DNA of 64,000 nucleotides from Massospora cicadina (Eukaryota; Entomophthoromycota; Entomophthoromycetes; Entomophthorales; Entomophthoraceae). A program made the translations under genes and the position numbers. The DNA lies in contig JAKSZP010012201.1 of NCBI GenBank assembly GCA_022478985.1, forward strand, positions 25,707-89,706, given 5' to 3'. The notes beneath the pieces are model-generated. The model was given only the letters and a program-made list of their open reading frames with translations, was not told the DNA's origin and searched no databases. Within the stretch, counting starts at the first letter, position 1; every line of letters starts with the position of its first letter. Positions 1 through 64,000 of the stretch are shown piece after piece.

Positions 1-436
1 CTAAGCATCATATGGTTGTGGAAACTCTCATCAGATAGGGTTCTAGTAATTTTCCTTCCATTGGTGGTTGAACCCAAAGGTTCAAAAGGAAGTTCATTTG
101 GGGAATTTTTTTGCAAAGTTGTTTTCATGAACCTTTGGACTGATATTTATACTGGTGCGTTATCTGACGCTATACTGACCAGCTGTCAAATTATTACAGC
201 AGTTATGGGGGTATATAATGGCTTCCATCGACAGGATTTTTAGACCAATTAAACCATATATAAAAAGGCTTTAGAAATTTTGTAAATCTTTTATTTGCTG
301 GATGTACTAGGAGGTACTCAATTATTATTCTGAATAAGAAATTATTACTGATGAAATCATTGTTAAAAATTTTAGTCTATAAAGAATTTTTCCATAGGGC
401 GCGGAAATAACCCCTGTAATTGAGCCATTTTCAACA
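1..436 (-). repeat. Partial 3' LTR of gypsy element E
   Basis: Read on the minus strand, an LTR-like segment starts at 436 with TGTTGA, immediately after a purine-rich tract (TTGGGGAGGGTAA, complement of 437-449) that fits a polypurine tract, and after the end of an integrase reading frame. The LTR runs off the window at position 1, so its other end cannot be seen. The plus-strand open frame at 16-243 lies inside it and shows no recognisable domain, so I do not call it a gene. Confidence 0.55.
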
Positions 437-1423
437 TTACCCTCCCCAAGACGAGACCTAAGCTAAAATTTCAATTGCCATTCGTGTAAACAGTTGTAGG
501 GGATGAGTGAGGCATCATATTTGATAGAGTATTCTATATGCATCTCAGGATGGTAGTTGAAGGTCCCATTAGAGGACCTATAACTTCTTAAAAGTTCTCT
601 GGACATGTAATAAAAAATTGCTCTGTATTCCACCTCAAATATGGGTAACTTCAATCTTTGGTCACTCTCTCTGGTGCTCTTCTTAAGCTACCACATAATA
701 TAGCTGCTGAGAATCAGTTGTATCCTAGCTTTCTCCTCTTCTAACTCTACCTTAGTATCTACCAGGGGTAGATTATTCCTATCCAAATACATCACTGAAG
801 CTAGCAAGCCTGGGTAATACAGCTTCTCTTCTGTATAGCTCTTTGAGTGACATGCCAATAGTTTTGTGGTAGCTCAACCAGTAAGTAAATAGAGCTGATG
901 GCAACAAGGTATCCCATTTTGTCTCATAATTGAACGCAATGTTTTATAATATTGGCATGAGGATTTGGTTCACTATATCCATAATTCTCACTGGTAGAGG
1001 GTGAGTATGGTGTGGTAAAATGCTTCTTTAATCCTCATAAGCCCATCAGATGTCTTACAACATCTAAGATAAGAAACATTCTATTATAAGAAAGAGTTAT
1101 ATGAGGGCATCTATGGCAAGTGTTAACCTGGTTAAAGAGGAATCTTACGGTAACTCTTGAGGTAACTTCCTTGGCTTTAATTGCTTCTTCCCACTTGATG
1201 AAGTGATTTATTAAAACAATAATAAACTGATTCCCACTGGATGACTTTATGAATGATCTTACATATTCAATGGAGATGATGTGAAAATGAACACTTGGAG
1301 TAAAAAGCTGAACTCAAACTTTTAAAGGAGAGGCTTGTAAATGGGTGCATTTAACTCAGAGTTATAGAGCATGAGTAATTCATCCAACATTGCCTACTAA
1401 ATAGTATTTTTTGTTGAGATGAT
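437..1423 (-). pseudogene. Element E: integrase C-terminal half, decayed
   Basis: Minus-strand translation gives a broken Ty3/gypsy integrase. Near 1200-1300 the catalytic-core start is readable (HIISIEYV, then SSSGNQFIIVLINHF and KWEEAIKAK), matching the usual W-x-SID-V-G-P-L-P and VAIDHFTKW blocks. Between about 463 and 654 there is the C-terminal module (FEVEYRAIFYY) and a closing LGEGNVENG stretch that resembles the LEGGNV end of element B. The frame is broken by stops and shifts. The N-terminal zinc-binding part is cut off at 1423, where element D begins. Integrase would insert retrotransposon cDNA; this copy cannot. Confidence 0.7.
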
Positions 1424-2040
1424 TGCTTAAGAATCATGAGAATTGGGTGGACCTGAGCGGGATTTGAACATGATCTACATTGCAATTTGATCATAGGAGC
1501 ACCACCAATTCAATGAGCACCTAGATAACTCATATAATGAAATCTAAAAAAACTAAAGTAAATTCAAACCTTGTAAGAATCCACCAATTCAACTAGCTAG
1601 GCACTGAGTCGGCTGGTGAAGGTCTTACCACTTGGAGGTCCCCAGAATCAGCCGCCCTGGCAAAAGAGAGTCAAATCCAAAGAAAGCCTACACCTCCTGC
1701 CACATCATCAAAGAGTTCTCCTTACCCTCCTCAATCCTGACTATCACTCCAAGCTCCCCTATGCGATCTTGAGTATCTCAAATGACTTTAAATATCTCTG
1801 AATTTTTATAAACTTAAATACCTTCAAATTGAACTATTTATTTAATAGAGGTTTACCTTTCTATTTTTATGAAAGAGACCTTACCTGTTTGAAGCGAGCA
1901 GAGTAGTCTCAACTAAAAATTTCTGTGAGAGATTGACTTTAGAACCCTGTCCCTAAGAGATTCCACTGGTGTTGCATTTGACTTATAATCAAACAGCCTT
2001 CAAAGGCCCTGACCTTCAGAAAAATAGAAGAACCCTAACA
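1424..2040 (+). repeat. Left LTR of element D
   Basis: About 617 bp, starting TGCTTAAGAATCATGAG and ending CCCTAACA. It matches 8264-8877 along its length, including the blocks around GGTCCCCAGAAT and GGCCCTGACCTTCAG. The right copy starts TGTCAGG, which makes the original ends a short inverted repeat (TGTCAGG / CCTAACA). Confidence 0.8.
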
Positions 2041-2043
2041 AAC

Positions 2044-2058
2044 TGGTGTTCCCTGCCA
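2044..2058 (+). other. Primer-binding site of element D
   Basis: TGGTGTTCCCTGCC begins three bases after the LTR end. It resembles TGGTGCTCACTAC found at the same place in elements A, B and G, with a few substitutions, so a decayed form of the same tRNA primer site is likely. Confidence 0.55.
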
Positions 2059-2189
2059 GGTCCTTCCAAGGCTCCTGGTGAAGACCTACCTTCCATATGA
2101 ATAACCCAGCAAAGACAGCCCTTCTAATATGGAATAGAATATGAGATTTGACTCTAAAGATTGGTATCAATAATCAATATGCGATGCTA

Positions 2190-4095
2190 CCTCAACCATG
2201 AGAACTTGAGTTCCGTGTGACCATGACTTTAATTATCTCACTTCCCAATGGATCTACCTATCAAATTCAAGCTCCTGATGTCGCTTAGACCATCAGATCT
2301 CTTCTGGGAGGAGCTATGACCCCTGATGACAAGCCTAATTGCAGCCGTTCTGCACAGATTTCCTTAATCATGACACAGCTTTACAACTCACCTGAGCTCT
2401 CTAGCAGTGAAGTAGGAGTGGACCATATGAAAACCTTTCAGCTACTTGTCCATCCTGTCTTACACCATCACATGCTGTTGCTCGCGCTCCACCATATGAA
2501 GATTCAGAAACAGATAGGATTCACCCACTAGATTCACACCCAACTCCTTGATCTATATGGAGCCGCCTCTAATTTTAGCTGAGATTATCAGGAGGCCATT
2601 TTTAACAACAGTTGGAATCAATGAAATTTAACGCCACCTTGCTCAAATTGACACCAAAGTCGTCCAATACTTTCAAATTGAATTTACCCAGTGGATGGTC
2701 CAATTAACCAATGGCATGGACGAGAGTGGAACGTGCCTTATCCAACCTCATCAAATGAATTACTGAAGATCACTAAACAACTGATTATCAACTCATCAGT
2801 TTTTTTGGCCATATCCAGCAGCTGATTGAATGACTCAAGATGATGCTGAATAGAAGTTATGGTGCAACATGAGGCCCTTAGTGAAACAAGACCCAGTGGG
2901 AGAGAAGGAAAAAGTACTCCCTGGGCTGGAGATCCCTGAGGTCCTCCGGGCGCCTCCTCATCTTTTAAATCCTACTTCAATGAAGACCATAAAGCCCACC
3001 ATAAAGTTCTCAAATATACCTATTACTAGTGGCTTTAGGAGCTGATATGACTATTGAGGGGGAACGTCTAAATGCTGATTTGACCTTCCCCTCCTTGTAC
3101 AACCAATATGTGAAGATTACTGGCACTTGCTTCAATCTAATCTCTTTTCAATACCAAGCAAATTGTCACATTTTGCGGATGATTGACCAACTCTAAACTA
3201 TTGAATCTAAACAGGATGCTCTCACCAAGAAATTGGACTAAAAGTATGATGAGATTAATAATCTACGCCAACCTTTAGATTCTAAGGCCACCTTAAGCAC
3301 GTCAATGAATGCTACGCCACTATTCAGAATGACATGGACGAGATCTGCCATCAGTTTAATAGAACTATCCCACATACTGATATAGTCACCACAGATCCCA
3401 CCAAACTTGGAACGCCCGCTCTCTCCTTCTGTTCATTTCCTCTCCAAAGCTGTCAGATTTTTAAACCTACCTTTAAGGAGAAATATGTCCCTGGGGCTAA
3501 AAAAATTTATTCGTACCTCTTTGTATATGAGGGAGAAATGAAGCCAGCTACCAACTGATAGAAATGCCAACATATACAAACCTGTTTAGGTGGCAAAGCA
3601 AGCAAGTATGATGCCTTATATAACACATGCACAACATGGGCAACCATCAATGAGGCTCTTATCACAGAATTTGGTTGTAACTTAACCCTCTCTAACCATA
3701 AGCAGGATTTCATGCATATCCGCCTGAGACGATGGAAACTAATATTGAATTTTCTGAACGCTTCTATCATGAAGCACAGGCGTTGGCTTTTTGTGACCAA
3801 GTTACCTTAGATGATTCCATCTCAGCTGTTCTCACCGCTTTCCAACACAGTAACAACTTAGTACTCTATTTTCAGAACTCCAAAAAGATATTTAAATCTA
3901 TCCTTGACATCAAGGAGTTAATAATGGAATTGCTTGAGCCAGAATTACGCCAAGCTCTGAATAAGGGGAACTGACCCAATATTTATGCCATCAGGTGCTT
4001 TCAGAGATCAAAACCACATCGCGACCCATGCTCATATTGTAGAATATCTGGCCACCTTTAAAGTTCCTATTGGAAGAATCAAGATGTTGAGTTAG
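2190..4095 (+). pseudogene. Element D gag, decayed
   Basis: Fragments in several frames. At 3463-3540 the segment FKPTFKEKYVPG ... FVYEGEM matches the corresponding gag segments of G (FKPTFKDKFTPG) and B (TPAEGSIASFLYVY). At 3732-3974 comes a capsid-like region (NIEFSERFYHEAQALAF), comparable to FYHEAQ in A and ERFYNKAHPL in B. A CCHC zinc knuckle is read at 4029-4070 (C, C and H present; a stop inside it, and the last Cys now Tyr). Gag would form the particle and bind RNA. Confidence 0.7.
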
Positions 4096-4099
4096 GAAA

Positions 4100-4640
4100 A
4101 GCGTAGTCAGCTTAGGGAATGAGGCACCCTCTGCTGATGAAGCAACGCCTCAGACTCAACCTTCCACTGCTTCGAATGCTGAGTGTTATGTTCTGGAAAA
4201 GTGACGAATTAGACGTTCCAGATTATATTATTTTGTATAAAGACTTAACTTCCTCTTACTCTGCCTTTTCTGGACCTCCCCCTACAAGAAAATCCATTCA
4301 CTCAATTCCCCACTTTGGCACCAATGTTACTCAAGTAGAAATTGTTGTTCATAAGGTGAAGATCTTGACCATCATTGACACCAGCTTCCCCACCAACTTC
4401 ATTTCCTCTCAGCTGGTCAAGCGGACAAAGGTTGCACTGAAGCCAGACCCTACCCCTAGACTAAGGAACAAGGGACCTCATTGTACCCGCTCTCTGGGAT
4501 CATAATACACCTTACCTCTGCGATTTGGCTCTCTGATTGTTACAGCTCCCGCCATTGTGTCAAAAAAGACAGCTATGACTTGCTTATTGGCACCTATTAC
4601 CTAATGATTCAATTTAAATAAGCCATATGGATTTGTACTT
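4100..4640 (+). pseudogene. Element D aspartic protease, decayed
   Basis: The active-site block reads IIDTSFPTNFIS at about 4371-4406, so the usual Asp-Thr/Ser-Gly has become Asp-Thr-Ser (4377-4385). Downstream LVKRTKVAL fits the helix after the active site. The protease would mature Gag-Pol. The next kilobase (4640-5700) is linker with only short broken frames. Confidence 0.6.
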
Positions 4641-5699
4641 TTCTATTTTAGGGTACCACATTTCTCTGGTTGAAAAAGATGCTCCTAAGTATAAAGGGAA
4701 GAGGAAACCCCGATGTTTCCTACTGGAACACCCATACTGCATCAAACGGCTAGAATATTGGGTACTTGGTCCAAAACCAAGCTGCCGCCTTCCAGAGTAG
4801 AGACTAAGGAAGGAAAGCCTGTGTATGCGCCTTACCACATAGTCATACCACCTAAATCTCAAACCTAGTGGAAAGTGAGTCTCCAAGTTACCATACTGCT
4901 GGACACTTATTGGAAATTCTTGGAGAAAGTAATCTAGCCATCCAAGAACTCCTTACTTGTCCTGGAGTGCTGGACCCAGCTTACTAGGATCCATTAACTG
5001 TTTTAATGGCCAACTTTATTGATTGGTCAATGAAGATAATCTGTAACAGACCCATCGCATATGTATGATTTTTGCGCATTGACCAGATTGAGTCCATCCG
5101 AGAATGTGGAGACCTGTGAGACTTAGAAATAGATGAAATAGTTACAATAGCTTAAGTTGAGGTGGAAATATGAAACACACTTTCTTGTGAACAAAAACAG
5201 GCTTACGCACTGTTAATTCTTGGTGTTTGGTTCTGATTCCGCCGCGTTGGTTTTGCACAGGGTATGAGCCACTGAGCAACCAAATCGGATGATATGAAGA
5301 TCGCTGACTATATAATAAACTTAATAAATATTTATAGGAGCTATTGCCCCTTATTTACACCTTTATTATAATATAAAAGCAGATTTTATCTGCGCTCCTT
5401 CTCCCATAGAAACCTCTGAAACCTTTTATCTTCCATCAGACTCTTTATACCTTGGTTTCCCCAGCCAGATGCATCCTTGTCTTGGTACTCTTCATTTCAG
5501 CTTCCCTTTCCGAATTAATCTCATTTGTACTGAATCTTGGCATAAATCCTCTCAATTCACCAAATGCCTCATTTCGAAGTGCTTAGATTACCAGTACCAG
5601 TTCTATTCCAACAGATTCCATTCATTCTGCCATATGGACTTGGGGCTTATCATACAGTTATATTGGAATTATGACACGCACTAATCAAAGATTACGCTG

Positions 5700-7040
5700 A
5701 TATTTTCTCCACTGACCCAGAGGATTTCAGGATAATGAAGGGAGTGTATCAAGTGCTTACCAGCAATGCCCCTCCAGATTGCACCAACCCCTATTGGAAG
5801 TCTTAAATTGAGGAAGCCCATGTCACAAAAGAATTAAAACAACTATTGGGTGCCAGGCTGGTGTAACTATCCCAGAGTCCCTGGGCCTCACCGTTGTTGC
5901 TCGTGAGAAAGAAGGATGGAGGGCATCATGTGGTAATGGATTGCTGCTGTCTGAATGCCATTACTCGGAAAGATAGCTACCTGCTACCTAGGATTGACAG
6001 CTACTTACGCCTCTTAGCTAAAACCAAAATTTTCTCTGCAATGGATCTCGCCAATGGGTACTGGAAAATAGAGCTTGCGTTGGATGATTGAGAGAAATGC
6101 ACACTTATTGCGAGTGAGGGTTTATTTGAACCCATTCTCATGCCTCAGGGTTTGTGCAAGTATCCAGCCACTTTCCAGTGAGCCATGGACTGCCTGTTTG
6201 GAGACCTGAAGATGTCATGTGTGCTATTGTACCTGGACGATGTAACTGTATTCTCACGCACATTAGACCAACTTTTTCCTACTTTTAAGAAGTATTCAGA
6301 TGGCTGCGCTCTGCTGCGTTGAAATTAAAGCTCACCAAATGTCTTTTCTTTCATACCAAAAATGGAATCCTCTGGCATAAGGTTACACAGGAAATAATTT
6401 CACATTTCCTGACGAGGTAACTGCTATTGAGAAGTTGACTCAACTCAGCAATTTGTGTGATATTCAGGTTTTCCTAGGCATGGTTGGATACTACTGACAA
6501 TTTATACTGCACTTTGCCAAGCTCATTGTGCCGCTAACTTCTCTTCTGTATAAGGAGGTCCCTTTCTGATGGTAGGATTCCCAGCAGTTCTTTGATGTCT
6601 TACGAAAAGCCCTGACTATGGCCTCTATTCTGGTACATCCTAAGTTCGATAAACCCTTCATTCTATTTAGGATGCTAGTGATGTGGCTGTGGGGACATTC
6701 TGGCCCAACTAGACGCAAGACAAGTTGATCACTCTATAGTTTACTTTAGTAAGACATTAGCCTGAGCGGAACAAAATTACAATGTAACCAAATGTGAGTG
6801 TCTAGCCATGTTATTGGCCATCAAACGTTTCTGTCCTTTTCTGTACAGGTTCTATTTCACTATGGTGATGGACTATGCCTTCTACGGTGGTTACAACAGA
6901 TGAAAGATTCAGATGGACGATTGGCCTGAGGGGGCCTTAAGCTCTAGAATTTCGGCTTATTGATAGTCCACCACACTGATATGATACACCAAAACGCTGA
7001 CAGGCTGTCCTAATTACCTATCCTGGCCCTTTATGCTTCC
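5700..7040 (+). pseudogene. Element D reverse transcriptase and RNase H, decayed
   Basis: Reverse-transcriptase blocks are readable in order: VRKKDGGHHVVMDCCCLN (5900-5955), KIFSAMDLANGYWKI (about 6030), EGLFEPILMPQGL, then LYLDDVTVFS around 6225-6255 with the YLDD catalytic box kept. FLGMVGYY follows near 6473. RNase H is recognisable from 6640 to 7020. Stops at 6089-6091 and 6179-6181 replace Arg of DDREK and FQRAMD (CGA to TGA). The Arg of the DYRxLN block has become Cys. Frameshifts are also present. Confidence 0.75.
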
Positions 7041-7179
7041 AAAAAAGACTAGATCTATGAGCTCATTGCAAAATGGAAGAGTGGAGCCATGAGCCATTGA
7101 CGATCCAACTGTGCTTAAAGTAGATGGCTTCTCAGACTCTAGTTAAAAAGGATTTTTATATAAGCAGGTTGAGTCTTCT

Positions 7180-8250
7180 TGGCTACTGTATGTTTGTCCC
7201 TATGTCCAGACAAAGTCCTCTTTGGAGGCTCATGTTGCCATGGGGCACGGCGCAGTAAAGAAAACCATCAAGGGCTGAGAGGCCGCTACTTATGGGAAGG
7301 AATTATTGAGAAAGTCCAGGGTGTTGTTGACTAATGCTTTACATGTGCTAATCAGAAGCCTCCCAATCCTCTATGCCAACATACCATTCATGGTCCCACA
7401 GCCCCATTTGCCATGATTAGCATTGACGTTATTGGACCCCTGCCTATGGTGATGTACAGTCACCATTTTATCATTCTCTCAGTTGATCACTTTACAAATT
7501 TGGTTAAGGCTATCTCAGTTGCCTCATCAACTTCCAAAGTGACCTCATCCTTCTTGCTGAAGCAGGTCTTCGTCACCACGGTAGTCCCAAGGTGCTGCTA
7601 TCTGACAATGGTACCAATTTTATTTCCAGTGTGGTTTCCAATCTTAACTATCTAGTAGGTACTTATTATTCTTTCATGACACCTTATCATCCGTCTACCA
7701 ACGGAGCTGTAAAGCAATAAAACAGTTCCTTAGTTGCCATCCTTTGCAAGATGGCTTCCTCGACCCTTCAAGATGGAATGAGTACTTACCAGCAGCCTTA
7801 TTAGGATATCCCATTAGCTATCATAAATTCATTCTAATGTCACCTTTCCAAGCCCTTTATGGGTTGAAAACCAATTAGTTTTCTAGTGTGCAGCCTATAC
7901 TCGAAACTTCCACACCAGAAACCACTGACTTAGCCATGTGAAGATTGGCCAGCAAATTATTTAGTTTACAAGCATTAACCGCTAGATCCATGGGTACTAT
8001 TTAACAAAGAGAAGCTGATCAACAGAACGCCCAGAAACTGACCCTTACTGAATTCCAATTAGAGGAGATCGTCCTCTTTTACCACACCAGTCAGGAGACG
8101 AATTCATAAACTTGATACTCTGTGGTCAGGTCCATAGTGGGTAATCTACCATCAGGGTCCTGAATATTAAATTGCCTATGTGAAGTCAGAGCCATTGTAA
8201 ATTGGGTGCATGCTAGGTTTCTCTTAAATTATGTCTCTCCTCAGTAAGAT
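7180..8250 (+). pseudogene. Element D integrase, decayed
   Basis: GHGAVKKTIKG near 7240 marks the start of the zinc-binding domain. The core starts at 7413 with ISIDVIGPLPMVM followed by ILSVDHFTNLVKA. Later frames are scrambled but PYHPSTNGA (about 7683) marks the region before the catalytic Glu, whose codon is mutated. The tail reads WVHARFLLNYVS just before the right LTR, equivalent to the end of the integrase in B. No chromodomain is seen. Confidence 0.7.
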
Positions 8251-8263
8251 CTTGAGGGGGCAT

Positions 8264-8877
8264 TGTCAGGAATCATGAGAATTTGATGGACATAAGAAGG
8301 AATTGAACATAACCCAAATTGCAACTCAGTCATAGGAGCTTCACCAATTCAATGAGCATTTTTATCAACTGAAATAATAAAATCCCAAAAGGGAAAAAGG
8401 AAACTCAACCCCTGGAAGAATTCGCTGATCTGACTAGAAAAGGCACCAAGTCAGCTGTTGAAGATCTTGCCTCTGTGAGGTCCCCAGAATTGGCCACCCT
8501 GGCAAAGGAGAGTAGAATTCAAAGAAAGCCTACGCCTACTGCCACATCGTCAAAGAACTCTCCTTACCCTACTTGATCCTGAATATCACTCCAAGCTCCC
8601 TCTAGTCGATCTCAGGTATCTCAAAGTCCTATAAATATCTCTGAGTTTTGACTAATAAAAATAAATTCAGATTTTCCTAGTTATTTTCTAGAGGTTTTCA
8701 TGCCTGTTATTAAACAGAAAACCTTGCCAGTTCAAAGCAAACAGAGTAGCCTCAATGAAGAATTTCCATTGAGAGATTGCCTTAGGGAACCCTGCCACTA
8801 AGAGATTCCGCTGGAGTTGCATTTGACTAATAATTGAACAGCCTTCAAAGGCCCTGACCTTCAGAGAAACTAAAGTA
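8264..8877 (+). repeat. Right LTR of element D, 3' end missing
   Basis: Starts TGTCAGGAATCATGAG after a GA-rich tract (CTTGAGGGGGCAT) and follows the left LTR up to CTTCAGAGAAACTAAAG. The final CCCTAACA of the left copy is absent. The sequence passes into minus-strand gag of element G around 8878. The minus-strand open frame 8688-9086 therefore mixes gag codons with LTR sequence. Confidence 0.75.
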
Positions 8878-9170
8878 TTCCAATACATTTGATGATCAGT
8901 TTCACCTTCCATTTCATTTTCATAAATGTAGAGGAAAGATGTAATACTCCCTTCACCAGGTGTAAACTTGTCCTTGAATGTAGGCTTAAAGGTAGTGGCC
9001 TCCAATCCAGTAATGACATATACTCTGAAAGCTTCAGACTTGATGATCTCAGCTCTTATGTCACTCTGTTTAACTTGACATTCCATTTGACATATTTAAT
9101 CGTGTAAATCATTGAGATGTTGTTCTATTTCCTCCAGGATAAGTCTTGGCTTAAAATCCAGGATACTGAT
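8878..9170 (-). pseudogene. Element G gag, segment distal to the A insertion
   Basis: On the minus strand from about 9086 the frame reads a gag segment with FKPTFKDKFTPGEG, FLYIYENEM and ETDHQ, parallel to B (TPAEGSIASFLYVY, GSTDHQ) and to D. The part upstream in this gag lies at 25867-26702: element A was inserted within this gag between 9170 and 25862. After 8878 the gag is cut off by the end of element D rather than continuing into protease and reverse transcriptase. Confidence 0.65.
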
Positions 9171-10488
9171 TGTTAGATTTTTATGGTTGACTCAAAAATA
9201 AACCCTTTGAGAAAACCATCAATGCTGATAGATTACTTCCATTGATGGATCCTTTGATCCTCCCAATTCATCTGAATAATCTGATAAAGCAGATTCATCT
9301 CATAACTTTTCTAATTGCGTCTGAGGTGTCCGATTATTATAGCTAATAACAGCTATGATTTTATTATATTATGGCCGATTATGGGTACACTTGGGTGCAA
9401 AGTGGTCCCATGGCATTAACTAAATTGCACCTCCTAAATTAGTGCATTAATTTTAATGCACTAAGGCGGAAGTTTGATTTGATTAATGAAATTGATAATT
9501 AAGCACTTAAACATAGGTGTCCTGATTATGGGCGTACTTAGTGCTATTGAGAGGCCTGCTGGCATCCCAAACTGGGGTGTGTCATCTTTTATGATCATAT
9601 ATTTTTATTCTCCATATTTTGTTAGACGTTGAGTTATGATGTAGCTCTAATTGGGAAAATTTTGATATTGAGTTCAAAACCCAAAGTCATCCCAATTATG
9701 GGCATAATTAGTGCTATTAAGACCTGCCAACATCCCAAATTAGGGTGCATCATCTTTTATGATCAGATATTTTTTATTCCCCATTTATTGTTAGATGTTG
9801 AGTTATGATGTAGCTCTGATTGAGAAGATTTTGATGTTGAGTTCAAAACCCAAAGTTGTCCCAATTATGAGAGTAAAATTGCCTCCAATTGAGCTGAAAC
9901 AATTGTTATTTTTAGTCAATTCATGGGCTGAATTGACTTGGAGATTTTTCATAATTATTGTCATAACCAGCAGAGGATTGGCATAATATGAATGAACTCA
10001 TCTAATAGATGAGTTCAGCCAGGAGATGCCTGAGAGGTATATAATACTGGCACCTGGCCAATTAATAAAGCATCAATTAATCATCATTTACTAGTTTATT
10101 GATCATTAATAACTACTGTCGCTTAGTTTATTAATTATTATCCATCTGTTGTCTGTCTGATATTTGTATCTGTTGCCGTTACATCTATATTAGATAGTTG
10201 TGTGTGTTTATTCTTCCCAAAGAGAAGTACATAGTTGCCTGCCAGAGAAGTAGTCCCAATTATAGAGGAATAATTTCCTGATTTTGTACAAAGTCATAAG
10301 GTCTTGTAATTGTTGGTGCCAGTAGACTTAAGAACGGTGAGCATACTGGAGTTACTTGGCTATTATCAAGGATTATTGAAGAATCTACTTCCCAATTATG
10401 AGCAGGAGTTTCATTTGAAAGGCGAGTTTATATCCTCAATTTCCTTGTTAAGTTATTTTAGCTTGCACCATTGGCTGAAAGCTTAACA
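9171..10488 (+). repeat. Left LTR of element A
   Basis: 1318 bp with TGTTA...TAACA ends. It contains an internal tandem duplication of about 170 bp (9541-9710 and 9711-9880), each unit starting GTGCTATT(G/A)A and carrying TCATCTTTTATGATCA, GAGTTATGATGTAGCTC and CCCAATTATG. The duplication is also present in the right LTR, so it predates this insertion. TATATAATA at 10039-10048 and AATAAAGCAT at 10065-10074 could be promoter and poly(A) signals; this is inferred from sequence only. Confidence 0.9.
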
Positions 10489-10491
10489 TTT

Positions 10492-10503
10492 TGGTGCTCA
10501 CTC
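10492..10503 (+). other. Primer-binding site of element A
   Basis: TGGTGCTCACTC begins three bases after the LTR end. The first 11 bases are identical to the sites of B (from 37758) and G (27423 downward, minus strand). The complement ends in AGTGAGCACCA, as a tRNA 3' end would. I cannot name the tRNA from memory with confidence. Confidence 0.75.
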
Positions 10504-10527
10504 AAAAAAAACAACAACTACCTTAAT

Positions 10528-12713
10528 ATGAATATGGACGATCAGTTTTAAAAATTCGCCCAAAAGTACAGCAACAATTAAATGGAAACAAGCGATGTTC
10601 AGTTTATTGAACACTTTACCTCAAATCGTTCTGACAATGAGGAGGGGAACAGATGCTCATTAGAGCTAATAGCAACTGTAACAGGCCCAACTCTACCTTC
10701 TAATCCGGCCAAGTTTACCCAGGCTAACATCAAGGAAATGCTGGAAACCCTGTTTTGAGGCTACCAGGTTGGTTCTTCAACATTTGACCCGAGCTTTGGT
10801 CTATTTTATTACATGAAGGATCAAGCACTGAAGAACGAAATTTATCAAAAATATAGAGAAGCCACCATGGCTGGTTTTGCCTGAAGACTTCAGGAGAGTC
10901 AGGCCAACACATACAAATATTTAGTTAATTTTGTACAACCATCTATTAAGCATGCTCAACGCATCTTTGCATGTCAAAATCTTGAACTTTCTCACATTCA
11001 CCGTATTCAAGATGAGGAACAGTCATCCCATGCTTGCTTATTAGAGAAATTGGATACTTGCTTTGCAGAAGTACGCAAAGCAATCATTTCAAACACTGGA
11101 CCTGCAGCAGAAGCCCATGGCTGAATTGATGAGTTGGTAACTCAACTTAATGAAGGCGTTCTGAAGATAGCTACACAAGTGCTGAACAATTTGGGATTCT
11201 CAAGTCAGTGGAAACAGGATATCACCAACCACTGCATCAGACTTGAGACACAGTATAATTATGTTGCAGCCAATACAGAAAACCTTCTCCAACAGGGTCA
11301 AGATTCAAGAAAAACCCTTGGAGAGTTGGAGGAAAAACATGCAATTTGGAAAATTATATTCGAACATAATTTTCAGCTATGTATAGAGATATTGAAGCTT
11401 TAGCCCAGTTACCTCTTACTACAGTAGAACAACCGGATAATTCAGATATCAAGGCTGAATTAGCCAACGTATGGTCAAGTATTTCTTAACTTCGTACTTC
11501 CAATACAATTTTATTTAACAAGAAAACCAATATGGAGAGTCAACTGGCACTTGCTAAAACAAGGATGTCGAGAATGTCAGAAGAAATTAAGGCACTTTTG
11601 GCCCAAGTGACATTAGCTGAAGCAGATCTCTCTCAAGCCAACAAGGAAATGGAGTATCTTAAGACTAGTAGCAAGTGTGCAACCAGTATGGGGGGAGGAG
11701 AGGTTGACAAAGCAGCTCTAAAGGCACGCCAAAGTGCACTTAAGAAGCCACATCAGTCCCAATTTCAGAAAATAGAGTTGAGAGATTTGGATGATTATCA
11801 TGAGGCAGATGAAGATTATGGGACAGATGTATCAAATACATGAACCATTCCACGAGTTCTTACTTCTATGCCCACTCCAAGTTGTTCACAGCATCCCATT
11901 CTTCCTGAGGGTTCCCAAGTTAGAGAAACTGCCTCTCGAATTAGGGACTCAGGCAGAGATGACTTCAAACCACTTAACTTGCCAAAATTCAATAAAGATG
12001 GCAATGTATACTCTTTCTTAAAACTATTTGAGAAGGCTATGAGAGGGCATCTAATCATGCAAAGGTGACAGCGCTTATCAATTGTCTGGACTCACACAGC
12101 GTAGACCTTGTAATGCTCTATTTAGGGTAAGATTGGTCTTTTAAACGAGGCATAACAGGCCATCATTAAGGAATTTAATGGGCCTGAAAAGCTGTTGACA
12201 TGAAAGATGGAACTCTTAAATATCGAGTTTAGACCTAATGAGTCTATCAAAGAGTTTGCCAATTGATTTTACCATGAAGCTCAAGTACTCCTCAGATCAA
12301 ACATCATGACTGTATAGGATGCAATAATCGCCATGGAACATGCTGTACAGCCATATCATGATTTGGAACGAGTAATGATTCCTGCTTTTAATCGTGATAT
12401 GGACACAAATAGACTTATAGACTATTTACGCCGCTGTGCAAGAAGCTTTGATGCGCCAAATCAACTAAAAAATCCACAACGGGTACACCCTCAACATAAA
12501 ATTAGTAATACAAGCTACAGTCAAGAAAGAAATGGGAATCTCAAGGAGCAGAAACCCGACCATCCCACATCTAGTGCTATCACTTGTCATCATTGTGGTA
12601 GAAAAGGGTACATCGCCAGCAAGTGTTATGCCCGAATAGATGGGAAAACAGGAGTTAATGTGGCTTACAAAGTTGAAAAGGGCACAGATTTGGGAAAAGG
12701 GCAGGTGGAGTAG
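10528..12713 (+). pseudogene. Element A gag with coiled-coil N-terminal part
   Basis: From ATG 10528 one frame is readable to 11403 with a few stops, then 11532-11843 and 11868-12713 with shifts. The N-terminal 400 or so codons are Gln/Asn/Glu-rich. A heptad-like coiled coil is visible at about 11530-11700 (SQLALAKTRMSRMSEEIKAL). The capsid-like part follows (PLNLPKFNKDGNVYSFLKLF, then FYHEAQ). The zinc knuckle at 12585-12626 is CX2CX4YX4C: the His has become Tyr. The long N-terminal extension makes this gag larger than the short gags of chromoviruses such as C. No autonomous function is expected. Confidence 0.75.
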
Positions 12714-12720
12714 AGGCGGA

Positions 12721-13755
12721 ATGCTCTACTACCACCCATTATGCTGAAGACATTCCTCCTGATCCTGACAAATTTTTTATATCCAATTCAGTTGTTGAAG
12801 ATTCATTACATCATATTATGGCTGATGATTATATATGGTTGCAACCAGATCTCGAAAAGGCCAAAAATCAGGTGAAGCCTCATAAGAGGCCCAAATAGAG
12901 GTGGCCAGACCATATGCCAAGCAAATTATGGACCATGGCCTTGATCCTCACACTACCCGCTCTCATGACCTGCCCTCCCTAAAAGTTGTACAGGTCGCAA
13001 TCCCTATGCAGAATCTGGCAGTAAACTTCCCTGAAATATGTTCTTGCCTCAAATTACACTTGGAGTCGGGCAACTCTGAATCTATTCACTTGATAAACAC
13101 TTCTAAACCATACTATGAGTGTACCTATGCCAATATTGCTGTCAATAAGGTCCATGTTTGGGCCATTATTGATAGTGGAGCCCCTTTAAATATCGTCAGC
13201 ACTAAGTTGGTGAAGAAGTTGGGAATAGCCCCAGATGTTGCCCACAATCAATAATATGGCACTGCAGGAACACATACCACCAGAACTCTTGGGGCATATA
13301 GTGCCTTGCCTATGAGATTTGGGTCTATAGTAGTATCCGCTCCAGCTATAGTCTTGCTGAATCAGAACTATGAGGTCCTTATTGACACTGATTTTATGAG
13401 AAGATATGGAGTGGTCACTGGCCATAAGGATGATACCTTAACTATTTTGAACCAAACCATCCCGATTCACTATACAAAAAACGCTAATTTGGGACTAAAG
13501 AAGCCTAATCTGTTCATTAATCTGGCCTATCAAGATGGAATAATCCCTATCAAATACCATAAATCAAAGCGTCGTGTCAAGGCCTTGCCAACGCAAATCC
13601 ATGAGTCTAAGGGAATACCCCTCCGAGCAAACAAGGAGCTAACTCTGGACTCAGGAATGCAGGCAGTAGTCTTGACTGGGCTAACAATTCAAATCCCAGA
13701 AGGACTTTCTGGCGAAGTTTTTCAACCTTGGTCCCAAACTCGACCTTAGCCTAAT
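12721..13755 (+). pseudogene. Element A aspartic protease region
   Basis: Active site DSG is intact at 13171-13179 in the context WAIIDSGAPLNIVS. This is followed after a stop (about 13251) by a second block, MRFGSIVVSAPAIVLL and VLIDTDFMRRYG (13312-13407), the usual ILG-type region of retroviral-like proteases. The same frame then continues through 13749, where a TAG (CAG to TAG by one change) separates it from the reverse-transcriptase frame that starts at 13756 in the same phase. It was therefore one continuous pol frame. Confidence 0.75.
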
Positions 13756-15370
13756 GTGGCGCCTGGAATAATTATTCCTGGACATCAAGAAACTAGTGTC
13801 CTCTGTGCAAACATGCAGAATTGGCCAATCTTCATCAAAAGGCACCAGGTGGTTGCCTATCTCCATTTGATCCCTATAACGGAGATTGATTCTTTCCACA
13901 ATTTTGGAATCCTGGACGAGCTTGGGCTTCCTGGTGATGAGTTGGAATATGTGTATAATGTCCTACCTGTGGCCAATTTAAAGGAACTAAATGATCAGGA
14001 AAAGGACCAAGTTTGGGGATTATTTGAGGTATACCATGTGATATTTGCTAAGGATGATTTTGACCTTGGATGTGCGAGAGGAGTGATCCATATGATAGAT
14101 ACTGGGGACCATTTACCTATCCGATTAAGGCCAATTAGACGCACAAAAACTGCTGAAGAAGTTGTGTCAAAGGAAATTAAAGAACTTTTCAACTGTGGCA
14201 TGTTGATGCCATCCAAGAGTCCATGGGCTGCCCCAATTCTCATTGTAAAAAAGAAAGATGGGAGCAACTGGGTTGTTATTGACTACTGGAAGCTTAATAA
14301 CATTACCAAAAAGGATTCCTATCCTCTTCCACGAATTGACGATGCCCTAGACAGGCTTGGGGGTGCAAAGTTCTTCTCAGCGATGGATTTAATTAGTGGG
14401 TATTGGCAAATTGATCTGCCCAAAGCTGAGCGAGAAAAGTGCACCATTATTACCCAAGAAGGTTATTTCAACCAACAAGGATGCCCCAAGGACTCTTCAA
14501 TGCTCCAGCAACCTTCCAGAGAGCGATGGACACCATACTGGGCGATCTTATATTGTTATGTGTACCAGTATACCTAGATGATATAAACGTATTCAGTTGT
14601 ACCTTTGATGACTATCTGGAACACCTGGAAGAGGTTTTCAAGAGGTTAGCAGCTGCAAACTTGAAGATCAAGCCCAGGAAGTGACAATTCTTTAAGGACC
14701 AGCTGGAATACCTTGAATTTGTACTTAATAAGGAAGGTTTTCGGCCACAACCAGCCAAAAAGGAAGCAATATCTAAGATGAAGAGGCCTGAATCCAAGCG
14801 AGATATTTAAGTTATTTTGGGCATGATTGGGTATTATCGCCGATTTAATGCTGACTTCACTCAAATTGGAGAACCTTTATTTTATCTACTTAAGGATAAG
14901 GTCTCTTTTGAGTGGAATTCGGCCTGCCAGGAGGCATTTGACCAGCTTCATTCGGCCCTATTAGTCGCACCAGTATTGTGCTATCCTGACTTTGACTGAG
15001 AATTTATTGTTCAGACTGATGCATCATTAACAGCAATTGGAGCCGTTTTGTCCCAAGTCGGAGAAGATGGCGAAGAGCACCCAGTAGCCTATGCTAGTTA
15101 GACCCTAAATGCCCATGAAAGAAATTATACTGTAACAGAAAGAGAGTGTTTATCCGTTATATATGCCTATAAACAGTTCCAAGTATACCTTCATGGAGTT
15201 AATTTCACCGTGGTTACTGATCATGCATCCCTAAGCTGGCTTAACAATTTGAAGGAGCCAGAAGGTCGTTTGGCTCGCTGGGCACTTAAGCTGCAGGCTT
15301 ATGGCTATACCATTATGCACCGGACTGGTGCTAAGCATCAGAATGCTGATTGTTTGTCTCATCTGCCTAT
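13756..15370 (+). pseudogene. Element A reverse transcriptase and RNase H
   Basis: Reverse-transcriptase blocks in order: KSPWAAPILIVKKKDG (14212-14260), VVIDYWKLN (Arg of DYRKLN changed to Trp), FFSAMDLISGYWQIDL, a one-base frameshift near 14460, PQGLFNAPATFQRAMD, and VYLDDINVFS with YLDD at 14571-14582. RNase H follows: QTDASLTAIGAVLSQ, ERNYTVTEREC, VVTDHASLSWL and NADCLSHLP (15345-15367). Stops at 14682, 14808, 14998 and 15099 interrupt one otherwise continuous frame; the last three are CAA, CGA and CAG codons with one C-to-T change. Confidence 0.85.
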
Positions 15371-16640
15371 CGTAGCAACCCTCTGCCAGCTGGCGGATGC
15401 CTTGTTCCAGAAGATGGTTAATGGAACTTTTGTTGATGAGCCCAAACAAGTGCAGAAAATTCTCTCTGAATTAAGAAAGGATACCCAGACTGAAAAAGGA
15501 GTCTTATTCAAGGTGATTGATGGAAAGAAATATATATTTCCACGTCCCTCAGCTCAAGCAGATCTAATTTTGGCTGCCCATAAGGCTACTGGCCATGGAG
15601 GCTTTAAGAAAACCAAGGAGCAGCTTAAGCAAAATTACTATTGTGATTGGGACCATCTAGTACTAAAAAAATTACTATTGGGAATCAATGCATATTGACA
15701 TCCATGTAACTTTGAGTTGTTGATAAGAGTGCCAAGGGGAAAAACCCTTCCAAAAAGCTATTTCATACCAGCTTGTTCAGCCCAAATTTGCTTGGCACAC
15801 TATATCTATAGATGTGGTTGGGCCCCTCCCGATTAGCAATGTGAAAGCCAAATATATCATTGTGGCAATTGATCACTTAACGAAATGGGTCAAAGCCAGG
15901 GCTATTCAGGACTTAGGAGCCTCAACAACTGCTAAATTTATCTTGGAGCAAGTTATTCATTGGCACAGATGTCCTCAATTTATATTAATGGATAATGACA
16001 CAAATTTCACTGCAGTTATTCTTCAGAAGCTTAATGAATTATTGGGGGGCATGGTGTTCTGTCAACTCCATACCACCCAGAAACAAATGGTGCAGCAGAA
16101 CGAGTTAATGGAACACTTGTCAATATCCCAAAAAAGCTGACTTCTCATAAGCCCTCCGAATGGAGCACACTTCTCAGTTTGGCCATTTTTGCCTACAACA
16201 TCTCTTACCATTTGGCCACGAAGATGTCTCCATTACAACTTCTATATGGGAAGCATCCAGCCTTACCACCATTGTTGTATTCCTTATTACAAGAACCCCA
16301 GGAATTGAGCTATTCTCAGTATGTCAAGAGGCTTGCAGAGACCTTAATTAAACTGCAAGCCCAGGCTTTTGATATTAACTTCAAACTTCGTAAGGCCTGA
16401 CATGGAAAAGATCAAAAAACCTGATACAATCTGCCCAAATTTGCTGTGGGGATGAAGTATTATTTTGTAGTACCCATGGTTCAGGTCAAATTCACAAGTT
16501 AAATCGCATTTGGGTTCGTCCATTCGAAGTTATAGAGAAGACTTTAAACTTTTCTTACACTATTAAGGAGAAAAATTTGGGTCATGTATATAATCGAGCC
16601 CATTCTAAATTCCTAAGGAAGTTTAAAAAGTGGCCCAATT
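15371..16640 (+). pseudogene. Element A integrase, disrupted by a 37-bp insertion
   Basis: The zinc-binding start AHKATGHGGFKKTKEQLK (15578-15632) is followed by QNYYW, where a LINE-tail insertion with duplication splits the frame (15644-15680). The core is at 15805-16140: DVVGPLPISNVKAK, IVAIDHLTKWVKA, ILMDNDTNFTA (second Asp). Later segments (FAYNISYHLATKMSP, 16182-16226) are in shifted frames. The C-terminal end WVRPFEVIEKT ... YNRAHSKFLRKFKKW (16513-16640) looks like a GPY/F-type module; I see no chromodomain. Confidence 0.8.
15644..15667 (+). mobile_element. LINE1-tail micro-insertion 1
   Basis: 24 bp (TGATTGGGACCATCTAGTAC then T and A residues) inserted in the integrase of A. It is flanked by aaaattactattg at 15631-15643 and 15668-15680. 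Removing the insert and one duplicate restores a YYWES-like reading typical of this integrase region. The A-rich end lies next to the 3' duplication, as expected for target-primed reverse transcription. Confidence 0.85.
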
Positions 16641-16854
16641 AAAAGAGAAGAATTTTAATATAAGTATATATAATTAATTTGAAAATAATAGTTATGAGAA
16701 AGGATAATAAAGATGAGAAAAAAATTATATAATAGTGGCAAAAGAAAAAAATTATCATCTATATACATAGTAAAAAAAGAGAATAAGTTTTTATATTTCA
16801 AGTAATAAGAAAACTATAAATTTTAATAGATAAAATGAATTTTATTCCTCACTT

Positions 16855-17960
16855 TCAAGGGGGAGGCGACTTGGAACCTGAACCTTCATCTTTGCATGCC
16901 AATTTGGCCCAATCTAGTTGCTGGGTGACAAGAAAAAGGGCCATAATGGCATAGAGCCAGATGCGCCATGCACTCGTTGAAGATGACTCCCAGCAAACAA
17001 TGGGGAGAGGAGGCACAAACCCATTTATAGTTACCCAATCGAGTCTGCAATCAGGCAGGAAACATGTGCCCAAGAGAAGACAGTCAACTAGGAAATCAGT
17101 TTGATACTGATAAATTTCTGGGGTCAACAATATAACGCGATAAACCTGGGTTTCCACCACTAGATTAGAGGGGGAACATGCAACAAACGACCTGAAGGCA
17201 TCCAGTTGGGGAAAAGGCGCATAAGATGGCCAACTACGGCCATTATGGGGAGGTATTCATCAGCGTTATCCTGATGAAGGGCCTTGAAAGCTGCCCAAAT
17301 GGCTGAGCAAAAATGAACATCTTGAACGTCATGGGTATTCAAACCCAAAGAGGAAGCAAAATCAGGCCAATTCTCAAGCAGCTTAGACCAGGAACCAAGG
17401 TTCTCCTCCATATAGCTATCAACCTGAACGAACTCTTGAGGTCAAACAGAGGTATCTTTGGCCAGCAAAAGATGATCATATTTGGCCCAAGTTTTGCTGA
17501 GCAGTTGGCCTTGACGAGAATAGTTGGCCAACCCCAGCAGTGCACTGTAGTTTTGGGCCATTGGGAAATGGCTGAGTACAAAGAGAAACTCCGCTAAAAG
17601 ATCATCATCTCAATAAACTAGCTGGAGCAAAAAGGTTGGCTCTCTCAGATCAAAAGATCAGCTGAAGTTGTCTGCTGAGACAGTTGTGGAAGCATGAGAC
17701 CTGAGCTCATAACCTATTGATCCTCATTTTGGATCCACAACTTGGACAACTTCCTCCTCAATGATGGTTTTGGGCTGAGTTAACGTCATAACAGTTGGCA
17801 TGGGAAAAAGCTGGCCCAACTCTGCTTCCTGGAGTGAGCCCAAAAATAAATTCATACACATGTTTCTAGGCAGATGAGTAAACTGACACTGCTGTTCAGG
17901 TTCGAGGAAAGTGACAAAATTTATGGTATGCAGAGGATGAGCTGTTTTCAGACATTGAAA
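16855..17960 (-). pseudogene. Antisense reading frame in the 3' region of element A
   Basis: Between integrase and the 3' LTR, the minus strand holds a protein-like frame of about 360 codons, read from near 17960 down to 16855. It has a few in-frame stops (for example at 17724-17726 and near 17158) and at least one shift. The longest open parts are 17411-17160 (83 codons) and 17160-16855 (101 codons). Composition is ordinary protein-like, rich in Leu, Trp, Ser and Pro, with segments such as LENWPDFASSLGL and SAIWAAFKALHQDNADEYLP. I recognise no domain. No comparable frame is seen in B, C or D. It could be an accessory gene of the element or a captured host fragment. Confidence 0.5.
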
Positions 17961-18008
17961 ATATTTTCAGAAAATTTAGGGTTTATATTCCAGTCAAGTG
18001 GGGGGAAA

Positions 18009-18571
18009 TGTTAGATTTGATGGTTGACTCAAAAATAAACCCTTTGAGAAAACCATCAATGCTGATAGATTACTTCCATTGATGGATCCTTAGATCCTCC
18101 CAATTCATCTGCATAATCTGATAAATCATATTCATCTCATAACTGCTCTAATTGCATCTGAGGTGCCCAATTATCTTAGCTGATAATAGCTATGATATTA
18201 TTATATTATGGCCAATTATGGGTACACTTGGGTGCAAAGTGGTCCCACGGCATTAACTAAATTGCACCTCCTAAATTAGTGCATTAAGATTAATGCACTA
18301 AGGCGAAAGTTAGGTTCAATTAATGAAATTGATAATTAAGCACTTAAACATAGATGTCCCAATTATGGGCATACTTAGTGCTATTGAGAGACCTGCCGAT
18401 GTCCTGAATTGGGGTGTGTCATCTTTTATGATCATATATCTTTTATTCCCCATTTATTGTTAGACATTGAGTTATGACATAGCTCTAACTGGGAAGATTT
18501 TGATATTTATTTCAAAATCCAAAGTCATCCCAATTATGGGCATAATTAGTGCTATTGAGAGGCCTGCTGAC
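18009..18571 (+). repeat. Right LTR of element A, 5' part
   Basis: Matches 9171-9729 of the left LTR with scattered differences, and stops inside the second copy of the internal duplication where LINE1 was inserted. The last 15 bases, gagaggcctgctgac (18557-18571), are repeated at 25090-25104. Confidence 0.9.
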
Positions 18572-18785
18572 GGTTCTCTTTCTGATAAGCATCACTTTTC
18601 AAAAATCAATTCAGTCTTGAAATTTAGCCTACTAAAGAGATTTACAAAAACTATTAGCTTATGGTGGGAAACCCCGCAAAAGAACCCGTGGGCTCAGCCA
18701 AACGAGCTAGCACCATCTCAAACGAAGCAACCCTCAGTTACCTACCTCAGGGTCAACCAGAATCACCCACTCTCAAGCAGCGGCT

Positions 18786-21417
18786 GTGAAAGCAGGCACC
18801 ACCCCCCAACCTGGAGCTACTTTGACTAGCACCAGTTCACCTAATCGCACTTCTGCAACCTTCACGCCCAAAAGCTCTGTGTGCGCTGCCTCCCACCAAC
18901 CCGCTGGGCCCCCTCCAAACAAGGAGGCCATCACCCACGCTGTTTTAATGGCGTCTGCTCAGTTGAATGCAACTCAGCCCATCCAGACATTCACCTCCCC
19001 CATTGTGTCAGCTAATTCAGCCCCATCTATTATTGCTGACGCCGTGTTCCTGGCTCCCTCCATGAGGGGCGATACCCAGCTACCTGGCCCCCAAACCCTC
19101 AGATGTAAGGTTGGATTAGCCGCACATTCTGGTTCACTAAGCACCAAATTGGGACAATCTACTCTTCCCAATGGGGATTCAAATGGTTCGAGTTTTAGAA
19201 CTTCACACCAGTTCCAATCTCACCCATCCCATTTAAACCCTGTAATTGGTACTTCTCAAGTCGGCACTTTATCTCCATATGCTGAAATTGACAATACACC
19301 AATCAGCCAGTGAGTTTTGCCCACAAAATCACAGCAAATACTCGGGCTGAATTTACCAAAATATATTGGGATGGTGATGAAACATCGCCCTCCTCCCAAT
19401 TGGCTGGAGTTAATTCCAATATGGATGGGCCTCCCCAATTTAGCGAGGCCCAACAATCACCTGGCCCCCAAACCCTCGGATGTAAGGTTGGATTAGCAGC
19501 ACATTCTGGTTCACTAAGCACCAAATTGGGACAATCTACTCTTCCCAATGGGGATTCAAATGGTTCGGATTTTGGAACTTCACACCAGTTCCAATCTCAC
19601 CCGTCTCATTTAAACCCCATAATCGGCACTTCTCAAGTCGGCACTTTATCTCCATATGCTGAAAATGACCAATTCACCAATCAGCCAGTGAGTTTTTCCC
19701 ACGAAATCGCAGCAAATACTCGGGCTGAATTTACCAAATAGATTGGGATGGTGGTGAAACATCAACCTCCTCCCAATTGGCTGGAGTTGATTCCAATCTG
19801 GATGAGCCCTCCCCAATTTAGCGAGGCCCACAATCCGCCCCTCAATTCAATATGACGCCAGCAACTGCTGTAACATTCCAGCAACAGGGGAACTCCACAA
19901 ACTCGTCCAAACCACCAGCTCACACTCAACCTGTGATTGCAGCCCAAAGCAAACACAAACGTACCAAAGGAGCCACTGGGGCGTGGCAAAAACCTCTGGC
20001 ACCAACGCTACCCAAAGCTGATCCCCGTGAAGTGGCGTTTATTGCTGATGTTAAGAAGAAATGGTCCAAAACTAGAGCGCAAAAAGCTCTACCTCGCTCA
20101 ACCCTCTCCCACACAATTCGCCTTTATTATGGCATAACCCTGTTGAATTCTATATGGAGGATTACTTCTCATACTTTTCAGCGATTGCGGAGACATTCCC
20201 AATTAACACCACCATCCATGAATCAGTGGAGAGCCGCTACATCGATGTGGGCTTTACTGAAGCTGCCCTTGCTGACCATGCTGCCATCCTCCAGGTCATT
20301 ATTCCGAATGGATCTCTTTGCATCTCCCACACATGCTCTCAACTGAAGAAAATTTCATGGGTTACTTTTTTCAACCTACCAACTACTGTTGATCCTGAGT
20401 CTCTTAAACTGGTGCTCCATCGTGGTTTAATGGAGTTTGGGTCTGTTCTTTCAGTGGACTTTAGCGTCCCCTCTTACTATGCTCCCACTCAAAGAGCTCA
20501 CACTGCTAGGGCGTCGTTCATCCCCTCCCCCACTGTATCCCACAACATTGAGGTTATTCCTCGTGTGGCGGTAGTTGGGACATGCCCTGAAATCTTTTTT
20601 GTCGACCCTGATCAGGCGCGCCCCCGGTGTTCATGGTGTAACGCCCTTGGACACCTGTATAGTCGTTGCACAGCTTGAAAACAAGCCCTCTTAGCCACCA
20701 CCCAGGGGCCTAAACCAGGCCAAAACGATCTCACGTGGCCGCAGCAGCAATTCCACAACCCACACAATGGGTTCCTGTTCAAGACCTGTCCCCTGAGGCC
20801 TTACACCTAGCAGTTGAAACAGCTAACCCCACTATTGGTATGGGATACCTTCGCGCTCATGCCCCCTTCCAGTGGGCACCCCCTCCAATCTCCCAGAGTC
20901 AACTCCCTCTCTCACCAAGCGCAAGGCATCTCCCACAGGGCGCCCCTCGTCAGCCACCCCCACTCAGGGCTCCGAGGCACCCCCCACCAACCTCCACCAG
21001 CGATTTATCGCATTAACCCTCAGCTCCCAATATAGCTATTCCACCAGCATGGACTTGCAACCCGCGGCCTGTGGTAGAAGTGCCACCTCAAAGAGTCCTA
21101 CCCCAACCCCACAGTCCATTTCGCGCAGCTCCTTTGCAGTGTTGGAGGAAGTGAATATGGACTCAGACTCATCAAATGGGGACACCGCGGAGGTCGCCAT
21201 TGAGCACCCTCAGGTCCTTCCCCTGCAACGGAGCGGGGGCAGCATCCTAGGCTGGCTTACTGGGTCCTCCGCCCCCACCCTCTCCTTCCCTCAGAACCCT
21301 CGACGCTCCTCACGGATTGCAGCTAATAGTCAAGCTAAAGGACTCAAAACTAGCCGCCTCACAGCAGCAGGTTTAAGCGCTGGCAACCCCCTAAGACATG
21401 GAGGGGAACAGCTATGA
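18786..21417 (+). pseudogene. LINE1 ORF1 (nucleic-acid-binding protein), decayed
   Basis: Ser/Thr/Pro-rich N-terminal part from 18786, an internal tandem duplication at 19084-19833, then a conserved-looking region at 20154-20678 (VTFFNLPTTVDPESLKLVL; possibly RRM-like) that ends in the zinc knuckle CSWCNALGHLYSRC (20628-20669). A Pro-rich stretch and SRSSFAVLEEV follow, and the frame ends in a basic segment RRSSRIAANSQAKGLK. At least three shifts separate open parts 18786-19313, 19310-19741, 19852-20150, 20154-20678 and 20872-21417. Its stop (21415-21417) overlaps the ORF2 start. Confidence 0.75.
19084..19833 (+). repeat. Tandem duplication inside LINE1 ORF1
   Basis: Two direct copies of about 377 bp (19084-19460 and 19461-19833), both starting CTGGCCCCCAAACCCTC and ending near TTTAGCGAGGCCCA. 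They differ by a few substitutions and small indels. The unit length is not a multiple of three, and the two copies are read in different frames, so the duplication or later indels broke ORF1. Confidence 0.85.
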
Positions 21418-24400
21418 GTCCCCATGGTAGCACCCTGGCCCTGCAATCCATCAACGCGAATGGGTTGCGGGACTTTAAGTGGAGAGCCCGCCTCCTCCGC
21501 AACTTCAGGTCAGCACAAATTGACATCGCTGCTTTCCAGGAGCCCCATATCCTTCCCCACGAACAATCTGCATGAAATTAACAGTTTTGAGACAACTCCT
21601 TCTGAACAAACCATGCCGCCCTTATTGTTTTGGATACCCAGGTTAAAAACCCATTCTTTTTCACAATATCTAGGTGGCCGCCTCATACTGGCCAAACTCA
21701 CCACTCCTGACTTCTCTTTCTTCGCTGCAAGCATCTACCTGCCTAATGCAGGTCAGGAGCAAAACCGGCTCTTGAAAGAGGTCGTCCAACTCAATCTCCC
21801 ACGGAATACAGTCCTCTTGGGATATTTCAACACAACCATAAGTCGCGTCTGTGACTCTTACCCCCTGCAGCAAAGGAACGCCCTGGATCAAGTCGCCTCC
21901 AGGATTTCCTTCGCCTGAGTGTCTTTATAGATGCGCTTCCACCCTCCGCGTCTAGCCTAGGTTGCATGACTAGGATCCAGTATGATGGAGGAGCTTTCCA
22001 GTCAGCGTCACGCATAGATATGGCACTGATTGGCCCCCTGCTAATTGGCCGCATCTCCTCTCCCATCTCTCGTGACAACTATCTGAGTGATCATAGGTCA
22101 CTCACCGTTGTCCTCACCACCACGCTTAGACTGTCGCATAGGTTCTGGCCTAGGGTTGCCCCAGCTCTTCTCAACAACCCCTTCAGTAAGGAGAAGCTGT
22201 CTATGACCATCCGGGAGACTCTCATTTCCCCCCACCCCACCTGCTTGACCACAAGGCTATATGGGCGGTGACCAAGGAGGGCATCACCCTGCGTTGCTTA
22301 CAACTGTGCTAAAGCCCAGATGACCGCAGCTCGCGCCAGAGTCAAAAGGGCGGAAGTCAGAATCAGACATCTGGAGCGAAACTGCCAGCCTTCGCACTCT
22401 CCCAGATGGTTGGAAGACTGGGAAGCGGCGCAGGAAGCACTCCGCTTGAAGCTCACACTGCAGGAAGAACGGGCTGCAAACTTTACAACATCTCGTTACT
22501 ATGCTCAATGGGAACGACCCACCCGCTTCTTCTTTCAGAAACAGAAAGCCCTGTCAATAGCGCAGGATATTACTGCACTAAAGATTGGCACTACAATAAC
22601 ATCGATGAATCCCCCCCCCCCCCCCCTTGGGTTGGGACCATCTAGTACTAAAAAAAAAGATTGGCACTACAATTACTTCGGATAAGGAGGAAATCACGCA
22701 GGAACTACACCACTTCTACTCCAGCCTCTTCCATGCCACCCAGGTGGACCTGTTGGACAACCAAGACTTCCTGTGGCGGGCTCCAGAGCCGCCCATTGAC
22801 CCACGGGCTGATGAGGCTCTACTGGCGCCTATTTCCATCCAGGAGGTGATGGAAACCCTTCTGAAATCCCCACGGCTTAAAGCCCCAGGCCCAGACGGAA
22901 TACCCTTCGAGGTGTACCTTCTGGAACCTGCGGTGATAGCCAGAACCCTCCGCGACCTCTTCGCTGCACTCTTGGTGAATGGCGAGGTCCTCCCCGACTC
23001 CAGAGGCTCAATCACGACTCTCATTCACAAGAAGTCAGACCGTGAGAACCTGGCGAACTGGCGCCCCATAGCATTGATCAACACAGACCACAAGCTCTTC
23101 ACGAAGCTTCTGGCCTACTGCATCACCAAATGGGTGTCACCTCGCCTCTCCCCATCCCAGAACGGTTTTATTCCGGGGAGGTCATTATGGGGCAACTTTT
23201 GACCTTCACGTGACTTTGACTGCTAACTCTCGTAAGGTGAATGGCTTTGTGGCTCTCCTGGATATGGAAAAAGCATATGATCGGGTGGCCTGGAAGTATA
23301 TTGATGCTTCCCTGGCCCGCTTCCATCTCCCCCACAGCTAGGCGCTGGATATCAGCGCTCTATGACCAGCTCCACACCAGAGTCCTGGTGCAAATGGGTT
23401 TTACAGTGGCAGTACCAGTTGGACAAGGTCTCCGGCAAGGTGACCCCCTGAGCCCTATCCTTTTTAATATCACCCTTGACCCCCTCTTGGCCTTCTTACA
23501 GGACAAGCTAACAGGGATTCTAGTCCCAGGTAAAGCCCCCACACGCACCATGGCATTTGCAGATGACACCGCCATTGCATTTGGCTGCCCTGGGGATGTT
23601 GCCCTCGCTGCTGTGACCATTGAGAGGTACACCAAGGCGTCCAACGCCATGGTCAACACCTCCAAGACAACAGTTGTACAGGTCGGCTCCCCCACCTTCC
23701 CCCCACCATTTGGTATTGAACCTGTGCGCAGTACCTTCCGTCACCTGGGCGTTCTCACCAACAAACAAGGAGTTGCGCTAAAAGACAATGAGGACTTGCT
23801 CCTCGCAGAAGTTAACTCCAGGATTGCCAGCTGGAACCGGCGGCACATCACCCTCCAGGGTTGAGCTCTGATGGCCAATGTGTTCCTCCTCTCCAAAGTC
23901 TGGTTCCTAGTGCACGTCTGCCCATTCACAGATGCCTTTTATACGCGGCTCAATGTACTCCTCCGCTGTTGGATCTGGGGCTCAAACCATTAACCAATGG
24001 CCCTCTCAACCATTGCCTGACCCTGCAATGAAGGGGGCCTAGGGCTTCTGGACACGCGATCCCACGCTACCACAATCTTCCTGAAGTTCCTATGACCGAT
24101 TGTCTGCTGGGACGCGACCCCCATGCCCCAAAGGGCGCCCGCCCAACGCCAGTCAGTGTCAGCAGCTCTGGGTCTTCCTAGAGCATCTCTGACCTCATTA
24201 GGGGAGTGGCTCACAAACCTCCCAGGCCATCGCCTGAAACCATCCTCATCCCCCTATTGAAACCAGGCTCTCCTTGCCCTGAAAAGAGTAGGCGCGCGGA
24301 TCCACCATGCCTTCCCGTACATAAGGGAAGGTCCTGGCCTCAGCCCCCGTCGCCATGCAATTGTGCACAATGGACAAGTTGTCACAACTCGCCTCAACCC

Positions 24401-25039
24401 CCAAGATCGACCTTCCATCCGCCCAAGACTCCTTGAGCTCCTCCCTCCCTCCATGAGATTCAACCTTAAGAAATTGTGGAAGGACGTCTAACACCCCATC
24501 TTGTCAGCAAAGGTGTCCAACACCTTATGGAGGGTGCTCCACTGTTCATAAAGGACAGGGGACCGGACTGGCCTGACCTTCCAGCACCGAAGCTGCCCCC
24601 ACTGTGCGGAGCCTATTGACTCCCACCTCCATCGTTTTTTCACCTGTCCAGGTGTCGCTGCATTTTGGCCAAAGGACCGGGCGCTCTTCCATGCTCAGCC
24701 CTGGGCTGGACACCCTGTGCAAGACCTCATGTTTGAGCAGACATTGCCTGGTTGCCACCAACCCTCTGTGTCCTCGCCTATGCCACAGCCATCTGGACCA
24801 TCCATAACTCCTTCCTTCGTGCTGCCTTTGACCAGCAGGTGTGGACCCTTCCACACATGATCACCCACTTTCAGGTACACTTTGAGATGGCCCTGAAGGT
24901 CTGCACTATGTCGCCAACCCTCCCTCGCTCAGTTGTCACTGCAGCACGGCTCTGGCGTGCAAACCCCCCCTTTTCTCAATGCCTCCTCCCTCCCCTTCCC
25001 TCGCCTCAGGCTCTTAGGAGCCCAGGCGTAATTCAATAA
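21414..25039 (+). pseudogene. LINE1 ORF2 (endonuclease and reverse transcriptase), decayed
   Basis: Start ATG 21414-21416 overlaps the ORF1 stop (ATGA). Endonuclease blocks: LQSINANGLRDFKWRAR, AAFQEPHI and, after several stops, NYLSDHRSLTVVL (22078-22116; the SDH catalytic box). Reverse transcriptase: PGPDGIPFEVY (22889), NWRPIALINTDHKLF (23058), NGFIPGRSLWGN, QGLRQGDPLSPILFN (23425) and AFADDTAIAF with FADD at 23556-23567. The C-terminal finger C-x2-C-x7-H-x6-C starts at 24594. The last frame (24752-25039) ends at a TAA that lies inside CAATAAAC, so stop and poly(A) signal overlap. Confidence 0.85.
22601..22656 (+). mobile_element. LINE1-tail micro-insertion 2, inside LINE1 ORF2
   Basis: 56 bp made of ATCGATGAAT, a run of 16 C, TTGGGTTGGGACC, ATCTAGTACT and an A-run. 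This is the last part of the LINE1 3' UTR (compare 25042-25089: ATTGATGAAT, C-run, TTAGGTTGGGACC). It is flanked by aagattggcactacaat at 22581-22597 and 22657-22673, giving a duplication of about 20 bp with one mismatch. It interrupts the IGTTITSDKEEI segment just before the reverse-transcriptase domain. Confidence 0.9.
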
Positions 25040-25089
25040 ACATTGATGAATCCCCCCCTTAGGTTGGGACCAACTTTTACTAAAAAAAA

Positions 25090-25861
25090 GAGAGGCCTGC
25101 TGACGTCCCAAATTAGGGTGCATCATCTTTTATGATTAGATATTTTTTATTCCCTATTTATTGTTAGATGTTGAGTTATGATGTAGCTCTGATTGAGAAG
25201 ATTTTGATGTTGAGTTCAAAACCCAAAGTTGTCCCAATTATGAGAGTAAAATTGCCTCCAATTGAGCTGAAACAATTGTTATTTTTAGTCAATTCATGGG
25301 CTGAATTGACTTGGAGATTTTTCATAATTATTATCATAACCAGCAGAGGATTGGCATAATATGAATGAACTCATCTAATAGATGAGTTCAGCCAGGAGAT
25401 GCCTGAGAGGTATATAATACTGGCACCTGGCCAATTAATAAAGCATCAATTAATCATCATTTACTAGTTTATTGATCATTAATAACTACTGTCGCTTAGT
25501 TTATTAATTATTATCCATCTGTTGTCTGTCTGATATATGTATCTGTTGCCGTTACATCTATATTAGATAGTTGTGTGTGTTTATTCTTCCCAAAGAGAAG
25601 TACATAGTTGCCTGCCAGAGAAGTAGTCCCGATTATAGAGGAATAATCTCCTGATTTTGTACAAAGTCATAAGGTCTTGTAATTGTTGGTGCCAGTAAAC
25701 TTAAGAACGGTGAGCATACTGGAGTTACTTGGCTATTATTGAGGATTATCAGAGAATATACTTCCCAATTATGAGCAGGAGTTTCATTTGAAAAGCGAGT
25801 TTATATCCAAAATTTCCTTGTTAATTTATTTTAGCTTGCACCATTGGCTGAAAACTTAACA
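25090..25861 (+). repeat. Right LTR of element A, 3' part
   Basis: After the LINE1 duplication (25090-25104) the LTR resumes at GTCCCAAATTAGGGTG and matches 9731-10488 closely, ending AAAACTTAACA at 25861. The next five bases (ctgat, 25862-25866) repeat the bases before the left LTR. Confidence 0.92.
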
Positions 25862-25866
25862 CTGAT

Positions 25867-26702
25867 TCTTCTTTTTAAGAATGATTTCATCATTCTCCAA
25901 GTTCTTAATGAAGAAGTCCAGATTGTGAGATGTTGGTGAGCGGATAAGAATTATGTTCATCAAAGCTTATCCTCATCCTCCAAGATTTCAATGCGCGACT
26001 CAAGTCCTATTTCATCTCCTTGCATTTGGTGCTCTGAGGAGGCCTGTCAGTTTTGGCTTTTAACTCTTCTGTGAGAGTATTATAGCGTTTCTCAGCTTCG
26101 ATGAGGGGACAATAGACTTGGTTAATGTCCTCCCAGCTGGGGGCTTTGCCTCTAAAGTCACTCTCTAACTTGTTGGGTTGCTTGATAATGGACAGAGTAG
26201 ACGCCTGAGATACGTGGATTTAAGCTCCTGTTTGACCTGGAAAACTTGAGAAATAATATTTTTTGTGACACTGATGAAGTCTCAGAGGTTTGATATGCCT
26301 CAAGATCATCAATTCGTCGTAGAGTTTTTTCTAGCCATGCCTTATGAATGGAGATTTTCTCATCCTACTGGTGACAGCTAATAGAATCTTGAGCTGCCAT
26401 TTTTCAATTAGCTTCGCTACCTTGTCAAATGAGCTTTTTAGTGAAGGTTTCAAGTAAAAACTTGGTAAATTCATTTAACTCCATGATGTCTTTTTGAAGA
26501 GCCTCACAACTTCCTCTTCATACTTATTAACATATGAATCAATCGCCCCATTTTATTATGGAGATGAATAATGTAGGAGCGGTTTGCTTTAATCATTGGC
26601 GGATGTCTCCTATACTTTGAAATGCTAAATTATATACCTTCTCATAAGCCATCCTTAAGGCCCTTTGGTCATTGATATGATGATGGAGTACTTCTTTATG
26701 AC
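25867..26702 (-). pseudogene. Element G gag, N-terminal part
   Basis: Minus-strand continuation of the gag at 8878-9170, separated from it by element A. Translation on the minus strand gives broken Lys/Glu/Gln-rich segments (for example around 26150-26050, APSWEDINQVYCPLIEAEKRY), which suits a helical gag N-terminal region. It is also split by retroposon R1 at 26703-26979. No intact frame remains. Confidence 0.5.
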
Positions 26703-26979
26703 TCTGGCCTCATCTACGAAGAAAACCCACAATTATACCTCCTTATTCCTCATGGCGCTGATGCTCCAACCCAATGTTGTCCACCATGGCTGCAGGTAAA
26801 GCGGACGCTGGACAAAAAATTCCCCAAAGCTTCCTCACCTTCTGATATTGCTTCCTAGGCTGTTAGCTGAGGTGCCATAATATTTTTTTATTTCTAATAA
26901 TCCCTTTATTTGGCTCATTTGCAAATAAAGATGCGTGGCGGCTCCCCCTTTTGGATTGGGCACCATTAGTGCTAAAAAA
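26703..26979 (+). mobile_element. Retroposon R1, 5'-truncated copy
   Basis: 277 bp flanked by an imperfect 17-bp duplication (gagtacttctttatgac at 26686-26702, tagtacctcgttataac at 26980-26996; 13 of 17 match). It is about the last third of R2 (32256-32530): GAAGAAAACCCACAA, CTGATGCTCC, AAAGCTTCCTCACC, then TTTGCAAATAAAGATGC, a pyrimidine-rich CTCCCCCTTTT, GGATTGGGCACCATTAGTGC and an A-run. The last 30 bases have the layout of the LINE1 tail and can form a GCAC/GTGC hairpin. Confidence 0.75.
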
Positions 26980-27404
26980 TAGTACCTCGTTATAACCTTC
27001 TAGTAATTGTAGATATGATAGAGCGCAGGGTGTACAAATGGCATGATGTAGCAAGATATATTTGCACTTGGTTCATAAATTTATGGGAGAAAACTGGATT
27101 CGTTCAGTTTTATGAGAGATCTGTCCATGGCAATTGCCCTTTTTCAGGTGCCTATTTAAAATGGGTTAATGATGCCACTAAGTAATGCTTTTATCTCTTT
27201 CATTACAGATCCAAGTAAGATGATGAGATTCAGGAATCTCCATAGGATTTTCTTGAACCTATTTTAAATGTGACGAGGGGTGGACTTCCCATTTGATCAT
27301 CTTCTTCACCATTTTTGTTGTGCTCCCAGTTGGTGACACTATCAGTTTAGGTTATCTTCCATGGTGCGATCAATTAGTTGCTGGTATCTTTAAGCATTTA
27401 CTGA

Positions 27405-27423
27405 CCCCCTGTAGTGAGCACCA
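27405..27423 (-). other. Primer-binding site of element G
   Basis: On the minus strand, TGGTGCTCACTACAGGGGG begins three bases after an LTR end. It is almost identical to the site of element B (TGGTGCTCACTACAGGGGC from 37758), which fixes this LTR as the 5' LTR of a minus-strand element. Confidence 0.75.
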
Positions 27424-27426
27424 GCC

Positions 27427-28193
27427 TGTAAGCTTTCATTTTTAAACTTGATGGTACTATGCCCAATAATCCCTACTTTCAATACTTGAAGATAACTAAG
27501 TTTCACAACAAGTATATTATTTTATTAGAAAAGTGTGCCAAGTCACCGCTTATGTACTGTCAGCTAGAGTATCCGCCCTATGGTAAGTATAGTGAAATAG
27601 GCTTATTGAAGTCAAGTACAAGAGTTAGATATAGAAATAACAACATAACTTTATTAATGTAAAAGCAGGGTTTTTTATATGTTTCAATTAATAGTATAAA
27701 CCCCAAAAGAAAAAGGATTAATAATACTAAAGAGGGGTGGCATTTGGAAGTAAGCTCTTGGTAGGGTAATACATTCTGGATGGTATAGTGCCTTTGTATC
27801 ATAATTTTGATAGTAAAAAAAATGGTGAGTTGGATACCCAAGTTGATGAGACTGAATCAAATTATATTAATCATTTGACAGCTTCTTAATTCTTACCCTT
27901 TTTTTGTTTCAAATAATTTGCTGCCTCAAGTGCCACCTTTAGTAGTGGTCACCTGACCTACTGATGACCCATCAAATTGATTAGATAAGAATTCATCTTG
28001 GGGTAACTTAGCCTCGGGTTGATCCTTTGGAATTTTCCTAGAGTCAATTTGAGCTGTACTTCAAGTTGATTTCTATGGGTAACTTAATGAGGTAATCCCT
28101 TTAACCCCCTTCTCAGGTCCAGGTTTCAATTTAGCTGAGGGAGTCAAATGGTCAAAAATTTTCCATAATGTCTGATGTCAGGATATCTGACAC
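27427..28193 (-). repeat. 5' LTR of element G
   Basis: About 767 bp read on the minus strand from TGTCAGATATC (28193) to CTTACA (27427). It aligns along much of its length with the F LTR at 30150-30903 (same TGTCAGATATC start, TACTTGACTTCAATAAGCC and ATACTCTAGCTGA blocks), so G and F are the same or sister families in opposite orientations. Between 26997 and 27404 lies the untranslated leader and the start of gag; nothing else is recognised there. Confidence 0.75.
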
Positions 28194-30139
28194 CCTGGAG
28201 ATAAAAAGTCTGCTTGTAGATTCTTCTGTTGCTATTATGACTAATAAATTGTGTAGCCTTTAAAGGAACAAGCCTTTTAAATATAAAGGAAAAGCTCAAT
28301 ACTGTGCCAAAGAGTCTCAGAGATTTACATATGTTCTTGGGAATGATGGGAAACACAACAATTTATCATAAATTCGCTCAACTCACCAAATCTCTTATAC
28401 TTTGATTGTCAAAAACACCCCCTTTGTGTAGATAGTAGAGCAAAGAACTGCATTCAAGACCATGAAGTATTTGTTGAAAAGTTGGGACCATCTAGTACTA
28501 AAAAAAAAGTATTTTTTGAAAAGAAGGCCCATTTTATGACATCCAGACTATGGGAAGACATTCGTCTTTTTTAATGCTTACAACTTATCTGTAGGAACCA
28601 TTATCTCACAACTTGATGATGAAGTCATTGACCACCTAGTGTCTTTTATGGCAAAATGCTTTAAAATGCCGAAAAAATTGCAGTCATGGAGAAAGAGTGC
28701 CTAGCTGCTTTTTTATGGTGAAATATTTCCATTCCTTCTTGTATGGTAAAATTTTACAGTTGTTACATACCACGCTTCTTAGTAGTGGCTGCAAAACACG
28801 AAAGATCTGACAGAAAACTAGTCTTTTGGGCTCTCAAACTTCAGTACTACAACATGAACATCATCCATTGATCTGGGACAAAGCACATAAATATAGATGG
28901 ACTAACCTGATTCCCCTACCACATTTAGACAATAGTGAAGCTTATGGGTACATGATTTACTCATGAAGCCAAACTTTTGGGAGGAAAAGATGAACAAGTT
29001 CAAAAGATGTTGAGAAAAAACATGCGCAAAATACTAAAGTTCTTGGTGCTTATTATACCAGAAAGTAAGAACCAACTGATTACCTTATTTGTGACCTTAG
29101 GGATGGGTACTAGTTATAATAGAAGCCCACAATACTTTAAAAGTGGAGGAGCCAGGTAAACTCACAAATGGATCAAGGATTGATACTATTTTGTATGAAT
29201 ACTGGACTCTGTAGTGGAAGTCTTAGATTCTTTCATAACTTGTAAGAACAAACACCACAAAAGGGCAAGTACAAATATCATTCAATGGGATTCTCGGCAT
29301 CTGTTCCATACCATCAGTTTAGATGTCATAGGTACACTTCCTGAATCCACAGGAGGAATTTTGGTATATCCTAGTAGGGGTTAATCATTTCACAAATTGG
29401 GTTAGAGCAATTGTCACTCCCACGCAGACTGCCAAGGCTATCACTAACTTTTTATACCAATATATATACTGGGCATGGCTTCCCACAGGTACTGCTATGC
29501 AATAATGGCAAAACTTCACTTAAAGAGTTGTGAAAATCTTAGCTATGAGTATGGGACTCAATATTACTAGCGCCCTACAACCCATCAACTAACAGGAGTG
29601 TAGAAAGATCAAATAGAACATTAGTTTTATTATTACAAAAGATGGCCACTACTTATCCATTACGCTGAGACCTATATCCCAAGTTTGCTAATGGCTTACA
29701 GGATAATTTTCATCCTATCATCAAAACATTACCCTTTGAGGCCTTTCATGGAAGAGAACTGTCATCTGTCTCTATTAGAACGCAAAGTTATCAGTGATAA
29801 CACTGAAGCGCCTGAAAAAGTGCTAAGAGGATTATCCCAGAAGATTATACAACTTCAGTTAAAAGCAATGAAAAAATCTAGCCAAATGGTTATAATAGAA
29901 GGGCAGGCAGAAAATGCATCTCATTAACCTCTTACCACTTTAAGATTTTATATTTATTCTTGTCCTATATAATCAAATGGCGCCTAAAGGAGTGAAACTG
30001 GATTCCATCTGGTATGTACCATATTATATAACCTACAAATGCGGGTGTAAATACTCAATCAAGTCCTTAAAAACTGGAGTAACTATCAATTGTATACATA
30101 GCTGATTCCTATGTCAGTATTTACCTGCCAATATTCTTG
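28194..30139 (+). pseudogene. Element F: reverse transcriptase end, RNase H and integrase
   Basis: Plus-strand gypsy pol lacking its 5' half; it starts abruptly at the outer end of the G LTR. Readable blocks: VPKSLRDLHMFLGMMG (about 28302-28349) and YHKFAQLTKSL, the RNase H start (RRPILCHPDYGKTFVFF near 28524, then SVGTIISQLDDEVIDH), and integrase pieces (ISLDVIGTLPESTGG near 29320, then the VGVNHFTNW block at 29378-29402). The end reads ILEGGDV just before a polypurine tract (30137-30149). Stops, shifts and a 25-bp insertion at 28482 are present. Confidence 0.75.
28482..28506 (+). mobile_element. LINE1-tail micro-insertion 3
   Basis: 25 bp (TTGGGACCATCTAGTACT then A-run) in the reverse transcriptase/RNase H linker of F. 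It is flanked by aagtatttgttgaaaag (28465-28481) and aagtattttttgaaaag (28507-28523), a 17-bp duplication with one mismatch. Without it the surrounding frame reads AFKTMKYLLKRRPILCHPD, as expected for gypsy pol. Confidence 0.85.
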
Positions 30140-30149
30140 AAGGGGGTGA

Positions 30150-30903
30150 TGTCAGATATCAGTTTGTCAGTCATGATGGAAAGGATATCAGCTATTTACA
30201 TCATGTAGAGTATCAACACCTGGACGCAAAAAGGGGCTAAAGAATATCCTAAATCAACTATATGGAAAAACTGATAATTGGTAATGCTCAAATTGACAGC
30301 AGTAATTTTCCATTAGATTGACTTGAGCTCAAATTACTTAAAAAAATTTTGCTTAGTCATAATGATGGATCATCAAATATTAGGTGACCATTACACTAAG
30401 TGAACAAGGCAATAATTTATGATATACCCACAAAAAAGTGAAAGAATTAAGAATATGCCCAATGATCAACCTAAGTAATACCAAGTCTCATTAAATTTGG
30501 TGCATTCAATATACCTTTTCTCCCTATCAAATATATGTTACAAAGGCATTGTACAATCTGGACGCATTGCCTGACCAATAACCTCCCATCTGATTCCTCC
30601 ATCCATTAATCTATCAATCATTTTCCTTATAGGGTTTATATTTTTATATTTAACAAATAAAACCCCTTATTCTTTACCTAAATAAAGTTACGCCATTAAA
30701 ACAATATCTTTTTTATACTTGACTTCAATAAGCCCTTGTTCCAAACTTACCATGAGACAGATACTCTAGCTGATGGGACCTGAGTGTGACTTGTAACTCT
30801 TAAAGTAAAAAATATCTGTTGTGAGTATTAGTCTGCTTCAAGTATTGACTGTTGGGCTTCTTGGGCACAGCACAATCAAGCCATTAAAGTTGGAAGCCCT
30901 ACA
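30150..30903 (+). repeat. Right LTR of element F
   Basis: About 754 bp from TGTCAGATATCAG, following the polypurine tract GAAGGGGGTGA, to GGAAGCCCTACA. Its end was located by alignment with the G LTR. AATAAAACCCC lies at 30656. The five bases after 30903 cannot be matched to a 5' flank because the 5' half of F is missing. Confidence 0.7.
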
Positions 30904-31680
30904 TTGGGGAACAATATAGAACTGCATGCCACCTATTTTCAGATAACAACCTGATTAAGATTTGGATATCTCCATTCTATTTTGTGGGAAAGCCTATAGG
31001 TGACCCACTACATCAAGTAGTTTCATCAAAATTTGAATGCAATCTTTAAGATCAAAAGCAAAAAGGGATTGACACCAAAACCATCAAACATGTTGCTTAA
31101 CTGGATGCTCACCAGATAATTGACAGAGCAAAAAATAGTTGGCAGCGATGAAAATTCAGCCTAAATTTGTCAATGCCAGGAGGTACTATCCCTGTATGTA
31201 CAACCTTGGTAATAATCCATAATATCTCTAAAAATACATAACTTATATGTGGCAAATGATGCCATTAATCAACCTAAGATCATTATAATGAAAATTAAAC
31301 TATCCACTCTAGATTAGCAATTGATATTAAAGTTGCCTACTATGACACAGATGAGGTCAGTTGTTAAAATAAAATTGTATAAAATTTGAACTGGACTACT
31401 TAAAATAAATTCAAGTTTTGGTAACAGATGATTATACAATCAAAAGTGTAACTGATTGTAAAATAAGTCCATAGAAAGTTTTTAAAAAATATGTAGAAAA
31501 ATGAGAAATAAGAACATATAAGATAAAGATTATATATAAAGATGTAGGGAAGAATATCATTAATCATAAAATAAAAATAGTATTATTATCCTTGGGGAGT
31601 TCTGGCGCTGCTTCAAAAGCAGCAGACAATCAAAATCTAAAAAAATTAAAAATTTAAATAATTCAACCTGGTTATAGAAT
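30904..31680 (+). other. Unassigned AT-rich stretch
   Basis: No open frame above about 60 codons and no motif I can name. The composition is that of decayed repeat. A short perfect hairpin (GCTGCTT, CAA loop, AAGCAGC) sits at 31607-31623. I see nothing else that I can support. Confidence 0.4.
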
Positions 31681-32535
31681 CTTGAGATGATGGCTGAAAA
31701 GTTTTGGCTGAGCTGCAGTGGTCAACCGTTTGCAGCCAATCAGGTTCCACCATCGCACCAACTCCTGTGGTTAGGCCAGCGCTGTCTGAGCTTAATCCAT
31801 TTGATTTCTTTAATTGGATCTATGAAAGCGACTGGACGTTTGAAGTCAAGCCAGATTTTGCATTGTAGGAGTTTTTATTAATCTTTCCAATTTGCTCCCC
31901 TGGCGTTTTTGCTCTAAAAATGGCTTCCCAAATTATAAAAATATAGATAAAATGGCAGTGGAAGCTGAAGCTGCCCCTGCCAACACCCTGCTCTTCCAGC
32001 ATCTCCATGGTATGATAGAACCCCTAGTTGAGGTTATCATATCCAAATTTCCCCTCCAATGTTGATGAAGATGCAAAATATGAAATTGAGGAGCTTGCTT
32101 TTGGTGGGAGCCGCGCTTGCATCAACGCAGCAAAAACTTCTCTTTTTAACCCCAATTATCCTTAAACTTGACAGTACATCAAGTCTTTCACTTGTGTGCC
32201 AGCTCTCATCACTTTTACTGAGCATCAACTTGCTCAATACGTTGAGGTGATGGACACCGCTGGCCTCATAAATGAAGAAAACCCACAACTATACCTCCAT
32301 ATGCCCATGTTGCTGATGCTCCCACCCTGATGCTGTCTGCCATGGTCTGCCAGCTAAAGCGGGCGCCAGACAAAGCTTCCTCACCATCTGATATAGCTTC
32401 CTAAGCTGATACCTTAGGGGCTTTATTGGGTATTTTTTATTTAAATAATCCCTTTGTTTGGCTCGATTTCAAATAAAGATGCATGGCAGCTCCCCTTTTA
32501 GGTTGAGCACTACTTGTGCTAAAGAAAAATGAATA
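31681..32535 (+). mobile_element. Retroposon R2, longer copy with a small decayed frame
   Basis: The 3' third matches R1 and ends in CAGCTCCCCTTTTAGGTTGAG, a hairpin AGCAC/GTGCT (32507-32521) and an A-rich end. The 5' border is uncertain; a weak duplication (around 31665-31680 and 32537-32551) suggests about 31681. A protein-like frame starts at ATG 31952 (MAVEAEAAPANTLLFQHLHG), shifts one base near 32050, continues DEDAKYEIEELAFGG, and after two stops continues ALITFTEHQLAQYVEVMD and GLINEENPQLYL. In total it could have encoded about 160 residues. I do not recognise the protein. It may be a reverse-transcribed host mRNA or a short non-autonomous element mobilised by a LINE. Confidence 0.6.
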
Positions 32536-32755
32536 CTTGTTATAATATATTTTTTAGAACTCCTCTTAAAATTTAATACACCTACAAAGTCTTTTGAGAG
32601 GAGAGGATGACTAATCAAATTGAACCATAAATATGGCATGTGATAAGTTTTCCCCAACCAAAAATAAAAAGACATATAGAATGAAATAGCTGGTGATCAA
32701 GCTGCAGAGGTTTAAATCATTGATGAATTATAATCAAAAATAATTTGATATATAC

Positions 32756-33622
32756 TGTAAGTATCAGACAGGAAACACTCTGTTTGGATTGGGAGCAATT
32801 CCTATTCCGCTCAAAAAGGGCCAGAGGCTGGCACCTGTGCCTCTCACCACCCAGGGCAATAAGTTTCATGTGGTAGATGAGATGCGGGTCACAGCGTACT
32901 CCCTGAGGGTTGCAGTGCCTCCACCCAGTGTTATCCTCATCTGAGCTGGTGGAAAATATTTGGAGAATTCGCCAAGAGGTGGTAAAATTGTTTAAAACAA
33001 CTCAAACCCACCGAGATCCTGCCATTGTCAATGTCACACCCACCCCAATAGGTAAGGGGGTGATCAACCCCTTCCCCACCAACTGGGTCCAGCCTTATTT
33101 GGCTTGGCTCTGGGCGCAACCTGCCATCCACCCAAAACGTTGCCACCATAGCATATGCATGTGCACAATGAAAAATTAAGTTTGCATAATAAGCACAAAA
33201 CAAAATTCAGCTAAGCAGTCCAGATGCATGTTGGTTGCAAATTAGGTCCAGGAACTCAATCTGAAAACTTGGTTCGAATTTATTCCTTTTGGCAGTTGCA
33301 CAAATGATGCAATTATATTGTGAGCTTAGAAGCAGCAGTCCCCAACAGGTACCGCTGTCAATTTATTTTACTTAAATTTCCCCCTTTTTAATAAAAATCC
33401 ATAAACCCCAAAATTTCAGTATTAAGTGCTTATTTAAAAAATCAAAAAGTGCGATGATCTCTGGTCTAAGCACCCTCTGATTGTCCTTCATAGCTGGTTT
33501 ACTCATTCTTAAAATTTCAAACTGGACAGCTGAGCCTGTATCATTCTGACTTGGGTTCTGGGTGATAATTCACCCAGAGTTCCAAGTCAGTCTTATTAAA
33601 ATTTTTAGCACGCTCCATGACA
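32756..33622 (+). repeat. Left LTR of element C
   Basis: 867 bp, TGTAAGTATCAGACAGG to CTCCATGACA. It is closely similar to 54488-55361 along its whole length. Immediately after it, TGGAGCGATTCATAG (33626-33640) is where a primer-binding site belongs, and it is not the TGGTGCTCACT site of the other elements. Confidence 0.9.
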
Positions 33623-33640
33623 TAATGGAGCGATTCATAG

Positions 33641-34200
33641 CTCTGACCCTCTCCATCTCACCCTTGGATGGGATGTCATGTGGGTTTTCCCAAAACAGCA
33701 CCCAACCTCTTTCCAATTATCAGGTTTCAGCCAAGCCTGGTCCCCATAAGCCAGGACGTTCATGAACCAAATTTGTGCTTAATGTTTTCTGCTAACAACA
33801 CTGGAGCTAGCCATAATAAGTTTGTATCAGATTTTCACCTCCTTCAATTAGTTACTGACATCATTTCAGCAATTCCAAAAACACTCACCTACAAGCAGGA
33901 CGCCCCTATTTACTGCTACCAGTGGAAATCCATAGGGGCGCACACTAGGTGTCATTTGAGGCCCGGGTAGTCACAGGGGCAGCTGGTAATTTCATAAGTT
34001 TGAAATTGGCGCATCAGTTAGAATTGGACTTGGAGGTTAAGCTGGAGGTGTTGGTTGCATCATCTGTCATACGATTAACTTATAAGGTGCATTATCCAGT
34101 TTCATTCCAAGTGGGCAATTTTAAATCTGGTGATTATTTCTCGGCCATGTATTAACTAGTATTCCCAGTTATCTTTTGTGTGGGTTGGTGAAGATGCAAA
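33641..34200 (+). pseudogene. Element C protease remnant; gag missing
   Basis: Only about 330 bp separate the LTR from the protease, too little for a gag, and no capsid or zinc-knuckle motif is visible. The protease block reads RVVTGAAGNFISLKLAHQL near 33953-34010. This is the DTGAxxNFIS active site with the catalytic Asp changed to Val. A protease-like segment continues to a stop at about 34153. Confidence 0.65.
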
Positions 34201-34379
34201 ATGAAGGTTAACTTGGCCTCAAATATGTTACTCTTTGAAAATGCCCAGGGTGGAGGTGAGCTTCCGCTCCTCAACGCTTTAGGTAAATCACAGAACGGAG
34301 GTACCATTTTCACACTCATTACACCCACAGACTTGACTCATAATTTTCCCCCATCTATTGGCGTATAAGGGGATCTTTG

Positions 34380-35870
34380 ATATGGAATAAGTTGCTCAAC
34401 TTCCGCCACATTCAAAGTATATCCTTAAGTTCCGCATGACAGTGGTGATGGTTAACATCAATTGCCCACTATATCCCCATACAGTGGAAGAAACTGCGGC
34501 CTTGAATGTGTGGATTGACGACATGCTTGCAAAGGGATGGTTCTTCAATGAGAAATATCCAGCTGTCTCTCCCATTATGTTTGCAAAGAAGGCTGATGGC
34601 ACATTGCGCCCATGTGTGTATTATGGTCACTTCAATTAATATCACAGTCCACGACCCCTACCCACTTCCGTTGGAACAAACAATTTCTTAAGCAATCACA
34701 CACTCAAGAGTTTTTTAAAGCTCGATTTGTGAACGCCTTCAACCAAATATGGGTAACCAAAGATCAGGAATGGTTTACCGCTATCCAGATGATGTGGGGC
34801 ATATTCCATTTCTGTATCATGCTTGATGGATAAAGAACGCGCCTGCCACGTTCCAGCAGATGATTGATGACGTGCTGGGAGATCTGCACAACATGTGCGC
34901 TGTGGCTTACTTTGAAATATCCTCATTCACCCCCCAACACCCAAACATCACACCATAGATTTGGAGGCTGTGCTTGCAGCTCTGCACAAGGCGGTCCTAT
35001 TTGTGAAGTCATTAAGATGTGAGTTCTTCTTCAATGAGATTACCTTCTTTAAATTACTTGAGTTGGGTCGACCTTGGGACAAATATACCACACTGAGAAT
35101 TTTTCTATACAGTACAGTTTTAAACTCAAAACCTGCACTAGGGTGGAAGCAGTTTTACCTGCCAGGCTAACCACCCTTTGAGGTTACCTTCTTGAGTAAC
35201 TTGATTTTAAAAGGTGGTTATGCGATTCCGCCCTGCAAACTTGAAGCCATCATTGAGTGGCTCATGAAATGACTCAGAAGTAGTTGCGTAGCTTTTTTGG
35301 CACCATCTTTTTCTTAAAGAAATTTTCTCCTGACCTCTCACAGTTGGCTGCACCGTTGCACCCCCTCACTGGCAAGAATGTCCCATTACGTTATACAGCA
35401 GAATGCTAGCAAGCATTTGATGCTATCAACCAGGTATTTGTGTTGCTGCCAGTGCTCAAGCTCGCAAACACAACCAAACCCTTCATTTTCACATGTGACG
35501 CCTCTTTGGCTGCAGTGGAGCAGCTTTGTTGCAGGAACACGATGGTGTGGAGCATCCTGTAGCATATTTTTCCTGCAAGTTTACATCCACAGAGCAGAAC
35601 TGAGCTATTTACAATAAGGAGCTGGCATCTGTATTATGGGCATTAACCATTGGCGGTACCTCCTGAAGGGCGCTTTGCATGAGGTGACAGTGCAGATGGA
35701 CCACCAAGATCTTATGTACTTCCATAAACCACAGAAGTTGACACACCGTAGGCCTGGACATATTGCAACCTATGCGGGTTTAACTTTAATTACGAGTTTG
35801 TAAAGGGGTCACTGAACATTCTCCCTGATTTCCTGAGTCAGAACCACGTCTTATGTCCCACAGAGGTGGA
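34380..35870 (+). pseudogene. Element C reverse transcriptase and RNase H, heavily decayed
   Basis: Readable blocks: VEETAALNVWIDDMLAKGW (34482-34538), SPIMFAKKADGTLRPCVYY (34569-34622), NAPATFQ-like sequence around 34840 and RCEFFFNEITFF (35017-35052), the thumb block before the FLGHxxS motif. RNase H is suggested by HPVAYFSCKFTSTEQNY-like codons near 35550-35600. Multiple frameshifts prevent any long frame, and the YLDD box is not intact. Confidence 0.6.
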
Positions 35871-37069
35871 GGAGCAAGAGCTCACCACAGTGATTCCACC
35901 AACCCAAATCTTATCCATTGCCCTACCTGTAATTTTATCACCAGATCTGGACCTGACTGCACACCTGTCAACTTGGGTTTTGGCTCACCAGTTGACTTGT
36001 CCCAAATGCTTAGAGCTGTTGGTGCAGCTTGCAGATTTGGTGCACAAGTTCTCCCACTACTTGATGGGGGAGGGAGGAATTAAGATTCAGTCTCAGTTGT
36101 GGGTGCCTCCCCAGCTTCACATTGAAGTGACCCAGGCTCATCACAATCCACTAGCAGTTGGTCACCCCAGCATGAAAAAGTGTCTTGACTTAGTAAAACG
36201 AAATTATAATTGGCCTGGAATCTCCAGTTATTCCTGCGTGAATAGCAAGTTGCATGACCTGGCATGTGCAAATTTGGACCGCTCTAGCAAAACAGAATTC
36301 TCTACCCTCTGTAAGAGGCCGAGGAGCCATGGACACCAGTGTCAGTTGACTTTATAGTTGAGCTCCTTACCTTAAATGTCCACAATGCAATCATGGTCAT
36401 TGTAGACCAGTTAGCCAAATTTCTCTTTGTATATCCCCTGCTTGACTTCTATCACCTCAGAGGAAACTTCTTGTCTGTTTGTCTGCCACGTTTTTTCTAT
36501 ATTTGGCTTAATCTAGGAGGATATGAGCAATAGGGGCCCGCAGTTCACTTCACACTTTTGGATGGCCCTTCTGTCCATTCTGAAAATATACCCATGCTTA
36601 TCCACTGCATATCATCCCCAATTGAATGGCCATACAGAATGTGTTAATCAAATCCTGGAGAAGTACCTCCATTGTTATTCAACCACTGCACAGGACACCT
36701 GGGCAGATGATCTTCCATTGGCACATTTTGCCTACAATAATGCCTCACACGCCTACACGGGGGTTCTCTGTATGAAGCAACGTTGGGGCACAACCCTTCC
36801 TTCTCACCTAGTCCATGTCTTCATCCCAAGGTTCCTGCAGCATCTGAGCATGTTTAACAAATCTGGGCTGCTCAGTATCTGGCCCTCAAACACCTTACCA
36901 AAGCAATTGCTGACTATAAGCAAATTTCTGACCAAAAGCGCCTGCCCACTCCTGATTTCAAGGAAGATTTGCAGGTAACGCTTGACACCCCCACCTGTAC
37001 ATCAAGGCCCCCTCACAAAAGTTTGCCAGTAAGCAATTCAGGTCCTCATGAGGTTGTTGAAGATTTGGT
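35871..37069 (+). pseudogene. Element C integrase core
   Basis: Key blocks: GHPSMKKCLDLVKRNYNWPG (36157-36222), PWTPVSVDFIVELLTLNVHNAIMVIVDQLAKF (36323-36423, partly in two frames), then MSNRGPQFTSHFW (36523-36561; second catalytic Asp is now Asn) and STAYHPQLNGHTECVNQILE (36601-36660), which keeps the catalytic Glu. DLPLAHFAYNNASHA follows. This YHPQ-NG-TE arrangement is the usual fungal chromovirus pattern. Element B is inserted after 37074, before the chromodomain. Confidence 0.8.
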
Positions 37070-37074
37070 AATGG

Positions 37075-37755
37075 GGTTAGACTATTGCAAGTCTGATTAT
37101 CTAATAAAAGTGTATCAGTTTTTAAATAAGGACAGAAAAATGTATGAAATCGACCAAAACACCCTGGCCAATTTTTGGTGAAACCCCCAAATGGGGTAAC
37201 ACTTTTAACAATACTCAGGCAAACAAATTGCGTTTGGGCAGTCAGATTGTACTGAACCATCAGCTAAATTTGGATAATTATTAGAGACTCCTCCCCCAGC
37301 CTCTTCTAGTCTAGTACAGGTTACCCCATGGAACTGGCCCCTTTTATAAGGTTAGAGGGGTTCAACCAAGTGATAAAATTTTGCAATCCATTGATTGGGT
37401 CATATATAAAAAAATACCTCACAGATCAGTCCTTCCTTCTCCCAACCCTCAATCAGCCATTCTGCCAAAATGAGGTAAGATCGAGAGATCTGATAGGCTG
37501 TTAGCTTATATTTCCTAGTTCAGAAAATACTAAACCATCCAAATTTTGAGCCTTAATTCTTTAAATAATATGTATTGACTTATTGAGAGGGTTCTCTCCT
37601 ACCCCATGTGGAGATTAATAGAAATTATAAAACTAAACCTCTTTAGTATTAAGATTTTTAGTTATTTTCCTATATGAGTTGATAAAAGCCCCTCAATTAC
37701 ATTGTTGGAACGAGGTAAAACACTAGCGAGCCTTTTTCCAACCAAAAATCCAACA
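37075..37755 (+). repeat. Left LTR of element B
   Basis: 681 bp. It starts GGTTAGACTATTGCAAG, which aligns base for base with TGTCGGACAATTACAAG of the right LTR, so its first T has mutated. It ends CAAAAATCCAACA. TATATAAAAAAATACC near 37402 resembles a TATA region and is also present at about 53710 in the right copy. Confidence 0.88.
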
Positions 37756-37757
37756 AG

Positions 37758-37776
37758 TGGTGCTCACTACAGGGGC
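37758..37776 (+). other. Primer-binding site of element B
   Basis: TGGTGCTCACTACAGGGGC lies two bases after the LTR end. The same site (first 18 bases identical) is found on the minus strand in G, and its first 11 bases in A. Confidence 0.8.
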
Positions 37777-37803
37777 ACCTGTACACCACCAAAACGTTAT
37801 AAT

Positions 37804-38187
37804 AATGGAGTATTTTGGGGGTGGTAACCCATCTATCCTGTCCGCTGGCATTAAACCTAGACTATCACTTATTGATTAGCAGCTAGCCATTTCTTTGTCT
37901 CGCCTTAAACGGATTGAGCAGCACTCATCTCAGCACCCAGCTATACAAAAAACTTCCCTTCAAGACAAGTGCACACCTGCTGAAGGCAGTATTGCCTCCT
38001 TCCTTTATGTTTACAAAACTGTGAAGGAAGGATCAACTGACCATCAAAAAATCTGGTAAATTCTTTCTTGCTTAAATCGCTTAGAAAAAGAAAGAATGAT
38101 CCCCAACATGGTCAAAATCAGCACTTAGGCAAAGGTTAGCAAGTGCTTCTTAATGAATTTGGTTCCAAGCAGAGCTTATAAAGCAAG
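37804..38187 (+). pseudogene. Element B gag, N-terminal part
   Basis: From ATG near 37806 a frame (MEYFGGGNPSILSAG) continues with one stop at about 37879 to TPAEGSIASFLYVYKTV and EGSTDHQKIW (37975-38058), homologous to the gag segments of D and G. It breaks at 38187, where LINE2b enters. The rest of gag lies at 48660-49440. Confidence 0.7.
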
Positions 38188-38393
38188 CTTTTCTCTCTGA
38201 TTACTATCACTTTTAGTAATATGATTTGATTCAAACAGTACAATTTGATAATCAATACCAGGTGAGATGAGAATGAGATGTAAAGTAAAGAATTGGGCGA
38301 ATGTGGTATAGGGCATTGGACCTGGATCTGCACCATCCAAAGGTACCAAGTGCACAGGAACAAACAAAAATATTAGCAAAAATAAAAACCTGA

Positions 38394-39575
38394 GTGGTGC
38401 ACCCCACAGGTTTCGTGAATTTTTTGATAAAATACTGCAGTTACATGGAAGTATCCCACTCACAACTACTGTCATTGGTGGAACATGGGATATGTGTTTT
38501 CCTGGGCATAGAAACACTGACAATGTGGGAGAGGTTTGGCAAAGTCCAAATTAAATTTTTCCTGCATGTGGTGTACTTAACAACCCATACTATCCGCAAA
38601 GGTTGGGTAGACCTTGGGTTCAAAACTGCAGAAGAAGCAAATGAAGCAGCAAAGGTCAGAGTGGTACTCGACCTTCCTGATGGTCAGAATTTGGTATCAA
38701 CCAAATGCACATGTTGGACAGAATCCAAAGAAATTTTATAATTTTTGATTACCTCCTGACTACACTGGCACACACAGTAGTCGAACAACATCTCTGAGAA
38801 GGCTTGGAAGCCTACAGAGAAATTGAACAATTTGAAATGCAAAGATTCCAGATAATGCCAATCCTTAGCACTGGGAAGGCAATCACAATTATTTCCCTGA
38901 ACCAGGAGGTAGTGGAGGATATCACAAATATTCCCACATTGCATCCTTCAAACTTGATGGGAAAAAATCCCAACTATTCCACGCAACAGTAGAGAGTGCA
39001 CCCCCCATATGCAAACATTGCCAGGCCTTTGGGCACAAGATTCATGCTTGCCCCATAAAAGAAGGCCTGATAAATGGAAATCTGTGAAGAAGAAATGGGC
39101 GAAGATGATTCAGAGTACTTCAAAATCACAGATACCACACAAGCATTTAACTGGGGAGAACACGGGAAATATAAAACAATTGACCCAATTTCCCCAAAAG
39201 TACAAAAAAATGGCCAAACAAGCTCGCAAGCTGGCTGCAGCCAAGGCAAAGGCCTCAGCAGAATCATCCATATCACCAGAACAGATCCAGGAAAATATGG
39301 ATAAACTTGAATCAATGAACCAATCAAATCCCGTGGGAAACCAAACAACCAATCCAAACATATTGAATTCAGTGGAACCCAATTTGGAAATAAATGTGGC
39401 AAAACAGGGGTACAGCACACCCCTAAAAATTGTGGAGCATAACCCACTTGGGAATGAAAATCAACAATGGAATGCACAAGAGAATAATGTGGCCATTAAG
39501 AGCACACAAGTGCACCACAATGATAAATTGAAAACCAGCAAAGGCAAGAGAGGAGCAAAAACAGTGGCAACGTAA
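38394..39575 (+). pseudogene. LINE2b ORF1, decayed
   Basis: The first part (38442-38741) parallels LINE2a ORF1: SHSQLLSLVEHGICVFLGIE, then KGWVDLGFKTAEEANEAAKV and VVLDLPDGQ. The middle is scrambled; HMQTLPGLWAQDSCLP (39006-39053) is the zinc-knuckle region in the wrong frame. The C-terminal part (39009-39575) is Lys/Gln/Asn-rich. It would be an RNA-binding protein of the LINE. Confidence 0.65.
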
Positions 39576-39689
39576 GGGGCATAATACACCCCACCTCCTA
39601 CTCATGGCTATGCTCTCCATAGCAGAGGTGTAATGGAGAGTAATTTGAGCGAGGGAGTAGGGCTGAGGGCCCTGCTAACCGCTCCTGAG

Positions 39690-40657
39690 GCACATTGGGC
39701 ATCTCAGTAGAGATAGGGATGCTGAATATAGTGGGACTCAAGGCCTTAACGTCCCAGGCCAAGAAGTTGAGTCTCCTACAAAACCCACCTGTGGATATCC
39801 TGGCGGTGCAGGAAACCCACTGTCCACAGGGAGAGGAGGAGGCATGGGAAAACATGCTCCTCCCAACAATGTCATTTTGGTCACAACACTGTGGGGTGAT
39901 AGTACACGCAAACCAAAAACTTTAAATTTATCAATAAAAATTTATTCCTGGATGGCCATGTACTATCCAAACCTTCTCATGGCACTCTGAAGTGCACACA
40001 ATAGCCAGTGTGTATGCACCAAACTGTGCACCAGACTGACAAGAGTTATTAACAGCTCTAACACAACTCCATCTTCCAGAAAACACTTTTGTAATGGGAG
40101 ACATGAACTGCTGGATTAACCCAAATACTAACTGATGGCCATACACAACTGAGGTACCATAAGGGCAAGTAGAACTTCGCGTACTAAAGGCCACCCTGGG
40201 ACAATATGATTTGCTACCAAAAAGGTCACCCCCACTACAAAACATGACATGCCCACATGTACACGACGGTGCACTTATCTCCATGTCACAGATAGACCTA
40301 ATACTCACATCATTAATTTTCTGCCACCAAATTCAAAACTACAAAAATTGATTTTTCTGACCATTGGCTAGTTTTGGTGTCCTACACACCATCAGAAACA
40401 ACTACCCAAGCACCCAGGTGGTGCAGAATACGCCAAGAAAGTTTAGCCAACTCAGAATTTCGATCCTGGATGGAGGAAATATCTTCAACCCAGGATTTTC
40501 AAACACCTTTCTGCTTGGACTCACTAACCACCTGGGAAAATTTTAAAAAATCAACAACCCAACAAATCAAACACACAATGTCTAGAAAATACAGGACAGC
40601 TTCAGCCATTATCAAGCACACCTTGACAGAAATTAACCACTTGGAAAACAATGTCCC
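39690..40657 (+). pseudogene. LINE2b ORF2, endonuclease part
   Basis: Apurinic-type endonuclease: MLNIVGLKALTSQAKKLSLL (39720), VDILAVQETHCPQG (39792), SVYAPNCAPD (40008-40040), VMGDMNCWINPN (40094-40129), and LTSLIF near the SDH box, where FSDHWL is out of frame (40348-40370). The frame reaches LTEINHLENNVP at 40622-40657, where LINE2a is inserted. It resumes with TGYSPGW at about 45879. Confidence 0.75.
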
Positions 40658-40897
40658 CACTTTTCTTTCTTGTTGCAAACACTTTTGCAACCTATTCAAT
40701 TCAAGACTGAATCTAGTTTGATAATCTCACAGAGGAGATTAGTCTGCGCCCATGTCAGGGAGCAGTTGGGCAAGCAAGGTAAGAGGAGCAGGTGGAAGGC
40801 CCGCGGCCTCCAACGTTTGAAAACGCCCCGGAGAATCTGGCGGAATAGACAAAAATCTTAAAAAACTGGCGGTCACATGTAACTTGGAGATACTCGT

Positions 40898-42025
40898 GTG
40901 GCAAGCAGATGCAACCAGTACATCAACATGCCACACTCCCAGCCACTTTTGTCGGTGGAATTTGGAGTCTGTGTGTATCTGGACATCCAAAAAATGGCCT
41001 TATGGGAAAAATTTTGTGAAGATGTACACAAAGTTTTCCTGACCGCGGTGTACATTGCACCTCACTCCATGTCGCACGGTTGGCTGGACCTGGGTTTTGA
41101 AAGCAAAAAAGCAGCAGATGAGGCTGCAGTGGTGCGCATAGTGGTCGACCTCCCTGAAGGGCAATAGGTCATCGAAACCAAATGCACCAGATGGACAAAA
41201 TCAAACCAAATTTTCCTCACTTTTGACTTTTTGCCTACTACAGTAAAACGTGACATTTTGGAACAACACCTGAAAGATGGTCTCACCATATATGGCGAAA
41301 TACAATCTTTCAAAATGCAATGCTTCACGCTGATGCCACACCTGTGCACTGGCAAAGCCATCGCAGTTTTGAACCCAACTGAGGAGATTGTGAAGGACCT
41401 AACCCAGATCCTGCACTCCACTTTTATTGATATCATAGGGCATACCACCCACCCATTCCAGGTGACCGTGGACAGTGCGCCCCCCATTTGCACCCACTGT
41501 GACGCATTCAGCCATAAGGCGCATGCATGCCCCATCAAGGAGGGCGTCACATTCCAAGAGCACCCCTTGGCGGCCATGGCCAATGGAGAGGCGCACTATG
41601 AACCAACCGCAAGCACCAAGGAGGCTTTCCCATGGGGAGCACAAGGCTGCTACCTATTGGTAAAGCCTATCTCCCCACAGGAGCGGAAGAAGGCTAAGCA
41701 GGCCCATAGGGCTGCGGCCAAGGAAGCGGCCAAGGCCACCACCGCCATCCCACACTCACAATGCCAGGAGGACATGGAGACCTTTGCAGCAGAAGCAACT
41801 TGGGAATCCATCATCCAATCAGATTGGGAAGCCCATGCTGAGCAGGCCACTCAATCCGAGGATCCAGTGAAAGATTCGATCTCACCCAATTGTTGCACCC
41901 AAGCTCCAGTTGAAACTGACTTGGGAGCTATCCCAACTGAAAAAAAATTTTTGACCCACTTGACGGTGCACCAAACTCATCCGCACCGCAAAAAAATTGT
42001 CCGACGTCAGGAAAACAAAAAGTGA
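40898..42025 (+). pseudogene. LINE2a ORF1 (one in-frame stop)
   Basis: A single frame of about 375 codons from ATG 40898 with one TAG at 41165-41167 (a CAG-to-TAG type change after LPEG). The N-terminal half has SHGWLDLGFESKKAADEAAV and a conserved block FDFLPTTVKRDILEQHL (41222-41272). The zinc knuckle CTHCDAFSHKAHAC (41489-41530) is CX2CX4HX4C and intact. The C-terminal third is Ala/Lys/Glu-rich (KKAKQAHRAAAKEAAKA), probably helical and RNA-binding. Confidence 0.8.
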
Positions 42026-42179
42026 AGGCCAAAGCCAACGTGACTCTTTCTGCAAAAAATCAACAAAAACTCTGATAGCGTTGCTGCTAACACCCGTGCT
42101 GCTGTGAAAGCCCGTGGGGACATAGAAGAGGCTGGTGGGCCTGGGGGCCCACCCCCTCGCACCTAAGGTGCAAAGGGGG

Positions 42180-45100
42180 AAACCTTCACTCTAGGGACGT
42201 TGAATATCGCCGGACTCAAGGCCTCCCTGTCCCAGGCTAGGAAACTGAGTTTTTTACAACACAATTTACCCGTGGAATATCCTGGCCATCCAGGAGTCCC
42301 ACTGTCCACGAGGTTCCGAGGAAACTTGGAAAACAATGCTCCTCCTATCCCTAACCTTTTGGTTGAAGCACTGTGGGGTGCTAATTCAGAAAAGTAATTT
42401 TTTCAAATTCACATCCTCAGAAACATTCCTAAATGGCTGAGTGCTCGTTGTCACCTTCTCATGGGCTGACATAGCGCACGCAATCATCAACATCTATGCC
42501 CCAAATGGTGCACACGAGCGTCAGGAATTTTTCTCATCGGTTAAATCCCTCCTGCTACCCCCTGATTCTTTCCTAGTCAGTGACATGAACTGTTGGCTAA
42601 CCTCACCAATGGACCAGTGGCCTCCCTCACCCCACGCCCCACAGGGTCACATAGAACTACGCATTCTAAAGGCCACCCTTGGGTTAATGAATGCGCTGCT
42701 GCGACATGCCCCACTGCTTGAAAACATGATGTGTCCCCACGCCCACAACAGCCAATTAAGGTCCATGACCCGCATCAACCTTATTCTAATGCCGGCGAAA
42801 TTCCAGCCCCACATCTCCCACTTCAAAACAACAAAAATGGAATTCTCTGACCACTGACTGGTCTCAATAACCTACCACCTACCTGTCACAGTTGCTAAGG
42901 CCCCACATTGGTGCAAAATCTGCCCCCCCGAGCTCACGTCGCCAGGATTTTCCATGTGGGTGGAAGAGGCAACTTTGGCAAAATTGTTTGTTGCACTGTT
43001 TTGCGCGGACCCCATTTCCACATGGGCAACTTTCAAAGAGGACACCATCTGCCACTCTTGCCATCTCTCCTCCAGATGCTCATGAGCCACATCGGCGGTT
43101 ATCTTGCGCACTCTGGCAGAATTGGCACACCTGGAGTCCAACATTCCAGCTACAGGATACAGCCCTGCATGGGACTAGAAGTGGGTGGAGGCAGCCGCCC
43201 ACCTCAATGCACTCGAAAGGCAACACAAACATTGGGTTTGTGTTCAATACAGGGCCACATGCATCACAAAAGGCGACAAGTGCACCACATATTTCTTTAA
43301 AAAAATTTTGCACCACGCCAGAGTGTGGCCTACACACAGGTGTGAAGATCATATAATCCCATTGCAGACACACTGGCTGAAGTGGCAATCGAAATGCAAA
43401 AATATTACTCCAAGTTATACCAAGCTGAACCAATTCAGCCAGCTGAAGTGGCGGAATTTCTCGACTGAGCTCATATCTGCACCATTTTCTGATACCCATA
43501 AATAATGAATTTAATTACTCCAAACGAATTATGAACAGCCATTCGTGGTGCGCCAAACCAAAAATGCCCAGGCCCAGATGGCATTCCATATGAGTTCTAC
43601 AAAAAATATTTCAAATATATATCCCCATTGCTGCTCGCCTCACTTAACCAAAGCCTGTTGGAAACGCGCCTCCTACCAGGAGAACATGAGGCCTTTACTG
43701 TCACACTCTTCAAGAAAGGGGATAAGCTTGACTTAGCCAACTGGCGCCCCATTTCTCTAACAAACACAGACACCAAAATTTTAACAAAAATCATGGCTAA
43801 CCATTTAGGGACTGTAGCATCTACCACCATCTCCCCAGAACAATTTGGTTTCATCCCCAGAAGGTCGATTTGGGATAACGTGCACTCTGTGGCTAATGCA
43901 TGTCAGTCTACAGCCTCTGGGGCACTGGTATTCTTGGACCAACAAAAGGCCTATGATAGAGTAAACTGGGAATACCTAAGGGCCTGCCTCCATCAATTCC
44001 GCCTACCCCCGCTTCATCAACTGGGTGATGCTGCTCACGGAATCTGCAACAATGGCAGTGTGTGGCCCAGGCTTCCTAATGGAAGTAGTCCGCCCTCAAA
44101 GGGGCTTGCGACAAGGGGACCCCTCAGCCCACTCTTATACAACTTCAGCCTTGACCCACTACTGCGAAATGTGAATGCCCAACTCACTGGGGTCCATGTG
44201 CCAGGCCAAACCCCAATCAAGATGATGGCATTTGCAGATGACTGCGTGGTGGGGGTGTCTGATAATAAAGATGCACGCGCGCTTGAAGCCCTCATCCAGG
44301 AATATTCCCGAGTAAACAACGCAGCACTGAACGCCTCCAAAACCGAAATCATCCTCTTTGGTCAGTTTCAGAACTGCTGGGCCCCAGCAATTAGTTCCCA
44401 ACTTGGCCCATCTGCTCGCCCTCGTCCACGCCTTACTAACTCAACACACACCGTTCCACTGGTGCTCCCCTTCATGCCACGTCCTACCATAGGACCGGTG
44501 CGCCATCTGGGCGTGTGGATGGAGGCAGGCGGATACGCGTCAGCAGTAATGGAGTGCCGTATACTGGACAACGTGATGAAGCGAATCGCCTCTCTCAGAG
44601 CCCACCCTACTACCCTTACTGGCAGGGTTGTGCTAGCCAACTCTATGCTCCTATCCAAAGTCTGGTTCAGAGCCCACGCCATCCCCTTCTCCCCAAGCTT
44701 CTTCAAATCCCTGTATGCCTTGCTGCAAGGATGGCTTTGGTCAGGCCGCCCTCCACCAGTATGGCTAGAGGTCATGTTTGGCCCTCATCATCAAGGTGGC
44801 ATGGGCTTGCTTGACTTCAAAGCCCATGCTGCCAAGATCCTGGGCACCTGGATCGTGGCCGTCACCGCTCCTACACTACCATCCCAACACTGGTCCTGCG
44901 CGGCCCGCTCCAACTTCTCCCAAGCCTTGGGCCTCAACAATCCATCAAACCCCCACTCCCTGATGAAATACCTCGCATCACACACATCGGCCACAGGTCC
45001 TCATGGGACTAAAACCCACTACAAACGAATCCTACTTTCCATGCAAAGCGCAGAGTGGAGAATTCATACTAGCGGACATACAACCTGAAGAGGCCGCCCC

Positions 45101-45728
45101 TCTCCTCAGTTCACACAAGAGGTACAGGGGCTACCCATCCATGATGGCGTGATCCCCATTCGGCCCCATGTCCTATCCAGGGTGGACTACCTGGACATGA
45201 TGGACATCCCTTATTCCATTGAAACCCAAAAAAATATCTGGAAATACGCACACCATCCTCTGTTGCAGCCTCAAGTCCGCTCCCATGTGTGGCCAGTATG
45301 GAACGCTGTTCCACCGCCTGGAGAAGTGCCCCACCTCTAAAGTGATATGGCGCGAAGTTCAACGTCTGCTGGTCCAGGATCAAACGCATCCCTTCAGTCT
45401 GTCAAGAGATATGTTTGCTCTATCAATGGCCTCCTCCCTTCCACCCTCCCTCCATGCTCTGGTGGTTGCAATCGCCATGTGGACCATCCACACGATCATC
45501 TTAGATGCCATCGCAGACTCCACCCCCACCCTCCCAGAAACTGTCCACAGATTCTGGTCTCGTTTGGTGGACCACTTTCAAGCATGGATGTTTGGATACC
45601 TCCCACTGCATTGCCGACAGCTGGTCTCCTCCTGGTTCCCAGTCTGGTTCATCAAAGCAGACCCCTTCCTCCACACGTGCTCAATAGTGGCTACGGCCCC
45701 TTCACACGTTCCCTCCCCTTCCCCATAA
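42180..45728 (+). pseudogene. LINE2a ORF2 (endonuclease, reverse transcriptase, finger)
   Basis: Endonuclease blocks: LNIAGLKASLSQARKLSFL (42200), INIYAPNGAHERQEF (42488), VSDMNCWL and MEFSDH (42840), with stops and a shift near 42290. The reverse transcriptase is open for 486 codons (43628-45088): NWRPISLTNTDTKILTKIM, QFGFIPRRSIWDNVHSV, VFLDQQKAYDRVNWEYL, RGPLSPLLYNFSLDPLL and MAFADDCVVGV with FADD at 44231-44242. The Gly-Asp of RQGDPLSP is lost (RGPLSP). The C-terminal part (45219-45728) has a Cys/His segment CGQYGTLFHRLEKCP, then VAIAMWTIH, matching LINE1. Encodes endonuclease/reverse transcriptase for target-primed insertion. Confidence 0.82.
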
Positions 45729-45871
45729 GTGGCGTTCTCGCTGGCAACAAGAGATAGCATCGCTTCTCTGGGGTGCCTCCCCTGGTACTAAGTTTGTCTT
45801 TCCTGAGTCATATTTGGAAGTGCCCATCCCATGGTCGGCCTTCCCCACAATAAATTTGAAAACAATGTCCC

Positions 45872-48497
45872 ACGCACAGGGTACAGCCCTGGATGGGGTC
45901 GCAGATGGGCGGAGGTTTCTGCTAGGCTAAACACCCTGATATGCAAACACCAACACCGAGTTGGGGTTAAATACAGAGAAAACATATAAGATGGAGAAAC
46001 TTGCTCGAGCTATTTTTCTGTCAATTCCAAGCCCAGAAAAATATGACAGCTTGCACACAGGTCCAATAACTGGACAAATCCATAGCAGAAACACCCAAAG
46101 AAGTTGAAACTGAAGTTCACATGTTTTATATGAATTTATATAAATCTGAACCAGTCAAACTAGAAAAAAATCAAAAATCTCTCGCAAGTGCACATATTGA
46201 CACCATGGTTCAAAATAACAATTTAATTAACCTAATATCACATAAGGAATTATAGGAAGTCATATGCAGTGCACCAAGAGGGAAATGCCCTGGAACTGAT
46301 GGGATTCCCTGTAAATTATATATAAAATAATTTACTAACAGTTCTAATATCCTTTTAGCCTCCATGAACAAGTGTATTATGGAAACATGCCTCCTACCTG
46401 GATACAAAGAAGATTACACTTTCACCTTATTCAAAAAAGGAGACATACTAAACCTATCCAACTGGCGCCCAATCTCCCTAACCAACACAGACACAAAACT
46501 AATTACAAAAGTCATGGCCAAACGACTAGGAGAAATTGCAACTGACGCAATATCCCCATCACAATATGGATTTGTTCCAAAAAGATCCATATGGGACAAT
46601 ATCCACAAAGTTGCAAATGTCTGCCAGTCCAAAACCTCTGGAGCGCTTGTCTTCTTAGACCAACAGAAGGCATACAGCAGGGTGAACTGGACCTATCTCA
46701 GGGTCTGCCTTCAAAAATTCAAACTCCTAAATAGATTTATAAACTGGGTTATGTTGTTCACAGAGTCAGCCACCATGACTGTGCGTGGAGCAGGCTTCTT
46801 AACTAACCCAGTCATCCTACAGAGAGGACTCAAACATGGAGACCCTTTAAGCCCTCCACTTTACAATTTTAGTTTGGGTCCTCTAATCCGGAATACAAAT
46901 ACACTTCTCAATGGAATCAATGTCAAGGGCCAACCACCAGTCAAAATGATGGTCTTCGCTGATGACTGTGTGGTGGTAATATCTAACAATCAGGATGTTT
47001 GCAGAATTGAGAAGGTAATACAAGAACATTCAGCCATAAGCAACGCATCACTTAACACTGAGAAAACGGAAATCAAACTCCTGGGGAAATATCAGACCCA
47101 TTGGACGCCATCTACCCTGGGCCAACAAACTAATACAACATCAAGACTCCTCACCAGACATTGGAGGCGAAAATCAGCAATAACCCCACTGAAACTTCCC
47201 TTAACCACCAAGCTGACAGCTGGACCTGTCCGTCACTTGTAGGTATGGTTGTAAAAAGGAGGCTACGCCAACTCCATGATGGAAAATCAACTTCTAGATA
47301 AAATAACAAAAAGCATTTCCTCCTTACATGGACATCAAACAGGTCTAACAGGAAGGGTCATGGTATCCAACTCTATGATTCTATCAATCATATGGTTTAT
47401 GTCCCATGTAATTGCTTTCTCACCAGCCTTCTTTAATACAATTCACGCCTTATTACAAGGATGGCTTTGGTCCAACCACAACCCCCCTGTACGCCTCGAA
47501 ACCCTATTTGGCTCTTGAAGGAATGGAGGTATGGGGCTTACTAATTATGTAAAGCAAGCGACCCATATACTAGGATCATGGATAGCTCAGGTGACTAGCC
47601 CAGATCTTCCAGATATACATTGGGCCAGAACAGCAAGGTATAACATTACATGAGCACTCCAATTAAGAAACTCATATCACCCAAAAACATTAATCAAGTA
47701 TCTGGCGTCCCATCCTACAGCTGCAGGACCACATGGCACTCCTGCACATTTCAAACGAATACTTCTATCCATGAGAAGAGCATAGTGGAAGATCCACATA
47801 TGTGACCAAACCAGTCACCGAGGACGCCCAAGGCTAACTCACAGACAGGAAATTAATGGTCAAATAGTCACAGATAACTTAATATGTAGAAATCCGTGTA
47901 CCATAGCCAGGATTGATTACCTGGACCATATGGATATACCATACAACCTGGAGACCCAAAGAAGAATATGGAGATACACACATTACCTACTACTTCAACT
48001 CAGGATAAGAGCACATGTGTGGAGATGCATGAGGAGAGTATAACGCACATCAGAACGGTCAAATGCTGCCCATTCCTCATGTACAATATGTGGTCAGTAT
48101 GGAAGCCTAGCACACCGTTTAGAACAATTTTCCAACATCAGTGGCTTTATGGAAAGAGGTCATGCGCCTATTCCACCAAGAAAGTGGACAACCATTCATT
48201 CTAGCTAGGAACATGTTCACTCTAAACATGGATTCGCCTATCCACCCATCCCTCCGGGCATTAATAGTAGCAATAGCACTATGGATGATCCATATGCTAG
48301 TATTGGAATCGTTTACAGGAGCAACGCCTACAATCCAAGAAACAATCAGTTGTTTACACTGCCATATATTGGAACATTTCCAAGCATGGTTGTTTGGAAA
48401 CATGACCCCACGTAACAGAAGGACAATCAATACATGGTTCCCCATATGGTTCCTAAAGATTAATTCTTTCCTTCACCCATGCTGCATCCAAGAATAA
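45872..48497 (+). pseudogene. LINE2b ORF2, reverse transcriptase part
   Basis: Continuation after LINE2a. It starts in the pre-RT region; reverse transcriptase frame 46364-47242 contains NWRPISLTNTDTKLITKVM, QYGFVPKRSIWDNIHKV, VFLDQQKAYSRVNWTYL (Asp of AYDRV now Ser), QRGLKHGDPLSPPLYNFSL and FADDCVV with FADD at 46955-46966. Later pieces reach LIVAIALWMIHMLVLE and end at 48497. Many stops. Confidence 0.78.
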
Positions 48498-48659
48498 GCC
48501 AGCATAACCCCCCCTTACCGTCCTAAACTTGGTAGTCCTGGAGACAACAAGAGGGGCCTCGAACCCTCTGGGGTGTCTTTTAATTTCTCACAGTTTATTA
48601 GTTTATCCCCACTATCTCGGAAGTACTTGTCCCCTGGTTGACCTTCCCCAAATAAATAT

Positions 48660-49440
48660 AGAGTTTATAACGTCAGAAACAGGCTTTTATGCGCTTTAGT
48701 CTGCAAGAAGGAGGATCAATTAATTCTTTTGTTGAGCGCTTCTATAATAAAGCTCATCCTCTGTTGTTTGCCCAAATGCTCCCTCTCAGTGATGCAATTG
48801 TGGCTATTTTTGGCTGGCTTGGCATCTCATTCCTCTTTGGCGATGCATCTCTCTTCCATAAAGCGCACTTTTAAGAATGTAAGAGATATCAAGGAGGCCT
48901 TGCTAGGAGTGGCTGATATCTATGAACTTGACACCACACAAGGATCTCTGAGGCAAGCATCTACGCCAAACCATTTAGCCTCTACTATGGCTTAATTTCA
49001 TCTAGAAACCTGCCCCTGCGGAATTGCCATCTCAAAATGCTACTTCTTCTCATAAGAAAATCAAATGGTAATGGCTGTGATGGGGCAGTGCTCCCCTTCA
49101 TCTTCAGATCAAGATACTCAGTTGGTGAAATCAGTCATCCCTTTGCCTGGCCCATCCTTTTCTTCAGAGCAGCCTGCTCCAGTGGTTCAAAACCTGCTTA
49201 TAAGCCTAAACCCTTTTCTCAGGTGCCAATCACCCCCACTACCAATGGGGTGAATTACCAGGTCAAAAAGGCTAAACCGTCTGTTTCACAAAGCACACAG
49301 CCACTGAGCGACCCAAAGCTAGAAAAGTTAAATCATCCACCTCCATATACTATCCCTCTCATTTTCTCCTACCCATTTGAGCTCAAAACATGTAGCCATG
49401 AGGCAGCCCAAACCCCCTGTATTAAAGGCTAAATGTAGAG
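48660..49440 (+). pseudogene. Element B gag, C-terminal part
   Basis: Resumes after LINE2b with RFSLQEGGSINSFVERFYNKAHPLLFAQ (48690-48773), homologous to FYHEAQ capsid regions of A and D. The remaining frames to 49440 are shifted. No zinc knuckle can be read clearly. Confidence 0.65.
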
Positions 49441-50740
49441 CTGTAACTATCACAGCGTCATCTTTAAAAAGTTACACAAGTAGCTGAGCGCCCCCAAGAT
49501 CTCCCCTGTACAAGGGAATCCCTGACTTAACCCCCAACCAATGGAGTCATTGGTGTTCATTAATGATACCTCTGATGACGAATCTGAAGGGGGTTGTGAA
49601 GATGTCGGTCACTATGTTCTAGGAGTCCCAAGTGAAGTGGAGGTACATGACCAATTAAGCCCAAAAAAAGTGGTTGGGCTAGAATACACCGCCAAACACA
49701 CCTTTATCAGGTGCTGAGAGGTCTGGAGGTTATCAGTACCACCAGCGATGCTGACTAGCTCATTGCCACAATGATTCTATCCACTCAGAGTGTGTATACA
49801 CTGCAGTCTATCCAGGTTAATTTCCCTGAAACTGCTAAAAACATTTCTTCTACACTCCAGCTGAAGGAGGACCTCGCTTTTTACCCTAACTTGGGTGGAA
49901 TTTCTAACAAAGGTGAAGGTTGTTGTCAGCAGAGTATGAGCCATTGATATCCTTGACACTGGATCCTCTGTGAACGTTGTATCATCAAGGCTTATGAAAA
50001 AAATTAAGCTGGCATCTAACCTTGACTATACTCAGGAGTTTGGCACTGTAGGTCCGGGCAAACTCGCGCTATTGGGGCTTACTCATCTTTACCCATCCAA
50101 TTTGGCTACTCCTCCTCTCAGCCCCTGCGGTGGCATTAGCCAATAACACCTATGACATGCTCATTGGTACCCAGTTTATACTTGAGTATGACATGATTAT
50201 CAATCTGAAGCAGGGATATCTCTCCCTGCTTAACTACGAGGTTCCACTGATTCTAGACCATAATGAGATTAATAAAAAGGAATACGCTTTCACTGTTGAG
50301 TATCCTTTTTCCACCTTAACATTACACTATACAATGGCAGGTCAGAATACCAAGATGCTGCCTGAATTGGTAGACGCTCTTGAGGGAATTCCATTTTTTC
50401 ATCTGAAGAGGTGTTATTAAAGCGGGTGAACAAAGGGTGATGGATACCAGGATTACCCTGAAAATCCCCCACAACTGCCTGCTGCACATAACTAGCATTG
50501 ATGGAATCAGTCCCTTAGAACCTTGAGTATTACCAGGCACCCTAGAACCAGCATACCAACGCCATATAAGTATTCTACTGGGTAATCTTAACAGTAAGGA
50601 CATGGTCATAAAGAAACACCAGTAGATTGGGAAAGGTCTGTTGATACCTTTTAAGAAAATTATCCAGGTCAACTGTATTGGGTCTATGTCATATATGGGC
50701 CTACCAGCTGACAAATCATTATGTACATTGCCAGACGTTC
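49441..50740 (+). pseudogene. Element B protease region
   Basis: Active site ILDTGSSVNVVSSRLMKK with an intact Asp-Thr-Gly at 49956-49964. About 60 codons later TYDMLIGTQFILEYDMIINL (50150-50209) corresponds to the second conserved block of gypsy proteases. The upstream region 49441-49900 is an acidic linker without motifs. Confidence 0.7.
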
Positions 50741-52145
50741 ATATCTCCGAGGAGCTAACCCAAGCAGAGCTTAATAAAGTTCATAGTTTATTGGAGCCCT
50801 ACAGCGACATATTCTCTAAATCTGAGACCGACTATGGTCATTGAAGGGTTGGAGTCAAACTATCGATGTTGGGGATGCTAGTCCCATCTTATAAAAATCT
50901 TATTGTAAATCAAAATTCAAGGAGTAACAGATGAGGGCTTATCTCAAACAGCTGCTAGACGCTGGCTATTGGTACCTTTACAAAGCCCCTGGTCATCCCC
51001 TCTCCTCCTTATAAAAAAGAAAAATGGTGGTTATTGGGTTGTGATAGACTACTGACAGCTAAACAAACTCACTAATAAGGATAGCTATCCCATCCCTTGT
51101 ATTGATGATGCTCTAGCACAGCTCTCTGGAACTAATTTCTTTTTGCCATGGACTTAGCTAGCAGATATTGGCAGATGGGCCTCTCTCCCCCAAGATCAGG
51201 AGAAATGCGCTCTAATTTGCAGTGAGGGTCTATTCCAACCCATCCAATTACCTCAGGGGTTGTGCAACGCTTTTGTCACTTTCCAGAAAGCCATGTATCA
51301 CATCTCACAGGAACTCAAGTTAAGTTGTGTCATTGTCTAACTTGATTCCATTAATGTGTTTTCTAAGACTTTTAATAATCACCTTAATCACCTAAAAGAA
51401 GTATTTTAACGCTTACGTCAGTCCAACCTTAAATTAAAAACCTTCAAGGCTCTTTTTTCCATAAAAGTTAGATTTTCTTGGACACGCCATCTTACATGAT
51501 GGGATTCAATCCCTCCAAGACAAGGTTGAGGCTATATTTAAAATGCCTGCTCCTAAAACCCTAAGCGATATCCAGGTACCTTGGGTAGGATGGGGTATTG
51601 CCACCAATTTATCCCTAAGTTCGCTCAGCTGAGTGAGCCTCTTGTATGGCTTTTGGTGAAGAACGTCCCTTTTCATTGGGGAGAGAAACAAAAAGTCGCC
51701 TTTGAGACGCTAAAACAGTTGTTACAAAAGCGCCCTATCCTGCACCATCCTGATTATAATAAACCTTTCCTTTTGTTTACCAATGCCTCTGACTATGCTG
51801 TTGGGGCAATTCTGGCGCAGTTGGATGATAATGGTGTGGATCACCATGTTTCCTGTTTCAGCAAAACGTTATCCAAGGCTGAACGCAATTACAGTGTCAC
51901 TGAAAGAGTGCCTTGTGGTCCCAATGGTTGTATAATATTACCGCCCTTTTTTATATGGAACTTTCTTCACTGTGGTCACTGACCATGCCTCCCTGACGTG
52001 GTTACAAAATATGTGGGATCTTATTGGGCGGTTGGCTCGCTGGGCCTTAAGGCTCCAACACTATGAGATGAAGTTTGAGCACCGAGCTGAAACCTGTCAT
52101 ATGAATGTTGATGGCCTAACTTGGCTGCCTATCATTTTACCTGGA
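50741..52145 (+). pseudogene. Element B reverse transcriptase and RNase H
   Basis: Blocks: SPLLLIKKKNGGYWVVIDY (50998-51054) followed by a TGA (CGA to TGA) in place of the Arg of DYRQLN at 51053-51055. SREYWQMG-like and EGLFQPIQLPQGLCNAFVTFQ follow. The catalytic box YLDD has become stop-Leu-Asp-Ser near 51336-51350. RNase H: FTNASDYAVGAILAQLDDNG (51778-51837), RNYSVTE, VVTDHASLTWL and ADGLTWLP at 52110. Several shifts are present. Confidence 0.78.
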
Positions 52146-53370
52146 TAATAGTGAAGCAGAGAGGATGCATGACCTCCTTATGACCCCTGACGCCTGGGAA
52201 GATGAGGATGAACCCATCCGGAAAATGTTAGCCTGACACTCCCACAACACCAAGGTGTAAAGTGGGAAGTTGTATAAAAAAAATAGGGATGAATTGGTTG
52301 CCTTATCTCCGACCTTCAGAGTGAGTTCACATGATCATGGAGGTCCATTTTATGCTGGGGCACAGTGGAGTGCGTAAAACCTATGAGTGGGTGAAGGATT
52401 AGTATTATTGGGAAGGAATTATGGAGTCCATCATTGAAGTGTTGGATGCCTGCCTAATCTGTAAGTTGCAATCCAGCTACAAACTTTAGAATCAATACCA
52501 ACCCACCACGCCTCAACAGGCGTTTCATACTATAAGCTTGTATGTGGTAGGACCGCTACCTCAGACTACCAGCGGGAATTGCTATATCCTAGTAGGCATT
52601 GATCACTTCACCAAATGAATTGAATCTGTTGCCCTTCCTTCCCAGACCACAGAAGGCTACTACCACTTTTCTACATCAACATATTTTTACCTGGCATGGT
52701 TGTCCCCAGGTCCTACTGTGTGACAACGAGAAGAACTTTGCCTCACGGGTGTTAAGCTATTGGCTACTTCTATGGGGACGCAGCAACTTTTCTCAGACCC
52801 CTACAATCACTCCACGAATTGTACTGTAGAAAAAGCAAATGGAACCCTGGTTTCTATATTACAAAGGATGGTCAGCTCAGATCCCCTCCATTGGGATCAA
52901 TTCTTACCTAGTGCCCTCATAGCCTTCATATCAGCTACTATAAAATCCTTAAAATGTCTCCCTTCCATGTATTTTATTGTCAGAAACTAGTAGTACCAGC
53001 CCTGATAGCAAAAGGTGTCTTCTCAGGTAAGACAGAGGACCTGATAAAGCCTTGAAAAGATTGTCACAACGCATTATCCAGCTGCAGTCTGAAGTCATGA
53101 CTAACTTAGCTAAAATGGTAATAAAAGAAGCGGTAGCTACAAATGAGCATAGTAAGCCCCTCCCTTACTTTCAAGTGTAGGACTTGGTATTGTATTACCA
53201 CAACTGTATCACTCCCAGAAGTGAGAAAATTGGTTCTATTTGGGAAGGCCCTTTTGTAGTCACTTACATGCGAGGAGAGGAGTACTCCATTAAGTCCCTG
53301 GCTACTGGAGTTACAATCAACCGAGTCCATGTCCAGTTCTTGCACCCTTATTCACCCCCAAACTCTCTTG
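52146..53370 (+). pseudogene. Element B integrase
   Basis: Zinc-binding region near 52350-52480 (GHSGVRKTYEWV). The core: VVGPLPQTTSGN, LVGIDHFTKW with a stop for Trp, VLLCDNEKNFAS (52711-52746). C-terminal GPY/F-type module RSEKIGSIWEGPFVVTY and the tail TINRVHVQFLHPYSPP, followed by LEGGNV at the polypurine tract (53371-53380). No chromodomain. Confidence 0.75.
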
Positions 53371-53380
53371 AAGGGGGTAA

Positions 53381-54072
53381 TGTCGGACAATTACAAGTCT
53401 GATTATCTAATAAGAGTGTATGGGTTTTAAATAAGGATGGAAAGTAGATGAAATCAGCTAAAAGACCCTGGCTAATTCTCAGTTGACCCTCTCAAATTGG
53501 GGTAACCCTTCTAACAATACTCAGGCAAACAAATTAATTTTGGGCAGTCAGATTGTACTGAACCATCAGCCAAATTTGGGGAGTTCATTGGAGACTCCTC
53601 CCCCAACCTCTTCTAGTCTAGTACAGGTTATCTTATGGAACTGGCCCCTTTTATAGGGTTAGAGGGGGTTCACCAAGTGAAAAAAATTTGCAGCCCATTG
53701 ATTGGGCCAAATATATAAAAACATTACCTCACAGACTAGTCCTTCCTGCTCCTGACCCTTGATCAGCCATTATGCTCAAATGAAGCGAGTACAAAAGATC
53801 TGATAGGCTGCTAGATCATATTTCCTAATATAGAATTTACTAAGCCATCCAAATTTTATACCTCGATGCTATAAATAATAATTATTGATTTATCAAGAGG
53901 ATTTCTCTTTAACCCCCATGTGGAGATTAATAAAAGTATATAAAACTAAACCTCTTTAGTATCTATTAGTTTTAGTTATTTTCCTATAAGTGGTGATAAA
54001 GTCCCTCAATTACATTGTTGTATTTGAGGTAAAACGCACCAGCGAGCCTTTTCCCAACCAAAAATCCAACAA
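53381..54072 (+). repeat. Right LTR of element B
   Basis: 692 bp, TGTCGGACAATTACAAG to AAAAATCCAACA, preceded by polypurine tract AAGGGGGTAA. It is similar to the left LTR throughout, with scattered substitutions and small indels. It is followed by the target duplicate aatgg (54073-54077). Confidence 0.9.
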
Positions 54073-54487
54073 ATGGCTCATTTCATTTGGCGCTCCCTCC
54101 CCACTGGAAACAGCACACGGTTTTCCATGCCTCCCAGCTTTCTCCATTTACCAGTACCCCACCCAAGGATCCTGAACCTGTCATTTTGGAGGAGTCAGTC
54201 AAATCTGAGGTGGACGCAATTTTGGCATCACGCTGGTCCCACCACTTTGTTCATTACCTGGTGGCTTGGATGGATTTTCCTTTGTGATAAACAGCTGGGT
54301 CAGTGCTCATGATTGTGCCAACTGTCACAAGTTGGAGGAAGCATTCCGTATGGCACACCCCAAAGCCCCTCGCCCTCCTCCTAAGGTCGCTGGAACTATG
54401 GCCATCAAATGGTAAGGCCTACAAAGCTATTGCACTGGCTCAGTTCCCAGCGGTGGTGCTTCACCCCCTTCCTAAAGGGAAGGGTAA
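54073..54487 (+). pseudogene. Element C integrase C-terminus with chromodomain
   Basis: Resumes C after element B: FHASQLSPFTSTPPK (54116-54160), then the chromodomain core PVILEESVKSEVDAILASRW and FVHYLVAWMDFP (54175-54287). This matches the P-E-x-I-L-x-x-R ... YLVKWxGYP pattern of chromoviral integrases, which directs insertion by binding chromatin. The frame ends in stops before the polypurine tract AAAGGGAAGGGTAA (54474-54487). Confidence 0.8.
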
Positions 54488-55361
54488 TGTAAGTATCAAA
54501 CAGGAACCACTCCATTTGGATTGTGAGAAATTCCCATTTCGCCCAAAAAGGGGCAGAAGCTGGCACCTGTGCCTCTCACCACCCAGGGCAATAAGTTTCA
54601 TGTGGTATATGAGATGCGGGTCACAGCGTACCCCCTGAGGGTTGCAGTGCCTCCCCCAGCGTTATCCTCATCTGATCTTGTGGAAAATATTTGGAGGGTT
54701 TGCTGAGAGGTGGTAAAATTGCACAAAACACCTCCAACCTGCCGAGATTCTGCCATTGTGTCAATGTCATACCTGCCCCCCAACAAGTGTGGGGGTGATC
54801 AACCCCTTCCCCACCAACCGGGTCCAGCCTTATGTGGCTTGTCCCTGGGCGCAACCTGCCGTCCACCCAAAACGTTGCCATAGCAAATGAATGTGCAGGA
54901 TGAAAAAAATTTTTAATTTGAGTAATTAGCACAAAACAAAATTCAGCTAAGCAGTCCAGATGCATGTTGGTTGCAAATTAGGTCCAGGAACCCAATCTGA
55001 CAACTTGGTTCAAATTTATTCCTGATGGCAGTTGCACAAATGATGCAATTTTCCCCAGTGAGCTTATGAGCAGCAGTCCCCAACAGATACCATTATCACT
55101 CCATTTTCTTAAATTTCCCCTTTTTTTAAATAAAAATCAACAAACCCCAAAATTTCAGTCTTAAGTTCTTATTTAAAAAATTAAAAATTGCGATCTTCTC
55201 TGGTCTAAGCACCCCCTGGCTGGCCTTCATGGCTGGTTTACTCATTCTTAACATGACAATTTGGACATCTGTGCCTGTAGCATTCTGGCTTGGGTTCTGG
55301 GTGGTAACTCACCTGGAGTTCCAGGTCAGCCTTATTAAAATTAGTAGCACGCTCTATGACA
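54488..55361 (+). repeat. Right LTR of element C
   Basis: 874 bp matching 32756-33622, starting TGTAAGTATCAAACAGG and ending CTCTATGACA, followed by the duplicate tatac at 55362-55366. Confidence 0.92.
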
Positions 55362-55366
55362 TATAC

Positions 55367-56267
55367 CAAGGAGCATGACCTTAATGGGTTATGAAATTTC
55401 TACTGATGAACAGTCAAATGAAAAGTTTCTAAAAGGAATTATTAGTCTAACTCAGTGTTGCCAAGAGGTGGCAAGTCCTGCCATGACTCAATAGAACCTG
55501 ACATGATCCCTATAACCATTGAAAAATCAAGTTTATGGCAATTTAATAAAGTTGGCATGCGTTTATTTTGACTGGCACAAAGTCACTGGGGGCAATGCAC
55601 CAAGTTTAGGTTACATGACAGAGTTGAATAAGATGGCACATGTTTCCAAAAACCCATTCAAGTTAAACCAAAAGTGTGGATATGAAGAGAGAATTTGAGT
55701 CTATGGTTGAATCAAACTGAGGGATACACTAGAAATTTTGATGCTCATAGTATCTAGCTTCAACTTGAATGTGAATTTGTCAGTTATTTAGCCAATCACC
55801 AATTGTTGATAGGGTGGTTTACCAATCGAATTACTATAAAATTTCAATATCAGAGTTCAAAGCCAATGCTGATGCCAATCATGTTTAGCCAGGCACATTT
55901 GCTGAAGATGGTGAATATAAGATGTCAATTTGGCTTGTGTAGACATTAATTACTTTTATATGTGAATTGGTTGATCTGAGGCACCAATTAATTGGGGGTA
56001 GCCATTTAAGGCTGCCACAGCTTTGGAACACTGGTTTTGGAGGGTAGTTAATAGATTACCCAAGCTATGTTGTGAGTCCTGGGGAGCACCCCTGCATCTC
56101 AACAGGAACATCCTTCAGAACCAAGGAGGGGAAAAGTCTGCTCAACCCTCACTAATCAGAGTGATCTAGCCCATGTTGTCAATGAGAAGTGGTTTACAGC
56201 TTATCCCCTGAAGGTTGTTCCCTTTCCTCCTTTTCTCACTATCAAAAAATTGGTGATTAAGGGGGTA
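55367..56267 (+). pseudogene. Decayed gypsy-like remnant before LTR H
   Basis: No usable frame. Around 55830-55890 a plus-strand segment reads SEFKANADANHV, which resembles the end of gypsy RNase H (KxNxNADALSR). The segment ends in a purine tract ATTAAGGGGGTA (56256-56267), as expected before a 3' LTR, but integrase is missing, so a large internal deletion is likely. Low confidence. Confidence 0.35.
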
Positions 56268-57039
56268 TGTCATGATGTGGTGGTAGTTAAAAGCCATCAC
56301 CAACAGTTAGGTTGCAGCTCCCCACCTTGCCACAAGGCATCCCCCTGGTTCAAGACTTATCAATAATAGCAAGGCGATGAGGAACAAAATTGAATTGTTC
56401 AAATTGACCTCAGACTCCAAATTAGCACTCCACCTTCCCACCAGTGAAGGTGAGCCTACCCCAACAGGTTTGGGCACGCTGAACCCATTTAATTTGCAAT
56501 GGGGCCACTTTTACCTGCAATGGCCTTAGGCATGCCCTGCCAGCCGTTGCACAGATAGTCACCAGCTCACAAGGTGGAATTGCAACGCAAAAAAACTTGG
56601 TAAAAAATTTGATACCAATTAGCCCAACTGGCCAGATCAGAATCAACCTATGTAGCCAATCAGTGTCGATAGGCCATGGCTCTATCACAAAGATATCCCC
56701 AGGCATCCATGCACCTTTTCCTTATTCACATAGCGAGCTTACAGGGCAGCAGCCCCCCACCGGTACTGCTGTCACACCACTTTCCCCTTTACTTTCCCCA
56801 GCTTTTATTTAAATGAAACCTTAAAAACCTAACCGATTTATTTAAAATTAATAAGTTCATGGGTTGGTCAGCAGCCATGATCGTGATGCTAGGGTTTCCT
56901 GGCTAGTGGTGAAAGTCACCCAATCACCACGGGCCAAACTTTGTGGAGGGTTGTACCATGGTATTCCAACCGTTGCGCTGGGTAATAGCTCATCTTGAGT
57001 GTCATAACAGCCTTGATTATATCAACAAGCTACGTGACA
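56268..57039 (+). repeat. LTR H, relative of the element C LTR
   Basis: About 772 bp with matching ends TGTCA and TGACA. Internal blocks (GGCAGCAGCCCCCCACCGGTAC, TTTATTTAAAT, GGTAATAGCTCATC) align with the C LTR (CAGCAGTCCCCAACAGATACC, TTTTTAAATAAA, GGTAACTCACC). It is a diverged member of the C lineage, and no second LTR is present in the window. Confidence 0.65.
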
Positions 57040-59007
57040 AATGCGGGGTGCTTATTCAAGGGTAAACGTTCCATTGCCCAAGCATGGCCGTTTGCTTATT
57101 TAAGGTTAATTTGCTGGGGCTGACCAGGCATCAGGATACGCTTTACTAAAGCCATCGTGGAGGGACCATAAGCTTGGCAGTAATAAATACGGTTGCAAAT
57201 GGAGATGGCAACCATTAACCCCCAAACTTATATAAACCCCATTTTATTAAAAAAACCAACCAGATTCCAATCTCTGAATTATTTACCGCCGTCGCCTCTT
57301 AATAACCATGCTATTAAAACCCACCCCATCGATTTCTAAACCGCCCTTACTGAGGTTAAGCCCAACCCCCTTTAAACAAGCTCCCCTATATGAAATTAAA
57401 CCTACTTTCAAAAGAGACCTTGCCTGATCCAGTTATCATCCTACGGTAGCGTTTCTTTACTCCATAAAATCAGTTAGACTTACCTATACACCTAAACTTG
57501 AAATCTTTACAAAGCCCCCTTAGAAACTTTAACCTCTTCAAACCTTGTAACCTTCAACCCGTACCCCATTGATGTAAAAGCTCGGGGTTTATATACCAGC
57601 CGTTGAGTAAATTGGTACTTACCTAATCTTTGGACCCACCACCCCAAGTTTGTAGACCTCACCAAAAAATCGGAGCCGGTTGATAAAGTCCAACCCCCCT
57701 ATACCTTCCCCCGAGGCATGGTACCCATCCCCTACACCAATCCATACCGTTGGACCAACCTTCAACTGAGGGTCCCACGATATGGGGATATTTTAAGTGA
57801 TTCAAGTTTGGGTGATACCGGTGGATCCAGTAGTTAGGATATCAAAGAACATGCCTTATTGGACTTGAGAGGTTGATAACCTAACTCACTATACCAGATG
57901 ACCCTCAGCCACTCCACTCTTATGGTGGGACATATGGTAAAAAGGTAGTTTAACCCCACTCAATTGGGGGCAAGCCACCGGGCAGTGAGAACATTTCAGG
58001 TTAAGCCTCGGCAGGCGCTTAAGGTATAGTTCCACCGACCCATAGGATAGACAGGCGCCTGGGGTATAGTCCCACTGACTCATAGGATAAAATTATCACT
58101 TGGGTGAATGGGCTTAAAATTGGATCGCGCTTGACGGTTAAACTATCCGCCGGCCTGTAAAAGATTTCGGATCGCGCTCGACGGTTAAACCAAGTACTGA
58201 CCTGTAAAGGGTTTCGGTTACTTTGACTCGAAGGCTGAGATTATTTGAAGGCAGAGTGACCCCAACCTCGATGAAATTTTATAGGCCAGTTGGATGATTT
58301 CGACGGCTGAAGCGATAGACCAGAATTAAAGCGCCAAGAGCTACAACTGAGGTGAAGACCTGGTGCGGACTTAACCATCTCGAAGCCCAAGATGGGTTGG
58401 GTTGGCTTAAAGGTAAAATTCCAAGCCTTAACGAGCTCCGAGGTTCGCCTAACTTCGGCGTCCCGGGACTCTATTATATGGTATAAAGTTTAAAGTGAGT
58501 ATAGTTAAGAGTGCTTCCAAAAGCGCAACTCAAACCATGATTGACCAGGTTAACTATTAAACCTACCACCAAACTTTTTGGCCTCCGAGGATACTTTAGC
58601 CCAGGTTCAAATTCAACACCAGCTTCCACTTAGCACCCCAAACTCCACAACTCCACACCGTCCCCCTTACTGTACACGGCGCAGGTGGCAAACGTAAATC
58701 AAAAGGGCGAGGGGTTAGCGATAAATCAAAGCCATCCGGCGTGAACGGATGAGAATCATGCAGTTAGCAATCGGTCACATAGGTATAATTTTAAAGATGG
58801 AGGACGGGCGCGGCCGGAGAGCAACCTCCGAAACGCACATGATTGGAAGCCCACGGGCTCAAGGCATACCCCTTGGGGCCCGCCATAGGCGATCTCGGCC
58901 CCGGCCAACGAGGAAAAGCGCTACTCGAAATCACGGGGTAAGTACCAACCCGGGGACGCGTGGGCCCAAGCACACCGCGCCCATCAGGGTGGCCCCGCGA
59001 GGGAGCG
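57040..59007 (+). other. Non-coding flank between repeats and RhoGEF
   Basis: No convincing coding frame on either strand, even allowing introns as short as those of the neighbouring gene. The plus strand is rich in AACCCC runs at 57200-57700. Two short imperfect tandem pairs occur at 58011-58211 (listed separately). Base composition becomes GC-rich from about 58700 as the 3' end of the RhoGEF is approached. Confidence 0.5.
58011..58211 (+). repeat. Two short imperfect tandem duplications
   Basis: First pair: two units of roughly 45 bp (58011-58090) each with CAGGCGC, GGTATAGT, CCAC, GAC and CATAGGATA. Second pair: two units of roughly 50 bp (58122-58211) each with GGATCGCGCT, GACGGTTAAAC, a CTGTAAA block and TTTCGG. 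They lie about 0.8-1 kb past the 3' end of the RhoGEF. No function is evident. Confidence 0.6.
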
Positions 59008-62000
59008 TCACGAAGCGGGCCGCTTGAGCTGTAGCGAGAAGACGTGCTGGTACTCGAGCGAAGGGTTGGCCACACAGTGGATCGACCCCGGGGTAACGCA
59101 CAGCGACCTGGAGTTGCCGGTCGGGATCACCTGGGCCAACTTGCACGTCTCGACATGCCAGATCTCTACAAAGTCGGGGTTGAAGCCGAGGATGTAGGGG
59201 TACTCGAAAGCTAAACGGCATCAGCCCAACTCAGCCAGAGGGCCTACCAAAGGAGGCGGGCTCGCCCTCCCACATGACGATAAAGTCCAACCGCGCCCGG
59301 CGGCCGTCCTTGTCGACGTAAAAGGCGAACTCTAGGCCGATAAGTCAGCACGAGCAGGCGCGCGCAAACGTACCGTCGTAACAGAGCAGGAAATCGCGGC
59401 TCGGAACCCGAAAGATGGCGATCGGGCGGACCACCTCCCGCTTGAGGATGAAATTCAGGGACGGGTCGGTGTCGTCGAGAAGCCCCTGGGTGTTGAGGGT
59501 CTCCAGGTCGACGATCTCGAAGCCCTTGGCGCACCCGACGCACAGCTTCGTCTTCAAAAAGTGCAAAGAGGTGTACCCCGAGGGGATGTAGAACTTCTTG
59601 AACAGCCGCATGCCGTCCTTCCCCGCCCGCATCAGAAAGCGGCCAAAGGTGGCCTTCCGCCCCGAGGTCAGCAGCACCGGCTCCAGCGCCTTGACCACCG
59701 ACGTGAGGGGCGTCGACTTCACCACGCACACCAGGCAACGCCCAAGGCAGACCCCGACCTTGAAGAAGGACACGTGGGAGCTGATGCGCCGCCCCTTGCT
59801 GACGGATAGATCGGGGGAGGCCAGGGAGTCCACGGCAAACATATACAACGTCTTATCTAAACGGCTTAGCTGCGAGGGAAACCCAAACCTGACAGCACGA
59901 TCAGCATGTTGTAATCCTCGAGGATCTCGATTTGGGAGATCCGATCGAGATCCATGACCTTCTCATACCGCTGGCGGCCGCCGGTAACCCCCCTAAAGAT
60001 GCCCAGCTCCGTCCCCAGCAAAATCTGCCGCCCCTGGTCTGTTGGATTAGCGGCAAGGCTTGGCGCAACGTTACCGAAGGTGGCGGAGCAGTTGACGCGG
60101 TTGTTGGTTTTAAAGAAGACGTCCGAGATGGTACAAATCTCAAACACGCTGCTCTGGGCGGTGAGCAGTGAGCGCTGCCTCTCGATCTTCTCCTTCCACT
60201 GCTTCCGCTCGGCGAGGGTGTTGGCGTAGAGGGCGATCGTGTGGCCATCCCGCCCAAGGTGCGTGATTTGGAGGAGGAACCCGGACCGGAAGTTGAGCTC
60301 CGCGGCGTTATTCGACCCCATGCTGAGCAGGGAGTTGGCCCGGCGGGAGACAATGCCATTGGACGTCCGGCGGGGCGCCGCAGCCGACGTGGCCATCTCG
60401 TCCGGGACGGTGATCTTGATCATCTCGAGCGGGATGGGCTAAAGGTAAGCGCTAGGCCGGTCGGCTACCTTCTTATGGATCTTGTACATGAAGCCGTCGC
60501 CGTCTTTGAGGGGCTTCTTCTTGGAGAGAAGGAGGATGTGGTCGAAAAGGAACAGGTTGAGTTCGACCTGATCCACCCCCGTCTTCTTCTTAACGGTGCC
60601 GTCCCGGATGAGCTGGCGCTTCTCGCTCATCAGGTTCAGGAGCTTGAGGTGGGGTGAGTCGACCCGCCGAGACTTACCCGAAGCTCGCTGGGCGACCCGA
60701 CAATCAGTTGGCTGAGGCGGGACAGCTTGAGCTTGTTGTCCGCCTTCCCCGTCTCGACGTTGATGCGGTTGAGGTAGCCTTTCAAGATGTCGATGACCTT
60801 CTTCAGGTTGACGCGGTCAGGGTGCTCGTCCGCCGTGAATTTGATGATGGCGTCCAAGAGCAAAGAATACTTGGCCAGGCGGGTGGTGGGCCGACCCATG
60901 AAGCTTTGGATGGGCAGCTTCCGCAGCTCGGGAAGATGCTCCCGCTCCTAAAATCGAGTTGCCGGGTGTAAGCGGGGCGGGTACCTCCAAGAACTTGGCC
61001 AGCAGCGGGTTGCGCAGCACCTCGGCGTCCAGCCGCTGCTTGGCAAACAGCTGGTGGGCGCCGTACGCGACGAAGGGCTCAAAGTTCTGAACGTGCTCGA
61101 GAAACAGGTCGCCGATCTGGTCGACGATGAAGCTCGACTCCTGGCGCCGGACCAGATCGCGCGATAGGATGTAGTTCGTGGAGTAGATCTCCGAGATGTT
61201 AAAGAATACCCCCTCGATGAACTCTTCCCGCCGCTCAATCGGGATGATGTCCTCATACTGGAGGGGCTTGATGAAGTTCTAAACGGGGTTGGTGACCGCC
61301 TTTCCCGACCTACCTCCTGGAGAAGCTCGATGTCCTCCACAAAGTCCTTCTCCGTATAGATGAACTCATAGATGGCCTCCTGGCGCTTCTTTTCCTTGAT
61401 GGGGGTCTTGTCGAGGATCGACTTGGGCACGGTGCTAGCCCAGACGCGCTAGGGAGGGTTAGCGAACCCTAAAACCTTACCAGAGGTTCGGGAAGGGTGG
61501 ACAGGGAGGTCCCCTTGGAGTGGGTCCCAGCCCGCAAACTCGAGTAGTTCTAAAATTCAGCGTTGAAGCGTAAGGCGAATACATGCTTGAGCTTGTGAGG
61601 GCAGGTAGGCGAATAGCACCTCGCATCCTTGGTGCAAGTCGGGGCGTAACAGGGGGCCAAGTTGACGAACACGCCGCTGGGCCCGGACGTCGTTGGCTCA
61701 GCATCCTTGAAGGCGGAAGCGTCGAGGGTGGCCGAGGTTAGATTGAGGAAATCCCTTAAGATGAAGATTTCGTAAGGGGTATCCTTCAGGATGGACTCGA
61801 AGGTAACGTCGTGGAACAGCCGCTGCGCTTCCAAGCTCCTGCCGTACTCCAACGCCAACTTCCGGTCGGTGGTGTCGAGCAGCGCGCAGATGGTGTCCTT
61901 GGGTCTTAGCGTGCCTACAAACGTGTATCCTTACGACAATGTCTTTCCCCGTGAAGGAGTTTTGGTATTCGAGCGAATCCTTGGTATGAGTCTGGCGGGG

Positions 62001-62801
62001 GACGACGATCAAAAACCGGTCGGCAACATCCGAGATGAGGGCACCGGTTAGCGGGGCAAGGTCGGCACGGGCGCCGAGGGCCTCCAAGTTTTGCTCCAAA
62101 AGCTTCTTGTCGGGCTTCAGCGGCGGTTTGGCGGTGTGGGTGGGCGTTACGTCGGAGAAGGCCCGGAACCTGGAACCGATGGGCGTAGGTTTGGGGGGAA
62201 CTGGGGTCGCTGCACGGCTAGAAGGCGCTATGCCATTATTGATGGAACTCCGGGAGCTGGCTGGGTAGGAGTGCTTAAGGGGAGCTTGAGGAAGAGGCCG
62301 AGAGGCCCGCGGGGAAGCCGAACGCTCGTAAATTGAGGGTTCCTGAACGTACGTACCACCTTCAAAGTAGGCGGTATTGATGGGCGGCTCGTTGTTCTGC
62401 GCATGGTCAAAGGGCATATTGGGAGGCCTTGCGGAGGAAGGTGAGGTTCTCGTGAAAGAATTAGTGTGCGGGTTGTTGGTGACGCGGGATAGCGAGAGAT
62501 AGTCTTTTGAGGAGTCATTTCTTGAGCTAACAAACCTGGTGGGCTCGGTGGTGATTGCCGAAACTGGCGAGCTTCTCAACCCCGACGGACTCTTCAAGTT
62601 TAGGGCCGGTGGAGACACGGTGTTCCCCGGCACGTAGTTTCGCGGCAAATTAGAGGAGCGAGAGGCGATGGCCAGAGGGCGCCTAAACGCCCCATTTTGG
62701 CTTGTAGGATCTTCCAGCCGTTTAAGTTCACTTGCAGCAGCGGGGGAGAGAAATGGGGAGGGGGAGCGAGAGGTTAGCTGTGGATTGGCAGTGCGATACA
62801 T
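59008..62801 (-). CDS. ROM2: Rho1 guanine-nucleotide exchange factor, Rom2/Rgf type (11 exons)
   Basis: Activates the GTPase Rho1 at the plasma membrane, upstream of glucan synthase, Pkc1 and the cell-integrity pathway (family knowledge). Inferred exons, in transcription order: 62801-61935, 61897-61583, 61549-61481, 61448-61314, 61278-60985, 60947-60678, 60642-60469, 60438-59889, 59856-59374, 59331-59248, 59210-59008. They join in frame to 1147 residues. Domains: disordered Ser/Pro-rich 1-240; DEP about 247-335 (FTGKDIV); a Cys-rich segment near 375-392 (CYSPTCP); DH about 438-645 (KRQEAIYEFIYTEKDFVEDI, RPTTRLAKYSLLL); PH about 665-796 (ERKQWKEKI); CNH about 805-1140 (VFEICTISDVF, FLLCYDEFAFYVDKDG, IWHVET). 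All ten introns are 30-42 nt, GT...AG. The start is the first ATG of the open frame. No stop or shift in the exons. It is the only intact gene here. It could be a paralogue (Rom1/Rgf) rather than Rom2. Confidence 0.9.
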
Positions 62802-63446
62802 TTTAACAAGGTGGCATAATCGCCGGTAAGAAAGATAAGCCCGAGCTGGCAAAAACGATTGAAGGCTGGTTTATGGCAACCACAGAAGATATCTAAACTT
62901 GAGAGAAGACCCCGGCGCAGTAAAAGGAAGAAGGTTGCGTTTTCAGGTGGCAACCCCATTATTCTCTTCTTACCCTTGCCTCGGGTTTGCCAGATCCGTC
63001 AGTGCCTCTCAGCTGGAGCTGATGGTCCAGTTCTCATATCCTGTCCTGTCTGAACTGGATATCCAGTTTTACAAGTCTAAACTGGATATCCAGCTCTGTT
63101 CGAATCGTCTAAGTTTTAGACGGAGGAAACTTTTAAATCTAGCCTTACCTAAAATGGAACGGCTAAGCATACTTAAGTTCCCCTTTCCATGTTTAGATTT
63201 TGTTCCAGAGATGCCTTCATTTCACCCGTCGTGGCTCCGACTCGTTTGTTCCGGGTAAGGTATTGTTTAGGCTTTGCCACCCGTTGGGCGGCTTTGATCT
63301 CATCGATGAAGGCTGGGGATTACCCGAATGGAATTGTGACCCATTAACTAACCAATTAAAATACGTTTAAAATTTATTTCCAATTTAGAAAACCTCTTAA
63401 AGAGCTAAAATTGCAACCGTTGGAAATTGATCCTCTCTGTCATTTT
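62802..63446 (-). promoter_or_regulatory. Upstream region of the RhoGEF with two palindromes
   Basis: No gene is seen divergently. At 63053-63068 lies the perfect 16-bp palindrome AACTGGATATCCAGTT; at 63082-63093 its 12-bp core CTGGATATCCAG recurs, 27 bp centre to centre, about 250-290 bp upstream of the start codon. The spacing and repetition suggest a binding site for a dimeric factor, but this is only inference. No clear TATA box is seen. Confidence 0.4.
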
Positions 63447-63661
63447 GAAGCTATGTAGGTTTAATTTCATGTCTAGTGTATGAAGCTATGTAGGTTTAAT
63501 TTCATGTCTAGTGTATGAAGCTATGTAGGTTTAATTTCATGTCTAGTGTATGAAGCTATGTAGGTTTAATTTCATCTCTGTAGTGTATGAAGCTATGTAG
63601 GTTTAATTTCATGTCTGTAGTGTATGAAGCTATGTAGGTTTAATTTCATGTCTGTAGTGTA
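63447..63661 (+). repeat. Minisatellite, six units of 35-37 bp
   Basis: Six consecutive copies beginning GAAGCTATGTAGGTTTAATT, starting at 63447, 63482, 63517, 63552, 63589 and 63626. The first three units are 35 bp and identical; the others carry TCTGTAG in place of TCTAG (+2 bp), and the fourth also has CATCTC for CATGTC. The array is thus ordered into two variants. No coding potential. Confidence 0.95.
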
Positions 63662-64000
63662 CACCAGGTGCCAATTTTCTCTTTAGGTTTACTATGACCA
63701 TTACCGCTGGCGTCTAGCACCCGGCATTCATGGAACTTCATCCATATTGAACTTAAAAAGTATATTTTTTTTTAGTACTAGATGGTCCCAACCCAAGGGG
63801 GACTTAAAAAGTATATTCAGTACCTTTTATAACCTACATCGATCATCTTTCCAGCGTAAACCTGCAAACAAAAATTTTTATTAATCTGATCGACGCTTAA
63901 ACTCCAAACAAAAATAAAATTTGGAGATAAGGTCTACAACCAAGCTTCCCTATAAATATTGATTTTTGAACATTTGAAGGGGTGAGATAAATCCATGACG
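63662..64000 (+). other. Non-coding end of the window with LINE-tail insertion
   Basis: AT-rich with no open frame. The only feature is the micro-insertion at 63766-63801. Confidence 0.5.
63766..63801 (-). mobile_element. LINE1-tail micro-insertion 4, reverse orientation
   Basis: 36 bp; on the minus strand it reads a C-run, TTGGGTTGGGACC, ATCTAGTACT and an A-run. It is flanked by the perfect 15-bp duplication acttaaaaagtatat at 63751-63765 and 63802-63816. This copy lies outside any other recognised transposon, about 1 kb upstream of the RhoGEF start. Confidence 0.9.

Follow-up and report, generated by a model that had tools for sequence, protein, structure and literature searches.

Insertions of a LINE tail at the Massospora cicadina locus

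The stretch of Massospora cicadina DNA analysed here (64,000 nucleotides, hereafter the window) raises the question of whether short, scattered copies of one motif are insertions that keep only the 3' end of a LINE and, if so, what ended their copying so early. The 16-mer GGGACCATCTAGTACT has four exact matches in the window, at 15649+, 22634+, 28484+ and 63774-, and one further match with three mismatches at 25066+, which is the 3' end of a full-length LINE. At up to three mismatches, five matches in the window compare with a mean of 0.52 and a maximum of 4 in dinucleotide shuffles (0/100 shuffles reach five).

Direct duplications of 13-18 bp flank 4/4 exact copies, which measure 24, 58, 25 and 35 nt with the A-run. 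The first insert (15644-15667, forward strand, 24 nt, short class) lies between 13-bp target-site duplications of AAAATTACTATTG at 15631-15643 and 15668-15680, within a reading frame (15102-15698) that carries the Pfam domains RT_RNaseH and Integrase_H2C2, the latter slightly under its curated cut-off; we label this frame Gypsy-type. The second (22598-22655, forward strand) belongs to the fixed-boundary class described below, begins AACATCGATG, contains a run of 16 C, sits within the full-length LINE and is flanked by 18-bp copies of AAAGATTGGCACTACAAT at 22580-22597 and 22656-22673. The third (28482-28506, forward strand, 25 nt with A-run, short class) is flanked by 17-bp duplications at 28465-28481 and 28507-28523, the right copy with one mismatch. 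Its host is a dispersed repeat, and at this one of the four window sites 7/11 related repeat loci are empty, with one duplication copy each. The fourth, on the reverse strand (63767-63801, 35 nt with A-run), begins CCCCCTTGGG and lies between 16-bp duplications at 63751-63766 and 63802-63817. The earlier note had proposed four tail-only inserts with their own duplications, and all four stand, with unchanged coordinates and duplication lengths at 15644-15667 and 28482-28506. We have redrawn the edges of the other two, which it had placed at 22601-22656 with a duplication of about 20 bp and from 63766 with one of 15 bp.

The same note took the motif to be a LINE 3' end, in agreement with the full-length copy at 18573-25089 (forward strand) of the family that supplies the tails, which has its own 16-bp duplication, GAGAGGCCTGCTGACG, at 18557-18572 and 25090-25105. 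Its broken reading frames carry RVT_1 at 22609-23202 (under the curated cut-off) and 23241-23864 (Pfam), and no endonuclease domain was found by Pfam in the broken frames scanned. The exact tail, from which this copy departs at three positions of GGGACCATCTAGTACT, is present in other long LINE copies. With up to two mismatches, the 5' end has at least 706 genome places, a lower bound because the query was the window copy's own sequence and most matches listed require one or two changes, versus 3,302 for the 3' region that spans the boundary. As a separate observation, PH_5 and CNH domains were found (Pfam), and these, like the size of the genome, would fit a fungal origin.

Evidence of insertion across the genome

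The 17-mer CATCTAGTACTAAAAAA occurs 32,754 times in the genome (1.47 Gb) and the 16-mer GGGACCATCTAGTACT 19,595 times, versus once for each reversed motif; these counts require exact matches and thus leave out decayed copies, and the assembly may contain both haplotypes. The first 100 CATCTAGTACTAAAAAA sites are a non-random sample from the first listed contigs and include every distinct site of the 17-mer within the loci of the first 100 listed places. They comprise 85 short inserts (11-43 nt, excluding the A-run) with a clear duplication, 10 long LINE copies, too long for the stretch read to show both flanks, and 5 unclear cases. Five of the 100 lack a duplication score of at least 11, and four of those show a degenerate duplication by eye. 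In a set of 148 distinct sites, which includes long copies, where no duplication could come into view, 121 reach this score, versus 0/148 with mispaired flanks. The duplications are mostly 13-19 bp long, and in a tally of 69, whose class label misfiles a few sites (such as L045, L061 and L088), the first base is A in 64 and the second in 62. The A-run is short, at 6-9 in 112/121 sites with the target A included.

The copies therefore carry flanking target-site duplications of variable sequence (121/148; 85/100), an A-rich nick whose duplication starts with AA, and a constant 3' end with an A-run joined to 5' ends that range from 8 nt up to full length, the 3' constancy arising by selection because sites were located by their 3' ends. 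A source element with a reverse transcriptase and a matching 3' end is present in the genome (18573-25089). On the evidence of the duplications, the empty sites and this source LINE, the tail motif copies are LINE insertions, best read as products of target-primed reverse transcription (TPRT). The notion that they are no insertions, just conserved or chance sequence, is virtually untenable: shuffles, single occurrences of the reversed motifs and mispaired flanks speak against it, the empty copies exclude it at the tested site, and we found no point in its support. Both outcomes that the earlier note had named as fatal to its reading, namely duplications missing from most copies and an ordinary conserved sequence, failed to appear, the former in the sampled sites and the latter at 28482.

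Two classes of insert length

Insert lengths at the 100 sites, where the class label is used solely for excluding the 10 long copies, fall off between 11 and about 24 nt, become almost absent at 29-37 nt and peak at 38-43 nt (11-13 nt, 24 inserts; 14-16, 19; 17-19, 13; 20-22, 6; 23-25, 2; 26-28, 2; 29-34, 0; 35-37, 1; 38-40, 7; 41-43, 11; 44-46, 0). The earlier suggestion that reverse transcription stopped almost at once thus survives in a divided form, with one class of scattered ends at 11-24 nt and another with a fixed end between AATAA and ACATC.

A reverse transcriptase of poor processivity and without special stop sites, giving ordinary 5' truncation, would fit the declining 11-24 nt series taken by itself, and severe LINE truncation is known in Anolis (PMC5389967). 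Such truncation is nevertheless quite improbable as the whole account, given that 38-43, a stretch of 6 nt, takes in 18/19 of the ends within 29-43 nt (p 8e-7, with bins picked after viewing the data), that no insert of 44-46 nt or longer occurs among the 85 short ones, and that at least 6 of the 19 listed long copies measure 6.06-6.43 kb between their 5' end and the tail, although one long copy does end at about 512 nt.

The smallest inserts reach down to 8 nt and, once, 4 nt, plus the A-run. The 4-nt insert is supported by an exact 16-bp duplication, in a size range where duplications discriminate less well (scores of at least 10 also arise with decoy words, in 7/102 and 1/67 cases, mostly in low-complexity sequence). 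Twelve of the first 100 TAGTACTAAAAAAA matches lack CATC, and all 12 were read: four are inserts of 8-10 nt, three of them independent (L174 and L175 being duplicates of a single insert), one is an insert of 13 nt, four more are longer and have a base change at that place (L177, L178, L179 and L185) and three belong to the second LINE family described below.

A fixed boundary shared by two LINE families

The 38-43 nt peak starts directly after AATAA, with ACATCGATG, as do up to 4,049 genome copies; this figure counts ACATC tails without an exact AATAA before them, and long copies in which AATAA is altered may be among these. Of the long copies with exact ACATCGATGAAT, 11 were read, and none of them shows such an alteration. 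The ladder of tail counts across the genome runs GATGAAT 7,124, CATCGATGAAT 6,055, ACATC 5,990, AACATC 3,279 and AATAAACATC 1,941, and the A ahead of CATC is therefore retained in 98.9% of tails that have CATC. An A stands before ACATC in 1,338/4,049 (33%) of the AATAA-less tails, no more than flanks give (the last base of the duplication is A in 43/118). Individual junctions at 25 boundary sites divide into eight that begin exactly at ACAT, nine that are compatible with this start, the bases in question being common to the duplication, four that begin AACAT or AAACAT, and four with one or two non-LINE bases ahead of ACAT.

A fixed 5' end is also what a tiny non-autonomous, SINE-like element of about 42 nt would have, with its own source gene and mobilised by the LINE. 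The TCAGG tail variant, however, is found in 6/25 boundary inserts versus 4/17 long LINE copies, and this similar mixture indicates that the boundary inserts probably derive from many LINE sources. We disfavour an independent SINE-like element for this reason and consider it very improbable: no distinct head was seen, the 85 short inserts being LINE tail with at most eight extra bases seen rather than bearing a head of their own with an RNA polymerase III promoter, and the 11-24 nt class would be left unexplained.

The boundary recurs in a second, related LINE family, whose sequence differs. Three of its 23 sites are tail-only inserts, and 3/3 begin just past AATAAA. No short class of the 11-24 nt type occurs in these 23 sites.

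A predicted hairpin and the proposed arrest of reverse transcription

A hairpin, GAUG-AA-UCCC...GGGA-C-CAUC, is predicted near the 3' end of the LINE RNA. The 11-24 nt series matches its 3' arm and loop, and the fixed stop lies 5 nt past it. Folded alone, the hairpin is no stabler than shuffles (z -0.07); with upstream sequence, which includes a second hairpin, z is -2.0, and pairing is poor in some long copies. Covariation in the hairpin was looked for in an alignment of 12 typed tails. In family 2 the stem strand GTGG, which pairs with CCAC, is present in 11/23 copies (a count that leaves out two GTGG words located elsewhere). Covariation is suggestive only, because 12/23 copies lack the full strand.

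We think it probable that TPRT usually aborts inside this predicted hairpin or stops at the adjoining AAUAAA before becoming processive. Reverse transcription would be primed at an A-rich target nick, start from the RNA 3' end (...UAGUACU plus the A-run) and, in roughly 90% of the events sampled, halt within 43 nt, and second-strand processing after so early a halt would still yield a normal duplication, mostly of 13-19 bp. Stops would fall in two zones, a declining 11-24 nt series in the 3' arm and loop and a fixed position between AAUAA and ACAUC, past which copying could continue for hundreds to thousands of bases, a good part of such copies being full length. As causes we infer the hairpin together with something held at AAUAAA, which may be the RNA-binding surface of the reverse transcriptase itself or a polyadenylation factor. 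Stalling of the enzyme ahead of the hairpin was rejected, inserts of 7-10 nt being few.

Several observations count against such stops. On its right side the boundary is cut more sharply (98.9%) than we would expect of a stalling polymerase, and a template whose 5' end is fixed would fit it too. Besides the 4/25 boundary inserts with one or two non-LINE junction bases, four more have an A or AA that was added or templated; run-off where a template ends could leave such bases. The hairpin's own z of -0.07, its poor pairing in some copies and the second family without a short class also weigh against the proposal. It is possible, though on balance unlikely, that LINE RNA was instead trimmed or cleaved to 3' fragments and copied to the fragment ends, so that the boundary would be an RNA end at ACAUC protected by the hairpin and the shorter fragments would be cut in its loop and arm. 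The sharp edge, the non-LINE junction bases and a position common to a second family of different sequence favour pre-cut templates, whereas the spread of the short class over 11-24 nt, partly at predicted paired positions, is not what a loop-cutting nuclease would be expected to leave.

Telomerase is a reverse transcriptase that is bound to RNA next to its template and halts at a fixed point. By analogy only, the fixed stop seen genome-wide here being matched to a presumed bound RNA element, the LINE enzyme could have a built-in template boundary, held at the AAUAAA-hairpin and copying a fixed length of about 42 nt unless the anchor releases. We regard such a boundary as doubtful. If it were true, many of the insertions would be regular products of the enzyme rather than accidents, under a rule common to two related families.

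Relation to known systems and significance

Very short LINE truncation is already known. Judging from the sections of the Anolis study drawn on here, many CR1 insertions are below 50 bp, as here, and were inferred to be missed by BLAST, while for L1 the tendency is towards either an early stop or a complete copy; those sections describe no fixed 5' boundary, no 11-nt class and no connection with a tail hairpin or AAUAAA (PMC5389967). Human LINE-1 shares a constant 3' end, an A-tail, duplications (4-20 bp in human) and truncated 5' ends (PMC4859970); in contrast, about 90% of sampled copies here are at most 43 nt, with a fixed boundary class and a short A-run. The R2 reverse transcriptase, as described in the source cited, binds its own 3' RNA through motifs likened to those of telomerase, primes on the target nick and leaves up to five non-templated bases and microhomology at template ends, the priming and the junction bases being points of likeness, but it is highly processive and inserts at a single 28S site (PMC4117753), whereas here most events abort and the targets are dispersed A-rich sites. 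In the literature searched, which included few subscription papers, Anolis CR1 was the one clear precedent for LINE insertions below 50 bp, and no study listed there had a fixed boundary. That boundary, like the share of about 90% tail-only copies, looks new.

Between 85 and 90% of the sampled insertions are very short and likely lie below the reach of repeat annotation, so that most would escape ordinary repeat searches because they are too small. Extrapolated to 32,754 tails, this gives about 28,000-29,000 insertions, each roughly 15-60 bp long before its duplication is added, an estimate that includes any copies from the second haplotype and any multiplied within other repeats. The short inserts are a countable record of the points at which a LINE reverse transcriptase stops, which opens the initiation, escape and processivity of TPRT to study by sequence analysis alone. 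The boundary next to AAUAAA, being fixed, raises directly the question of what holds the RNA during initiation.

Tail-only insertions in the window and the genome

The earlier note described four window insertions of a bare LINE 3' end plus A-run, each with its own duplication. The tail motif is indeed present at all four places, with an exact copy of a 16-mer tail word in each, and direct duplications of 13, 18, 17 and 16 bp flank the inserts; one duplication pair carries one mismatch and the other three are perfect. One insert (15644-15667) lies within a frame bearing RNase H and integrase domains. The full-length LINE in the window (18573-25089; target-site duplication GAGAGGCCTGCTGACG) itself hosts another (22598-22655), in its reverse transcriptase (RT) region. 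The latter insert contains a run of 16 C (22612-22627), perhaps a slippage product; most other listed copies have 5 to 8. The insert at 63767 is adjoined by a tandem array of 35-37-bp units (63446-63688), and at 63053-63093 a 14-bp duplication (AACTGGATATCCAG) flanks 13 nt (TTTTACAAGTCTA), which may be a very small insert derived from a different element. Host-type gene frames occupy the minus strand at 59244-62870, including a frame with PH_5 and CNH domains (59866-60438) that we take to be Rho-GEF-like. RVT_1 is found in two further window frames (43535-45088 and 46331-47242).

Across the window's own assembly (1.47 Gb, 16,968 contigs), exact whole-assembly counting gives 19,595 copies of the 16-mer versus 1 of its reversed control. 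The tail words CATCTAGTACTAAAAAA (17-mer) and TAGTACTAAAAAAA (14-mer) have 32,754 and 33,258 copies in the whole assembly, versus 1 and 82 for their controls. Most tail copies sampled from the genome also carry the flanking duplications that the insertion reading called for: scored at +1 per match and -2 per mismatch with a threshold of 11 or more, 72 of 94 distinct 16-mer sites in a first set and 121 of 148 in an enlarged set are positive, versus 0/94 and 0/148 when flanks are taken from another site.

Empty sites were found among related copies of the repeat around 28482. A genome search with this repeat gave 51 matches, among which tail-bearing copies are over-represented because the query included the tail. 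In seven of the best 11 related loci the insert is absent and the duplication sequence is present once, as called from the overlap of two matched pieces, plus alignment for five. The remaining four have tail sequence at the same place as the window insert; in three, the 5' end or the tail variant is unlike the window's. Tail sequence at this dispersed-repeat target, as at loci L163, L165, L167 and L173 with differing 5' ends or variants, perhaps marks a preferred target, struck repeatedly.

Insert lengths and a fixed boundary

Since a long query brings bias, insert lengths (A-run excluded) were taken from the loci around the first 100 listed places of the 17-mer, which contain 100 distinct sites. 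These comprise 85 inserts of 11-43 nt with clear duplications, 10 long LINE copies and 5 unclear cases. The length distribution in this sample starts with 24 sites at 11-13 nt and declines to only 2 at 26-28 nt, with none at 29-34 nt, one at 35-37 nt, 18 at 38-43 nt, and none above 43 nt before the long copies. Inserts shorter than 11 nt exist but are few: among the first 100 14-mer matches, 4 of the 12 places without CATC have 8-10 nt inserts, and one still shorter insert consists of TACT + A7.

The 38-43 nt class has a fixed start point, at AATAA|ACATC. Counts of tails ending in the 16-mer are 7,124 for GATGAAT, 6,055 for CATCGATGAAT, 5,990 for ACATC, 3,279 for AACATC and 1,941 for AATAAACATC, so that the A of ACATC is retained in 98.9% of the CATC tails. 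Among the 4,049 copies without AATAA, 33% have an A just before ACATC, close to what flanking sequence provides (the last duplication base is A in 43/118). When 25 boundary sites were inspected singly, eight started exactly at ACAT and nine were compatible with this start but shared bases with the duplication; four started at AACAT or AAACAT, their extra A being either added or part of the LINE, and four had one or two non-LINE bases ahead of ACAT. Together, these counts and starts indicate an exact right edge of the boundary and a left edge defined to about two bases. Locus L062 has an insert of the boundary class next to one of 13 nt, at the same target sequence.

Of five long copies with 1.5 kb of flank, four show LINE sequence throughout the part examined (1.46-1.53 kb), one of these with an internal deletion, and the fifth ends at ~512 nt. 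A 21-mer spanning the boundary occurs at 3,302 genome places and the LINE 5' end at 706 (two mismatches allowed), and at least 6 of 19 listed long copies on contigs C1-C13 span 6.06-6.43 kb. RT that passes the boundary therefore often goes far. Six full-length genome copies span 6.06-6.12 or 6.40-6.43 kb, and the 5' half of the window LINE has two copies of a 377-bp unit (19082-19835; 94% over 211 nt), as if the two size groups had one versus two units. At four loci (L082, L088, L035, L074), 76-179 nt of other sequence separates the candidate duplication from the tail, through possible template switches or nested insertions.

A study of Anolis (PMC5389967) describes numerous LINE truncations below 50 bp for CR1, and a tendency of L1 copies to early stop or completion. 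No precedent for the fixed boundary was found in the literature searched, which covered few subscription papers.

A related family and a possible mechanism

A related LINE family, family 2, has 1,148 genome copies of its tail CACCACTAGTACT, in which AATAAA is followed by five bases and then a GC-rich hairpin region similar to that of the first family. Among its first 23 listed sites, all inspected, 20 run on into LINE sequence and three are tail-only (duplication scores 12, 15 and 11), a much lower tail-only share than in the first family; inserts of 11-24 nt were not seen at these 23 sites, where the 19-mer query would miss those below 13 nt. All three tail-only inserts start directly after AATAAA, at GATGCGTGG or with 1-2 changed or added bases, and the boundary position is therefore common to both families despite their different sequence there.

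Copying proceeds leftward, starting at the A-run. In the predicted hairpin, positions 8-11, 13-16 and 19-20 form the 3' arm and 25-30 and 33-36 the 5' arm. Insert ends fall in the predicted 3' arm and loop, with almost none in the 5' arm, and a second cluster lies 5 nt past the predicted 5' arm, at the AAUAAA hexamer. These positions suggest that the hairpin must open before RT turns processive, and that a second hold may follow at AAUAAA. This reading is weakened by the modest folding energy and by the sharpness of the boundary, which a cut of the template at that point would explain equally well. Duplications are normal even with 11-nt inserts and therefore, as far as sequence can indicate, second-strand processing seems able to proceed from a short first strand.
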